64,000 nt of DNA from Liolophura sinensis (lineage: Eukaryota; Mollusca; Polyplacophora; Chitonida; Chitonidae), in assembly GCF_032854445.1 (NCBI RefSeq), contig NC_088300.1, forward strand, positions 17,267,191-17,331,190. Reading direction: 5' to 3'. A model generated the notes under the pieces. The model saw nothing but the letters and a program-made list of their open reading frames with translations. It made no database searches and was not told the origin of the DNA. The translations under genes were made by a program, and so were the position numbers. Positions 1-64,000 of the stretch are shown piece after piece; the stretch's first letter is position 1, and each line of letters begins with the position of its first letter.

Positions 1-677
1 ACTTACCTCTCAGTAAGTACAGACCTCACGCATGCTTTAAGTGGCAAGATTCCCCCCCCCCCCCACCCAACATTTATTTGAATGAAGAGTTTTTTTAACA
101 TGAAGGTGGGCAGGTATATGGGTGAGGAGCCCAGGGAATGCCATTGCACCTCGCCAGATAGCCTGCGGAAGTTAGACTGTCGACAAAGCGCAGTAGACAA
201 CTCAACCTAAAGACCTTAACAAGTGACATATTTAAACTTGACGGAGGATTTTGTTAATTCCCATGAAAAAATTAAAGATTCATGCATTTTTCTGCATCCA
301 AAGTTGAATCAGCGGTTTATATAGTTTTATAAAGGTTTAAACCCCGTTCTCACTAGCATGTTAGGTACATGAGACATGTGGTATCTCTTTCCTGGGCATC
401 CCTCCGGTTTTCTCCACCCATGAAACTTGAGTAAGGCGTAAAACACCAATCAAACAAATATGCCCGGAGAGAAATTAATTAACCATGTGCACTCCTGTTC
501 TTATACATTCAGATTGACTTTACGCAAATTTCACCGCTCGGCTATAAGAAAAAATTCTTTAGCATGGCATTAAACAACAATCAAATAAATAAGCAAATAA
601 ATCAAATTATGCAGTACACAATTTGGTCTACCAAATTCGGCTTTTCCTTCTAATTGTATACATAATGTGTTTTCCAG
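1..677. other. Upstream flank and intron of cysteine gene D
   Basis: No coding exon is recognisable here. A C13 run sits at 52-64. Degenerate SINE tails lie near 388-460 and 535-600. The signal-peptide exon expected for gene D was not found, so it probably lies before the window. The stretch just before 678 is the 3' end of that intron: TTCCTTCTAAT at 644-654, then a pyrimidine-rich acceptor TTTTCCAG. Confidence 0.5.
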
Positions 678-907
678 CTCCTTGTGGTGAATCCATTCCA
701 CCTCCCACTACGGCATCAATTTTGCCGGGCCTGCCAGCAGCACCAAACCCAGACCCCCGGTGCCGGTGTGAAGACCCTCAAGATTGCGACATGCCCGGGA
801 CCACAGTGGACCCCGTGTGTCCAGCCTGGACGACATGCTGCTGTAGACCCCTGCCCCCAACAGTTCCACCGGCCCCAACGGCTGCTGCAGCCCCAGCACC
901 ACCATAG
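678..907 (+). CDS. Cysteine-tail secreted protein gene D, last exon (5' partial)
   Basis: Family not recognised. This is the 3'-terminal exon of a gene whose first exon appears to be off the window. It opens after acceptor TTTTCCAG with two bases finishing a split codon, then Pro-Cys, exactly as in the paralogous exons at 11081, 21438 and 32664. The body is Pro/Ala-rich and ends in C-x-C-x5-C-x10-C-x5-CCC followed by a short Pro/Ala tail and TAG at 905-907. Cysteine spacing is closest to gene A at 10.7 kb: both have Asp-Pro-x-Cys before the final cysteine cluster. It is on the opposite strand to its three relatives. The upstream intron end looks U2-like, with only a disrupted TTCCTT..AAT. The shared exon phase, Cys position and motif support a real exon; expression and the 5' part are unproven. 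Confidence 0.6.
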
Positions 908-1689
908 TTATCAAAATACAGTGCTAAACTGCTAATATCCTTTCTTTCTATGGGAATCTCTGTCATAGGGAGCAGTCTGTACGAAGGGAAGGAAGCATTA
1001 AATGAGAACAGATTCCAAACACGGTATTCTAGTCCTCTGTACATCGCACTGTCGGTATTCTGGCTTGTCGACGAAATGTTTCATATTTTAACATGGTCCA
1101 TTTACTTAACACCAAGCCTGGATGTAATGCGACACGACTTGTTGGCTTGGGCTGTTGCAGCTACTGTGAATTAAAGTGCCAGTATATGTTCCTCGTAAAT
1201 CGATCCTTGCTCAGACGGTAAACGTAATCTTTGAGGCCGGGCTAAAAACAAAGCCCACGACTCTCCTTAGCAAATTTCTAGATATCTGTACAAACTGGAA
1301 AAGGAATAACTTACCTTTGCCTATCTCTCCAAATATCCTATATTGTAATTTGTCTTTACGTTAACTAAGAATGTGAAAATACAGCAGTATACACTGAAAT
1401 CAAAGCGATTCCCTCAAAAGCTTGAACTGTGAATCATATTTAATCCAACGAAGACGTACCTGTTTGTATGTCAGTCATATTGTTCGAGGATGTGTATAGA
1501 CATTGATTTGTGAGAAATATAGGGAAATATAGTACATATTCTATATAAGTATATGTGTGCATGCAGTGTTATGTCATGATTACATATAGGCCAAAATCGT
1601 TTCATTTCATTTACTGTATATTTCTTTGGATATAAATATGCCAAAACACATATTACTCCTTGCCTTACAAATATGAATCATTATATGTT
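908..1689. other. Intergenic, nothing recognised
   Basis: AT-rich sequence with only short chance reading frames. I see no canonical AATAAA close behind gene D. Confidence 0.5.
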
Positions 1690-2010
1690 TAGCTGTGACA
1701 AGCACCTCCATAAGTGTCAACCGGGTCGGGTCATAACAAAGACTTTAAAAATGGCACTTGCTGCAACCTTGCTTGGGGCTCAGCACAGGGAGGTTAGGGC
1801 AAGGAAACAGGACTGTTTTCGCCGGTCTCAGTATAATGTGAGTGGGTGAGGTGTCATGTCTGGTGTCTTCAACATTATGCTTCAGTGGCGGCAGCACTTA
1901 CGGACTCGCCCTGACACAAGAAAACACAATATATATGCACACGCACCTAATGACTCCTCGTCGACATATGACTGAAAAATTGTTAAGTACGACGTTGACG
2001 ACTTATTTTC
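1690..2010 (+). mobile_element. SINE family 2, degenerate copy
   Basis: Contains GGGTCGGGTCATAACAAAGA and ends in CCTAATGACTCCTCGTCGAC then TAAGTACGACGTTG. It matches the better copy at 27.25-27.57 kb. The tRNA-like head is eroded. Confidence 0.7.
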
Positions 2011-2097
2011 ACCAAGGCCCCACAATCAGTAAGAGCTGGGCAATTTACAAATTCCCTCTCCAGGGCATTGCGCTATAGAACCAGGGTGTGTTTTATG

Positions 2098-2215
2098 GTA
2101 GCCTGGATCACTGGTTGTCATGTTCATAATGCTGCCTGATGTGCGGGACCGCCCTGTCAAAAAGACCTGATGTGCAGGACTGCCCTGCCAAAAACACCTG
2201 ATCTGACATCCCACC
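2098..2215 (+). repeat. ~31-bp tandem repeat, about 3 units
   Basis: Units share CCTGATGTGCGGGACCGCCC and CCTGTCAAAAAG, decaying at the 3' side. Confidence 0.7.
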
Positions 2216-2639
2216 CAGTCAAAGTACAGCGATACCAAAATAGATCAATATTTTACGACTGTCCCTTACTAAGAAGACATTAAAGAACAGGACTGTCTGT
2301 TTTAGTCTTAATCAAGATAGGACTCCCTGAAAACCATGTATGGAACTCTTAGAAATTGGTTCCCCAAACTTCCTAACTTTTTGCTTTCTCTGAGACGCAC
2401 GAGTTGTTACCAAATTATTACATCAGAATGACATAATCGGTTTAAACCGTGTCAACCTTTTCATCATTGACGAAGACAATGTTAAACTGGAGTTGGTGTT
2501 ATTGACCATATAGTATACCTAAATTTGTTTGTTCATCATGATACGTAAGAACTTTTCTCTAAAGCGATGGAGGTCAGTTTTGTGGATGGACAGAACCTAA
2601 GTGCCCGAAATAAGCCATGCACCAAGCAGTGGTATCTAT

Positions 2640-2790
2640 TTTCTTTACTTATTTGATCGGTGTTTTACGCCGTGCTCATGAATATTTCTCTTATATGACA
2701 GCGGCCAACATTATGGCGGGAGGAAAGCAAGCAGCGCCGGGGAAAACCCCACTACCACACGCAGGCTGCTGTCAGACCGTACGAATCTAC
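2640..2790 (-). mobile_element. SINE family 1, fragment (reverse)
   Basis: Reverse-oriented tail half (GTGTTTTACGCCGTGCTCAT, then a GCGGCCAACATTATGGCGGG core). No tRNA-like head remains. Confidence 0.75.
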
Positions 2791-4284
2791 TGGTTGGTTA
2801 CTGATGAACTTTTCTCAAGTATGAAGCGCAGTTATGAATACCACATTGGTGGAATACAAGTAGAAACTCTGACACCACAAACAGCCAATCTATGCTGTAC
2901 GTATTTTAATTATACAGGAGGGTCGTCGATCACTTATTGTCATTAATGCCCAATGTGAGGGCGGGGGAAATTTCTCGGGGAAGGCTGGGTTTGAGCCCTC
3001 ATCTCACGAGAACATATAAATGACATGCATATGGGATATTCTAATATTACACTATTCAATCAAGTTCTTCTGCTGTCGAGCGGGCCATACAGCTGTTTTT
3101 TCACTGAAGTCAAAAAATATTTTGCCTATGGCCCATTGTCTCCATAGCTTTAAGTAGACTTGTGTTTTCTTCACTTATTTTATCTTTCGAGAAACGCTCT
3201 AGTTTGGACGCTTGAAAAATACTGAACTTAGGAAGTGTCGTGCAACCACCGGAAACATTGTTCAGTTCTCTGTTGATTTATCATTTTACAGCGTCATTTT
3301 TGTTCACTTGATAAAAACCATAAAATCATATTTTATTGACATGGGTAAATACTTTGCTAAAAACCGGCTTATTCATTTACTTATTTGTTTACTTATACGT
3401 AGTTTTTAAAGTTTATGGGTGGAAGACAGGAGAGTGTCCGGAGTAAACCTCCACTATTTGGCCAAATATAGTGTACATCGCCAGTATTCAAAGCTATTCT
3501 CACTACAAAATGTATAGTGCTTTCTTAACATGCTTACAGTATAGTGCAGTTGAAGGTGAATATGTTTGTCGCGTACTTTCACGACTTTCTTTTTCCAGGC
3601 ATTGACACTGCCATGATTCAGCCTAAGTTTATCTGCTGGAAGGTTCGAATCCTGCTCTCGTCAGTTCGGTAGCGCCTGTTAGTCAGGAGACCTGTGGTAT
3701 ACCTGTCGAAGACCTTTTCAGCATCAACACATTTTCAATGTCAACAAAATCGTTACAATTGTACGAAAGATATGCAATATTATCAAATATTCATCAAAAA
3801 TGACTTTGCTTTTCATCTCGCTCAAATATTCCTCGGGCTTTCAGCAAGCGAACAGAAGTCTTATTACAAGTGTGAGTATGGTGACAGTATGTACGCCTAT
3901 TGTGTATCGCCACAGTCAACAATTAATTTCCCATTTACTTAAATGTTAACGTTCGGCCTCACAGCACTGACTCTAAATCTGCGAGTCGCGAACGCTCCCG
4001 ACCTGACAAACATTGTCCTCTGAGTCAATTCCAGTCAAATTCCTGATGAGGGTTTAGCGATGAAATTTTTTTAAGAAACTGACAAACAGTTGGCAGTGGT
4101 CAAAATCGCTCAGTCAGAGGGTACTATTGCCTATTGTGCATCTGATATGTCCTGAAAAAAAGCCCAAAGAGCAAAACAAAATATATCTAAAAAAGGAGGG
4201 TACATTCGTTCAGACGGAGAAGCATTCATTTGGGTGTGTAGCATGTAGACCTCTGTAGCAGAGCATGTCAAGCTTCAGTTATTA
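2791..4284. other. Intergenic, nothing recognised
   Basis: No coding or RNA gene is supported. A lone B-box-like GGTTCGAATCC near 3643 has no matching A box or cloverleaf. Confidence 0.45.
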
Positions 4285-4410
4285 GATTGCCCCGGGCTCT
4301 GTCTGGTTACCTGCCATCACAATACTGCTAGCCGCTGTGAAATAAGTGAAATAAGTGAAAAATTCTTGAGTACGACTTAAAACACCATTCAGATAAATAA
4401 ATACATCCGT
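4285..4410 (+). mobile_element. SINE family 1, tail fragment
   Basis: GGGCTCTGTCTGGTTACC through AATTCTTGAGTACGACTTAA and an AATAAATA tail. Confidence 0.65.
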
Positions 4411-4639
4411 TCGCAGGGTTACATTTCGTTGATATGTTTTTTACCCTTTTCCCCAAAGGCAGTTTTACCTGTACTAATACATGTCACAACCAAAGACAAA
4501 ATGTTCACCAGATACGAAACATGTGGATGCACTTACGTGTCAGCCAGTTTGAAAGAAAAAGGTATTACATGAACACATATAGTATAATCAGAACTTGCTT
4601 ATGACTATATACTCAGGTATATATACTTTTTATCACAAT

Positions 4640-4790
4640 ACGTGGTAAGGTCTGTCAGCATCCTGCGGATTGTCGTGGATTTCCCCTGGGCTCTGCCCGG
4701 TTTCCTTCCACCATAATGCTGGCCGCCGTCGTATAAGTGAAATATTCTTGAGTACGGCGTAAAACATCAATCAAATAAATAAAAATAAAT
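4640..4790 (+). mobile_element. SINE family 1, tail fragment
   Basis: Core and tail (CTGGCCGCCGTCGTATAAGT, ATTCTTGAGTACGGCGTAAA) with an AATAAA-rich 3' end. The head is missing. Confidence 0.8.
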
Positions 4791-5386
4791 TTTATCACAA
4801 ACACTGATATTTCGTGTTTATGCAGTTCTCAATTCTTGCATAAATTAGTCATTTGTTAGGTATCCAAGCATCTGGGGTCGATTTTACGAAGCGTTCTTAG
4901 TAACCCTTAGCAAAGAGCACTATGTATCTCTGCAACATACTGGTAGATAAGGGCTTACTTAACTCGGTATGTTTTATCAAACCGCATCCAGAGCTCTAAA
5001 TGCATTTGCAGGCGAGTAGTCTCACGCGTTAAGGATTCCGCATTTGCAACGTAAATAAAGGTTCCACATGCGCATTTCAGGCAACTGGGTCCAAGATTTG
5101 CCTCCAAACTGAGTGAGTGCGTGCTTGCCTCCAAACTGACGAGTAGTGAAGGAGCACTGACTGGGTAATACTGCCATGCAGACAGTTTAGGTTGCTGATG
5201 CACCATAAATTTCTTCACTGTTAGTTTGCACCTAAGATAAAATATATCAGAATTTTGTCTATGTTGGATAAAACTGAAAACATTTTTGCCATTGTTACTT
5301 CCTACCGAACTGGAGGTTACGACAGTAACTCAAGGCTATGAGTTCACTTCCAGCAACCACACCCCAAAAAAGTAGTGGTGATGCGA

Positions 5387-5655
5387 TTTTTTTTTTTTTT
5401 TTTTGATTGGTGTTTTACGCCGTACTCAAGATTATTTCACTTATACGACGGCGGCCAGCATTATGGTGGGTGGAAACCGGGCACAGCCCGGCGGAAACCC
5501 ACGGCCATCCGCAGGTTGCTGGCAGACCTTCCCACGTACGGCCGGAGAGGAAGCCAGCATGAGCTGGTCTTGAACTCACAGCGACGGCATTGGTGAGAGG
5601 CTTCTGGGTCACTACGCTGCGCTAGCGCGCTAACCGACTGAGCCACGGAGGCCCC
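5387..5655 (-). mobile_element. SINE family 1, full-length reverse copy with target duplication
   Basis: Near-complete tRNA-derived SINE on the minus strand. The head GGGGCCTCCGTGGCTCAG (A-box-like) is at 5655, a B-box-like GAGTTCAAG follows, then the conserved core and tail and a poly-A (poly-T on plus). It is flanked by perfect 12-bp duplications GTGGTGATGCGA at 5375-5386 and 5656-5667, the signature of a retrotransposed insertion. Confidence 0.92.
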
Positions 5656-5754
5656 GTGGTGATGCGAGGTTGAGTTTTTGATATGTTGTAGAGAAAAGTG
5701 CAAGCTGCGTGTGGTGGTATAGCATTGTACCAAATGAAAATCAAAGCATATATA

Positions 5755-6016
5755 CTCAGTTGGTTAGCGCGCTAGCGCAGCGTAATGGCCCAGGGACCTC
5801 TCATCAATACGGTTGATGTGATTTCAAGTCCAGCTCATGCTGGCTTCCTCTCCGGACGTACGTGGAAAGGTCAATCAGCAACCTGCGCATGGTCGTGGAT
5901 TTCCCCCGGGCTCTGCCCGGTTTCCTCCCACCAAAATGCTGGCCGCCGTCGTATAAGTGAAATATTCTTGAGTACGACGTAAAACACCAATGAAATAAAT
6001 CAAATAAATAAATACA
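5755..6016 (+). mobile_element. SINE family 1, near full-length forward copy
   Basis: Begins in the A-box region (AGTTGGTTAGCGCGCTAGCG) and runs to the AATAAATAAATA tail. It lies head-to-head with the copy ending at 5655, so the two form an inverted pair. Confidence 0.88.
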
Positions 6017-6039
6017 TAACCTACATAAAAGTAAGGAGT

Positions 6040-6098
6040 ATAACTTAAAGCTCGTGTAACCTACAACTCGTGCAACCTAAAGCTCGTGTAACCTAAAG
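6040..6098 (+). repeat. ~19-bp tandem repeat
   Basis: Three to four units of roughly AAAGCTCGTGTAACCTA. Confidence 0.7.
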
Positions 6099-6751
6099 CC
6101 ACGTACTGCTTCGCCATTCAATCAGCTGGATTTGATTGCGTGGGCATTGACTTAGCCAATTCTAGCTCTTGTCAACATACTGACATTTTGTCTACATTCC
6201 AAAGGACGACGCTGTAGATTACAATTCATTTATCTATTATATTTTAAGTTTTACATGTGACCATCCGTTCTGTCAGTATCTTACAATATCCTAAAGGCGG
6301 ACTGCTGATCAGCCCCGGGGGACTATGTCGTGTCAACAATGTGTTTAAAACATTGAGTCCTTATAGAAAACCCTTCACTCCTGTATTGAGTCATTTTGAG
6401 CTTTGGTAAGAATATTTCACCTTTGACTCATTATGGTCAGAGAGTTGAATGTTAACTTAATCACAAGGCACATAAGACTAGGAGACACCCAGGCCAGTTT
6501 AGGCCATGTGTATTTGTAATCCAGGGCTTCGTTGAAATCTTGTAGGTACAAAATCATAACTGTCCGAGTATAGCTTGCACCACGATGTAAACCCTAAGCA
6601 ATGTCGAACAACGCAGAGACAAAAACCAGTGTGGAGATAACATCCATAACCCGTGTCCAGTGCAAGGGGAATAACTTTACTACGACGGCTCGTGCGCTGA
6701 CTTATAGTGTCTTTGAAGGTTAAATGATTATCGTGCTTCGTCGTGTTCCCT

Positions 6752-6920
6752 CAACTACTTATTTATTTATTTACTTATTAGATTGTTGTTTTACGCCTTA
6801 TATTTGACTTATACGACGGCGGCCAAAATTATGGTGGAAGGAAACCGGACAGAGCCCAGGGGAAACCCACGAACATCAGCAGGTTGCTGAGAGACCTTAC
6901 CATGTATGGCCGGAGAAACG
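6752..6920 (-). mobile_element. SINE family 1, fragment (reverse)
   Basis: TTTATTTATTTACTTATT tail, TTTTACGCCTTATATTTGAC, core through GTATGGCCGGAGAAAC; head lost. Confidence 0.75.
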
Positions 6921-7244
6921 AGCTAATTCTTTCAGTTAGCCAGTAAATATCATGCCACTTTATACTTGATTGCATTTTTTTCGTCGAAGCATGCTTTTTG
7001 ACATAACTTAAAGACAAATATGCACACATATAAAAACATAACTATGCAACTTGTAATGCTACATCTAATCTGATGACGTATATGTTACTAAATTTAGTTT
7101 CATTAGTGAAAAGGTTAAAAATCAGTGGTCTCTAACGAAGAAGCTATGACTTCTATGTCAGAAGCTATGAGTGAATGATAACAGATAAGCAGAACAGCTG
7201 AATAATGATTTGGTCAAACACAGAACTACAAGAGGCTTGTTTAA

Positions 7245-7840
7245 ACGTGGACAAAACATAAAAATGACATAAAGTTCAGATGAAAGATTGAGAAAAGTTA
7301 TTCCGAAATGTGGCCTTCAATATTTTTTCCGATTTTTCCCTAAGCAGGAAAAGACACTTGAAAATAATTTTTGTATGGTAGGTATTTGGGACTACCTTTT
7401 GGTATTTATAGTCTTTGTTTAATAATGTCATAAATGAGGATGTAACAAAGGTTTAATAAATATTTTTGCACTAGAATTTGCTCTTTTCAGTTAACAAATG
7501 TATTAAACCTCAATTTAAACCATATTTATATTTTTAATGTGTTCATAAATATTATCATAATATAGGTTAAATGCATATGCTTCGATATAAACAACAAATT
7601 TACATTCCAATAAATTTATTAGACAAGCATCACATCCTTATTTAGAACATTATTTTGCCACAACTAAAAATACCAAAAGTTGGTCCCAAATATCCACCAT
7701 ACAAAAATATTTTTCAAATACCCTTTTCTCTTGAAAAAAAAAATCCCCCAAAATATAAAAAATCATATTTGCAAATAAGTTTTGAAGCTCTTGCATCTGA
7801 TTTTCGCGTCATTTTTATGTCTTCTCCTTTAAAGGGAAAA
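7245..7840. repeat. Long imperfect inverted repeat (foldback/MITE-like)
   Basis: The left arm, about 7250-7470, reads ACATAAAAATGAC ... TTTTTGTATGGTAGG ... TATTTGGGACTACC. The right arm, about 7612-7835, carries the reverse complement with scattered mismatches, including GGTCCCAAATATCCACCATA. The spacer is about 140 bp. This looks like an aged foldback or palindromic MITE; no coding capacity seen. Confidence 0.7.
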
Positions 7841-10740
7841 CTAATTGAATTGAACTAGTTACCTAAGACGTTTATGACAACATCCAATGTTAAACCTTAA
7901 GCCCTCAGAGGATACGACCAAATTGTTTTTACAGTAGGGTACGCTGTGTGAATGTGTCAGAGCTGTTGTACCTTATGATTTACACCTGTACTTGAAAATG
8001 GAAAAGGGACCTACACGGTATTTTGGTCCAAGCTATTGTCAGCTTAATTAGGTACAACATTATAATTCTTCATATGTGTTGTGGATATCCTCTATGTAAT
8101 ACGAATAAAATTCAGCATAAACAAGATTCAACTGATTACAGGCTTGTAGAAGGGGAACACCATGAGACCCTTAAATGCATCTGCTCCGCCCATGTCAGTT
8201 TTATAGATGGGGAGAAATGGAATACCTGAGGTAAACCACCGATTTTTGGCAAACTAGTGTTTTTACTCCCATGTGTGGTGTACAGAAATGTTCACCACAC
8301 TATGGTCTTCAACCCTTTTCACCAAGGCCCTGTTGAATGAACCCAGGTCTCATGTATCCTAACGATAGAAAGACAAGCATCTTCATCAGTCAGTTATGGC
8401 CAGTATGACTAATAAAACAAATGTATATAAAATATCATAAGATATAGTTATCAGTAGAAGACTCCCCATCTGTAGAATCTGCACCAGGACAGGACAAAAT
8501 TAACCGTGAAACAGTTCCATTTTTATAAATATTATCGGTTATTTTATTTTGTAATAAATTCTGGTTACTAAGAATGTGTTGGCTTTGTGCATGCCTCTAG
8601 TTATACAAGGAAACTAATATCTTATCTCAGTGACTATTTCAAATTGCCTAGTATTTTATTAATTCGTCTCGATTTGGAGGAACAGTATTTGATGGAATAT
8701 GACCAGTAGACCAACAGCTTGCAATTCTTAATTATCTTTAATGCACTTATGTGTTCATAATTGTTTATATTTTATTTTATATTTTTTTAAATCCTTGATG
8801 AGAAAACCGAGATAAGAGAAAGAGAAAACTAAGGTAAAATACAGTAAAAACAGAACTATGGAGTTAATAGCTTTTCTTTCAGCATCGTAATGAATCTAAG
8901 CTTTCCGAAATAATCAATTTACCAGTCTACCGATACACCATGAATTATTTTTCTTTGATGGTAGTGAATTTTTTATAATTGACATCCAAAAAGTATTTCA
9001 GTTACATGATATTTAGCTTGATAAAAAAAGCTAAAACATTCGCCTTCTTTGTGATAGTTCAATCATTTTACCTTTCTGATTTGCTGATTAATAGTTTTCT
9101 CGCTACAGGCGTTTATCATATTGCTTTAACATTGAATTAGACGGCATCTGGACAATTATATAATCTGCTGACTTGCTCGTTTGGGCTGCATTGTCAATGA
9201 CTTCCCAAATGCGTTGTTCATTTAGATATAGTTAAGTTGTCTCCCATTTGACAGTGTACAGCGATAACTACGAGAATGAACGACGTGGACCCTGGCAGAA
9301 ACTGCTTCGAAGTTCTAGTTTTAATTTTAAGCTTTTAAAATTTACATAATAGTTTACTGCTCAAATATGTTCGAGTTTACAGCAAAATCGCTTATATAAG
9401 TTAGATGTAGATATTTTGGCCTATTGTTTGTTTTTAAATCTGACGATCAACATGTGAACTATTGTCTTTCTCATTTACTTAAATAGCTTAGTGTGTATCC
9501 AAAATGATGATAGATAAGGAGCATTTTCATGTATGGCATTTCTACTGTGACACAGAGACCAGCTACTGAAAGAAACACATCTATTATTGTAGGCCTACCA
9601 AAATAGGCGTTAGGCAACACCTTAACTCTGGCTGTCTTCCTCTATAAGTGGCCAAGCAGTAAGTAAATAAGTAAAGAAATCATACAAACTAGGCAAGCGT
9701 GAAAGTGTCACAAGCAAAGATATGTGTATAAAAAGTGCTCACTGGTAATTGAAGCTGTAGCATCACTTGGCTCACAGTCACTGGTGTTACCAGTCTAATA
9801 TCCAAGCGCCTATCTCTGACTAAATCGGCAAGTAGAGACTAAGGAACGCTTTTGCAAAACTTACGGAGATTTTCTCACGCACTTGTGCAAACGAGATGGG
9901 GAGTTGTAGTTTCGTAGTTGTATCTTTTTGGAATGTATGAATATTGTCCTGTGAAGTTTGAAATGTCCAGAGAGACAATACGTTATACTCTACAATACCG
10001 GAGGCAAACGGGCATTCATCATTAGAGAGTAGGTTGGACTGTAAATTGTTTGAAATGTTGCTCAAATTATGCATCGGTGATAATGTAATTTGTATGCAAG
10101 TTTTCGGAATGTTCACCTTTGCTGACGATTTCTTCTTGCGCAGAATGAAAAAAAAAGAATGTCTACGAAATCTCCCAGTATACAACATTCAAGATGAAGG
10201 GAAAGTTTCGCACGAGACCGTTGAGTAGGTCAAAACTTTTTCACTTCCCACGGGAGGGGTGTAAAGAAGGGCAGATAACTCTGTTTCTTTCTTACGCATG
10301 CACACATTGTCTAAAAAAGGCTTTCTTAGTTCGACCGGGTTTCCCGCAGTCGCGAATTCCGTGCTGTATTGTATAAAAAATTCAATTCCACGAGTGTGGC
10401 GTGCAAGACAAAACAAACAAGGAAATAAATACAAAAATACGACGTGTATAATAGGATTTTTTAAAAACATTTTTATTAAAGCTGTGTTCATCATAGATTT
10501 GTACACAGAAAGTGACTGTGTTGTCGGATTATCTACGTGACGCCAAGGTGAGCCAGGAATCGCACCACTCTTCTCTGATCAAGTCTTACGTAATGGACTA
10601 ATAAACACAATCGGACTCAGCGAACAGTCCAGCTACTTATAACGGTGTTTCTTAAATACTCCATGATGTGTCAGTATTGTCCAGTATAAAACGCATGTTG
10701 AAGGTGGCGCTAGATTTCGGACGTGTTGGACAGGCGTTTA
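7841..10740. other. Intergenic; includes likely 3' flank of gene A
   Basis: AT-rich with no supported gene. A minus-strand AATAAA at 10477-10472 lies about 265 bases past the stop of gene A and could be its polyadenylation signal. The 105- and 122-codon frames here (9820-10506, minus) show no family signal or codon character. Confidence 0.45.
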
Positions 10741-11715
10741 TCACCGCTTATGCCAAAACTCACAGGAACAACACAGGCCAAACTGACTGCAAGTAGGATC
10801 GCTAAACATGCCATACATCATACAGGAGCTCTCAAAGTTCTGACAGTAACATGCGGTTAGACCTCCGGCTCCCATCATTGGGAAATCGGGTGCGTCAGGG
10901 ACATCAACCATTGCACCTAACAGAGGGTTAAACATCGGGCTCTGACGCTGTTGTGCGCCCATTTGGTTGTGCCCGCCCGGTTGGCCAGGAGACCCTGGGC
11001 CACCAGCTGGAGACATTCCCCCTGGGGCGCCTCGTCTTCCACCTCCCATGGGTCTTTGCGGTGCCATGGGGTTACAGGGCACTAGTAACTGTTAAGGAAA
11101 TCACTCAAGCACAAATGTTTCAATTAAACACTATATATATATATATATATATATGGTTGTATATTTCTATTTCTCGTATATTTGATTTCAGTTTTTAATG
11201 AAAATAAATTGTGTTGAATTGAAATATATATATACAATTTATTTTCATTAAAAACTGAAATCAAATATACGAGAAATAGAAATATACAACCATGTTAAAT
11301 TAGATCAGTTGGGCATCATTTTTGCGTAAAAGGCTTGTGGTATCATGTTATTCAGCCTGAACCCTATGCCCAACACACACAGAAAAAATATGATCGAAAT
11401 TAACATGTGTAGCTTCTATAGTTCCACACTAAACGATTTGCTTTGTTTCTCAGCATAGTCATCGTGTACGACGGAGGGTCTACTATTTGATCTCCACAAA
11501 TGACTTTGCTAGAACACTAAACGTTTCTTATAGATCTGATTGGCAAGGATACATGCACCAGTCATGGCCCCTAATAAAGTGGGTGATCCGAAACCATGGC
11601 CACCGCCTTGTCTCTGGCTCATTCCAAGGGCCAAGGGCCACATGGCCTGGCAGGAGCTGATGGCCACTAGGACCATCAAGCTGATCGCACACACTCGGCT
11701 AGGCATCCTTGTTCT
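10741..11715 (-). CDS. Cysteine-tail secreted protein gene A (two coding exons, U12-type intron)
   Basis: Family not recognised. Exon 1 starts at 11715 after a U2-like acceptor (TTCCACAG), so a 5'UTR exon lies upstream. ATG is at 11706 and coding runs to 11553. Exon 2 codes 11081-10741. The joined frame is 164 residues. Residues 1-21 form a signal peptide (hydrophobic ISLMVLVAI, likely cut after SCQA). A short Gly/Met linker follows, then after the intron Pro-Cys-Asn, a Gly/Pro/Met/Gln-rich stretch, and residues 129-158 with C-x-C-x6-C-x10-C-x5-CC-x-C; it ends HKR. The 471-nt phase-1 intron has donor GTATCCTTG and branch site TTCCTTAAC (11099-11091), 9 bases before acceptor TACTAG. A U2-style donor GTTTAG at 11522 is also in phase but lacks the U12 match. 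Paralogous to the genes at 21-24 and 32-34 kb. Secretion is well supported; function is unknown (matrix, mucus or defence are guesses). Confidence 0.75.
11082..11552 (-). other. U12-type intron of gene A
   Basis: Donor GTATCCTTG (consensus RTATCCTTT) at 11552, branch site TTCCTTAAC at 11099-11091, and probable branch A about 11 nt before the exon. All three signals fit the minor spliceosome. The intron also holds a 22-nt TA run and a 58-bp-arm palindrome. Confidence 0.75.
11153..11293. repeat. Perfect 58-bp inverted repeat with 25-nt loop
   Basis: Arms 11153-11210 and 11236-11293 are exact reverse complements (ATGGTTGTATATTTCTATTT at one end, its complement at the other). The spacer is AT-rich. 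It lies inside the U12-type intron of gene A. Perfect arms imply recent origin or an assembly fold-back artefact. Confidence 0.95.
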
Positions 11716-12274
11716 CTGTGGAATAGAAAAAACACGGAAACCCTGTAGTTTAAGGTATTGCAATTATAACGAAGGACAAAAGCCAGCTTTTCTAGATTCC
11801 AGTTAAAAGCTTTTTAATTAAACATCCTTGTCTCTGGTTTGACATGTTGATGGATAGCTGTTTTGTTGCGGAGTCTCAGCCGTGATTTTTGAGGAATGTG
11901 ATTTTTGAGGAATGTTGCTTGGTGGACTCACTCGATAGTCTACACGACTCTGACACGGAGCACGTCACTTGGACTTGCATGTATTTATTTTCATTATTTT
12001 GGTTGTTTCATTATCATTATTTGTTTGATTTATGTTTAAAGCCATACTTAAGAATTTTTCACTGACGTGATTACGGTCATAATTCTGGATGTTACAAGCG
12101 ATGGGTGTATTGTGCAGACAAAAAGCTGTGGAATCTGGATTTTCGGAAGAAGAGAGTGAAATGGTGGAAGGCATTGCAGCTTTGATGCTTTGTAAGAGAC
12201 ACTGTTTGCAATGATTACTGTATCAGTTGTTTATCACTCAAGGTAGCATTAAGATACTGACAAAATAACACTGT
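11716..12274. other. Upstream of gene A
   Basis: Should contain the intron to, and perhaps the exon of, the gene A 5'UTR; I cannot place the transcription start. A degenerate repeat with TTCACTGACGTGATTACGGT lies near 12055 and resembles sequence around 22.7 kb. Confidence 0.35.
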
Positions 12275-12440
12275 GATGTTGAGTTGGCTTCCTCTCCGGA
12301 AAGGTCTGTTAGCAACCAGCAGTTGGTGTGGTTTTCGCCGGGGCTCGGTCCGGTTTCTTTCCGCAATTAATGCTAATCGTATAAGTGAAAAATCTTGAGT
12401 TTGGCGTAAAACACCGATCAAATAAATAAATAAATAAATT
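12275..12440 (+). mobile_element. SINE family 1, degenerate tail copy
   Basis: GGCTTCCTCTCCGG, then CTTGAGTTTGGCGTAAAACA and an AATAAATAAATAAATAAA tail. Confidence 0.75.
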
Positions 12441-12684
12441 GAATGAGAGTAGTTACATGGAAAGAAACACTTTCACAAAATGAAAAACACGAAATGTACG
12501 TTGCAAAAAATACCTACGCAGCATAACATCTTCGCGTTAAATGTAACAGTTAAAATACTGCTGTTTCGTATAAGACCACCCCTATATAACAGTTAGCATA
12601 CTGTCTGACTACAAACAGACTTGGCACATTGTGTAACTTTTTAGCAATTAAAACATTGATAGACACTACAGATTAAATTGAATG

Positions 12685-12740
12685 GTTATGGCTTAACGCC
12701 ACATCAGCAATATTCCAGCCATACCGTGGCTAACTGTGGA
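12685..12740 (+). mobile_element. Third SINE-like fragment
   Basis: GGCTTAACGCCACATCAGCA followed by ATATTCCAGCCATACCGTGG. The pattern resembles a tail I recall from abalone-type SINEs; identification is tentative. Confidence 0.4.
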
Positions 12741-13094
12741 TCAGATAAATGGGAGTAAAAAGTAACATCGATTACTATGGAACCCTTAAACTTGTACTGT
12801 TACATGATTATCCTGTAACAGTAAAACTATTGCTTATGTACGAACAGTAATTCAAATGACCGATGGAAAAACGGGATAAGAAATAGCCTTTTGACAAAGT
12901 CACGTCAAAACATGCTACCCTGAGGATTAGATGCGTAAGACGGGAACTTATGGGTAGCAGATGTAGGGTTATTTTAGAACTGATATTATGCGATGTTGAT
13001 ACCGATCGAACACAAACACTTATAATAATAGTTATCAAATAATTCACCGTTAGATATTTCGCAAATTTTTACTTGAGAAAAAAGGGGCATGCTT

Positions 13095-13326
13095 CCCTGA
13101 AAATATTTATTTATTTGATAGGTGTTTTACGCCGCACTCAAGAATTTTTCACTTATACGACGGCGGCAAGCATTATTGTTGGAGGAAACCGGTCAGAGGC
13201 CGGGGGAAACCAATGACCTTCACACGTACGGCCGGAGTGGAAGCCAGCATGAGGTGGACTTGAACTCACAGCGACTACATTGAAGAGAGGCTCCTGGGTC
13301 ATTACGCTGTGCTAGTGCGCTAACAC
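13095..13326 (-). mobile_element. SINE family 1, near-complete reverse copy
   Basis: TTTATTTGATAGGTGTTTTA through the core, GAACTCACAGCGAC (B box) and CATTACGCTGTGCTAGTGCG (head). The first bases of the tRNA head and any target duplication are not clear. Confidence 0.85.
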
Positions 13327-14769
13327 TCTAAAGATATACCATTCACTCTCTCGAAAGAGGAACTCCAACTTTTCTCACTTGAAGAAAAGATTTTTGCATC
13401 GAAGAAGACAAATAATGAACTGTGGACATATCATCCACTACAGGGTATCCAGCTCGTGGCCCTAGATGGGTAACAACTTTGTCATCGAGGAAAATATAAA
13501 GCTTTCCGAAAGACCAATCCAATTCACGGAGACTTGTCTGGAGCATTAGAAAACTTATCCAAGAATAAAAGTCTCTATCCAGGGACCATAGATGATTGTC
13601 AGCTCAGCTAAGGGTTTATGACAGCGATGATGGGATAAGTACACTGACCATCTTTTGAATGCCTTTAGATATGTAACAGACATAAAGTCATTCTTAAGCA
13701 ACAGCAGATTCGACGCAGATATTTTTACAAAAGTTCAAATGTTATTGATCAAAACAATCCGTAACATCTGGTGACAGCTTTATCCTGACTTAATGATTTG
13801 TTACATTTTCAAGTTATATCTCCAAAGGTCCGATAAATAAACAACAGAATCAGATTTTAAGTTTAAAAGTGTCTTTGTGAAATTGACCCCTTGCTGTTAC
13901 TTAATGCCGCTTTATCGTCATTATTACTGGCTATTACTATGAGCTTAAGATTGCAATGGAAATCATATCATTATAAACCAGACAAGCCTCTACATGCTAT
14001 TTAGTCAGAACACAAAGCGTGGAGAATGGAGATCCAAAAACGAGCCGATGACGGCAAAGGACTAACCTGCTGATCAACCGGTGTAGCAACCGATGTATGT
14101 TCCTTTCGTGTAGAGGTAGCAATGACTACCTGGAGCCAGATCCTCCTCTATTTATCTCTTCTAAAGATGAAAGCTTTTCTGCATTTTTTTTTTATTTTTT
14201 TCTCATTCCTTCATTTGTCCTTAATGTTCGTCCTGTTAAAAATTTCGACTAAGGTAGACATGACTTTGTTTTTCTGGGTAGTCACGTGATTCGGCAAAAC
14301 AAACCGTTTCTCCATTTGTCACAATGTTCTCATTCACAGTACGAGTTACTTAACCCATATATCTCCATCTGCGGAATCTCAGCCTCACAAATATCGTGAC
14401 CAAGCAGATTAATTAACTCCTATCATGTTTTTTTACACCGGCTATTTAAAGAGCACGAGGTCCGCTGGAGCACTTGTTCACAGAAATGTCCACATCGGCA
14501 TGCTGACCGACCAACCGGACAAGTCCAGTTACCACATGCGTTATAATACAGACTATTGTCACGGTCAGGACAGACACCGTCAAAGTAATTTATATGTAAA
14601 TGCTGTCAAAAATCTAATAATATATATTCGGTTTTAGGGAAAAGGCTGGATCCAGGAAATATACTGTGAGCAAATATTACAAGTGCTTTTTACTTACGGT
14701 AATGCTTGATATTTCTCTCTGCGCGTGCACATCAGGACAGCATGTTCTCCTAACTTGCTATATGGGTAT
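13327..14769. other. Intergenic, nothing recognised
   Basis: No supported gene; only short chance frames. Confidence 0.45.
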
Positions 14770-15215
14770 TGCCGGCTTACATATATACATCTATATACAT
14801 TATACATCTCAGTGGTATACTATCTCTCTATCTCCGATATTTTGATATTGGCCTGTATACATCTGAGTAAGATACATCTGGCACTGGTATGATGTTTACG
14901 TATTGCCCCTAAACATCTGAGTGTGGCTTTTTTCAGTGTGATGTCCAGATATTGTTATCTATATGCATCTGACCACCTCTACATCTGATGCTTAGATACT
15001 GCCCCTATACATCTGAGAACCTGTGTATATGATGTTTAGATACTCCCGTGTATATCTGAGCACCTCTGTATATGTTGCTTAGATCCTGCCCTTGTGCATT
15101 TAACCACTTCTTTGCTTAGATATCGGCCATTTACACCTGGCACCTCCGTATATTTCCCCTATACATCTCACTGGTTTTTCAGTGAGATGTTTAGATATTG
15201 TCATCTATATGGCTA
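14770..15215 (+). repeat. Degenerate ~50-70 bp tandem repeat
   Basis: Irregular recurrence of CTATACATCTGAG, GATGTTTAGATA and TTGCCCCTA-like segments. Old, heavily diverged array. Confidence 0.6.
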
Positions 15216-15284
15216 ACATCTATATGGTTAACAATAAGTATGTTTCATGAAATCTGCCCAAGGGCCCTGAGGAGTGAATGAGTG

Positions 15285-15620
15285 AGTGAGTGCTTGGGGT
15301 TTAACGCCGTACTCAACAATTTTTCAGTCATATGACGACGAAGGAATCTTTAGGGTGCATGTACGTGTAATGTGCCTCCTTGTTGCAGGACGGATTTCCA
15401 CCCCTCTTTTATTTAGTGCTGCTTCACTGAGACGACTTACCGAAGGCAAGTAAGCCGCCCCGCCCGAGCTATTATACTGATACGGGTCAACCAGTCGTTG
15501 CACTCACTCCTTCATGCTGAACGCCAAGCGAGAAAGTTACAACTTCCTCTTTTAAAGTCTTAGGTGTGACTCGATCAAGGATTGATCCTGGATCTACCGG
15601 TCCCGAAATTATATCCAAGA
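15285..15620 (-). mobile_element. SINE family 2, reverse copy
   Basis: GGGGTTTAACGCCGTACTCA, ACAATTTTTCAGTCATATGA and CGAAGGAATCTTTAGGGTGC match the reverse of the family 2 tail and body. The head region (GATCAAGGATTGATCCTGGA) is diverged. Confidence 0.75.
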
Positions 15621-16557
15621 TGTGAGATTTGGATTAACTTTATGCTCTACCCACTTGAACAGGTCTGTCTGTTACTCGGTCAAATAGACCAGATTGTGTC
15701 CAGTTCCGCATAAACTGCGCTATTGGATGTGCATTGATCGTGTTGAACATGATCTCGACGTTGAATAAATGAACAGTTTCAATCAAAACGTAATTGAGAT
15801 ACATATTTTGATCAACGATGATAAGTTTCAAACTATCATGGTAGTATCTGGATACTGATTTCATTCATTAGCCTAGAACATTCCTCGCGCTTTTCCATCA
15901 TCGTTCAAAACAGTTTACAGCTTCTCTTCGCATGAATTCGTTCTAATTCCTTATTTTTTATACCGTCTTACTTTTTTGGTGGTTTGTGTTGAACGTTACC
16001 TTGGAAATTGGTGTTGCGTTCATTGACCTGAACGTCCATTTTTGTTGACAGGTAGTATAAGAATGTCTTTTTTGACGCCTAGATCATAATCGTATAATTA
16101 TTCACGCAGATTTCAATGGTGTGTCTAATCTGAGCTTTTAAGCAGGGGAACAGAGGTGAATATGACGCACTGGCGTTTTACATAACGTCAGCGTTCTGTT
16201 CTGATCCAAAGGTCTCCATCACGTTTTGGTAAGCATAAAGGTAATCAATGGGAAAACAAAAACATTCATTAAGAGGTTCTGTTTTGTGCATATGATTTAT
16301 GTTCGTATAAATTAGGAGGAGAGCAAGAATATGCTGGGAGACAAAGGCTAGGCTATGTGTTTGTTGTTAATGATGGTGTTAGGGCGCTTAGTACTTGTCC
16401 AGTGGTTTAGTAATATGCATGATAAAGCACTTGTTGACACAGAAGATCTTTATCAAGGTATAGCTGGATCACTAATTTCACTGAAATAGACTAATTGTTT
16501 ACCAGTAGTGATGTCATCGCATTAGAACATATAGCTGACTTTATACCTCATTTATCT
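15621..16557. other. Intergenic, nothing recognised
   Basis: AT-rich, no supported gene. Confidence 0.45.
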
Positions 16558-16692
16558 GTCAGCAACCTGCGGATGGTCGTGGGTTTCCCCTGGGCTCTGG
16601 CCGGTTTCCTCCCACCATAATGCTGGCCGCCGTGGTATAAGTGAAATATTCTTGAGTACGGCGTAAAACACCAATCAAGTAAAGAAATAAAT
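16558..16692 (+). mobile_element. SINE family 1, tail half
   Basis: CAGCAACCTGCGGATGGTCG through TTCTTGAGTACGGCGTAAAA and the A-rich end. Low divergence, truncated 5'. Confidence 0.85.
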
Positions 16693-17884
16693 TATAGCCC
16701 ATTGTCGGCAGATAAATGTGCTAATGAAAACGTCGCAGAATGTTTGATAATTGATGATGAGACAGGCCGCAAGTAGATCAGAAGATGCCTTTCTCATGTG
16801 CGAGTATATTTTAAAGTATATAATGGACCTTGGAGCATTAGGGGAAATTTGTTATCCGTGCAAATGTTCTCTTTCATTCTGGGCTTAGAAAAATCATATG
16901 AATATCGAGATGTCGAAGATGAATACATACTTACATGTAATTGGCGTTGTTGTTGTGTTAATGAGACCACATCTACCGCTCTTGTCTCCAGTTCAGTAAT
17001 GGCGGCTAACTTATACAGTGCAGAAATCACCACATGTGTATCTTCAACAAAACAGCATTCCTAGTATACAACTTTTCATAGCATAACCGTAACCAAGAAT
17101 AAGCAAATCGAGATTGTTCCTTTATGCAAGTCTAAACTAGTATTATCACAGTGCATGACTGGCATCCCGTGACAAAGCATCATCACCTTCCAAAGTTATA
17201 ATGGATTCATTTAAATTTACTTATTAATCGCAGTCTGAAACAGATATGACAAAATTAGCATGTCCATTTGCTTATCGGAAAAATTAAATTTGCAACGATA
17301 TTGAACGGAAATTGACGACGATTATAACAGCAATTTATGAGTGACCTAATATAAATCAAGATTTATCAAGTAATTTTTTTCTTCAAATACATAACATGTA
17401 ATATATATATATATATATAATTACGCTATTCATAAAACTGAAAAAGCTGCACATAAGCACAGACTGCATACATTGATTTAACCAAGGGATTTGTAGGGAA
17501 GGCTTCTGTACATACAACATACGTGCTATTTATTCATGAAGAAAACGCTACTCGCCCAGGTGTTGATGATCGGACAATTAACGTATGCTAACGATGACTG
17601 ATATTACACACACGCTACTTTCAGAGTCACGCATTTCCATATTGACACATGGCAATGGTCAGGTACGCGAGCAGTCACGCAGTGACGTATGACTAATTAA
17701 GGCTTAACGCCCACGCTTATTTATACGCCAGATTGAACTCAGATCGTCATGTGGAACCGAAACCGTGTATGCCCAGTCTTTTCTTGCACATCTTGTGCTC
17801 ATCATATATACCTGGGGCAGGTCATTTTCCATAATAAAAACATAAGTAAAACCATCTTTTGATACTGTCTCTTACACGAGCTTC
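16693..17884. other. Intergenic with a (TA)n run
   Basis: A TA dinucleotide repeat at about 17400-17419; nothing else recognised. Confidence 0.45.
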
Positions 17885-18005
17885 ATATTAGCTTTTACGC
17901 CTACTCAAGAATATTTCACTTATGCGACGGCGGTCAGCATTATGGTGGGAGGAAAGCGGGTAGAACCCGGTGGAAACCCACGACCATAAGCAGGCTGTTG
18001 ACAGA
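17885..18005 (-). mobile_element. SINE family 1, fragment (reverse)
   Basis: ACTCAAGAATATTTCACTTA through CAGCATTATGGTGGGAGG and the glycine-poor core. Flanked at 18045-18105 by a short TATGTACACT repeat. Confidence 0.8.
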
Positions 18006-18840
18006 CCTTGGAAATAGTACATGGTTCGTTACCGTCCGGATGGACACTCCAGTATGTACACTTCAGTATGTACACTCTAGTTTATACACTCCAGTTGTAT
18101 CCTGAGACAAGGTACTGACATGGATACCTGCAGTGTTTTGGCCTTTCACAGAACAAATTTATTGCCGCATACGTGCAGAATGAAGGAACCTTTTTTTATG
18201 TCCGAATTACTGAAGAAAATAACTGTGTAGGGATCACGTGCTATGTTTACTTTTTTACGGTGCAGCCATAGATACAATGGGTATTACGGTCTCTTTATTT
18301 CGATATAAATGATTTACATATTGTTAAACTTGCTGATGCTGAGTCTAAAGGTACGTTTGCGCCATAATTTAATTTATATTGGGACAAATTACCAAACCCC
18401 TTGGAGAATCTGTTCCCGCCAAGTTTAAATTCGTTTGTATTGCTGCATGCCTTGGTGAATACAATGAAATACAGGGAAATGAAATGTAATACGGATCCCA
18501 GGGATCTCATCCGTATCGTATGGAACGGTATGGAATTTTGCAGAACCCTTGAATACAGTATATATCCCAGTCGTATCTTGGAAAATAATCAGAATCCCAG
18601 CTGTACCAGTGGATACAGAATATATTCCTGTCCTCTACATGCTGGTTTAAAACTGTTCAAACATATTTTCAACGCATGGCCAATTAAAACATCCGAACCA
18701 AACAAAAACAATGATTAAAACTGAAATAAAGATGAAATCGAAAAATCTGCTTTCACTATATGACTTTAATTATTAAAACTGATTTACAAACGAATGCAAT
18801 GTCTTATCTACAAGTGTTATTATACATAAACTAAAATGCT

Positions 18841-18980
18841 TCTACATCAACAAAAGTGTTTCTACATCAACAAAAGTGTTTCTACATCAACAGAAGTGTT
18901 TCTACATCAACAAAAGTGTTTCTACATCAACAGAAGTGTTTCTACATCAACAAAAGTGTTATTGCATGAACAAAAGTGAT
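18841..18980 (+). repeat. 20-bp tandem repeat, 6 clean units plus 1 decayed
   Basis: Unit TCTACATCAACAAAAGTGTT, with a single A/G variant site (CAGAAG) in two units. Confidence 0.95.
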
Positions 18981-19324
18981 TCTTCAGATAACATATATAT
19001 ATTTTTTGCATCAAACATTTGATCCACTTAAAAAACGAAAGAACGGGATGCGATGGATGTTATTTAACGGTGTTTAACCTCCACGAAACAAACAACTTTC
19101 TAGAATAGAAAAGTTTCAGTACTGTTTTCCTCAAACCATACTGCGGATGAAAACAATTGATTACCATTGACAGTAAATGAATAAAGTGTTGACGTACAGA
19201 TGTACTGTACCAATGCACTCTCAAATAAAGGGCTTATGAGCATGTATATGAGTTGTCACTTCCATGCCGAAACTTGAAACTTAAACAAATGCAGTATTTC
19301 GTGAGATTGTTGTGTTCGTGTGAA

Positions 19325-19690
19325 CGCGGCCTAAAGAGTAACATTTAAAAATTAACACTTAACAGTGCTGTAAGAGTAACATTTAAAAATTAACACTAAA
19401 CAGTGCCGTAAGGATAAGCATATGAGCACTAACACTTAACAGTGCTGTAAAGAGTAAAGCCTAAACATTAACACTTAATAGTGCTATGAAGAATAATACC
19501 TCAATACTAACACTCAGCAAAGCTGTAAAGATTAACACCTGAACACTAACACTTAACTGTGCTGTAAAGAATAATGCCTGAACACTAACACTTAACTGTG
19601 CTGTAAAGAATAATGCCTGAACACTAACACTTAACTGTGCTGTAAAGAGTAACACCGGAGCACTAAACCCTCAACAGTACTATGAAGAGT
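19325..19690 (+). repeat. ~37-40 bp tandem repeat, about 9 units
   Basis: Recurring TAACACTTAACAGTGCTGTA then AAGARTAAYRCCTGAACAC. A minus-strand 64-codon repetitive frame arises from it and is not a gene. Confidence 0.85.
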
Positions 19691-21205
19691 ACTATCTGGA
19701 CATTAACACCTGAACAACACAGCTGTCAGGATCTTATTATTTCGACATTAAGTCGTCCTCAGAAGATTATGTCATATTATAAACTAAAAAGTAATCCAAT
19801 AACCGTTGTACAAACTGCGTACATGTCCTTAATTAACGAAAGTATATTTCAAACCACAGGCCGGTCCTCTTTTAAAAACCAATTTCTGGTTTTAAAAAAT
19901 GTACTATATTTATAAATCAATATATACTTTTTGACGAAACTTCTACATTTAGAAGAATTTGTCTAACTAGTCTGACTCTGACTAGCTATGAAGGCATCTG
20001 ACTAGTCGCTCGTTCGCTCGATTGAAACAGAAAACGGCTTCCTTTGAACGTGGTGTAAATAGGCTTTAAATTTCGATACTTGTAATATATACTTGTGACT
20101 ATACGCAGCACCTAATTTATATACGAATTTATGTAGCTTATAAATCTCAGCTCGGACTAGGAACAAATATCCGGGACAAAGGTATAAGAACATTCAAGCA
20201 AACTGGTATACTATTACTGTATTACTGAAGATCTTCTCAGGTCAGTTTTATCTCGGCTTGGGTTCATACATGCAAATGGTCTAAGAAACGTCCTAACAAA
20301 AGGCACATTGCAATTCTATAAATCATTCTGAATAAAACCCTAATTACAGGCTTGCCATTCCTGAATATAATTCTATATATAAAAGGTAATACGACATGAA
20401 ACACCCATTTCTTCTGTGATTTCTCACAGGTAAAACATTTGTAGCTTGCTATATTTATTCTCATCAGTGACCTTTAGTCTTACCTATTAATTTCCTCTAG
20501 GAATAGTAAAATATTCGGAAACAACGACAAGTCATAATTCACGAACTAAGTGCAAATACTTAGATACTTTTTGGAAATTCAAGTTCGCAAATTGCATCTC
20601 ATGTAATTGTTAAAAATGTTAATCACATTATTATCACAGTTTAATATATTCATCTGCAGACGGCTCTCAACATTGGAGTCATGTGAAAGCAAAAATTCAC
20701 AAAAACTTCCTTTGAACACAGGAAATTAGTGACAGCTATCAATTAATGAGCATTTTGAAACTTTCCTGCCAGCTTTCATTGAGTCATTAGAGCATGCATC
20801 TGGTCAGAAATATAATTTCAAACTGATAAAATGAAAATTAAACTCATCTATATCGACCTAAGCGTATGTTATTTTGACTCTGAGTTATGCTTATTACTTG
20901 ATACGTAAACATATTTACTGTGACTCAGTAGAGGTAAGTAAAATACTAATTACCATGAAAAGACAATGAGAAGGTAATAAGGTGTTGCAGAACAGTTCTG
21001 AAAACCAAAGGAGAGCACATGATTGGCAAACATAGGTTGGTAAAACATAATTGTACTTCTTCTTCTGCCTAAGGCTTCTCCTAATCAAGTCCAGTGAATT
21101 TCTGGCCAGACAAGGTGAACAGTTCTGAATTAACAGTGTTGGAGTCATTGGTTGATACATGCATTCTGTCTGTCTGTGGGATGGTGGGGATGGGTGCTGG
21201 TGGTA
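19691..21205. other. Intergenic; 3' flank of gene C
   Basis: AT-rich. The nearest clear minus-strand AATAAA I see is at about 20459-20454, some 750 nt past the gene C stop. No other gene supported. Confidence 0.4.
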
Positions 21206-24135
21206 TTAGACCACTGGTCTTGGGTCCTCGCAGCAACATGTGTAGCCCGTAACCCTGGTCGCGCATTCCCTTGTTGTTTGGGGGTTAATGTACATGAAAG
21301 CCGCACTCTCACAGTCACGTTTTGGGTAGCAGTGGCATGCCATTGGTTCTCGTGACGCCGGACCTTGGCCGGAAGGGGGCGCCATTTCCAGCGCCGAATC
21401 CATCGGTCCGCGCATGGCAATGGGCTGATTACAGTTGCCTGGTAACACGTTGTTAAGGAGAACACATTCTCAGGTATAAACAAGGGCAGTATCTGCCTAA
21501 TTATACAGGACTATTGGCTGTCGTGATCAGATGACTGATGGTTTTTGATTTAACATTTTTAAAATTTATCCGTTAGAAAGCTGACTGAAATTTTAGAAAA
21601 TATACCCGTTCTCTTCCAATAATGAACGTTTGCTGTAGTCTTTCATATTAAAATAAAATGAAAATCAATGACCAGTACTAAGGTGGGTGATAACTGATCT
21701 GTTGGACTATAACTTTACATTATCTTCGGTGGTTTGGTATTTGTTTTGTCTCTAATACACTTATCCTTATTCCCAATGCCATGTTACTGTTTACAGGTGA
21801 CCATTTCTTTATTTACAGTCGATTATTTCGACGTCCTCTGTGTGGCATGGTCTTTTATAATTTACTATTGCCACCGTTCGTGTTATCAGCTGACGTTAAC
21901 TTCAAATTGTGGCTTATTAAGTTTACATCCACAATAAAGATCACATTTCGATGTCAAGACGGTTTAAGGTGTAAGGCATCTAACTAAGAGGTGATAGGTT
22001 GCGTGACATTTATTAGGCTTCGGTTTGATACCGAGTTGATACTTGTTTTCAAGCAGACAACGCACAGGAGTCACCATGCAACTGAGCTTTCATTCACTGC
22101 TAATATAGCTTGCAGAAGGCCTGGCACATAATTTTGTCTGATCTAACGGGTAGATCTAAGGGCAAGGTGGTATGTGGATGTTATGATCACACGAAATATC
22201 ATCGTATATCGGGCGTAAGAGTATCGATTCTATACTATGGCTGCTACATGAATGGTGACTGATAACGAGCACATATGTCAGTCGTTATTTATTACTTTTT
22301 TATTTGATTGCCACACTCAAGAATTTCTCACTTTTAAGGTGCCGGTCATTTTTGTGGATGTAGGAAGCCTGAGTGGCCGGAATAAACCACCGACTTTTGA
22401 CACGTTACTGACCAACTTTCCTACTTGTGACACTGATATGCGCACCACATTTGTGAAGGAGTAATGAGTGGCCTCGGCAAACCTACATATTGTCACCGCC
22501 TATTGCCGTATATTATAAAGTCCCACAAGCAGTGAGAATATTAACGATTAGAAAAAAATCCTGTTTTAATTCCCTTTACGTCGTGTACTTTAACAAATTT
22601 GAAGACTTGCTACATAGAAGAAACGCAGTTAAAATGAAAACATAGTTTACTCCCAAAATACGACGGAAAACTGCAGTGATAACTGGAGTGACATAAGGAA
22701 TATAGTCATAATTCTGGATTTTATACCAAGCTTATAGAAAGGATACGTTCGTAATATGACGACAAGAGCATCAAGTGGGCAAGCCTTTGGCGATCAGCTA
22801 TGCTAGGTGTTATAGGCTGGACTGGCCTGGGTGTCGTCATCACTGGGCCTGTATTTGAAGGAGTTACTGTTTGAGTGGGTGCAAATCTCGATCCGCTCAA
22901 AGAAGAGTTCTGCCCAGCTGTAGGCGTGGGTCCGCTCTGTCCAGTCCCTGAGGGAACTGTACCGAAATTAGCAAGGAGGCGCTGACGATAAAACCAGGGC
23001 ATGTTTTCTAGTTGATTCTCAAAGGGAAACATCCACATTTGTTGTCCGGGTGACATACCTAGTCCCGGCCATGACCATGGTTGTACAGGATAAACCTGGT
23101 TATTTCTGCTTTGTTCTGGTACTAACGGCAGTAAAGGTTGTTGCGTCCGTTGTCGTGTCGACTGCGTTGTCGGCTTTCGTGTCGTTAGTCGCACTGGTAA
23201 CTGTGTCATCTGTTGTGCTGGTGGTTGTGTTGGTTGTATTTCTTGTGTTGCTTGCGTGATTCCAAATGCCTTTGGTTGCAAAACACTTTCTCTGTTCATA
23301 AGCCGGTTTCTGATAGCCTGCAGAAACGCTTGCTGACTCGGCGCTTGAGTTGGCACGTTTCGGCTCAGAACTGGCGGAGATTGTGTTGAAGGAGGCCTAG
23401 AAATCGCATCCCAAATATTAAATCTACCTGCTATTCGACGCATATTTTGTCTCATTATTTGTTGTCGATTCCACTCAACCGTTCGAGGGTCCGCCTGTCC
23501 CATATTTGACAACACTTGCTGCTCAGTGGAAGCAGGTGTCACGGGTAAAGGGTTAGCTTGTGTCGCCTTGGGAACCAATGGATTTCGAACAGAATCTGGC
23601 GAAGATTGCCTAGGTAGAGCATTCGGCTGAGCTTGCACTGGTTGACTGGCGACATTGTCAGGAACTGAACCAGATTGCTGTACGGTGGAAGGCGGTTTAG
23701 ATTGCGGGACATTCGAAACGCTCTCCTTATTTCTTAGGTCGAATGACACTGGAGCCCCTTGGCCGATTGGTGGAAATTGAGAGGCTCTCCGTGGCAACCA
23801 GATGTTGCCGGAACTTTCCTGTTTATTAAACCACTGGTTATTTCCCGAGTTTCCGGAGTTTCCGAGCTGCTGACTCAAAGGATTCCCTCCCTGGAAGGTT
23901 GTACTAGCATTAACGCCCGCATTCTGGGTATTTTCTGTCGGTGCATTGTTCCCATTAGAGTTAGCGGAATTTTCCTGTCCGGATGGTTGTAAAACCCAGG
24001 GATTTGTGCGTATGGTGATTCTCAGCAACTGGGAGTTTTTCCCTGAAGAATCCACGGGTGGGTTTCCTTGACCATTCACACATAGCGCCCCTAGAGATAT
24101 GACACTAACCAGGTAAACCATCAGGCCCAGGCGCC
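21206..24135 (-). CDS. Cysteine-tail secreted protein gene C (two coding exons, U12-type intron)
   Basis: Family not recognised. Exon 1 opens at 24135 after acceptor CTTGCAG. ATG is at 24121 and coding runs to 22747. Exon 2 codes 21438-21206. The joined frame is 535 residues. It starts with a signal peptide (VYLVSVISLGALCVNG). A very long Gln/Asn/Pro/Ser/Thr-rich disordered region follows, containing one aromatic patch (PWSWPGLG ... MWMFPF ... PWFYRQR). Exon 1 ends Ser-Tyr-Tyr-Glu. After the intron come Asn-Cys-Asn-Gln, a Met/Pro-rich stretch, and residues 493-528 with C-x-C-x5-C-x15-C-x8-CCC. The phase-1 intron has donor GTATCCTTT, the exact U12 consensus, and branch TCCTTAAC 13 nt before the acceptor. 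Closest relative is gene B: same cysteine spacing, shared DCESAA, and a shared 16-bp donor junction. Secreted; role unknown. The 458-codon uninterrupted frame makes chance unlikely. Confidence 0.82.
21439..22746 (-). other. U12-type intron of gene C
   Basis: 1308 nt, phase 1. Donor GTATCCTTT at 22746-22738. Branch site TCCTTAAC at 21459-21452, 13 nt before the exon; acceptor TTACCAG. A degenerate MESC-like repeat fragment lies inside at about 22290-22460. Confidence 0.85.
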
Positions 24136-27100
24136 CTGCAAGTACAGAATGATTGATATCGCGCTTGTATTAGTCTGTTTAAAATTAATTCATCGATTTA
24201 TATCAAGAATTACAAACAAATAATCCCTGTTACATTTCTGTTTTCGTTTTTCAGTGGAAAACAGACATATCAGTTGTATACCTAATATAATTGTTGTGGC
24301 CGTTTGCACACTCTGTAGACGTCAAATGTAAAAGGTTGGTGATTTCAACCATCGGTACATTCGACCATCATGATATAAGTGAATAATTCTTGAATATGGG
24401 GTAACACAGCAATGAAATAAATAACAATAAACGTACATGTAAAACTATACATCCATTTGGTGTATGCTATTTTGCCTTTATTTGTTATTTATTTGATTGA
24501 TCATGTAAGGACACACTCAAAAAGAGTGATGTCGGTGAGGTTTATGAGCTGTCATTGTCTGAGGAGTTCACAAGGACCGCTGATAAAAAAGTAATTTGAA
24601 TTAAATTTAAAATTTAAATTTGATAATTTCTGTGCATATTGACAAAATATATGAGCATTACCAAATCAGAAATCGTGAAAAGACTAAATTAGCGTATAAA
24701 TTCCATATGACAACGAGCCTATATACATGATGATGTTGCCGTCCGTCAAGAAACATTTTCGTTATTGTAGGGAATACTCATAATGTGTACATTATAGTCA
24801 GGACAAAATTGCAGATGAGTGAGCCTTAATATGCTGTACAATCATCATATTTGATTACGCCTAATACACATTGAATTTTAGCGACGATTAGATGTAGGCT
24901 TACACATATATTAGAGCTCTGATATGTTTCCTTTCAGTGAAACATTAATACATGGGGATTCTATCAAACGGCTTTTACTTATTGGTAAACATGTAAGACT
25001 TCAACACAAAATAAAATGAGAAGATGCCTTCATTTTAACCTAACACCATGTGCTCACGCACTTTAGTTCTTTACGTTCCAAAACAAACGTTATTATCTTC
25101 TGTGCCACAACTGCATTGCAGCAAGCTAAACTTTGTTGGTGTGTAAAGCCCAGACTGAAATGATGATGTGGCATTCGGTGTAACAAAACAAATGTAGATT
25201 GTTGTAGAACGTGATCCTGACATGACGGTTCTCAATACATGAACTCGCGCGCAAATTTAAACTTTAAATTGACCTTGTGCAATTGGTGCTCTAAACAGTT
25301 CTGCATGTTGTGGGATAGAATATCAGCTATTGTCAGCTCGAGACACAACTGTGGAGCACGAGTTAACCATCACTTGTGGAGAGCTGGAATGACGTATAAG
25401 ACTCTCTCTTTGCCTACATGCCGGCCAGATAAAAAAATTTACTTCCGGGAATATCAATTCATAAAAGTCTTGATGTCTTTATTTCTGTTAAGGGAAACTA
25501 ACAAAACAAAAACAGCCATGTCCAACAAAGCATATATGTCGACCTGTTTTTTTTTTCGATCAAACTTTTTGTCGAACTTTACCGATATAGAATGAATGTT
25601 GTGTGATTAAACCATAAATGTTCGACTTCGTGACCTGACGATGTGACTTGATATTACTAGTTCGTGACTGGTGAGATTGACCTAGATGTAGAACTATATC
25701 TCAGGCAACTACAGTTAAAACAAACTCCTCGAGCCTTGTGACAGTAAACAATCTTCGTTTGAGAAGTGAAACAAATTGCTAAGTTTTACGGCCCGGATCA
25801 AATGCTATATAATAAGCATGCTGCAGTCTTATTCATACAAAGAAGGTAAAAACTTCTCGTAATTTTCACGGTTTACGCATCTCTGTCGCACAGTCTCAAA
25901 CAGTGCAGCTTGTACCGGATATAGCTTTCAAATACATATTTTATGTAAATGTATGCAATTTCATTTGACAGAGACTTTTCCAGCTCATTCGAATTATCAG
26001 TTCAAATCCACCACCTTCGTTTACATTAATAATCCTGGAGAAAATATTCATATTCATATCCCAGTTCATAACGTGAACAGATGTTATACTTCCCAAAATA
26101 TAGAACATCTCTAAAAATGTGCTCTTTGCTTAACTGATAAATCAAAATCAAAAGTTGTGATTACATTTCTTAGTGCTATTTTGGAGGTTAATTTCATAGA
26201 TTGAACAATGTAGAGGCCGTTACACTTCGGAGTGCATATTATGATATATTCCAAAGTACAAAGCACATGTAATGAAACCGTTTCAGTATTAAACACTCTT
26301 CGTCAATTAAGAAGTCACGAACGCAATACTGAGTTGTTTCTTAATTGTCATTATACTGGTCTTAGTATTTAAAAAAGATCATAATTCGTTTCATATATAG
26401 AAAGTTGAAAGAAAAAGAGTTAGCATATGTAAGCTGCTATTGGGTAATGGTTAATTAAAGAACTTTATGAATAAGAGAATCAAAAATTGTACAAACCTGG
26501 ACATTCGAGCTTTGACCGCATTACTCCGCTCTCTGAACAATCGATCAGCAGTGTAATTTGGGCTCTCGCTTGTTCACCAATGTCAGGCCCTTCTTGCACC
26601 ACTGGACAGCATAGATGTAATTTATAATCTAACAATTAGCACGAAAGAGCATGACATATAAACACGGTTTGCAAAGCAATGTCCCTGTCAGGATTAGCGC
26701 TGGTTAGCGATGTGTCAAGTTATACTATCAGCTGTTCAATCTGAGTAACAAGCAGACCGATAAGTGCCACCTTTTAGTGGATAACCTCTTGGTTTCCATG
26801 AATATCTACAAGGACGACAATACTATATCTTCTGTGCGCTAGGTCCCCAATCCCATCCGCTGATCGAATGTTGAATTTACTTATACTGGTGGTCATAAAA
26901 AGCCAGTGAGGGGCTTGGCCGTGACACAACCATCTGATAATATATACCACTGTATTATACAGGTGGAGTCAGCGACCGTATATATTACCGGTAAACCCTG
27001 CATAGTGGTCACCTGCAAATCGTACATGTCATCCCGTTACTTTTTACACAATCTCGTGTCTGATTTTACTTGACACGACTAAGAAAATTAGCGTCAAGAT

Positions 27101-27244
27101 TACATATTCCGTTACCTATCTTAGAATGGGTTTTCAGGGAGTGACTCTGACCCTATAAGTGCTTTTTTGTAGATATATTCATTTCAATGACCTAATTATA
27201 AAGGCTTTTTTAAATATCATGTTGTATATATGTTGTTCTCTTGA
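24136..27244. other. Upstream of gene C; no gene supported
   Basis: Should contain the 5'UTR exon of gene C, which I cannot place. A SINE family 1 tail remnant lies at about 24355-24425 and a short AAATTTAAATTT palindrome near 24603-24620. A 118-codon plus-strand frame at 25239-25595 has no recognisable domain. Confidence 0.4.
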
Positions 27245-27249
27245 GTTTA

Positions 27250-27570
27250 GGACCGCTTCGGTGGCCTAATAGTTAGAGTATCCGCCTCGACATAGGCAGG
27301 CCGCGGGATCAATTCCGAGTCGGGTCATACCAAAGGTTTTGAAAATGGTACTTTCTGCTCTCAGCACTCAGAGGTTAGAGCAAGGAAACGTGGCTGGTTG
27401 GCCTAGTGTCAATCTAATGCGACTAGGTGGTTTGTCTTCGGTATGATACTTTAGTTGCGGCAGGATTTTTGGGGCCCTGCTGCAAGAAGACACTGTATAT
27501 GTGCACACACCTAATGACTCCTCGTCGTCATGTGAATGTTAAGTATGACGTTAAACTCCAAGCATACATA
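27250..27570 (+). mobile_element. SINE family 2, best copy
   Basis: tRNA-like head CCGCTTCGGTGGCCTAATAG with A box, B-box-like GGGATCAATTCCGAG, body GGTCATACCAAAGGTTTTGA, tail CCTAATGACTCCTCGTCGTC and TGACGTTAAACTCCAAGCAT, ending in an (CATA)n run. Distinct from family 1 in head, core and tail. Confidence 0.85.
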
Positions 27571-27779
27571 CATACATACCCCTGAGTTTACATTTCCACA
27601 CCATATCAATTGCGTTTTATTGCATTTTGACAAAAGAGGCAGCAAACTCCCTAGTTGTATACGCTCCCATTTATTGGTTATTTTCATGAACAACGATTTT
27701 CAAATGGAGAAACACGTGCTGGAAAGGGGTTTGGTTTCAAACTAAGTTCAAAGTTATTTATTTATTTATATATTTATTT

Positions 27780-27835
27780 GTAGGCAGGCCGCGGGATCAA
27801 TTCCGAGTCGGGTCATACCAAAGATTTTGAAATTG
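27780..27835 (+). mobile_element. SINE family 2, short internal fragment
   Basis: AGGCAGGCCGCGGGATCAAT through ACCAAAGATTTTGAAA, almost identical to 27295-27350. Likely a local duplication of that copy. Confidence 0.75.
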
Positions 27836-28009
27836 CTGTTAACCCAATGCCCATTATTAATTTGTACGATGGGAATGTGTTCTGTTTTGGGTTGGAGGAA
27901 ACTAGAGTAAATCATCAGTATATTACGGACAAACTTTCCCACCACTGACATACAGATATACATAACATTTTGGCGGAGGACAATTGGTCATCACAGAACA
28001 TTAGATTTT

Positions 28010-28100
28010 ACTTATTTGATTTATTTGATTGATGTTTTACCCCGTACTCAAGAAAATTTCATTTATACGATTGTGGTAAGAGGAAACCGTCAAAGAGGAA
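28010..28100 (-). mobile_element. SINE family 1, tail fragment (reverse)
   Basis: TTTATTTGATTGATGTTTTA, CCCCGTACTCAAGAAAATTT, then divergent core. Confidence 0.65.
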
Positions 28101-29061
28101 AAGAAAAACTTTTGTGTGCTATTAGGTCAGTGGATCTCGACTTAGGTTATTTAGATTAGGTAGTTTACTCATTTGGTGATTTTACAGGTAACGTAAAGTG
28201 ACAGCAAGCTGTGGGGCAAGGTGGCGTCCTTTAGGACTACAGTATAGTATATGCATATCATAATCGTGACATTTCCACTTAGAATATGAAATACGTTTCT
28301 CATTAAAATGCTGAATCAGTAAATTTAAAGGAAAAAAAATTGGTAGTAATATTTTAAAGTGAATTATGTTAAGTCTACTTACAATTATGTTTGTAAATAA
28401 ATAGTATTGTTTCTCGCATTTATTCGTTGCCAGTGTTCATTTAGTATAATGCTTACACAAAAGAAACGACAACAAAAAATATAACCAAAGTTATTTCAGG
28501 AGCGGGGTCCATACAAAACTAAACGGGAATAGGCATTTTTTTTTTATTTCTTGCTTGGTAACTCAATAAAATCACCTTTTAATCCGGAATTCTTAAGAGG
28601 CCATAGGATATGCCATTTTAGAGAAACCGGAAACACGATGCGTCTTCATCCATACCCTACGCTCTTCAGTATTAGAGGCAAGAAACTCATGCGTACGGTC
28701 CAACTTATCATTAACCTGCCACGCCTTGTGGCCTCCCGGTTGAGACCTTGGGGGATATCGCCAGGACTAGACTATTGTACTACCACTTTCTCGTAGAAAA
28801 TGGCATTAAAAGTGTATCAAGATTGTCTCATAATCAGCTGATTTAACACTACTTCTACGTGGCAAAACGCTGAACTAGGAACGGGTGACGTCACATACTT
28901 CTACGTGGCAATAAGGTGAACTAGGAACTGGTGACGTCACAGCGGAAAAGGTGCCTTCTCAGGTGGTAGAAATATCTCGCCCTTGATTTGTTAACAATGA
29001 GATCATGGGGTTCGTTCGATTTTTGCTTACTTTTAAACTGCGATATCTTAGTTATCCTGCA
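28101..29061. other. Intergenic with a ~46-bp direct duplication
   Basis: At about 28850-28942 a segment (ACTTCTACGTGGCAA ... GTGACGTCAC) occurs twice in tandem. Nothing else recognised. Confidence 0.55.
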
Positions 29062-30083
29062 TTACAAAAATAAAAAGTGACGTTTGTTTTTTTTTAAAAC
29101 TAAATGAGATGCTTCAATGCATGCAAAAACTGCCCGACGCATAGAAAAAGTCAGTCGTCTAATGAGATGACGTGAGATTCGCTCCTGGAGAGCGAGAGCC
29201 AGTTCCTGTCGGATGGCTGCAAGGTGTGGCCGTTGTCTTGATGACCCATGATATCCCAAGGGTGTTCTGTCTGGGACATATTTGGGGAACGTGCAGCCCA
29301 CGGAAAGACGTTGACGTCGTTGGCGTCCAAAAAGTTCTGCACAACTCGAGCTGTGTGGAGTCTGGCGTTGTCATGCTGGTACAGGACACCAAGTGGCTGC
29401 TGTTGAGTGAATGGCGGGACGACAGGACGCAGAATTTCATCCACACAACGTTGAGCGATTAGATTCCCGTATATGATGACCAGTGGTGTCTGTTCCTGCC
29501 CACAAATCCCACCTCACATCATCACGCTGTCGCCACCAAACGGTACCACCTCCTGGACGCATGATGCAGCCTTTCGTTCGCCTCTTCGACGGTAAACTCG
29601 CTGTCTGGCATCGGCTCGGAACAGGCAGAAGCGGTTTTCATCCGTGAAAACAACACGTTGCCAATCACGTCGCTGCCAACGACATACAATTCGAGCCCAT
29701 CGCATCCTCCGGCGACGATGTTCGGCTGTCAACAACTGTCCTCTGAATGGTCGATAGGCCCTACTTCCGTGAGCCATAAATCTCCTGGACACGGTCTGCC
29801 GACTGACTTGGTGACCTAAGGCATTGATAGACGATGACGTCACCGTCAAGAAGCGGTTCCTTAGGTGTAAGGTGCGCAGGTACCCGTCTTCTTTGGGCGT
29901 AGTTACTCTAGGCCTGCCTGTTCTTGGCCTTTCTGATGTCTGCCCTGTCTGTCTGTAACGTGGCATCAAGTTTGACACAGTTACACAAGAGCAGCCAAAG
30001 GTCCTTGCAATGTGGGCATGGGTGGCTCCCATGGATACCATACCCAGGGACCTCTTGCGTTGTTCTGAAGTAAATCGAGGCAT
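29062..30083 (-). pseudogene. Tc1/mariner (IS630-type) transposase, decayed
   Basis: ATG at 30083 opens an N-terminal helix-turn-helix region (ARTFGCSCVTV-like recognition helix, GRPRV linker) and continues into the catalytic domain: first Asp in FTDENRF, second Asp in YQHDNARLHTA, Glu in SQTEHPWD, with 34 residues between the last two (DD34E). The frame is broken twice. TGA at 29516-29514 replaces the Trp that usually follows the Ser-Val-Met-Met/Val motif. A later frameshift near 29250 moves the C-terminal part (LALALQERISRHLIRRL ... SMRR) into another frame. All catalytic residues survive. I could not identify terminal inverted repeats. An inactive copy is near certain. Confidence 0.88.
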
Positions 30084-30329
30084 TACTTTTGTGGTTTCCA
30101 GCACACTGTGTGTAACGTTTTTATACACTTATTACATGTGCAGTTGCGGTAATCCACGGGTCACGTGATTTTTCAACTTACTTGTTCTCTCAAAACAAAT
30201 TCGTGTGGGCGTATATAACGCTTGTCGCACATGGGAATATGCTTCGTACAATGTTTTCCTGCAACAATTTGGTATTAATTTACTGAAAAGGCTGGTTCAG
30301 TTTAACTCACGGAGTTGTAAAGTTTCTTT

Positions 30330-30720
30330 TTGATGTCAGTTTGTTTTACTTGATTATTGTTTAACGCCATACTCAAGAATTTCACGAATACTGTGATGAT
30401 CAGTTTTATGGGCAGAGGAAACCATTGTACCTGGAGTAAACCACTGATTTGTNNNNNNNNNNNNNNNNNNNNNNNNNNNNNNNNNNNNNNNNNNNNNNNN
30501 NNNNNNNNNNNNNNNNNNNNNNNNNNNNNNNNNNNNNNNNNNNNNNNNNNNNNNNNNNNNNNNNNNNNNNNNNNNNNNNNNNNNNNNNNNNNNNNNNNNN
30601 NNNNNNNNNNNNNNNNNNNNNNNNNNNNNNNNNNNNNNNNNNNNNNNNNNNNGATTTGTGGCAAGTTACTGACAAACGCTCCCGCGTGCGTGTGACACCC
30701 ATGCATGTTCGCATTGATGG
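30330..30720 (+). mobile_element. MESC-like SINE fragment split by the gap
   Basis: TTTAACGCCATACTCAAGAA, TTTTATGGGCAGAGGAAACC and GGAGTAAACCACTGATTTGT precede the gap; GATTTGTGGCAAGTTACTGA follows. Related fragments occur near 2570, 3410, 8200, 22290-22460 and 34680, each with a TAAACCACCGA-like motif. Confidence 0.55.
30453..30652. other. 200-N assembly gap
   Basis: Exactly 200 Ns, a placeholder size. The 7 bases GATTTGT occur on both sides. Confidence 1.
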
Positions 30721-31954
30721 AAGATGGACGGCCCAACGAACTCCATCGACTACTTACTGTCATAAGCCACCACGAGAAATGAAAACAGGGAAATTTCCAA
30801 AGCCCGGGATTAAACTCGTATACCCGTACACCTCGTGTTCAGGAGTTGCCCACCCAACCCACAGTCGTGCAGAGATGCTCAGTTGACACAGTATTCCAGT
30901 GAGACAAATGTATGTAAAGTTCAGAAGATACCTTATCTGAGTACACAATACCATGAATTATCAATATCAGAGTTCTTAAAAAATACAGATGTGGATATTT
31001 ATATGATTTCAGTAAGCTTTACCCTTCTTTTCACTGCTTAATCTTGTAAAACGTCGGTGTTTCATATGCACATATGATTGTCAGGTAACCAAGAGAACAA
31101 ACTACTGGTAGTAACATATCTACGTAGTTTTCTTTACATGTTTAATACTTTACAATTTTCAGCCATTCGCCATGGTCAAAAATACAATATAAGTCAAGCA
31201 CGTCTTTTCCACAGCTCAGTGTTAATAAAGCTAAAGGAATTTCCTTTTTGTTTATTTTTAGACTGAACAAATCCGTCTCTTCAGAAAAGAGCCCGAATCT
31301 TTTTTCCCATGCTTATATTCAGGTAGTTGGCAGATAAAACGGGTTTAAATAACTTTAATAACATTTCATTAAAGGCATACCTCTGAAAAATTACAGCTTA
31401 TCTAACATCTCAATGGAACGACAAATGATTCGTTCATGGGCTCTCTCAAGACATATTACATGCTCATCTGCTCGATTGCAATGGAAACATTACCAGTGTG
31501 AAAGAAGAAGTCGTTAACTAATAAAGACGACGTTCACATGCACTGCAGCGTAACAAGGGGGATTGTTTACTCGGCTTGGGACAGGCTTGTGTAGACAGGA
31601 AATGCTGAGGATCACGCTCATTCTAGATGACTCGGCTGTCGAGTTTCGTTGTACATGGGGAGTTGTTCGTAGACATTTAACTGAAAAGCCCTTCGGCACA
31701 TCATGAAACACAAATAAAGCAAGAAATAATAAAACTAAGTCGATCTATATGGAGAGAAATCATACATGAGTACAAATGGCTTATGAAAAACTCACTATGT
31801 GTATATATGTATAAGCAACATTTGTTTAAGAAATGTTCAATAAATACCTTGTAGTCAAATATGTTTTGGACATGAAACAATTTTGTATAATAATGTTTTT
31901 TTAATGTTGCTCTCAACACGAATCTAGTAATTTGAGTCCCTTATCAGTCTTGAC
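30721..31954. other. Intergenic, nothing recognised
   Basis: AT-rich, no supported gene. Confidence 0.45.
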
Positions 31955-32085
31955 AGTGCATTCCATTATTAATACAAATCCTGGACACAAAGTAGTCCCC
32001 TAATGAGAAACAGTATTAATACATCATGGGCGCAAAGTAGTCCCTAATGAGACACTGTATTAATACTCCATGAACACAGTTATCT
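31955..32085 (+). repeat. ~55-bp tandem duplication
   Basis: CAAAGTAGTCCCCTAATGAG and TATTAATAC segments occur twice, with a partial third. Confidence 0.75.
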
Positions 32086-32425
32086 TCAAGGTAGGCCTAT
32101 GTAGCAGTCTTTTACACCAATCGATATACACCAATCGATATAATGGTTCTGTGTCCACATATCACCCGCTAGTTAAAGTCAGTGTATATATCAACGCACA
32201 GAGGCTCCGGCAAAGTCTATGGATGCTGAATGGTGGTCAATCAGCTATCTACATCACTGCAAACACAGCATTGTCCGTGATAGTTACTAAGAAATCCATT
32301 TCCCCATTCGCTCCGATCCGATCCGATCCACCTGCATGTCAATCATCCGCGTCTCCTGGTAGCAGGTACATCTATATGCCCCGCTTCACCGACCGATTCC
32401 CTTGCGTTCAGGTGGATTGCCAGCT

Positions 32426-34055
32426 TTACCTGCCGATGACTGGAGGCTCCTCACAGCAGCAGGCAAAAACCCGTCAAGGCACTGCCACACTCGTCCTTTG
32501 TTTTCTGGTTGATGAACCTATGAGCAGCGCTCTCACAGTCATTGAAGGGGATACAGCTGCAGGCCGGTGGGTCAGCGGTGTCGCCGGGAATATCGGATGG
32601 TGGATGTTTGGGTGGAAGGCTTGGATGATTGGCATCACGGTGGGCCGCGTCTGGTAGCACAGGCCTGGTGGCAGTATTAAGGAAATCACGCTCGCATTAT
32701 ATAAACTGTCTTAAACTAGACTTTTTCTAAGCCAAAATCATGACTACAATATCACTAAAGAAATGGAGAAACTTGTATGCAAGTATGGAAATCTCAATTT
32801 CGCCATTTAACCAACACTGGGAATCGGAAATCCTTAATTAATCCATGACGTTACGCAGTACATAATATTGTCACAACAATATTGAGAACCGGTATAATAG
32901 AACGGCTGACGCGTGACGTCATGATGTGACGTAAGTACGCAAGATAGTCACAAAGAGAACACAGAAATGACGATTCCGAAATAATTAATTAAGCCGACAA
33001 AGAGGTTTGTACGTGACATCAATGTGGTATTGACTTTTCGAGATGGAGATTTAGTTTATTGACGTCTGATTAAACACATTTTGTTTTGAACTTTTTTGGA
33101 CGAGGAAAGCAGAGAACGCCTGGACAATCATTAAGTACTAACTGGAGAAAATGAATCAGTTATTGCGCGTGCATTGTTAACATTTATAGAAGAAACCAAT
33201 GCGTTTTAATCATTGGGTGCTGTAAACATTATTTCGTTTAGTGATGGAAGCAGAAGAGTTTACTTGAAATTCATTTTACATCCGCATTGTAGTATCAGTG
33301 TCAAGCCTAGATTATTACTAAATCTATAACAATGACCTGAAGGGTACATTGATAACTAGGCTACGCTTTAATTACAGCAAATAAACAATCTTCAAATATT
33401 TATTATGGAAATGAATAAATATAGGGTAAAGCAAAACAAAGGATACGTTCGTAGAACGTATTTCTGATCTGGCCAATGGGTAGAGGATTGTTGGGCACGT
33501 TGTTCTGTAGGTTGTATATTCTTGGTCGCTGTATCTGTCCCGTGGAGCCTGGAGTGAGTGGGGGGAAACCATGAGCTCCCCCGTTCACAACCAACCCACC
33601 CAAAGAGAATCCTGGCAGTACTCCCACGGGCGGAGTGGTTGTCCCCCCTTTGCTCTCCGCCGGAGCACCTGCCGCCAGAGATCCATCGATGACAGCACCC
33701 CCTTCCGGCTGGGCCGGGAAGCCGAGGTTTGCGGGTGGCTGGCCTTCTGTTTCTGTTGTGGGCGGGGTGTTTGGTAAGAACACGTGCAGGGGTGGGGCAT
33801 ACCGAGGCTGTGGCGGACGCAGTTGGCTCAGGTACATCTGTATGAGGGCGAGTATAGAGCTATGAGGGTTGTGAGAGTTATGAGTGTTGTGCTGCCCAAG
33901 GTACGGATTGTAGTGAGGCGACGGAGTAGGCACTGGAGGTGGCGTGGGTGGTGGCTCATGGAACTGTCCCTGTGGTGGAAACGGTGGATAGAAAATGGCT
34001 GCATCTGAGACGATGGTCATAATGCCACCCAGTACCAACCACGCCTTCATGTTTC
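32426..34055 (-). CDS. Cysteine-tail secreted protein gene B (U12-type intron; cysteine exon apparently frameshifted)
   Basis: Family not recognised; paralogue of genes A and C. Exon 1 opens at 34055 after acceptor TTTCTAG, with ATG at 34050 (MKAWLVLGGIMTIVSDAA signal peptide). A Pro/His/Gly-rich disordered region of about 180 residues follows, ending Phe-Tyr-Glu at 33447. Donor GTATCCTTT is identical to gene C over 16 bp. Branch TTCCTTAAT (32684-32676) is 11 nt before acceptor CACCAG, so exon 2 would start at 32664 with Leu-Cys-Tyr-Gln, matching the conserved Cys. That frame does not reach the cysteine motif: the C-x-C-x5-C-x15-C block (ACSC ... DCESAA ... DEC) lies one frame over, and the final CCC lies back in the first frame after a TTTTT run, ending at TAA 32426. 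An alternative acceptor (GCTACCAG, exon from 32650) enters the middle frame directly and stops at 32451. Pseudogene, indel errors or alternative splicing are all possible. Confidence 0.6.
32665..33446 (-). other. U12-type intron of gene B
   Basis: Donor GTATCCTTT at 33446-33438; branch TTCCTTAAT at 32684-32676; acceptor CACCAG at 11 nt, with a second possible acceptor 14 nt further on. 782 nt, phase 1. Confidence 0.8.
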
Positions 34056-35440
34056 CTAGAAATACAGAAATGGGATAGGATAACAAATAGGTTGCTCAGA
34101 GTTGCATATAGAGCATAGATGGTAGGGTACAATACGGTACTTAGATTTGTATCTTACACTTGCACCAGTAGTGGGTCCGTGTTATAACATGTCAGTGCAA
34201 AGTTTTCGGTCTAACACTGATTGTGTAAAATGTAAAACTTATCAGCGGAAGTGCAGATTTCTAACCAGTCTAAAGAACAAAAAGTTCACTGGTTGCAGAA
34301 CACAGTCAGTCTGTCTAGAGTTTCATGTATACGACATGTTTGTGGGTGGCATAAATCCGCCATAATCAGGAGAAAAGAATCGCCCTTCACCGGATACCTG
34401 AGAGAATTCCTGATTTGAAGCCGCAGGAACCGGCACGCGACCTTAATGATCAATCAGTCCATCGTTATCAAGTGATTAATCAACTTCAATCACTAAGATG
34501 CACGAGATGCTGGTTCAATCAAGGCCACGGACATTTTGTGGTCCCTCTGTGGCAACATACTATCGGCGACGCTCCTTTGGCCGTTTCAGCAGTACCGGGG
34601 TATAAAACGTTTTCGGATGATCACTTGTCTCCAATCCATATATCGTGTGTGTATATCTACACGTCACAGGTGGAAAAGTTTGTCACTAACTTGCCAAATG
34701 TCGGTGGTTTACTCTCCAGTTTCGCCCACCAATGAAATTGTCCGCCATCGTATAAGTGAAAATTCTTGAGTACAGCGCGTTAAAAATCTATTAAGTAAAT
34801 AAGTAAGCCCAATGCGACGAGAGCGCGGTGTTATTTGAATGAGCCCGTGAGGTCACATGCAATGCGTACATCAGATTTGGTATGTAGCAAGAATACAACA
34901 AAATCGTTTTTTGGCTTTTATAGTCCGGCAAGAGTATTTAGTACGCTTGACTTGGTACAGTTAACACCACGTCAGGACTGTTTAATATTTGACGATTGTT
35001 AATTCAGTTTCAATTACAAGAGGCTATCATCCCATAATAGTTTAATTAAATTGTCTTCAAACGTCTGTGTTACCCGCAGGACTAAATAGCAGCCCTCCCA
35101 GCAATGAAATGCCTTTGGGGCGAGTGTGCTTTGAAGCTGTCAAAAGCCTCATTTTTGTGGCAACTGGGATAGGACTGATTGTTTTGTGCTAGTATAACAG
35201 GTTTTGATGTGGTAGCTGCCATACAACTGAACACTGTTTCCTTTCTTGTTTTTTTTTTTTTTTTTTTTTTTTTTCACTTGAAATCCCGGGAGCTTATAAA
35301 CGACCAAAAGCACAAATCAAGCTGTCTTTGCACAGACGTACATAGTTTTGGTATGAACGAGACGCTTTGTAATTCTGTCTCAGCATTTAACTGCTGTCAA
35401 TAGGCACATTAAAATCTGAGCATTATGCTTTGTCAGCTTT
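34056..35440. other. Upstream of gene B
   Basis: A SINE tail remnant (CATCGTATAAGTGAAAATTC) at about 34735-34806 and a T-run at 35250-35274. No exon or promoter of gene B can be placed. Confidence 0.4.
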
Positions 35441-35712
35441 GGGGGCCTCCGTGGCTCAGTTGGTTAGCGCGCTAGCGCAGCGTAATGACCTTGGAGCCTC
35501 TCACCTATGCGGTTGCTGTGAGTTCAAGTCCAGCTCATGCTGGCTTCCTCTCCGGCCGTATGTGGGGAGGTCTGCCAGCAACATGCGGATGGTCGTGGGG
35601 TTCCCACGGGCTCTGTCCTGTTTCCTCCCACCATAATGCTGGCCGCCGTCGCATAAGTGAAATATTCTTGAGTACGGCGTAGAACACCAATCAAATAGAT
35701 AAATATATAAAT
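35441..35712 (+). mobile_element. SINE family 1, full-length forward copy
   Basis: Complete from GGGGGCCTCCGTGGCTCAGT through GTGAGTTCAAGTCCAGC (B box) to TTGAGTACGGCGTAGAACAC and the A-rich end. Low divergence. Confidence 0.93.
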
Positions 35713-37274
35713 TTGTCAGCGTTGTATAAAGTACATGTTAAGTCAGTTTTCTCACTATTTCAGCAAATCAATACAAATGCACACATTTATACCACACGAT
35801 GGACCTTTTATAGAAACCAGTATAGAACAGTTGTGAGGGTTTTATCTCTTACGTAAGGCCAATCAAATAAAAAAAATCTCATGTAAGGTATTAAAACGTA
35901 ATAAAGAACCGATCTGAGAGTGCTATAGCGGACCTGGCAGTAAATGTTATTCGGGGTCTTAAATTTTACCTACAAACGTTACAAGGGACTTGGCTTTCCG
36001 GATGGACTATATTACCTCAATTCAGGCTACTTAACTTTGACCGTTTGACCAGTGAGGTCGCATGTTCAAATCCATCTCTCACCTACATTGAAGTTTTTAC
36101 ATACCTGACCTCACATGCATGGTAAGTTCCTAAATCCAAGTAGTTTCCTAAATTCCTAAATCCAAGTAGTTTCCTAAATTCCTAAATCCAAGTAGTTTCC
36201 TAAATCCAAGTAGTTTCCTAAATCTTAGTTCCCCTACACATATATGTGGTCGTCCTCATATATAAAAATATGACCGAATCATTCGTAGTACGGAGTACGG
36301 CGTAAATACAAATAAACTAAATAAGGAAGTAGATAGTAATAAGAAAGACAAGAATACAGTTCATATAGATACATTATCACTCACCTTTAAGCTGTGCGTA
36401 TGTCAGTTTTTAAGTTCCCCACGAATTCACTTTCCTATGATCCAGATAACGGTCCGAAATTTCTATTGTTTGCTGTGTATAGTTCCATCAAGTTTACAAA
36501 TGACTGTTAACTTTGGGTATGAGGGTTAGCGCGTTTGGGGCCTGGTTGATAAAAAAAATATTCATTGAATCAGCAAGTAGGTGTTGAATGAATAATATAT
36601 AATAAAACGCGAACGTATTTTGTAAGAGGATACGACAGCGCATGTAAATGTAAACATAATTAACATATTCAGCGCATATACTATCTATGTTTTATTCACT
36701 GTTGCACACTTTTTAAATGTGAATTTATAATACATTATTTTAATATATGCAAATGCATGTAAGTCTTATTGTAGCCCTCAGTGCGATACAAGTGGGACAG
36801 GTGGTTCCACAGGTGGTTCTTGTGTATATCATGAATAAATATGACACTTCACGAACACAATATGTATGTATCAATAATCAGATAGCCATAGCCAAAACCG
36901 GTTTATTACTTCTTATGTTTAATTACGCTGCACACAGCTCGACACTCGATTGATCTGATCAAATATTTCAGATTTCACACGCCATAGGGCCAGGGATCAA
37001 CGCTCCTATAAAAGTTTATCTATGTTTGAACACATTGTCTGTTATTTTAACTTTAGTCAGGTATGTCAAAAATATTAAGTCTCCAATAAATTGTACACGA
37101 AACAACGGGAATCTCTGTGAGAGAATTATTAATGGATCCTTGTCATTGTCCAAGTGATCAATGCTAATCCAAATCCTCTTTAAAAATAGAATTAAACATT
37201 TTCTAACGCACGAGATCAAATATTTATTCTGATCATATGAAGATCCAAATAACATTACGTTACATATACTTAGA
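35713..37274. other. Intergenic with a ~18-27 bp repeat
   Basis: At about 36128-36227 the segment CCTAAATCCAAGTAGTTT recurs four to five times. No gene supported. Confidence 0.6.
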
Positions 37275-37405
37275 TTTTTTTTTTGATTGGTGTGTTTTAT
37301 GCCGTACACGAGCATATTTCCCTGATACGACAGAGGCCACCATATTCATTTATGGTGGAGGGAAACCCGACCGGACCCGGGAAAAACGCTCTACCATCCG
37401 TTATT
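37275..37405 (-). mobile_element. SINE family 1, degenerate reverse fragment
   Basis: TTTTTTGATTGGTGTGTTTT, GCCGTACACGAGCATATTTC, GGAGGGAAACCCGACCGGAC. Confidence 0.7.
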
Positions 37406-38140
37406 CACCTACATGTTTATACTTAGTGATGATATGTTTATAAAAACAAATGTCTTTTATAGTATGGCCAAGCTTTACTTAGTGTTAAATTACACATCCG
37501 CTGCCTAAAATGTTGGATTTACACAGAAGCTCTAATCATATGATAAAACAATTCAGTTTACGAGCACGTCATTTGATGTGCCCTACTGCAGTAGAGGTGT
37601 TAGAGGTGTTAGTTTTGGCCTAATGGACTATAAAGATTGAAGTCTTATGCATAGTGTGACTCACTTCGAGCTCGTGCTCCTATGCACGGACACGCTGAAG
37701 AGGGGTAATTTTAATACATGCCATAATCATGGATATATTCTTTTGGTGGAAGTGATTATATATGACATAATAATTGGTGTATATTTTTACTACAGTAAGG
37801 CCGTTTATTGGCCCGCAGTGTCCACGTTTCCCCAGCTATAAAGGACACTGTAGGGGAAAAAATATCCTTTGGAATATTTGACGTGCTTATTCGCATTATA
37901 GAAATCCAACGGTAAATACAAATCAGTCTTGTATGTAAGGGCAAACCGCAAAGTTTTCAGATTTCGCAAAAATAATTGCCTTCAGTCTGTTGTTTTTGAA
38001 TTGAATTGTGGATGTTTTCTTTGTGAAAATAATAGATTACTAAGTAATTCTTATATAAGTCTTTGCAATTGTTCAATGTAACATTGAATGAAACTTTACA
38101 CCGCTTAACTCTCTTTGATGTCTTGACGTCATCGCTGCTA
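37406..38140. other. Intergenic, nothing recognised
   Basis: No gene supported. Confidence 0.4.
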
Positions 38141-38152
38141 ACGGCCATAATA

Positions 38153-38419
38153 ATTATTTATTTATTTGATTGGCGTTTTACGCCGTACTCAAGAATATTT
38201 CACTTATACGACGGCGGCCAGCATTATGGTGGGTGGAAACCGGGCACAGCCCGGGGGAAACCCACGACCATCCGCAGGTTGCTGCAAGACCTTCCCACGT
38301 ACGGCCTTAGAGGAAGCCAGCATGAGCTGGTCTTGAACTCACAGGGACCGCATAGGTGAGGGGCTTCAGGGTCACTACGCTGCGCTAGCGCGCTAACCGA
38401 CTGCGCCACGGAGGCCCCC
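38153..38419 (-). mobile_element. SINE family 1, full-length reverse copy with target duplication
   Basis: Tail TTATTTGATTGGCGTTTTAC through the complete core to GGAGGCCCCC. Perfect 12-bp duplications ACGGCCATAATA flank it (38141-38152 and 38420-38431). Confidence 0.93.
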
Positions 38420-39126
38420 ACGGCCATAATATAAAATGTAGCTATTTATTGACGTATTATATGAAATTCGACCTTACGCCAAAGTCATGGCGCTTTGACC
38501 AAATTACCGACAGTCCAAAATTGTGAGGTTATTTCTGGCCAAACGCATAGGGCCTATACAAAATAACAGAAAATGCTCAAGGTCATGTATTTGTTGTTAT
38601 AACTTACAGTTTCATGTGAAAAAAATCTTTGCAGTTCACATTTGACTGTACTGAGATACAGTTAATTTGACTACCTACGGAAAAATGAACTGAGGTAGGC
38701 CTGTGCCAGAGTGTGGAATTCGCAGGTTAATTGTTAGAACTGTGAAAGCCGATAGAGAACATGTCACTATTCCGCTGCATAGCTCTGTATTAGAGAGGTT
38801 GAGGTAGCGAGATGTCCTCTACCGGCTTCAATACAGAACCGTCCTCACCAAAGAAATATTTACTGCCTTTTACTTTTTTTACTTTTGTGTTCCTTCAATA
38901 CGACCAAAAATAGCATGAGAAAAATTAAAAAGGAAAGAAGACAATTGCCTTTTATTTGCCTATCCTAGTAAATAAAGCCTGCTTGTATCACCTGAGCTCT
39001 AGTCAGTAAAAATTCCATGTATAATCCCCTGAGGAAAAGAACACGATTCAGTATTAGGCCAAGGCTCTCATAGCTAAATTTATGTTTGTGAAACAACTTT
39101 GAACATCCCAGAGTATTGTTACAAGC
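38420..39126. other. Intergenic, nothing recognised
   Basis: No gene supported. Confidence 0.4.
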
Positions 39127-39562
39127 GGCAGACAGTTGGTGTAGATTAGCACACTGTGGATGCAAATATACCGTGCACCGCTTTTGGCTTACAGCATACA
39201 GAGCAACTTTGAGTGAAGTCTTGTATTTGACACATGCGGCACACAATGACTGTAGACCAGCACACTATGGATGTATATATACCGTGCACCGTTTTTAGAC
39301 TACAGCATACAGAGCGACTTGAAGTCTTGTATATAATACACACGGCACACAGTGGATGTAGATCAGCATACTGTGAATGCAACTTACCGTGCACCGTTTT
39401 TGGCTTACAGCATAAAGAGCGATTTTGAGTGAAGTTTTGTACATAACACACCCGGCACACAATGACTAGACAAGCACACTGTGGATGTAAATATACCGTG
39501 TACTGTTTTTGGCTTACTCCAAACAGTGCGATTAAAAGGGAATTTTGTATTAACAACACAAG
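39127..39562 (+). repeat. ~108-bp tandem repeat, 4 units
   Basis: Each unit runs from GGCACACA through TACCGTGCACCGTTTTTGGC to TTGTATATAACACA-like ends. Units differ at many sites. The 137-codon minus frame over it reflects the near-codon-multiple period, not a gene. Confidence 0.88.
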
Positions 39563-40969
39563 GTCTTAGTTGAAAATAATTAATTCACTCATTTTGTTGT
39601 CAACAATTATGGCGCAGTTTTACTTTAAATTTGTTTGTATATACATATACACAAAAACAGATATGGCAATAAAAAGTTAGCACAGGGATTGGTGCGTGTC
39701 TCCTGTCAAGTACTGCAAAAGAAGGGTCCTGTGCTAAGACAACCTTATTTGCTATCAGCTGTTCAGGTGCAGAGCCGTGCCTACACACGTTGACTGTGTC
39801 ACTTAAACTCGTTACAATGAGATAATTTAGTTCGGAGTGAGACAACATTTTTACGAAATAAGTCGACAAAGACAACCTTATGCTATGCTGGACTGATTGA
39901 TAAGCCAACTAGAGAGTTGGACAGATGGTTGAAATGCCAGAAAATAAAACAGTGCTGATGTGTACTGGAGGGCCAAATGACGGCCATTAGACAAGATGAG
40001 AAAGTGTTATACATCGGTGAGTGATAAAAAAAATAAGTACCGTCTTAAAATAAGCCTATCGCCTAGGCACAAGTAGCTTGTACTACAACAGTTCTTTCAC
40101 ACATAACACCTACTCTTGTGGCACATGTCTTCGGCAGATTATTTTTTTTTTGCATTTGTCACAAGTGCTAAATTTGGAGAACAATGTTGAAGTTATGAAT
40201 GCCAGAGACAATGACTGTTGATACTGTCGTCTATGGAGGCCTGATATGTTGTACTGAGCTAAACTTATCTTGGCATTGTTATTTTTACCCTGATGTACGA
40301 TCCACCATTTGGGAAGTTACTCTTAAGATGTACAACCATGTACTTGAGTACAGCGTAAAACACCAATCAAATAAATAAATACAACCATGTAGACCCATAA
40401 CGCTATATGGATAGGGCGATATATAACAGTTGATCTCCTCGCGCTATTTTGGTAAAAACGTTTGGTAGAAAATGCAATTTTTGCTATTATTCTACAGAAC
40501 AGCCCTAATAATTACCTTTTTACAAATATGAGAATAGTTTGTGTAAGTGTTACCGTTCAAAATAGGTCACAGTAATAAAAACACATTTTAACACTTTAAA
40601 TTCTACAGGCGTTGGCCTGATATATACTGAAATGCAATAATCTGAGTTATTCTTAGGAAATACAGAAAATTTTTTTGATCATAGTAAACATGGATTGCTT
40701 GCCATAAATCTCTGGTATATAGCCAATTCACGCTCTCAGGTTTAAACCCCTTTCCTCTTCTCTCGACTAGGCTACTTTCACATCTTAATTCTTGTGACAT
40801 CAAAACCTGTCAAATTTCTTCCCTCACCTGTAAACTACCCGGGTAAACTGTTACCCTTAATTCATGTCGAATCGTAAACTATCAGATTCCTTTACAGTCG
40901 TATCTTAACGTTAACAATCCATCCTCTGACCCCCTTCCTTTTACGTCTGGAACCCATGACATTTTATTC
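39563..40969. other. Intergenic, nothing but a SINE tail
   Basis: A 43-bp SINE family 1 tail (CTTGAGTACAGCGTAAAACA) at about 40341-40382. Confidence 0.5.
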
Positions 40970-41165
40970 CTCATCACAGACCACATTCCTCTCACATTTA
41001 AACATCACAGACAACATTCCTCTCACATCTAAGCCTCGCAGACCCCAATCCTCATATATCTGATCCTTACAAACCTCAATCCTCTCACATCTAAACCTCA
41101 CAGACCCCAATCCTCATATATCTAACCCCTACAACCCTCAAACCTCTAAACCTCATTCTTTACCC
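40970..41165 (+). repeat. ~40-50 bp degenerate tandem repeat
   Basis: CCTCTCACATCTAAACCTCA and GACCCCAATCCTCATATATC recur, pyrimidine-rich on plus. Confidence 0.75.
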
Positions 41166-42155
41166 ATTCTTTTCTACACCTGAACCTTGCAAACTCTACT
41201 CGTCACCTGTACACTTGCCACAATATAACTCTGTCGGACTTAAACATCTGATATAACTCAAGCAAATCAAATCTACCCTCCTTGTGAAACAATAAACTCA
41301 CAGAGTACATGTACAAACCACGCTGATATACATGTAATGTGAGAAGCGCTGTATAATAAAATGCTGTCTATACTGCCGGGAGATATACACGAGGGCAAGT
41401 CCGGACAAGATAGATTATAAACTTGTCATTAATATAAGGCCCACGCTTGTTCTACTCTTATATCGATACACGATCCACGAATAAGTCTAACCTAGAGAAA
41501 ATCTCTAGGTACAAGTATAGCCAAAGACACATTTCAATTCCTATAACTTGTTAAGGTTAGTGTTTTAGTATTCACACGCCACAGACCTCTCAACGACCAA
41601 GAAAAGACTTCATCGTCGATATCACACACATTGGATAGAACCTTTACAGCTTCCAAAAGTTATGCCATTGCAAAAAGGTTCTAGTCAGATTTATTCTCTG
41701 TTCGTGTCAAAACAATTAAAACGATGAGTGGAGAAAAAAAAATAAGCGGAAATTTTCAATTTTTGTTGCAATAAATCATGTTGATTTTCCATGCTGTTTA
41801 TTCGGATGTTTTCATCAAATCCGGTTCTGTCTAGTAATGATTTTATAACCTGCGGGTTGAAGCAGGCTGTCATGAAACATGCCCAGATCTTCACAAAACA
41901 ATACTTCAATAAATTCACAACAACAAGAAGGGAATGCCATCGAACGAGCTTTTTTCTTTGAGTGTTCACATATTAGCCTACAACACAGCTTGGTGATGGT
42001 GCAACGTTATATAGCATGTATAAAACCTGGTAAAGAATGTGAAAAAGACTATACGTACATGCAGTCTAAAATAGCTACATGTGCGGATGAAACGTGTCTT
42101 TTCAAAGTTTGGACTGGTCCTGGTCACTAGTTGAGATTTACTCGGTTGATGAATG
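41166..42155. other. Intergenic, nothing recognised
   Basis: No gene supported; short AT-rich frames only. Confidence 0.4.
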
Positions 42156-42167
42156 AGAAACGTTTAT

Positions 42168-42426
42168 TTATTTATTTATTTATTTGATTGGTGTTTTACG
42201 CCGTACTCAAGAATATTTCACTTATACGACGGTTTGGTTGGTGGAAACCGGACAGAGCCCCGAGGAAACCCACGACCATCCGCAGGTTGCTGCAAGACCT
42301 TCCCACGTACGATTGGATAGGAAGCCAGCATGAGCTGGACTTGAACTCACAGCGGCCACATTGGTGAGGCACTCCTGGGTCATTACGCTGCGCTGGCGCG
42401 CTAAGCAACTGAGCCACGGAGGCCCC
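42168..42426 (-). mobile_element. SINE family 1, full-length reverse copy with target duplication
   Basis: (TTTA)n tail, complete body and GGAGGCCCC head. Perfect 12-bp duplications AGAAACGTTTAT at 42156-42167 and 42427-42438. A short internal deletion replaces the usual GGCGGCCAGCATTA. Confidence 0.93.
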
Positions 42427-42438
42427 AGAAACGTTTAT

Positions 42439-44504
42439 ACCGCTGTGCGTACACCGCTAGCAGATTATCCAACTTGTAACTTTTACCACAGTGCACCTAC
42501 AACACTCACTCACAGGGGCAAAGACAGGCGTACAGAAGAAGGATATAACGTTTATGTGCAATATTGACCTAACGCATGAACATTAACAAAATTTGCCGTA
42601 TCATATATCTGATCATATATACACCGAAACCCGCAATGCCTATTTGAGCATACCTTAGGGTTCATTAGTTCTACTTCAGTGAGAGTCATACGACCCTAAT
42701 TCACGCTCAAATAGCCGGCTATATGGTGAACATGATAATCAGAATAAATGCTTAGTCGAACAACGATAAAGGTGCAATATTTATGACTTCCTTAAAGACT
42801 GAATACCATTGAGGCGTGGCATGCATTTATTAATAACAACTAATTAAGTCTGTTGTTCTTCGACTTAAAATCTACCTCATTATGTTACTTGATGTCATGA
42901 TACGTCCAACATAAATGTACTTATACCCCGTTAGCAACTCATCCGCCTCTGACTGTTTATTTTAAAGCAAGGTCTGGTACATTTTGATTTACTCCGTGCA
43001 TGCCTTCAAGCTAAAGGGAATTAGGAAAGGTGTAAAAAGCGAACTTGAATATTACAGGCATTAATATATTGAAGAAGAATTTACATAAGGCCGTTGCAAA
43101 CTGGCACTTTCACAAGCGATGCATGTAGACATGTATAACAGCTTCTAGACTGATATACATATGGAACAGCAAGTATGTAATCTTGTGTATAACAGTTTGC
43201 TCATTTATATAGCAACTTAATATATACCTTTATAACGTCATGCAAAAATAAATTGTATATAAAAGCTTATAACCTATACAACATGTTTACATATTACCTC
43301 CGTGTAGCCCATGCAAGCTCTTAGACCAAGGTAAAGGCTTGTATAACACAATATGCTTCACAACGCATAGTATGCACTATCATTTTAAGCAGTGTAGGGC
43401 TAAATTCAAATCAACAAATCAAAATCCCTTAGAATTACGGGTGAAAACCTGAGACAGGTGGATAATCTCTCAACGAACAGGGTAACAATCTAGCGAGAGG
43501 GGAAAGAGAAAGCCCGATCAGTTAAGTATACTAGGTACACTAGTTTACGATTATACACTGAACTCTAAATTAACCTTTATAAAATACACTTGATTGTCTT
43601 TATCATCGCTATGTTGTCTTCTTAGGTGCGATGGGTGTTTCTACAGGGATCGAGGACGGCGTTCTTCTTTTTGTTGGTGACGGTGTTCTTATTTTTGACA
43701 GTCCTTCGCATTTTGAAATATGCGTGCGCCTCAGCTTGTGACACTACCTGATCAGTTTTATTCTTGTTTGTTTGTTTTTTTGTGTTTTTTTGTTTTACTT
43801 TTTTCCAACAAAAACTTTGCATCACGATTTCTACATACTTGGCATTCCTTAAAACTATACATATTGACCAAACCCTAGTCTGTATCTTGTCAGAAGAATG
43901 GCATAGGTATTTGGTTCTTATCTGGGTCACGTGTTGTACTTCATTGCAGCCCCATGGTTTCAGGACCGTATATACACACACGCTTATAGTAAGTTTTACT
44001 CATGAGTACTGCTCATTCATCTCGGTTTACAAAAAAACAAACATTGTTAAAAGTTCCTTTGTTTCAGTTTTCTTTCAATCCGAATGACAGTCCGAAAAAA
44101 TCAGTTTCTTGTTTCTGAGTCACGTTTTCAGTACTAACAAGTTCAACAGTATTTTATTTTTAGACTTTGTTGTAGGATAATTTAATCTTCTGATAAAACT
44201 GATTATTTTGTTTTAAATAACTCAAACATACATAATTTTGCATTCGTGCATATGTATGTATACATAAGTATACCTAAATACATGATGATATTCCTTATAC
44301 GCGATAATAACATTTCATAACCGGATACAAAGAGCGTCGGTTTAAGTTTGCAACTCATCCACGTCCGTACCACATACATTTACCAAAAAAATGATAATGA
44401 AACCCGAAAAAACATAGTTTTAAATTCCTCACCTGCTGTTAAGTCACGTTTTCAATCTAGGGAGTATTAACTGTTTTTATCTTATCATGTATGTTTTTCT
44501 TTTT
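42439..44504. other. Intergenic, nothing recognised
   Basis: AT-rich. A 119-codon minus frame at 43622-43981 is Lys/Asn-rich over a T-rich tract and shows no domain. Confidence 0.4.
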
Positions 44505-44536
44505 TGTGTGTGTGTGTGTGTGTGTATGTGTGTGTA
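44505..44536 (+). repeat. (GT)n microsatellite
   Basis: About 15 GT units with one interruption. Confidence 0.95.
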
Positions 44537-44912
44537 GGTTAAGGCTTTCGTGGGAATAAGTCTGAGATTCGAGATCTGTCGGACAATTGCCGTGCGAGCT
44601 ATGACAGCCCGTGTATCGCAGAGACACGATCATCTATATTTAGGAGCACTTGTGACTTGCCTCTGGCTATGGTCTGTTTACGATGTGCTTTTTCGAAAAG
44701 TGGATAAGAGTCGTGATGGGAAAGAACACGGGGATCTAAGAAACACTCCGTAGCGTTACATTCGGCAGTAACTGGCTATATGAGGCTCCCTTAAGTGGAA
44801 AACCTAGAATATGAACGGGATTAGTGTATTTAAGCAGTACTGTCGGTGTCGACCCAGATACCGAATTTATATAATAACCAATCAGGCAGAGATTTTTTAA
44901 CGTTTTTATCCT

Positions 44913-44915
<3 letters not shown>

Positions 44916-44954
<39 letters not shown>
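44916..44954 (+). repeat. (AC)n microsatellite
   Basis: About 19 uninterrupted AC units. Confidence 0.95.
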
Positions 44955-44956
<2 letters not shown>

Positions 44957-45755
44957 CTCAGGGAAATGAGTTGCAATAAAAGCATTTCAAAAGAAATCAT
45001 AGTTTCAAAAGAAAGCATTGTTTTCCACACCTCGATTAATGAATCAAAGATAACGTGACATGCAAGTAAAGCGCAACTTTATATATAACTTGCATGCACC
45101 TGTAGGAATGAGGGTGACAGAGATAACCCCGGATTAGTTTAATATCGAATTGCACCTGATGCTGTGTTAGAACACAAAACATCAATATAGAGAGACATCG
45201 ATTACTTATATACAAAATAGCATTTTGCGATATGCGTCGTCCCGGGTGTATTTGCAGTCTGGTTTTTAACCACTGTTGATATGCTATAATCAGCCTGACC
45301 ACTAAACTAAAGGTAAAATAATGTTTTATGCATTAATCAATAGGTAAAGTTTACAACTGAGTAAATTACAAGTATAAAGCAATAAAACAGTTACGTAGTC
45401 TATTTGTTTTTTAATATTTGGAATCAGTTCGAAAATTGGCCGTCAAGGTATACTGACCTATCGTTTCCCACATGAACTGCACGATTGCATGTCCGTCTGA
45501 TCAGAATAGAACAGAATCTTATTCGGTCTAAATGTGTCTTAGAATATTCCACTTGTATGCCGTTGATTGGGTTTACATGTCTGGATGAAGTAATGCTAAC
45601 TGGTGCAATTTGCCACGGTATAGGTGATAAAAATCATAACGTAATTCAAAGTTTTGTTTAATGGAGGAGGAAACTTACGAAAGACCCACACTGACTAAAA
45701 GAATAATATTTAAAGATAAACATGTATCTATCGTTGTGTATGCTGAGTTCTGATA

Positions 45756-45756
<1 letters not shown>

Positions 45757-45796
<40 letters not shown>

Positions 45797-45815
45797 TATA
45801 TTATATATATATTAT
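45757..45815. repeat. (AT)n with palindromic ends
   Basis: About 30 bp of AT dinucleotides followed by TATATATATTATATATATAT-like self-complementary sequence. Confidence 0.9.
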
Positions 45816-46204
45816 ATTTGTACATTGTATGCTTAAATACGGTAAAATGTGGCATAAATTATGCATTTCATGTTTCCATGCTTCCTCATGACTTCATGTG
45901 GTCAAAGGAGGTAAGTCTCGAAAACTAAACTAAATCTGCTCTTTATTTCAGTCTATCGTTGTTATTGTTTTTAAAATTCTGTAGCCAAATTAGTTTCAAT
46001 ATAGATTATCAATATATAGCGCACTTATTTTAAATCTTAATTCTTCTTATAAGAAAAATAAAGTTTACCCTAGTTTCTCCGGAAAGCAAATTTTATGCTG
46101 CTATAACTCACAGTCCGGTTTCTTCAAAAACTAAGTTTTAGGTTATATTAAGACTCTGGATTCTCACAAAGGGAGTTTTCAAAAACAAAGGTAATGTTAT
46201 AGTG

Positions 46205-47660
46205 TATTCTTCGTTCATGGCACAAGCCATTGTATCCTCCAGTCACAGCACAGCACATTGTATCCTTTATTCACAGCACAGCCCACAGCACAGCACATTG
46301 TATCCTTTATTCACAGCACAGCCCACAGCACAGCACATTGTATCCTTTATTCATAGCACAGCACAGCACACACATTATAACCTTCAGCCAGAGCACAACC
46401 CATTGTATAGTTCAGCCACAGCACAGCCCATTGTATCCTTCAGTCATAGCACAGCACATTATATCCTTCAGTCACAGTGCAGTCAATTGCATCCTTCAGT
46501 CATAGCACATTGTATCCTTCAGTCATAGCACATTCTATCCCTTATTGACAGCACATTATATCCTTCAGTCATAACACATTATATGCTTTTGTCACAGCCC
46601 AATGTATCCTCCAGTCACAGCAGAGCATTTTGTATCTTTCAGTCACAACACATTGTATCCTTCAGTCACAATCACATTGTATCCTTCAGTCACATCACAT
46701 TGTAATCCTTCAGTCACAGCACATCGTATCCTTCAGTCATAGCACAGCACATTATATCCTTCAGTCACAGTGCAGTCAATTGCATCCTTCAGTCATAACA
46801 CACTGTATCCTTCAATCATAGGCATATTGTCTCCTTTAGTCACAGCCCATTGTATCCTTCAGTCACAGAACGGCACATTATAACCTTCAGTCAGAGCACA
46901 ACCCCATTGTATAGTTCAGTCACAGCACAGCCCATTATATCCTTCACTCATAGCACAGCACATTATATCCTTCAGTCACAGTGCAGTCAATTGCATCCTT
47001 CAGTCATAGCACATTGTATCCTTCAGTCATAGCACATTCTATCCTTTAGTCACAGCACATTATATCCTTCAGTCATAACACATTATATGCTTTAGTCACA
47101 GCCCAATGTATCCTCCAGTCACAGCAGAGCACTTTGTATCTTTCAGTCACAACACATTGTATCCTTCAGTCACATCACATTGTATCCTTCAGTTACAGCA
47201 CATTGTATCCTTCAGTCACAGCACAACACATTATATCCCTTAGTCAGAGCACAGCCCATTGTATCCTTCAGCCATAGTACATTGTATCCTTCAATCACAG
47301 CACAATGTATCCTTCAGTCACAGCACATTGTATCCTTCAATCACAGCATATTGTATCCTGAGGTTACAGCACATTGTATCCTTCAGTTACAGCACATTGC
47401 ATCCTTCAGTCACAACACATTGTGTCCTTAGTAACAGCACACTGCATTCTTCAGTCAGCAAAGTACACTACATCGTTTGGTCATGGCGCAAAATATCCCT
47501 GGTACAACACATCATATCTTACAGACACAGCGCATATGAATTCTTCAGACACAACTGGGTGCATCCTTCACACACAGCATAACCTAGTTTTTCGTCACAG
47601 CATATAATGTATTCTTCGTTCAGGGCCATGTATATATTCTTCAGTCAGACATACCGTATC
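46205..47660 (+). repeat. 23/28-bp satellite array with higher-order structure
   Basis: About 1.45 kb of a unit resembling CATTGTATCCTTCAGTCACA plus a variable CAGCA spacer, giving roughly 23- and 28-bp forms. Variant units recur in order: a block starting CACATTCTATCC at about 46527 reappears at about 47034, giving a ~507-bp higher-order period. Several overlapping Ser/His/Gln/Cys-rich frames are by-products of the repeat. Confidence 0.93.
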
Positions 47661-48210
47661 CTTCATCTTCCTTCATAAACGTCCTTGTCTTTGGGTGCTC
47701 TCAGATTTCTTATAAATAGGCTCGTAGTAGGCCTACAATTCATCCTACAAATACTGGTTTGAGCAGAGTTCGCGTTACAGATTCGTATCAAAAGGAACAC
47801 GGAATGAGCTGTGTAGTCACTAAGTTTTTCAATCTTTCGCAATATTCTAATGAGCAAATATGGATGTCTCGGTTCACTCTCCCCTCAGACTCGTACAGAA
47901 ATCTGTTCAATTTCTGGTAGAGGGGAGACAACTCTGCCACGTCTCGTCCTAGAAGTGCCAAAGTTTAGTCTATCTCTGGTGGAGAGTCGCCTGTATTCAG
48001 CTGTCAGTAACATCATTCACACTCGCTACCAAAATTGCCTTTAGTTAGTGACACGCAACAACACAAGCTCTACACATGGATATGTTGAAAGTTCATATTC
48101 TTGCAAAGGAACTTAAATTAGAACACCTAGGACCCGAGTTACAAAAGATGCGTAATCAGAGGCTGTATGCAAAACTATCATATCTACTTACTTTTCCAGT
48201 CTAATGGCGC
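47661..48210. other. Intergenic, nothing recognised
   Basis: No gene supported. Confidence 0.4.
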
Positions 48211-48350
48211 TTCGATTTATTTATTTATTTGATTTGTGTTTTACACCCTACGCCATATTTCACTTATACTACGGCGGCCAGCCTTATTGGTGGACTAAAC
48301 CGCGGGAAACGAAACCACGACCACCCACAGGTTCTTGACAGACCTCCCCA
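48211..48350 (-). mobile_element. SINE family 1, degenerate reverse fragment
   Basis: TTTATTTATTTGATTTGTGT, CACTTATACTACGGCGGCCA, TGACAGACCTCCCCAGTA. Confidence 0.75.
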
Positions 48351-49368
48351 GTATAAAGTAAATTACGGATTTTATTTACCTGATAATGCAAACTATATAA
48401 TGGTTTCACTTCGCGAGTAGTGAAAGTTCAATATCGTCCGAGGGCAGAGTTTCCAAGATTTCCCTGCTTCTGTTGGTGTTGATTATAAAAAGAGAGCGGT
48501 TGTGTATCAGTGAAAAAAGGATATAAATAAACATTAGTGATGCATTGTTTGTTGTTTCCTCTCAATAAACTATGACACAACTTCACACTTCTGGCGTGTT
48601 TTATATTTACGACTAAAAGAAGTCCGAAATCTCCTAAACGCCTGTCTGTAAATCTGGGCCACTTTGGTCAGAAATAAGCGTTGTCTATAAAAGTCGCAGA
48701 GCGACATAACGGAGCAATATTATAACTTCCTGGCTCTGTTCCAAAACATTACATGGACCACTGACTTCATCAGATACGTGAGTACACAAAGTACCAGTTA
48801 ATGCACACCACAAGCACAGTTATAAAGAAGCTCTGGTTACCTAGATTAAATACACCAAAAGCACAGTAACAAAACTCATTGAATTCAGTGTACCCTTGCA
48901 TACAAGAGCGATTGTTTATCTTTGGTTGATCAACATGCAGATGTGTACTCGGTCACCAGTTCGACAAAAACTCCCAATGTGAGATGTACATGTACATAAT
49001 TATGTATGGTACGAATTGCCATCGAGAAGTTTATTTCTCGCAAAGGTCAAAGCCAATCTCACGAGACATTTCGTGACAACTCTGTTCAAGGCATATGTCC
49101 CCTATAGTTCTGGAACCTATAGAGATTGTAGCCTAATTGTTTGAGCAGTATTGGTTACTGACAGAACATAAGACAAGAAATTGATAAGTCGGTGGTTCAG
49201 TAACAGAAATATCAGTTGAGGTGCCGTAGTGATACAACTGTCTTTAGTATTTTCCATAGCCATATAGATGTCAGACCTTGCAAACATCTCCTTCTGCACT
49301 CTAAACTTTCAGTGAGAGTGGGGGTCAACAATGTAGAGTTCAAATCCCCAATACGACGAAGATAAGAC
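48351..49368. other. Upstream of the LRR gene
   Basis: Probable promoter and 5'UTR region of the LRRC74-like gene, but I cannot point to a TATA or initiator with confidence. Confidence 0.35.
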
Positions 49369-52300
49369 ATGGCCTTTAAGACGGACTTTGTGCAGGTACG
49401 AACAATAATTAATCGTGAACTGTGTTTTCATCGTCATTTTCTCTTGATACATTTGCTCTTGATCATAACGTTATGTCTTGCTTACAGGTAAGTCACCTCC
49501 AAAAAAAATTGTAAGTTACACGATGGCAGTTATCAATATACTTCTATCAATGAGCAAACACTTTTCTTTCTCCAACCAGGACATAGTGACTTAAGCTTTG
49601 CATACATTATGTAACCTACAAGGCTAATGTTTTCTTTTTATAGGAGCCCATCAAGCAAAAAGGTAGGTCGTCAACTCGGGTCTCCCAACGAACAGTGCGA
49701 AGACGACGTCGCGAGCAGCCGATCTTTCAAACGGAAACACCAGAGTTGAGAAACGCGAGCATTACCTCCAACGACATATGGGATATCTCCAGTGACATCT
49801 ATCGCTCCTCGGATGAGGAGGCCGGTGAACACTCTGGTATGCTATAATTTTTGGCGTCTCTGGCAGCTTTTTAACCATTTTGGAACAATACAATACTCCT
49901 TACTGCGCATGCGTCGCTCCCTACATTCGTTTTACACCACTGCTACCACTAGCAAATTTTGTACTGAAATCTTGAACAACGCCAAGGTCACTGAGGTCAG
50001 GGTGTTGAGGCAGTAAGTGATGTCCGAAAATACAAAATCTCTGTCTTAGCGTTTTGTTTCTATACATCCACTAACACCGGGCTAATTGATGAACATGCAG
50101 TGTATTTATCGAGAGTCTGTTTAACATCATTCTAGCAATCATTTGACACAGTTTTATGTTAGTATGCTGATTATAGGTCAGCGCAAGGACACTAGCAGTG
50201 AGGGTAAGCTTAAACGAGCCTATGTGTGTGGCAGCGATGTAAAGCGTGTATAGAGAGCGGCTCATGTGCTGTAGGGAGTATGAACCATGCCAACATTGGC
50301 TGGTATGGGACCATAATTGTTTCAACATGGCTGTTCGTTCTCGCAATCCCTTTGATCATCGCCGTAGTTTAACGCGACTGCACCTGGTTACCACAGAAAT
50401 ACACACCAAATTCCCATGAAAGTTCCACACGCGCACTTCCAGAAATGGACCCAATATTTGCACCAGCTTTTAAAAGGACACAGAATCGACGCTGATTGGT
50501 TGACAATGGAGATAGGGTTTCCTTGGCGACATCTTGCAGTTTATGCAAGGCATAGCCCGAACTTGCCTATCTCTCACAACAATCAGAATAGATTCTGTAT
50601 CCCTTTAAGAGTGTTAGAAACACTGAATGGACAGTATTGCCACACAGACACTATAGGCAGATGTTATATCATAAATTTTTGTACTTTTATTTTGTTCCAA
50701 AGATTTGTCAGAGTTTTGTGAGCGTTTTGAAAAAACGGAAGATTGTTTGCCAAGACATACATGTCCTATAACCATTATCCTAGAGGTTATACCATGGTGA
50801 CCTCACTTCAAACAGGCATAGATAAAATATGAAATGGTGCATCAGCTAGACATAAGTTTGCTGTGACCTAGACTGAAAGGTACACGTGACTGTATGGTGT
50901 TGTTTCCTCTAATACATGTGGTTGATTGCAGCCTGATGAATTATATGAAAGATCACATCATGCGTATGTTTTAAGCTAAAAAAACAAGTTCTTGGTGGAG
51001 AAACTGGGATTTTATTTCAAGCCTTTGGTACAGACACTGTATGCTCCAAAAATTAATTGCATTATCTAGACGGACTGTTTGTATGTATGTATGCTTGTGG
51101 TTATACGTCGTACATATAAATTTTTCAACCATATGACAACGAGGAGTCATTAAGTGTATGTACATATATTGTGCCTCCTTGTGGGAGGGTGGATCCTCGC
51201 CGCCAAATTCCTGGCACCACTGAAGCATCATGCTGAAGACACCAGACATGACACCTCACCCAGTCACATTATACTGACACCAGGCCAACCAGTTATTTTT
51301 CCGTGCCCTAACGTTTCAGTGCTGAGTGCCAAGCGAAGCCGCAGCAAATGCCATCTTTGGTATGACTAGACCCGGTTTTGATCCCGGTTCTCCCTACTTC
51401 GAGGCGGACGCTATTACCATTAGGCCACCTAATGTCGGACTGTTTGTTTTAGAACCTGATAAAAGATATGAGCCTAGGTAGTTATGAAGTCAAGGACGTG
51501 CATATATATTGGGTGGGCATAAAAAATGGGCCGTAATTTGATGCTGCATCGCTCCAATATCCTTTGTTCAAACCTTTTCAAACTTTAGACATTCACATGG
51601 CATGATTTTGTTGATACATTGACCAATTTTCAAGGTCACAGCTTGAGTAGTCTGTACACAGGGTTAAAATGAAAACATAGCCTCAAAAACGCACGTTCCG
51701 GTGACCCACACTGCATCACCTGTCAGGTGTCATGATTAGAATCACTGCATTTGTGTGACACGCATTAAGGACTGCTGGAAAAAATTACTCTTGAGGAGAT
51801 TCGGGACTCAGTTCATGGAAGAAACGTTTGCGCGCCGTCTACCGAGAAGATAAGAGAAGAACCAATTGATCACCTTTTCAAGTATAGCAAGGTAGAACAT
51901 CATTTTGAAATCCGGAACATGCGGTTTTGACTCTATTTTCATTTTGGTCCCATGAACAGAAATTGACATAATGGCTTTTGAGTGTGTAAATTTTTAGAAG
52001 CTGACGTAAGAGGGTTTCGGAGATATTGAGTGTCAAAGTACGGCCAATTTTTTATGCCCACCCAATATACTGCCCAATCTACAAATCTATCTCAAACAAA
52101 CCTACTGTGAAGTTAAATTACCCTGAACATAATGTAATTATACGGGCACAGTGTGGGTGTAGGCCTAGATCTATTTATCCTGACAGATCAATCGTCATGT
52201 GCTCTACCCTTGACATGCTGTAGCGTGCGGGCCCACCAGGGTTCAGGTGACGCTGGTTTGGGTAAGGCATATGGTGCTGTAAGCTTATAGTGGCCGGTAA

Positions 52301-55300
52301 ACAACATAATGGGAACACAGTGTTCGATTTGACAAGCAGGCCAACCAGCTAATCACCTCTACTTAACTACAGGAGACGCGGCTGAGAAATCTGATATACC
52401 ACCTTACTTAGCCAGACAGCAATATAATAAAGAATTCCTAATAGAACCGAGGTGGAAACAGGCTCATATATAGGCTATGTCTATAACGTGACGTTTTAAA
52501 TCACTGGAGCCTTTAAATGTTTACATGTAAAACAAATTGGTATGTGGTGCGATTGAGAAGAGGTAGAGATTAAGTTCGGTTCACGAAAGAAGAACTGCTG
52601 GTTTGTGGATTCGAATCTTCATCTATGGATTGTCTCCACGAACAAGATGATCTCCCGCCCAGTCAAAGTGACAACTTGGGCCGATCCGATTTTTCGGAGA
52701 CGGAAAGTATTGGTGCGATTTTTTCATTCCTTTTTAGGTTGTTATTTTCCGCTGTACCCTCTAGAACACAGTGCTTATCTACAGGTGCAGAATGTCGGTT
52801 AGGTTTATGGGTGAGGCAAACAGAGCACAGCATGCTAGCAACCCTTCTGGCGTACATATAATGGCACAGGAGCCTCTCACTAATGCGTTCAGTGTGAGTT
52901 AATGTCCAGTCCATGCTGGCTTCCTCTCCAGCCGTACATCGGAGGGTCTTCCAGCAACGTGCGGACGGTCATGGGTTTTTCCCAGACTCTTGCCGATTTC
53001 CTCCCACCATAATGCTGCTCGCCGTCGTATAAGTGAAATGTTCTGGAGTACAGCGTAGAACACCAATCATATAGGAGGGCGGTAAATAAATATTTAAATC
53101 AGATCAAGAAGGAGTGGGCAAACATGCTGCACGAAGTTTTAAAGCTATTCTTTAAATAATATGGGCACAATAACTTAGCTAATACCCGTTTGTAGATAAG
53201 CCGAGGCACCTGGCTGTGGGAGAAGTGATGAAGGTTCTGTATGAGAAGGAGTGTAAGCGACTAGGGGTATGTCCCGTGGGTGCCTTCCTCAGGGCACCGG
53301 GTAAGGCCTCTGTCGAGCTGAGGAATTACTCTCTGGGTCCCAAAGGGGCGGCTGCTCTTGCTGTGCCATTACTGGTAAGTCATTCACCAAGACACTGGTT
53401 TATACACATGGTAAAATAAAGGTTTTATGAATGTCTGAAACACGAGCTAAACGGAATCTATCTTTAGGGCTATAGAATTAAGGCCTTAAAGATTTATAAC
53501 AACACAACACAAGCCTAGCAATACTTCCATGTGACACCAAGTGACAGGCAGTGATTGCAGTTAGAACTCTGTGTCACACTATACCGTTGTTTATTTCTCC
53601 AAGAGAAATTTAGGCTGAAACTGATGTTTATCTTATTTAACTTATTAGATTTTAAGCCTTGATTCATTGACACTAGTAATATCATCTCAACTTGTAAGAT
53701 CTATCTAAAATGTGACGTCACACTTTCCTGTTTCCGTCATCAGCTGGATTCGTCCGTGACGTCAGTTGACCTGGAGGGTAACAGTATAGGTGCTGAGGGA
53801 CTGCGGAGTATAGTAGGAGCCCTGTTGGAGAGTAACTACATCACACATGTGGTAAATGTTCATCTTGTCTGCAATAAAATGTCTAAATCGTCTTAACCAG
53901 GGTCCCAAAAATGTTTGCATGTCGCAGGTAGTGATGTTTTCATTTTCTCTTGCCGCTCGCTGTGAGATCAAGTCCAGCTCATGCTGGCATCTCCTGCCGT
54001 ACGTGGGAAGGTATTCAGCAACCTGCGGATAGTCATGGGTTTTCCCTGGGCTCTACCTTTCATCATAATGCTGGCCGCCGTCGTACAAGTCAAATATTCA
54101 CGAGTACAGCGTAAAACAACAATGAAATAAATGCTAGTAAATAAATCTAGTAACTGCATGCTTACTTGTCCTGCTTTCCAATGTATGATATTTCATTCGT
54201 GTACATTGCCGTTTGAGAGTTTATAAACACATCTGCCTTTCAGAATTTAGCCAATAATCAGATCGGCCACCACGGGGCACAGATGGTCAAGCATCTTCTT
54301 CTGGGCAACTTCTACATCGTACACATTAATGTCTCAGGTAATGGACCGAATTTAATCCAGATACATTCAGTGAAAAATGCAATATTTGTCCATTCTTTCA
54401 ATTAAATCAGACCGTCATTAAAAAGTGAGCAGTTCTCGATAAGCCATCAGAAAAAAGTCCTCGTTTATGTAGGTATAGTAAGTCTGCAGCGTGCATGTAC
54501 GTTTCAGTCTGCGGACAAAACAGCCTGTAAAACTCACTGCTAAAGTAGGAGTATTGAAAGACAAAGTGTGTATTATCATTATTAGCCACCTGAAATATTG
54601 CATATTATCTTTCAGAGAACAAGTTTACAGACATCGATGCGGATATATTTGCTCAAGTTCTAAAGGTAAGTGTTTTATTGGGCTTACATTAGGAATTTAC
54701 TTCCTTTCGAACTCATCAAGGAAGTAGAGATGGCTGTGTAAAATTGTTAATGGTCGTATGTATACAACTTTATTGAGTCTTTTATGGTGTAAATTGATTA
54801 TACCGGCACTTTCCGCTCAGAGAATCTTGCATGTACATGTAAGTCGCAATACTCTTTAATATTCATGTTTACATATAATATTAATCTTTACATTAATAAA
54901 TTATCACATTGCTCTGTCTACAGGAGAACAAACACCTGAAAGAGATGATTTTGTCAAAAAACGACTTTGGGGAACATAGTGGAAAAGTGCTCGGTCCCGA
55001 GATAGGTCAGTAATTGAGTACGATTGTATTTATCTCGCTTATACTTGGTATATTTCAATCTGGGTGGTTAATGTCATATCTACAGCCATTTGATAGTCTA
55101 TATCCTATTTGCAAGAGTCCTTGTACTGTGGGAAGTCCTGTTGGTAATGATGCTCCCAGATTTACATGCTTCAGGGTCGATTTGTTTATTTAATTGGTAT
55201 TTTACGCCCTACTAAAGAGTATTTCATTTATACGACGGCACGCAGCATTATGGTGGGAGAAAACTGGACAGAACCCGGGTAAATTCCACGACCACCGGCA

Positions 55301-58300
55301 GATCGCAAGCGCTACAGTGTCGATGGGAAGTTATGTATTGGGATATGTTTTTATCAGATTGGGTACATTCAGCAAGGGTATTGCATGAACAAGAACTATT
55401 TGATCTTTGCAAAATGACATCGATTCTTGTTTTCGTGACACACCAAACCTGATCACTACTTCACAGCATCCAATGACAGTCTTGAGCTACTGGACCTTAG
55501 CTGGAATCAAATCCGAGGCAAGGGAGCGATAGCAATAGCTAACGCTGTTAAGGTAAGGGAGCCGTGGACTGCACTACTTAACAATGACAGTATAAGCGTT
55601 TATTTCTTTGTCTGATTGGAGTTTAACGTCACTTCCAAGATTACAATCAGGGTGATATCTCCTTGTTGACAGTCAGTGGTCCAGCACAACTGCTTGCTTG
55701 AACAACCACTAAGAACGAAATTTTAACCTGTCGTCAGTCGGTGGTAGATAAATCGGACGGTTCCAGAACTGTCGGATCTGATATGCTCCACCAATGCGAT
55801 AACGGTAATACGGGTGAAGAAAACCGTAAAAATGTAAAAAAAAAAAAAAAATACCTCACTCTGCCCATGCATATGCACCTTGATGCCTTATTTAACAGAC
55901 TGCATGGGATGTAGATATACGTTCAGTTCTACTGAGTAATAAGAAAGTGACAATTGCCACTTTATCTGATGATGGGGAAAGCATTCTCCGAAAGTTAGCA
56001 ATACATGATCATGTTGTGCAAAATGTGTTTTTGGCATTATTTCTCACTAGTTTAGTGAAGCCTGTCGTTACTCATATCTACGTTCAATTCATTTCTTTTG
56101 GCCTAGGAACATCTCTTGCCATTGTAAAGGAGCCACTGGAAGACACACAAAAAATTGAATTAAATATCTTACATTGTCAGGAAAATGTTGGCCTAAAGGT
56201 GCTACGGTTGGAATTCAATGGTTTCGGCAATGATGGTGGTTCTGCTATGGGGCAGGCTCTGGCGGGCAATCGAACACTGAAGGAATTAGATCTGTCCAAC
56301 AACAGGATCACGGACACTGCCGTCCGGGACATGGCCGCGGGTTTAGCAGCTAATGATGGGCTCGAAATACTTAAGGTCAGACTTAAGCAGGTATTATAGG
56401 TAACTTGGCAAAATTTCAAATCCAAATTTTAAGGCTTTATGTTGAGATCTATAGGGATTAGATCTACTGAACTATTATAGCATAGGCCACATGATAAAAT
56501 GTATGAATGCTTTGACAACTAGAAGGCATTCAGAGAGTGCAAACCTCCGCTCCGGCTTAGATTAGAAATTTCCTCATTACAAAGAGACAATGATCTTTGT
56601 CTTCTATCTCGCAGTAATGAGGAATCTCTTAAAAGAAATTGTGGGTCATCAATAAAATTGGGTGGACTGGTCCTAACCCTAAGGCCAATCTGTGCACAAA
56701 TTGTCGTCCAACCCCACTGAATAACCTATTCTGTAAAGTTGCAGAAACACAAACAAACGTCAGCAGAAATATAACATTCTTTGGCGCAAGTGTAAGTTTG
56801 GTGGTTTATTTCTCTCATAAGCTTGATCGCATGTTGTATAAAATGACCATTCTTGAAGTCAATATATACATGTACAAAGGAGTTAAGCGTACGATGAAGC
56901 ATTACGGCGCTGTTCTTACAGATAGGTGTGAGTTCGTTCCAACTGCCAAGTCCCCTGGCCCTTGTGGAGGCAATCAACCGGAATGAGACCGGGGCACTTC
57001 GTCTTCTCGATCTAAAGGTAACTATTACAGCTAAATACTATGCCAGATTCGCATCATAACTATTCATAACTACTGTTTTACGTTGTACCTCTTGACATTC
57101 CATACTCATGTCATGAAGACATGCAACAATCGGATCAACTTTGGTCTCCCAAGCGTGATTGGGACTTTGGTTTCCCGCCAAATGCAATGTACAATACAGT
57201 CGCAGTTCATCATCATCTTCATTGAAAATGCTACCTGTTATCCCACACAAAGGGCAAGAATCCTTCACTAACTGCGTATATAATAGAGGAAATTTCACCC
57301 CTACACATGTCGGTTCCAAGCCGTGTAAAAAAAAAAAACACACACACACACCGTTCTCTTCCGTTACAACAACTGTTTAGCATTTTTCAAGTGACAGGTT
57401 TCACTTGATTCTAACTGATTCATCCACCTTGTACGGCCACTTTAGTGAACATCAAAAAAAAATTTAAATTTCCTTTTTTAGGCCTGTGAAAGGTCATTTT
57501 TCACACCAAATTTCAGGTTAAATACAGTATATAGAAACAAACTAGAACAAAGAGTACACCACTTGGACCGAGTTCGTCTCGGAGGGTTATGTTACTCATA
57601 TTATATGTACATCCACATTTTTGGCCATGTCTTGCCCCCAGATCATAAAGACTCGCTTTTCTTCCTATTTTTTTTAACCAATAGGATGTTTGCGTTTCGC
57701 AAGAGTTTCTCAACGTTGTCGAAGAAATCCAACAAAGCAGACAATTTAAGGCGATCTACGGTCTCAAGTCCAAAATCCGCATCATCAAACCAGAATTTGT
57801 GGGAGCGGTCAACCCAGACGGGGAGGAAACAACAGCACCTAGACAGGTGGATGACAGCCAGGGAGAGAGCGGAGAGGGCGATAGAAATGTGGGTGCAACC
57901 GTAAGAGATCAGACCGACAAGAACGCGGCGGCCGAACAGACGAACGATCAAAGCCGAGATGGGGATGAAAGTGAAAACAGAGCTGTCGGGACGTTAGCAG
58001 CAAGTCTCAAAAATTCTGAGGATGAAAATAGCCCGGGTGGTGACAGTGAAGACGAAGTTAACCAAAAGGAAGAAACTGAACAAAATAAACTGAATGAAAT
58101 CAATGACTCGGAGCAAGACACAGGTAGAGAAAGCAATGTTGCAAAGGAAACAACGGAAAAAAATCCCGATGGCATAGGTATTGAGAACATAGGAAAGGCG
58201 AGTCCGTCTAGTGAAAGAGAGACAACTGATTCTCCTGTCAGTGAAAGAGAGGTTGCTTCACGTGCTAGTGAAAGAGAGGTCGCTTCGCGTACTAGTGGAA

Positions 58301-58584
58301 AGGCGGTTGCTTCACATACTAGTGATAGGGAGGTTGCTTCACGTGCTAGTGAAAGGGAGGCTGATTCACGCGCAAGTGAAAGGGAGGCTGATTCACGCGC
58401 AAGTGAAAGGGAGGCAACTTCACGTACTAGTGAAAGGGAGGTTGTTTCACGTGCAAGTGAAAGGGAGGCCACGTCACGTACTAGTGAAAGGGAGGCTGCT
58501 TCACGTGCAAGTGAAAGAGAAGCTGCTTCGCGTTCTAGTGAAAGAGATGTTGTGTCACGTACTAGTGATAGGGAGGTTGCTTAA
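49369..58584 (+). CDS. LRRC74: LRRC74-like leucine-rich repeat protein, 11 coding exons, with charged repeat tail
   Basis: Exons: 49369-49395, 49644-49836, 53196-53374, 53744-53851, 54244-54337, 54616-54665, 54924-55005, 55467-55552, 56181-56375, 56922-57017, 57685-58584. All junctions are GT-AG and in phase, giving 669 residues. Residues 10-74 are basic then acidic (RTVRRRRR ... SSDEEAGEHS). Residues about 75-120 (YEKECKRLGVCPVGAFLR ... NYSLGPKGAAALA) match the region before the repeats of vertebrate LRRC74A/B. Residues about 134-370 hold ribonuclease-inhibitor-type LRRs, e.g. VTSVDLEGNSIGAEGL, LELLDLSWNQIRGKGA, LKELDLSNNRITDTAV. Residues 371-555 are acidic, Lys/Glu/Asp-rich. Residues 556-669 are twelve 9-residue Ser-Glu-Arg-Glu-type repeats plus a partial. 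Family function is poorly known; LRRs usually bind proteins. No signal peptide, so probably cytoplasmic. Introns hold SINEs and a MITE. LRR core certain; the first two exons are less so. Confidence 0.93.
51075..51430 (-). mobile_element. SINE family 2, near-complete reverse copy in LRRC74 intron
   Basis: Tail ACAACGAGGAGTCATTAAGT, body GTGCCTCCTTGTGGGAGG, head GCGGACGCTATTACCATTAG then GCCACC. Antisense to the host gene. Confidence 0.85.
51509..52065. mobile_element. Tc1/mariner-type MITE, 557 bp
   Basis: Terminal inverted repeats of about 33 bp with two mismatches: TTGGGTGGGCATAAAAAATG at the left; the right end read in reverse gives TTGGGTGGGCATAAAAAATT. Flanked by TA dinucleotides. No transposase frame. 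Lies in the LRRC74 intron between exons 2 and 3. Confidence 0.88.
52860..53070 (+). mobile_element. SINE family 1, 5'-truncated copy in LRRC74 intron
   Basis: AGGAGCCTCTCACTAATGCG through TCCTCCCACCATAATGCTGC and GGAGTACAGCGTAGAACACC. It ends about 125 bp before exon 3. Confidence 0.82.
53955..54140 (+). mobile_element. SINE family 1, 5'-truncated copy in LRRC74 intron
   Basis: GATCAAGTCCAGCTCATGCT (B box), core, and CAAATATTCACGAGTACAGC tail. Confidence 0.82.
55185..55310 (-). mobile_element. SINE family 1, reverse fragment in LRRC74 intron
   Basis: TTTACGCCCTACTAAAGAGT, TATACGACGGCACGCAGCAT, then the GGTGGGAGAAAACTGG core. Confidence 0.75.
58240..58584 (+). repeat. 27-bp coding minisatellite in LRRC74 last exon
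   Basis: Twelve complete 27-bp units plus 21 bp of a thirteenth, each encoding Ser-Glu-Arg-Glu-(Val/Ala)-x-Ser-Arg-(Ala/Thr/Ser) or close variants. The stop TAA at 58582-58584 sits where other units have the Ser codon TCA. Confidence 0.95.
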
Positions 58585-58846
58585 CCTACTACGGACACCC
58601 TGTCAGTGTAGATATACAAAATCTATTCTCGTGAATGGAATACCAGTTGTCTAGGCTCTCCAGAGATACTGTCCCAAATATCAGGCTACGTTCACTGATA
58701 CAGAACTACAAACCAGGTTCTCAGTGATGTCTCCTTCTATTCTCCTATTTTTCATCTTGTGACGTTGTAGAATTATTGGTGTGGTCAGTAGATAAGGTGA
58801 CCAGGAGTGTACAGTGTTCTACTCTACTAGGTTTTCTAGTTAGAAC

Positions 58847-59081
58847 GGGGGCCTCCGTGGCTCAGTCGGTTAGCGCGCTAGCGCAGCGTAATGACCTAGG
58901 AGTCTCTCACCAATGCGGTCGCTGTGAGTTCAAGTCCAGCTCATGCTGGCTTCCTCTCCGGCCGTACGTGAGGTCTGCCGGCAACCTGCGGATGGTTGTG
59001 GGTTTCCCCCGGGCTCTGCCCGTCGTAGGAGTGAAATATTCTTGAGTACGGCGTAAAACACCAATCAAATCAATAAATAAA
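58847..59081 (+). mobile_element. SINE family 1, full-length with target duplication, 3' of LRRC74
   Basis: Head GGGGGCCTCCGTGGCTCAGT, B box, core with a ~30-bp deletion before GTCGTAGGAGTGAAAT, A-rich tail with AATAAA. Perfect 12-bp duplications TCTAGTTAGAAC at 58835-58846 and 59082-59093. Confidence 0.93.
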
Positions 59082-59093
59082 TCTAGTTAGAAC

Positions 59094-59734
59094 AGTAAAA
59101 TGACTTGTGACATGATATCGCCGCAAAACGGCCATTGGCAGGCCACTGCTTAACAGAGGTGTAACCCCTAGGTAGTTTTAGACTGACTAGTACTTACATG
59201 TTTGTTAAATGAATGCACACCAAATAGTGAAGGCAACATTATGTAGATAAGTGGATGAAATTGGTTTTATTAAAAGCATTAGCATTAATGGAGATTGCAG
59301 TTTCTGAAGCTGAAAACAACCCCAAATGACGATAATACTGTCAATATCATTATTTAGTCTCTCATCTCATCTATATATCAGCCCTGCTAATGACCAGGTT
59401 TATGTACATGTAGTCACCCAAAATTAAGAAATCTCCCTAGAACACTTCAAGAGGCCGAGTTACTCTGCGATTTAATCAAGCAGACATACATACATGCACT
59501 GTATAGACTCAAACACAATTCTGCCAATACTTTCAAGATTTTTGTGCAAGTTGAAAAGGTGTAATGCATTTCTTACCTCAAAAAAAGGCAAAGGTTGTAT
59601 CTGGCAAAACCATCACTTTTTAACAGAATATATGAATTCTACAGTGTGGGTAAGTGACCATAATTATATTGTTTTTGTTTCCATGATATCAGAGAAACTC
59701 TTTTCCATCAGTGTGTACATTTTGATTTCAATGG
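59094..59734. other. Intergenic, nothing recognised
   Basis: No gene supported; a 127-codon plus frame at 59494-59877 runs into SINE sequence. Confidence 0.4.
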
Positions 59735-59905
59735 TGTTTTACGCCATACTCAAGAATATTTCACTTATACGAAAGCGGCCAGCGTTATGGTGGGAGGAAG
59801 CCGGGCAGAGCCCAGGGGTAACCCACAACCAGCTGCGGGTTGCTGTCAGACATTCCCACTTAGGGAAGCCAGCGTGAGCTGGACTTGAACTCACAGTGAC
59901 CATCA
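59735..59905 (-). mobile_element. SINE family 1, reverse fragment
   Basis: GGTGTTTTACGCCATACTCA, core, and GAACTCACAGTGACC (B-box end). It abuts the satellite array that follows. Confidence 0.85.
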
Positions 59906-61060
59906 GTGTGTACATCATTAGTGGTGCCCATCAGTGTGTACATCATATGTGGTGCCCATCCATGTGTACATCATATGTGTGCCCATCAGTGTGTACATCA
60001 TACATGTAAGTGGTGCCCATTATTAGTATGTACATCATAAACGAAGACCATCCGGGTGTACATCATATATGTTGCCCATCAATGTGTACATCATATGTGG
60101 TGCCCATCAATGCGTACATCATATATGTTGCCCATCAATGTGTACATCATATGTGGGGCCCATCAGTGTGCACATCATCATGAATGAAACCTGCGGAGGA
60201 TCGTAATATTTCACTTATACGACGGCGGCCAGCATTATGGTGGGAGGCAGAGCCCAGGGGAAACCCACAACCATCTGCTGGTTGCTGGCATTACATACAC
60301 TTGGTACCATCAGTGTGTACATTTTACATGTAAGTTGTGCTCAGAAGTGTGTACATTTTACATGTAAGTTGTGCTCTGAAGTGTGTACATCAGAAATAAT
60401 GACAACCAGTGTGTACATTATACATGTAAGCGGTGCCCATCAGTGTGTACATCATCCATGTAAGTGGTGCCTATATGTGTGTACATCAGAAATGATGACG
60501 ATCAGTGAGTACATTATACATGTATGCGGTGCCCATCAGTGTTTACACCATACATGTAAGTGGTACCCATCCATGTGTACATCAGAAATGATGATCATCA
60601 GTGTGTACATTATACATGTAAGCAGTGCCCATCAGTGTGTACATCATACATGTAAGTGGTGCCTATCCGTGTGCACATCAGAAACGATGATCATCAGTGA
60701 TCATGATTACACATGTAAGCAGTGCCCATCAGTGTGTACATCATACATGTAAGTGGTGCCCATCCATGTGTACATCAGAAATGATGATCATCAGTGTGTA
60801 CATTATACATGTAAGCCGTGCCCATCAGTGTGTACACCATACATGTAAGTGGTACCCATCCATGTGTACATCAGAAATGATGATCATCAGTGTGTACATT
60901 ATGCATGTAAGCAGTGCCCATCAGTGTGTACACCATACATGTAAGTGGCACCCATCCGTGTGTACATCTGAAATGATGATCATCAGTGTGTACATCAAAG
61001 TCGTGTCCACCAGAATGTATATCATCCATCAATATGAACATCAGAACTGGTGCCCAACTT
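59906..61060 (+). repeat. ~32-bp satellite array with ~96-bp higher-order unit
   Basis: Unit resembles GTGTACATCATACATGTAAG plus TGGTGCCCATCA. From about 60400 the units group in threes (about 96 bp) marked by a GAAATGATGATCATCAGTGT variant recurring near 60585, 60780 and 60876. Because 96 is a codon multiple, long Cys/His-rich frames (171 and 136 codons) stay open; I do not regard them as genes. Confidence 0.93.
60203..60290 (-). mobile_element. SINE family 1 fragment inside the satellite
   Basis: ATATTTCACTTATACGACGG, CAGCATTATGGTGGGAGG, then CCCACAACCATCTGCTGGTT. It splits the array. Confidence 0.85.
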
Positions 61061-61155
61061 CTGATAGTCCATGCCTAAAACTGGCCAAGCTACAGTTTTC
61101 TTACTAGCCAGGTGCCAGTGTGTGATAATAGTCACTCTTCACAACATAAATCTGG

Positions 61156-62522
61156 TCAGACTTTAGGAGCTCCATAAGCATCCGGCATCCTCTCTATGGA
61201 ATACCTGAAATGTGAAAAACACATTTGTCATTACCATGAGGTGATACTTCAGGTATCTATCCATCTCACATAAAGTTTGTTCAGGTAAAAGTTCATAGAT
61301 GAGTCAATCTTAAAGAAAGTTTCACAAGAGTCATGCATCATAAAGTCCAATATCCACTGACCACTAAATTATTTCAGAGATGAGTTTATGTTTATCCCCA
61401 ACATCTTGCGCAGTCGTCAGAATTACATGTTAATGGCTAAGTGTTTTTGGGCGAAGCCTGTAGTTGACTCTTAAGGGCTGTAATACAATCAAATTCACAG
61501 ACTAACCTGTGTTGTGCAATATACATGATGGGAACACCTGGTATCTTACGTATCCTTCTCTTCAAATCCTTGTCATGAGTGGCCACGATGTAACATTTGT
61601 GCTGCAAAGCATACAAAAGATTAATAGGGTGATATCAGACAAAAGACCTACATTGGAAGCTCTGTCAGAAACCTACGGATGGTCACAGGTTGCACCCGGC
61701 CTCTGCCAGTTTCCTCCCACCCAAATACTGGCCGACATCATATAAGTGAAATACTTTTGCACACAGTGTAAAAGACCAATCAAATAAATAAATAAATAAC
61801 AAAAGATGTAATGCATAAATATTACAAACCAATCAAACTGAACCAATCATTCAGATGTATACAAGTATATGTAAACAATGCATGAAGGAGCTATGAGGTG
61901 TACCATATAAATTGATAACCAAGAAATCATGCCTTCTCACAGTAATTTACAATGATTTGGTAAAGCTGTGCAGCTACAGTATACTCTGATAACCAACTGA
62001 GGACTTTGCCAAACTTGGACAGAGTTATCGCCCCTTACAAAATTTCCATTTATTGTTGACAAGTACATGTATATGTAACTTGGGTGAGCCTGAAACGGGA
62101 TACACTCTGTGCCCTACCTGAGTAACTCTCTGAACCAGGCAATCATCAGCGTAGGTGCCTTTGTGTAAACATGGCAACCTCTGAAATCGGTCATCCTTCA
62201 CAATTCTGAAAATATATCATCATAATGCATGTATATATGTATTAATATCATTCTTACATAACGTACACGCAGAGATAATTTCATAATTATATTATTTACA
62301 TTTATAAGAGCACACATAAAAATATCTCAGAATTTATGCTTAACTTTAAAATTCATATATGCAAGTGTTACTGGAAGGGCTCATCTTAGTTTAATATTCA
62401 CTATCAGTTTTTACCCATCTACATAAACTGGGCAGTTTTTTTGACTTACCTTAAAGCTACTCTGTATTTACTTCCCAGTTTTTCTAATTCAGCCATCACA
62501 CAATCTGTTATATAAGGTATAC
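61156..62522 (-). CDS. FCF1: FCF1, PIN-domain rRNA-processing protein (last four exons; 5' off window)
   Basis: Exons (minus): 62522-62450, 62205-62118, 61601-61507, 61204-61156. All junctions are GT-AG and in phase; stop TGA at 61158-61156. The translation follows the C-terminal half of FCF1/Utp24 closely: [75 protein letters not shown]. Utp24 is the nucleolar PIN endonuclease of the small-subunit processome, linked to early 18S rRNA cleavages. Three of the family's acidic active-site positions are present (Glu in MAELEKL, Asp in YADDC, Asp in ATHDKD); the first, in a DTNF motif, would be upstream. About 101 of roughly 198 residues are here. The remaining 5' exons must lie beyond 62522, separated by at least the Tc1 element. 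Convergent with the LRR gene. Confidence 0.96.
61650..61800 (+). mobile_element. SINE family 1, tail half in FCF1 intron
   Basis: AACCTACGGATGGTCACAGG, CAGTTTCCTCCCACCCAAAT, and AATAAATAAATAAATAAC. Antisense to FCF1. Confidence 0.8.
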
Positions 62523-62939
62523 CTGAATGGAACAAAAAACAATCTTATTCAACATTTGATACATTATTTAACATAGAATTCAAACAAACAGTGCAAAAAG
62601 GAGATACAGCCAGTTAACTTCTACATGTATATAAATGCTCTGACTGTTTTGAGTAACACAATTAACGGATTGTGAGTAGCATGGACTGATTATCCAGTTT
62701 CTCATATAAATCTGTTACGGTTTACACTTCCAGAAGTTCACACTCTAACAGAATTACCACGACATAACACTGGTTTATTGATGTTGGCAATATTAACTCC
62801 AAAATTATTCATTTCAAACTCATTTCAAATTCTTATCCAATTCAACTTAAGTCAACTTTAATACAGAGAATTGCACAGAAAAACGAAATGATCTACCATC
62901 ATTTATAATTAGCTCTCACATCAGACAGAAAACAATATA

Positions 62940-64000
62940 CAGTCATGGAAAAAATTATTAGACCACCCTTGCTTTCTCCCATTTCTTGTTCATTTTAAAA
63001 CCTTGCACAACTGAAGGAACATTTGTTTGGGCAAAGAAAGTGATGAAAACGGAAATAGTTCATAAGGGTTTTATTTAAGAGGTGATATCTATCAGTTCTC
63101 TATGACTTTCTTGACAATGACCAAAATCACTTAAGTTCATACATCTGTAGATGTGGCAACTGTATTCTCAAAAACATTTTGGCATTCAATTTTTTCTCCT
63201 GTCTCCTAGTCACGTAGTCACATGACTCTCATTCCACGGGAGTTAGTACTTGATTGCATGCCCATTGTTTTTGATGACTGCAGCCATGCGCCTTGGCATG
63301 CTCTCCACCAGTTTGTTACATTGCCCTGCGGTCACAGCAGCCCATTCCTGTTGCAAAAATTCGAACAAATTTGCTTTGTTTTGGGGCTTGTGGTTCTCCA
63401 TTTTGAACTTGATAATATTCCACAGGTTTTCAATTGGATTCAGATCAGGTGACTGAGCAGGCCAATTCATGGTTCGAATGTTCCGGTTCTCTATCCAGGT
63501 TTTAACTGACCTTGCCGTGTGGCAAGGGGCATTGTCTTGTTGGAAAATCCAGTCATTCGAGCCAGGAAAGAGTTTAGCAGCTGATGGAAGAAGACTGTTT
63601 TCAAGAGTCTCTCTGTATGTGACTTGGTTCATTCTCCCTTCACACAACTGCATCTGTCCTGTTCCACCCATACTGAAACAACCCCAGATCATCACTGATC
63701 CACCCCCATGCTTTACAGTAGGAGCAAGGCAGTCTGGTTTGTGGGCTTCCCCAGGCTTCCTCCTAACCAGTAAGTTGGCTGGAGTAGGCATCAACTCAAA
63801 ATTGGATTCATCACTGAAGAGAACTTTAGCATAATCATCAACAGTCCAATTCTTGTGATCCCTCGCAAAACGCAAGAGGGCCTTCCGCTGCCTCTCGTTG
63901 ATGAAGGGCTTCTTCAGTGCCCTGTGCGACTTTAGACCAGCTTCAAGAAGCCGGTTTCGAACTGTTCTTGCTGAACAAGTCACATTTGTTGACAATGCCC
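62940..64000 (-). mobile_element. Tc1-type DNA transposon, partial at window end
   Basis: Begins after a TA at 62938-62939 with terminal repeat CAGTCATGGAAAAAATTATT. The transposase is on the minus strand with stop at 63243. The other terminal repeat lies beyond the window. Inserted upstream of the visible FCF1 exons, probably in an intron. Confidence 0.93.
63243..64000 (-). CDS. Tc1 transposase, intact DD34E domain (N-terminus off window)
   Basis: About 250 residues are open to the window edge with no stop or frameshift. After a winged-helix end (SARTVRNRLLEAGLKS) comes the catalytic core: Asp in VLFSDESNFE, Asp in IFQQDNAPCHTA, and Glu in SPDLNPIENLWN, 34 residues after the second Asp. The GGGSVMIWGCFS motif typical of Tc1 is intact; in the 29-kb copy the matching Trp is a stop. 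The C-terminal LVESMPRRMAAVIKNNGHAI is family-typical. The enzyme cuts and pastes the element at TA sites. An intact core suggests a young insertion. Only the N-terminal DNA-binding part is unseen. Confidence 0.95.
   Translation of the reverse strand, partial: ALSTNVTCSARTVRNRLLEAGLKSHRALKKPFINERQRKALLRFARDHKNWTVDDYAKVLFSDESNFELMPTPANLLVRRKPGEAHKPDCLAPTVKHGGGSVMIWGCFSMGGTGQMQLCEGRMNQVTYRETLENSLLPSAAKLFPGSNDWIFQQDNAPCHTARSVKTWIENRNIRTMNWPAQSPDLNPIENLWNIIKFKMENHKPQNKANLFEFLQQEWAAVTAGQCNKLVESMPRRMAAVIKNNGHAIKY

Follow-up and report, generated by a model that had tools for sequence, protein, structure and literature searches.

U12-type and U2-type introns at one phase-1 site in a tandem array of secreted-looking genes of Liolophura sinensis

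The window, a stretch of 64,000 nucleotides from the mollusc Liolophura sinensis, contains one end of an array in which at least 14 related genes lie in tandem over about 204 kb. It carries four of them, g1 to g4, whose parts are as follows.

11553..11706, minus strand: g1 first coding exon, with a signal-peptide-like start and a phase-1 end
11082..11552, minus strand: g1 U12-type intron, 471 nt; donor GTATCCTTG, branch site TTCCTTAAC 9 nt before the exon
10741..11081, minus strand: g1 second coding exon, with the Cys tail; opening x-P-C
22747..24121, minus strand: g2 first coding exon, with a signal-peptide-like start, rich in Pro, Gln, Ser and Thr, ending in YYE plus 1 nt
21439..22746, minus strand: g2 U12-type intron, 1308 nt; donor GTATCCTTT, branch site CTCCTTAAC 13 nt before the exon
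21206..21438, minus strand: g2 second coding exon, with the Cys tail; opening x-N-C
33447..34050, minus strand: g3 first coding exon, with a signal-peptide-like start, Pro-rich, ending in FYE plus 1 nt
32665..33446, minus strand: g3 U12-type intron, 782 nt; donor GTATCCTTT, branch site TTCCTTAAT 11 nt before the exon
32451..32664, minus strand: g3 second coding exon, with two frame breaks when set against the paralogues
1..12, plus strand: last 12 nt of the g4 first coding exon, with a phase-1 end (the remainder lies left of the window at G000:C6:17266335-17267190)
13..677, plus strand: g4 U2-type intron, 665 nt, GTAAGTACA ... TGTTTTCCAG, at the homologous site
678..907, plus strand: g4 second coding exon, with the Cys tail; opening x-P-C-G

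The products of the array look secreted, to judge from a signal-peptide-like start, a low-complexity body and a Cys tail of the pattern CxC...C...C...CCC in the second coding exon. In every one of the 14 genes a phase-1 acceptor stands immediately 5' of a residue-Cys pair, and in 13 of them the second coding exon holds exactly eight Cys (the junction Cys plus the tail), a count that stays constant regardless of exon lengths from 75 to 1139 residues. The exception is the frame-broken g3. Its frame after the junction (RLCYQ...) misses the conserved Cys tail, which sits in another frame, and the final Cys run returns to the first; since the frame after the junction does not reach the tail, g3 is either degenerate or mis-assembled. 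A frame break is also present in the first exon of g5. The opening x-Cys-Gly is found in all eight genes with a U2-type intron and in g12-g14, and is absent from g1-g3.

The donor consensus of U12-type introns is (A/G)TATCCTTT, with a branch site, TTCCTTRAY, near the acceptor. The initial annotation had placed U12-type donors at 11552, 22746 and 33446, branch motifs at distances of 9, 13 and 11 nt from the exon, and acceptor ends at 11082, 21439 and 32665, all three introns in phase 1 and each next exon opening with residue-Cys; every one of these elements is present in g1, g2 and g3, and the three minus-strand introns of this rare type look real from their sequence. It had presented them as three divergent tandem paralogues sharing one site. 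The shared site holds and there are three such introns in the window, but the family count was too low: the array has at least 14 genes, and a fourth paralogue within the window itself (1-907, plus strand) has a U2-type intron there. Across the array the two classes are ordered by position, with six U12-type members, three at each end (g1-g3 and g12-g14), and eight U2-type members contiguous between them.

Donor and branch sites were scored with generic U12 and U2 matrices that were not fitted, a check that the initial annotation had itself proposed; at its three introns the U12 donor score is far the higher. The donors of all six U12-type members score 14.5-15.8 bits as U12 versus -1.0 to 1.4 as U2, and those of the other eight -17.4 to -4.1 versus 3.0 to 10.7, the donors of g7, g10 and g11 being tentative, chosen by hand from 2-4 phase-1 GTs. 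Donor positions +3 to +8 read ATCCTT in all six U12-type introns, and the match to the donor consensus is nine of nine bases in five of them and eight of nine in g1. Branch sites score 12.1-14.5 bits in g1-g3 and 9.4 in g12 and g13, with 9-13 nt from motif end to exon in these five; in g14 the donor is perfect and the branch site degenerate (4.0 bits). A polypyrimidine tract is not required in U12-type introns, and the pyrimidine share before the acceptor (0.55-0.65 versus 0.60-0.85) overlaps between the classes and gives no separation. The gene g13 is a near-copy of g12, and their introns are identical over the first 10 bases and from branch site to acceptor; over the intron alignment as a whole 73 of 456 aligned positions differ and there are 573 gap columns.

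The U11, U12, U4atac and U6atac snRNA genes each have at least one match in the genome over the Rfam cut-off, and the expected pairing stretches were found in the copies read (U11, U12 and U6atac). The minor spliceosome would be expected to splice out the six U12-type introns in vivo. A composite motif, made up of GTATCCTT and, 200-1500 nt further on, CCTTRAY with a nearby YAG, is more frequent than chance predicts: a 311 kb region of C6 that includes the array has five occurrences, each at the family's homologous site, whereas 100 first-order Markov simulations averaged 0.55 and never exceeded 3. This comparison is descriptive only, since the broader form CCTTRAY was adopted once g12 had been seen, and a tandem repeat at 46,000-47,700 of the window was masked. 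The donor octamer RTATCCTT by itself shows a mild excess (34 observed, 22.8 simulated). Genome-wide, the pattern TAYGARCRTATCCTT has eight matches, two of which are g2 and g3.

We consider it likely that an ancestral U12-type intron was duplicated with its gene and turned U2-type in the middle members, probably aided by a G at exon position -1. A founder gene bearing the U12-type intron would have passed it on at each gene duplication, and conversion would have taken place in one or more forerunners of the genes now in the middle; a switch to G at -1 would probably have eased it, permitted by a junction residue that may be free to vary in the protein. That the U2 genes are flanked on either side by U12 genes fits the U12 state being the older, and we infer that the direction was most likely from U12 to U2. 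The literature takes conversion to go nearly always from minor to major (PMC10639083).

At firm donors, position -1 is G in four of five U2-type genes and in none of the six U12-type genes (Fisher p 0.015, the rows not being independent); with g7, g10 and g11 the U2 count becomes seven of eight, the hand choice of those donors being biased towards G. At a phase-1 site this G is the first base of a codon. In three of the six U12 members the position is A. A published analysis describes A at -1 as under-represented in phase-1 U12 introns, a point against the present reading; it also proposes G at -1 as a driver of U12-to-U2 conversion and predicts that phase-1 sites convert less easily than phase-0 sites (PMC7367187). 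The distribution of G at -1 fits that conversion idea, and its role here is probable.

The tree used to follow intron type (13 rows and 44 columns, with g13 left out as a near-copy of g12) is unresolved, having no starred branch, and requires three intron-type changes. In none of 200 bootstrap trees does a branch set the U12 genes apart from the rest, yet an AU test does not reject them as one group (p 0.151). These results do not favour a single switch and leave the direction and number of changes unproven. An earlier FastTree of 14 rows had joined g1 and g4 at 0.92 and is not relied on.

Alternatively, the founder intron could have been U2-type and the end genes could have switched to, or gained, the U12 type once or twice. 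The same AU result would allow the U12 genes to form a single derived group, a U2-to-U12 switch has been described once, for the dipteran lineage (PMC2831892), and the U12 genes differ among themselves in their exon openings. We nevertheless regard a U2-type founder as unlikely: the U12 signals hold more information, the assumed direction of conversion is the opposite one, and two gains would be needed at the two ends if these are not sisters. Quite unlikely, and compatible with an ancestral U12-type intron, is that selection keeps the minor-spliceosome intron as a brake on, or a shared control of, its host genes. The intron does persist in six divergent members at both array ends. Eight similarly built members do without it, however, which means that the family as a whole does not depend on it, and a neutral account of minor-intron evolution exists (PMC10639083). 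The suggestion in the initial annotation that the family might be co-regulated through minor-spliceosome activity is for the same reason unsupported for the family as a whole. It is decidedly improbable that the family arose recently in a restricted lineage and that the U12-type intron was gained, or made from a U2-type one, inside it; such a gain would contradict the accepted view that animals hardly ever acquire new U12 introns. Kinship of the introns across subgroups is judged from phase and place; separate insertion of U12 and U2 introns at one spot is very hard to reconcile with an identical phase and place before x-Cys in 14 of 14 genes sharing the eight-Cys second exon. All the introns are GT-AG, dinucleotides that the major spliceosome also uses, but that they are ordinary U2-type introns with chance or functionless relic motifs is scarcely credible given the invariant ATCCTT, the near-complete consensus matches, the low U2 donor scores and the identity of the g12 and g13 signals while the intron interior has diverged.

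The introns resemble known U12-type GT-AG introns in the donor GTATCCTTT, the branch site TTCCTTRAY near the acceptor, the non-0 phase and the accompanying snRNAs, and differ in their host, a tandem family that evolves fast and encodes proteins of secreted appearance; a published survey finds minor introns over-represented in older genes (PMC10639083). Changes between the minor and the major type are usually inferred from single introns across species. The alpha-subunit genes of voltage-gated sodium and calcium channels (SCN, CACN1) likewise retained U12-type introns through family expansion, including tandem duplication (PMC2831892), but they are ion-channel genes over several chromosomal regions, whereas the array is a single locus of divergent, secreted-looking genes in which one site carries either intron type. 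The type-switched clusters of U12DB likewise combine the two types at a homologous position, as 87 of nearly one thousand intron clusters do (Burge et al. as cited in PMC2831892). Those clusters are orthologous and cross-species, unlike the six and eight paralogues adjoining here in one genome. With 14 paralogues holding the same site in both states, the array offers a natural series for type conversion, and suggests that conversion works where the junction residue can change freely. None of the texts that the literature search reached described U12 introns in a tandemly duplicated family of secreted proteins, which is not proof of absence.

Searching the genome with protein sequences from g2, g1, g4, g6, g5, g12 and g10 gave matches at E < 0.001 inside the array only; the family is so divergent that these searches overlook even array members, and absence elsewhere is not implied. 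Weak matches outside the array at C6:71469595, C3:8331956 and C6:81745333 were set aside as lacking the tail pattern or being repeat-like. Pfam gave nothing above cut-off for seven sequences from six of the 14 genes, with one sub-threshold Collagen match in g6, and a PDB search with one sequence (g10) gave no match. Further weak protein matches outside the array lie at C10:30805917, C7:11944178, C7:11944307, C8:16672460 and C12:28598071. Nearly all array genes also have an acceptor-like AG a little upstream of the ATG.

The same phase-1 site, ahead of a second coding exon that opens residue-Cys, carries two types of intron in this array of paralogous, secreted-looking genes. Under generic matrices, the U12 donor scores of g14, g13, g12, g1, g2 and g3 lie at 14.5-15.8 bits and their U2 donor scores at -1.0 to 1.4 bits; for the remaining eight members the corresponding ranges are -17.4 to -4.1 (U12) and 3.0 to 10.7 (U2). 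The U12 call made in the initial annotation for g1, g2 and g3 is thus upheld by the donor scores, and its motifs and coordinates, phase 1 and the residue-Cys opening are all present in the sequence. Over the last 40 nt, the top-scoring U12 branch site reaches 9.4-14.5 bits in five of the six U12 members; none of the eight U2 members exceeds 3.0. In the sixth U12 member, g14, the top score is just 4.0, and the U12 call there therefore leans on a perfect donor and on kinship with g12 (47% over 88 residues). The pyrimidine share ahead of the acceptor did not separate the two classes within the 14-gene array.

The members were collected by a six-frame scan for the cysteine-tail pattern over C6:17070001-17381190 (all but 190 bases), to which g3, missed by the pattern because of a frame break, was added separately.

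Family members on contig C6 (NC_088300.1); tail starts from the six-frame pattern scan, except g3
C6:17097577, minus strand, g14 tail
C6:17106647, minus strand, g13 tail
C6:17111546, minus strand, g12 tail
C6:17138213, minus strand, g7 tail
C6:17156435, minus strand, g11 tail
C6:17167782, minus strand, g10 tail
C6:17180611, minus strand, g9 tail
C6:17198079, minus strand, g8 tail
C6:17219948, minus strand, g6 tail
C6:17240580, minus strand, g5 tail
C6:17267951, plus strand (the sole such member), g4 tail
C6:17278041, minus strand, g1 tail
C6:17288527, minus strand, g2 tail
From C6:17299854, minus strand, g3 second exon (added outside the scan)

The tail-pattern scan found no further member in the 20 kb left of 17090001 or the 50 kb right of the window. 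Matches at 17194599, 17086978, 17290332 and 17266747 were discarded by eye, the last two being the opposite strands of the g2 and g4 first exons, respectively.

The layout is shared throughout. The phase-1 acceptor followed by residue-Cys is found in 14/14 members, and the second coding exon holds exactly eight cysteines in all except g3, whose frame is broken, even as the length of the eight-Cys exon ranges from 75 to 1139 residues. An open frame with a signal-peptide-like start (in some genes selected by eye from several candidates) lies upstream in every member, and an acceptor-like AG stands a short way 5' of the ATG in most, poorly in g10. Phase-1 donors are firm in the six U12 members and in g4, g5, g6, g8 and g9; those of g7, g10 and g11 were hand-picked from 2-4 phase-1 GTs each. 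The first exon of g5 has a frame break or unrecognised intron further up, so its donor phase is counted from the last open frame only. Pfam gave no above-cut-off match for seven family sequences, and PDB none for one. Dibasic KR-Q sites lie about 10 (RVKRQ, g9) and 40 (RAKRQ, g10) residues N-terminal of the Cys tail; they may be proprotein cleavage sites, at which the tail would be freed.

In g3 the frame after the junction reads RLCYQ..., the Cys tail (CSCIPFNDCESAA...) sits in a different frame, and the final Cys run returns to the first. An alternative AG 14 nt downstream restores the tail frame, yet it loses the junction Cys and exceeds the usual branch-to-acceptor distance. We take g3 to be degenerate or mis-assembled.

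The sequence GTATCCTT with CCTTRAY and a YAG 200-1500 nt further on, a pattern defined post hoc with the data already seen, occurs five times in the 311 kb region, always in family members at the homologous site, against a simulated mean of 0.55 and maximum of 3 (100 runs). Outside a masked repeat GTATCCTT alone occurs nine times, six of these being family donors. A degenerate tandem repeat (window 46193-47442, plus strand, unit ~23-28 nt) contains 25 U12-donor-like octamers within 46260-47376 and is a pitfall for naive U12 donor scanning. The genome contains matches for U12 (five, four above cut-off), U11 (two), U6atac (two) and U4atac (one) snRNAs. Both U12 copies read have GTAAGGAAAAT, both U11 copies read AAAAGG, and the U6atac copy read AAGGAGA, stretches expected to pair with branch site and donor.

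What the initial annotation proposed beyond this, a possible route to co-regulation of the family by the minor spliceosome, does not hold for the whole family through this intron, since eight members of the same layout are without a U12 intron; such control is possible for the two end groups, g1-g3 and g12-g14.

The position of U12 members at both array ends, with U2 members between, fits an older U12 state, and a change from U12 to U2, possibly repeated, is the direction we consider probable. A tree from 44 columns has no starred branch and requires three type changes; a branch that divides the U12 from the U2 genes is present in 0/200 bootstrap trees, an arrangement that the AU test nevertheless does not reject (p 0.151). 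G at position -1, the last exon base and, the phase being 1, the first base of the split codon, occurs in 4/5 firm U2-type donors vs 0/6 U12-type (Fisher p 0.015, the rows being related members), and in 7/8 (p 0.0047) with the three hand-picked donors; the latter figure is not relied on, the picking being biased towards G. In Moyer et al. 2020 (PMC7367187), -1 G is proposed as a trigger of U12-to-U2 conversion, phase 0 sites as the easiest to convert, and A at -1 is under-represented in phase-1 U12 introns; A stands there in 3/6 U12 members of the array. On that scheme the array would represent conversion at phase 1, where the protein tolerates different residues at the junction. The reverse change, U2 to U12, is unlikely: it has a single reported precedent, in flies (PMC2831892), and PMC10639083 assumes minor-to-major conversion to be almost exclusive. 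Molluscs are described in PMC10639083 as comparatively rich in minor introns.

g12 and g13 are recent copies, with 24/331 nucleotide differences in exon 1 (dN 0.079, dS 0.069; replacement and silent rates thus about equal there) and 13/320 in exon 2 (dN 0.034, dS 0.073). Their introns align with 383/456 positions identical and 573 gap columns, and are identical across the first 10 bases and from branch to acceptor. By eye, the g13 intron contains a SINE-like stretch (G000:C6:17106713-17107213, in the L. sinensis genome) of which g12, its near-copy, retains no more than a diverged fragment, if any. Scattered over window 4360-61813, on both strands, are many copies of a SINE-like repeat that ends in a tail resembling TTCTTGAGTACGGCGTAAAACACCAATCAAATAAATAAAT and is typical of molluscs. 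Open-frame pieces at 29062-30128 (minus strand), spread over different frames, resemble a Tc1/mariner-type transposase, near a 200-base assembly gap (30453-30652). Finally, a 27-nt repeat (58199-58630, plus strand) can be read in frame as a nine-residue repeat, e.g. SEREVASRA, and an ORF upstream of it (55896-56399) has a leucine-rich-repeat-like look.
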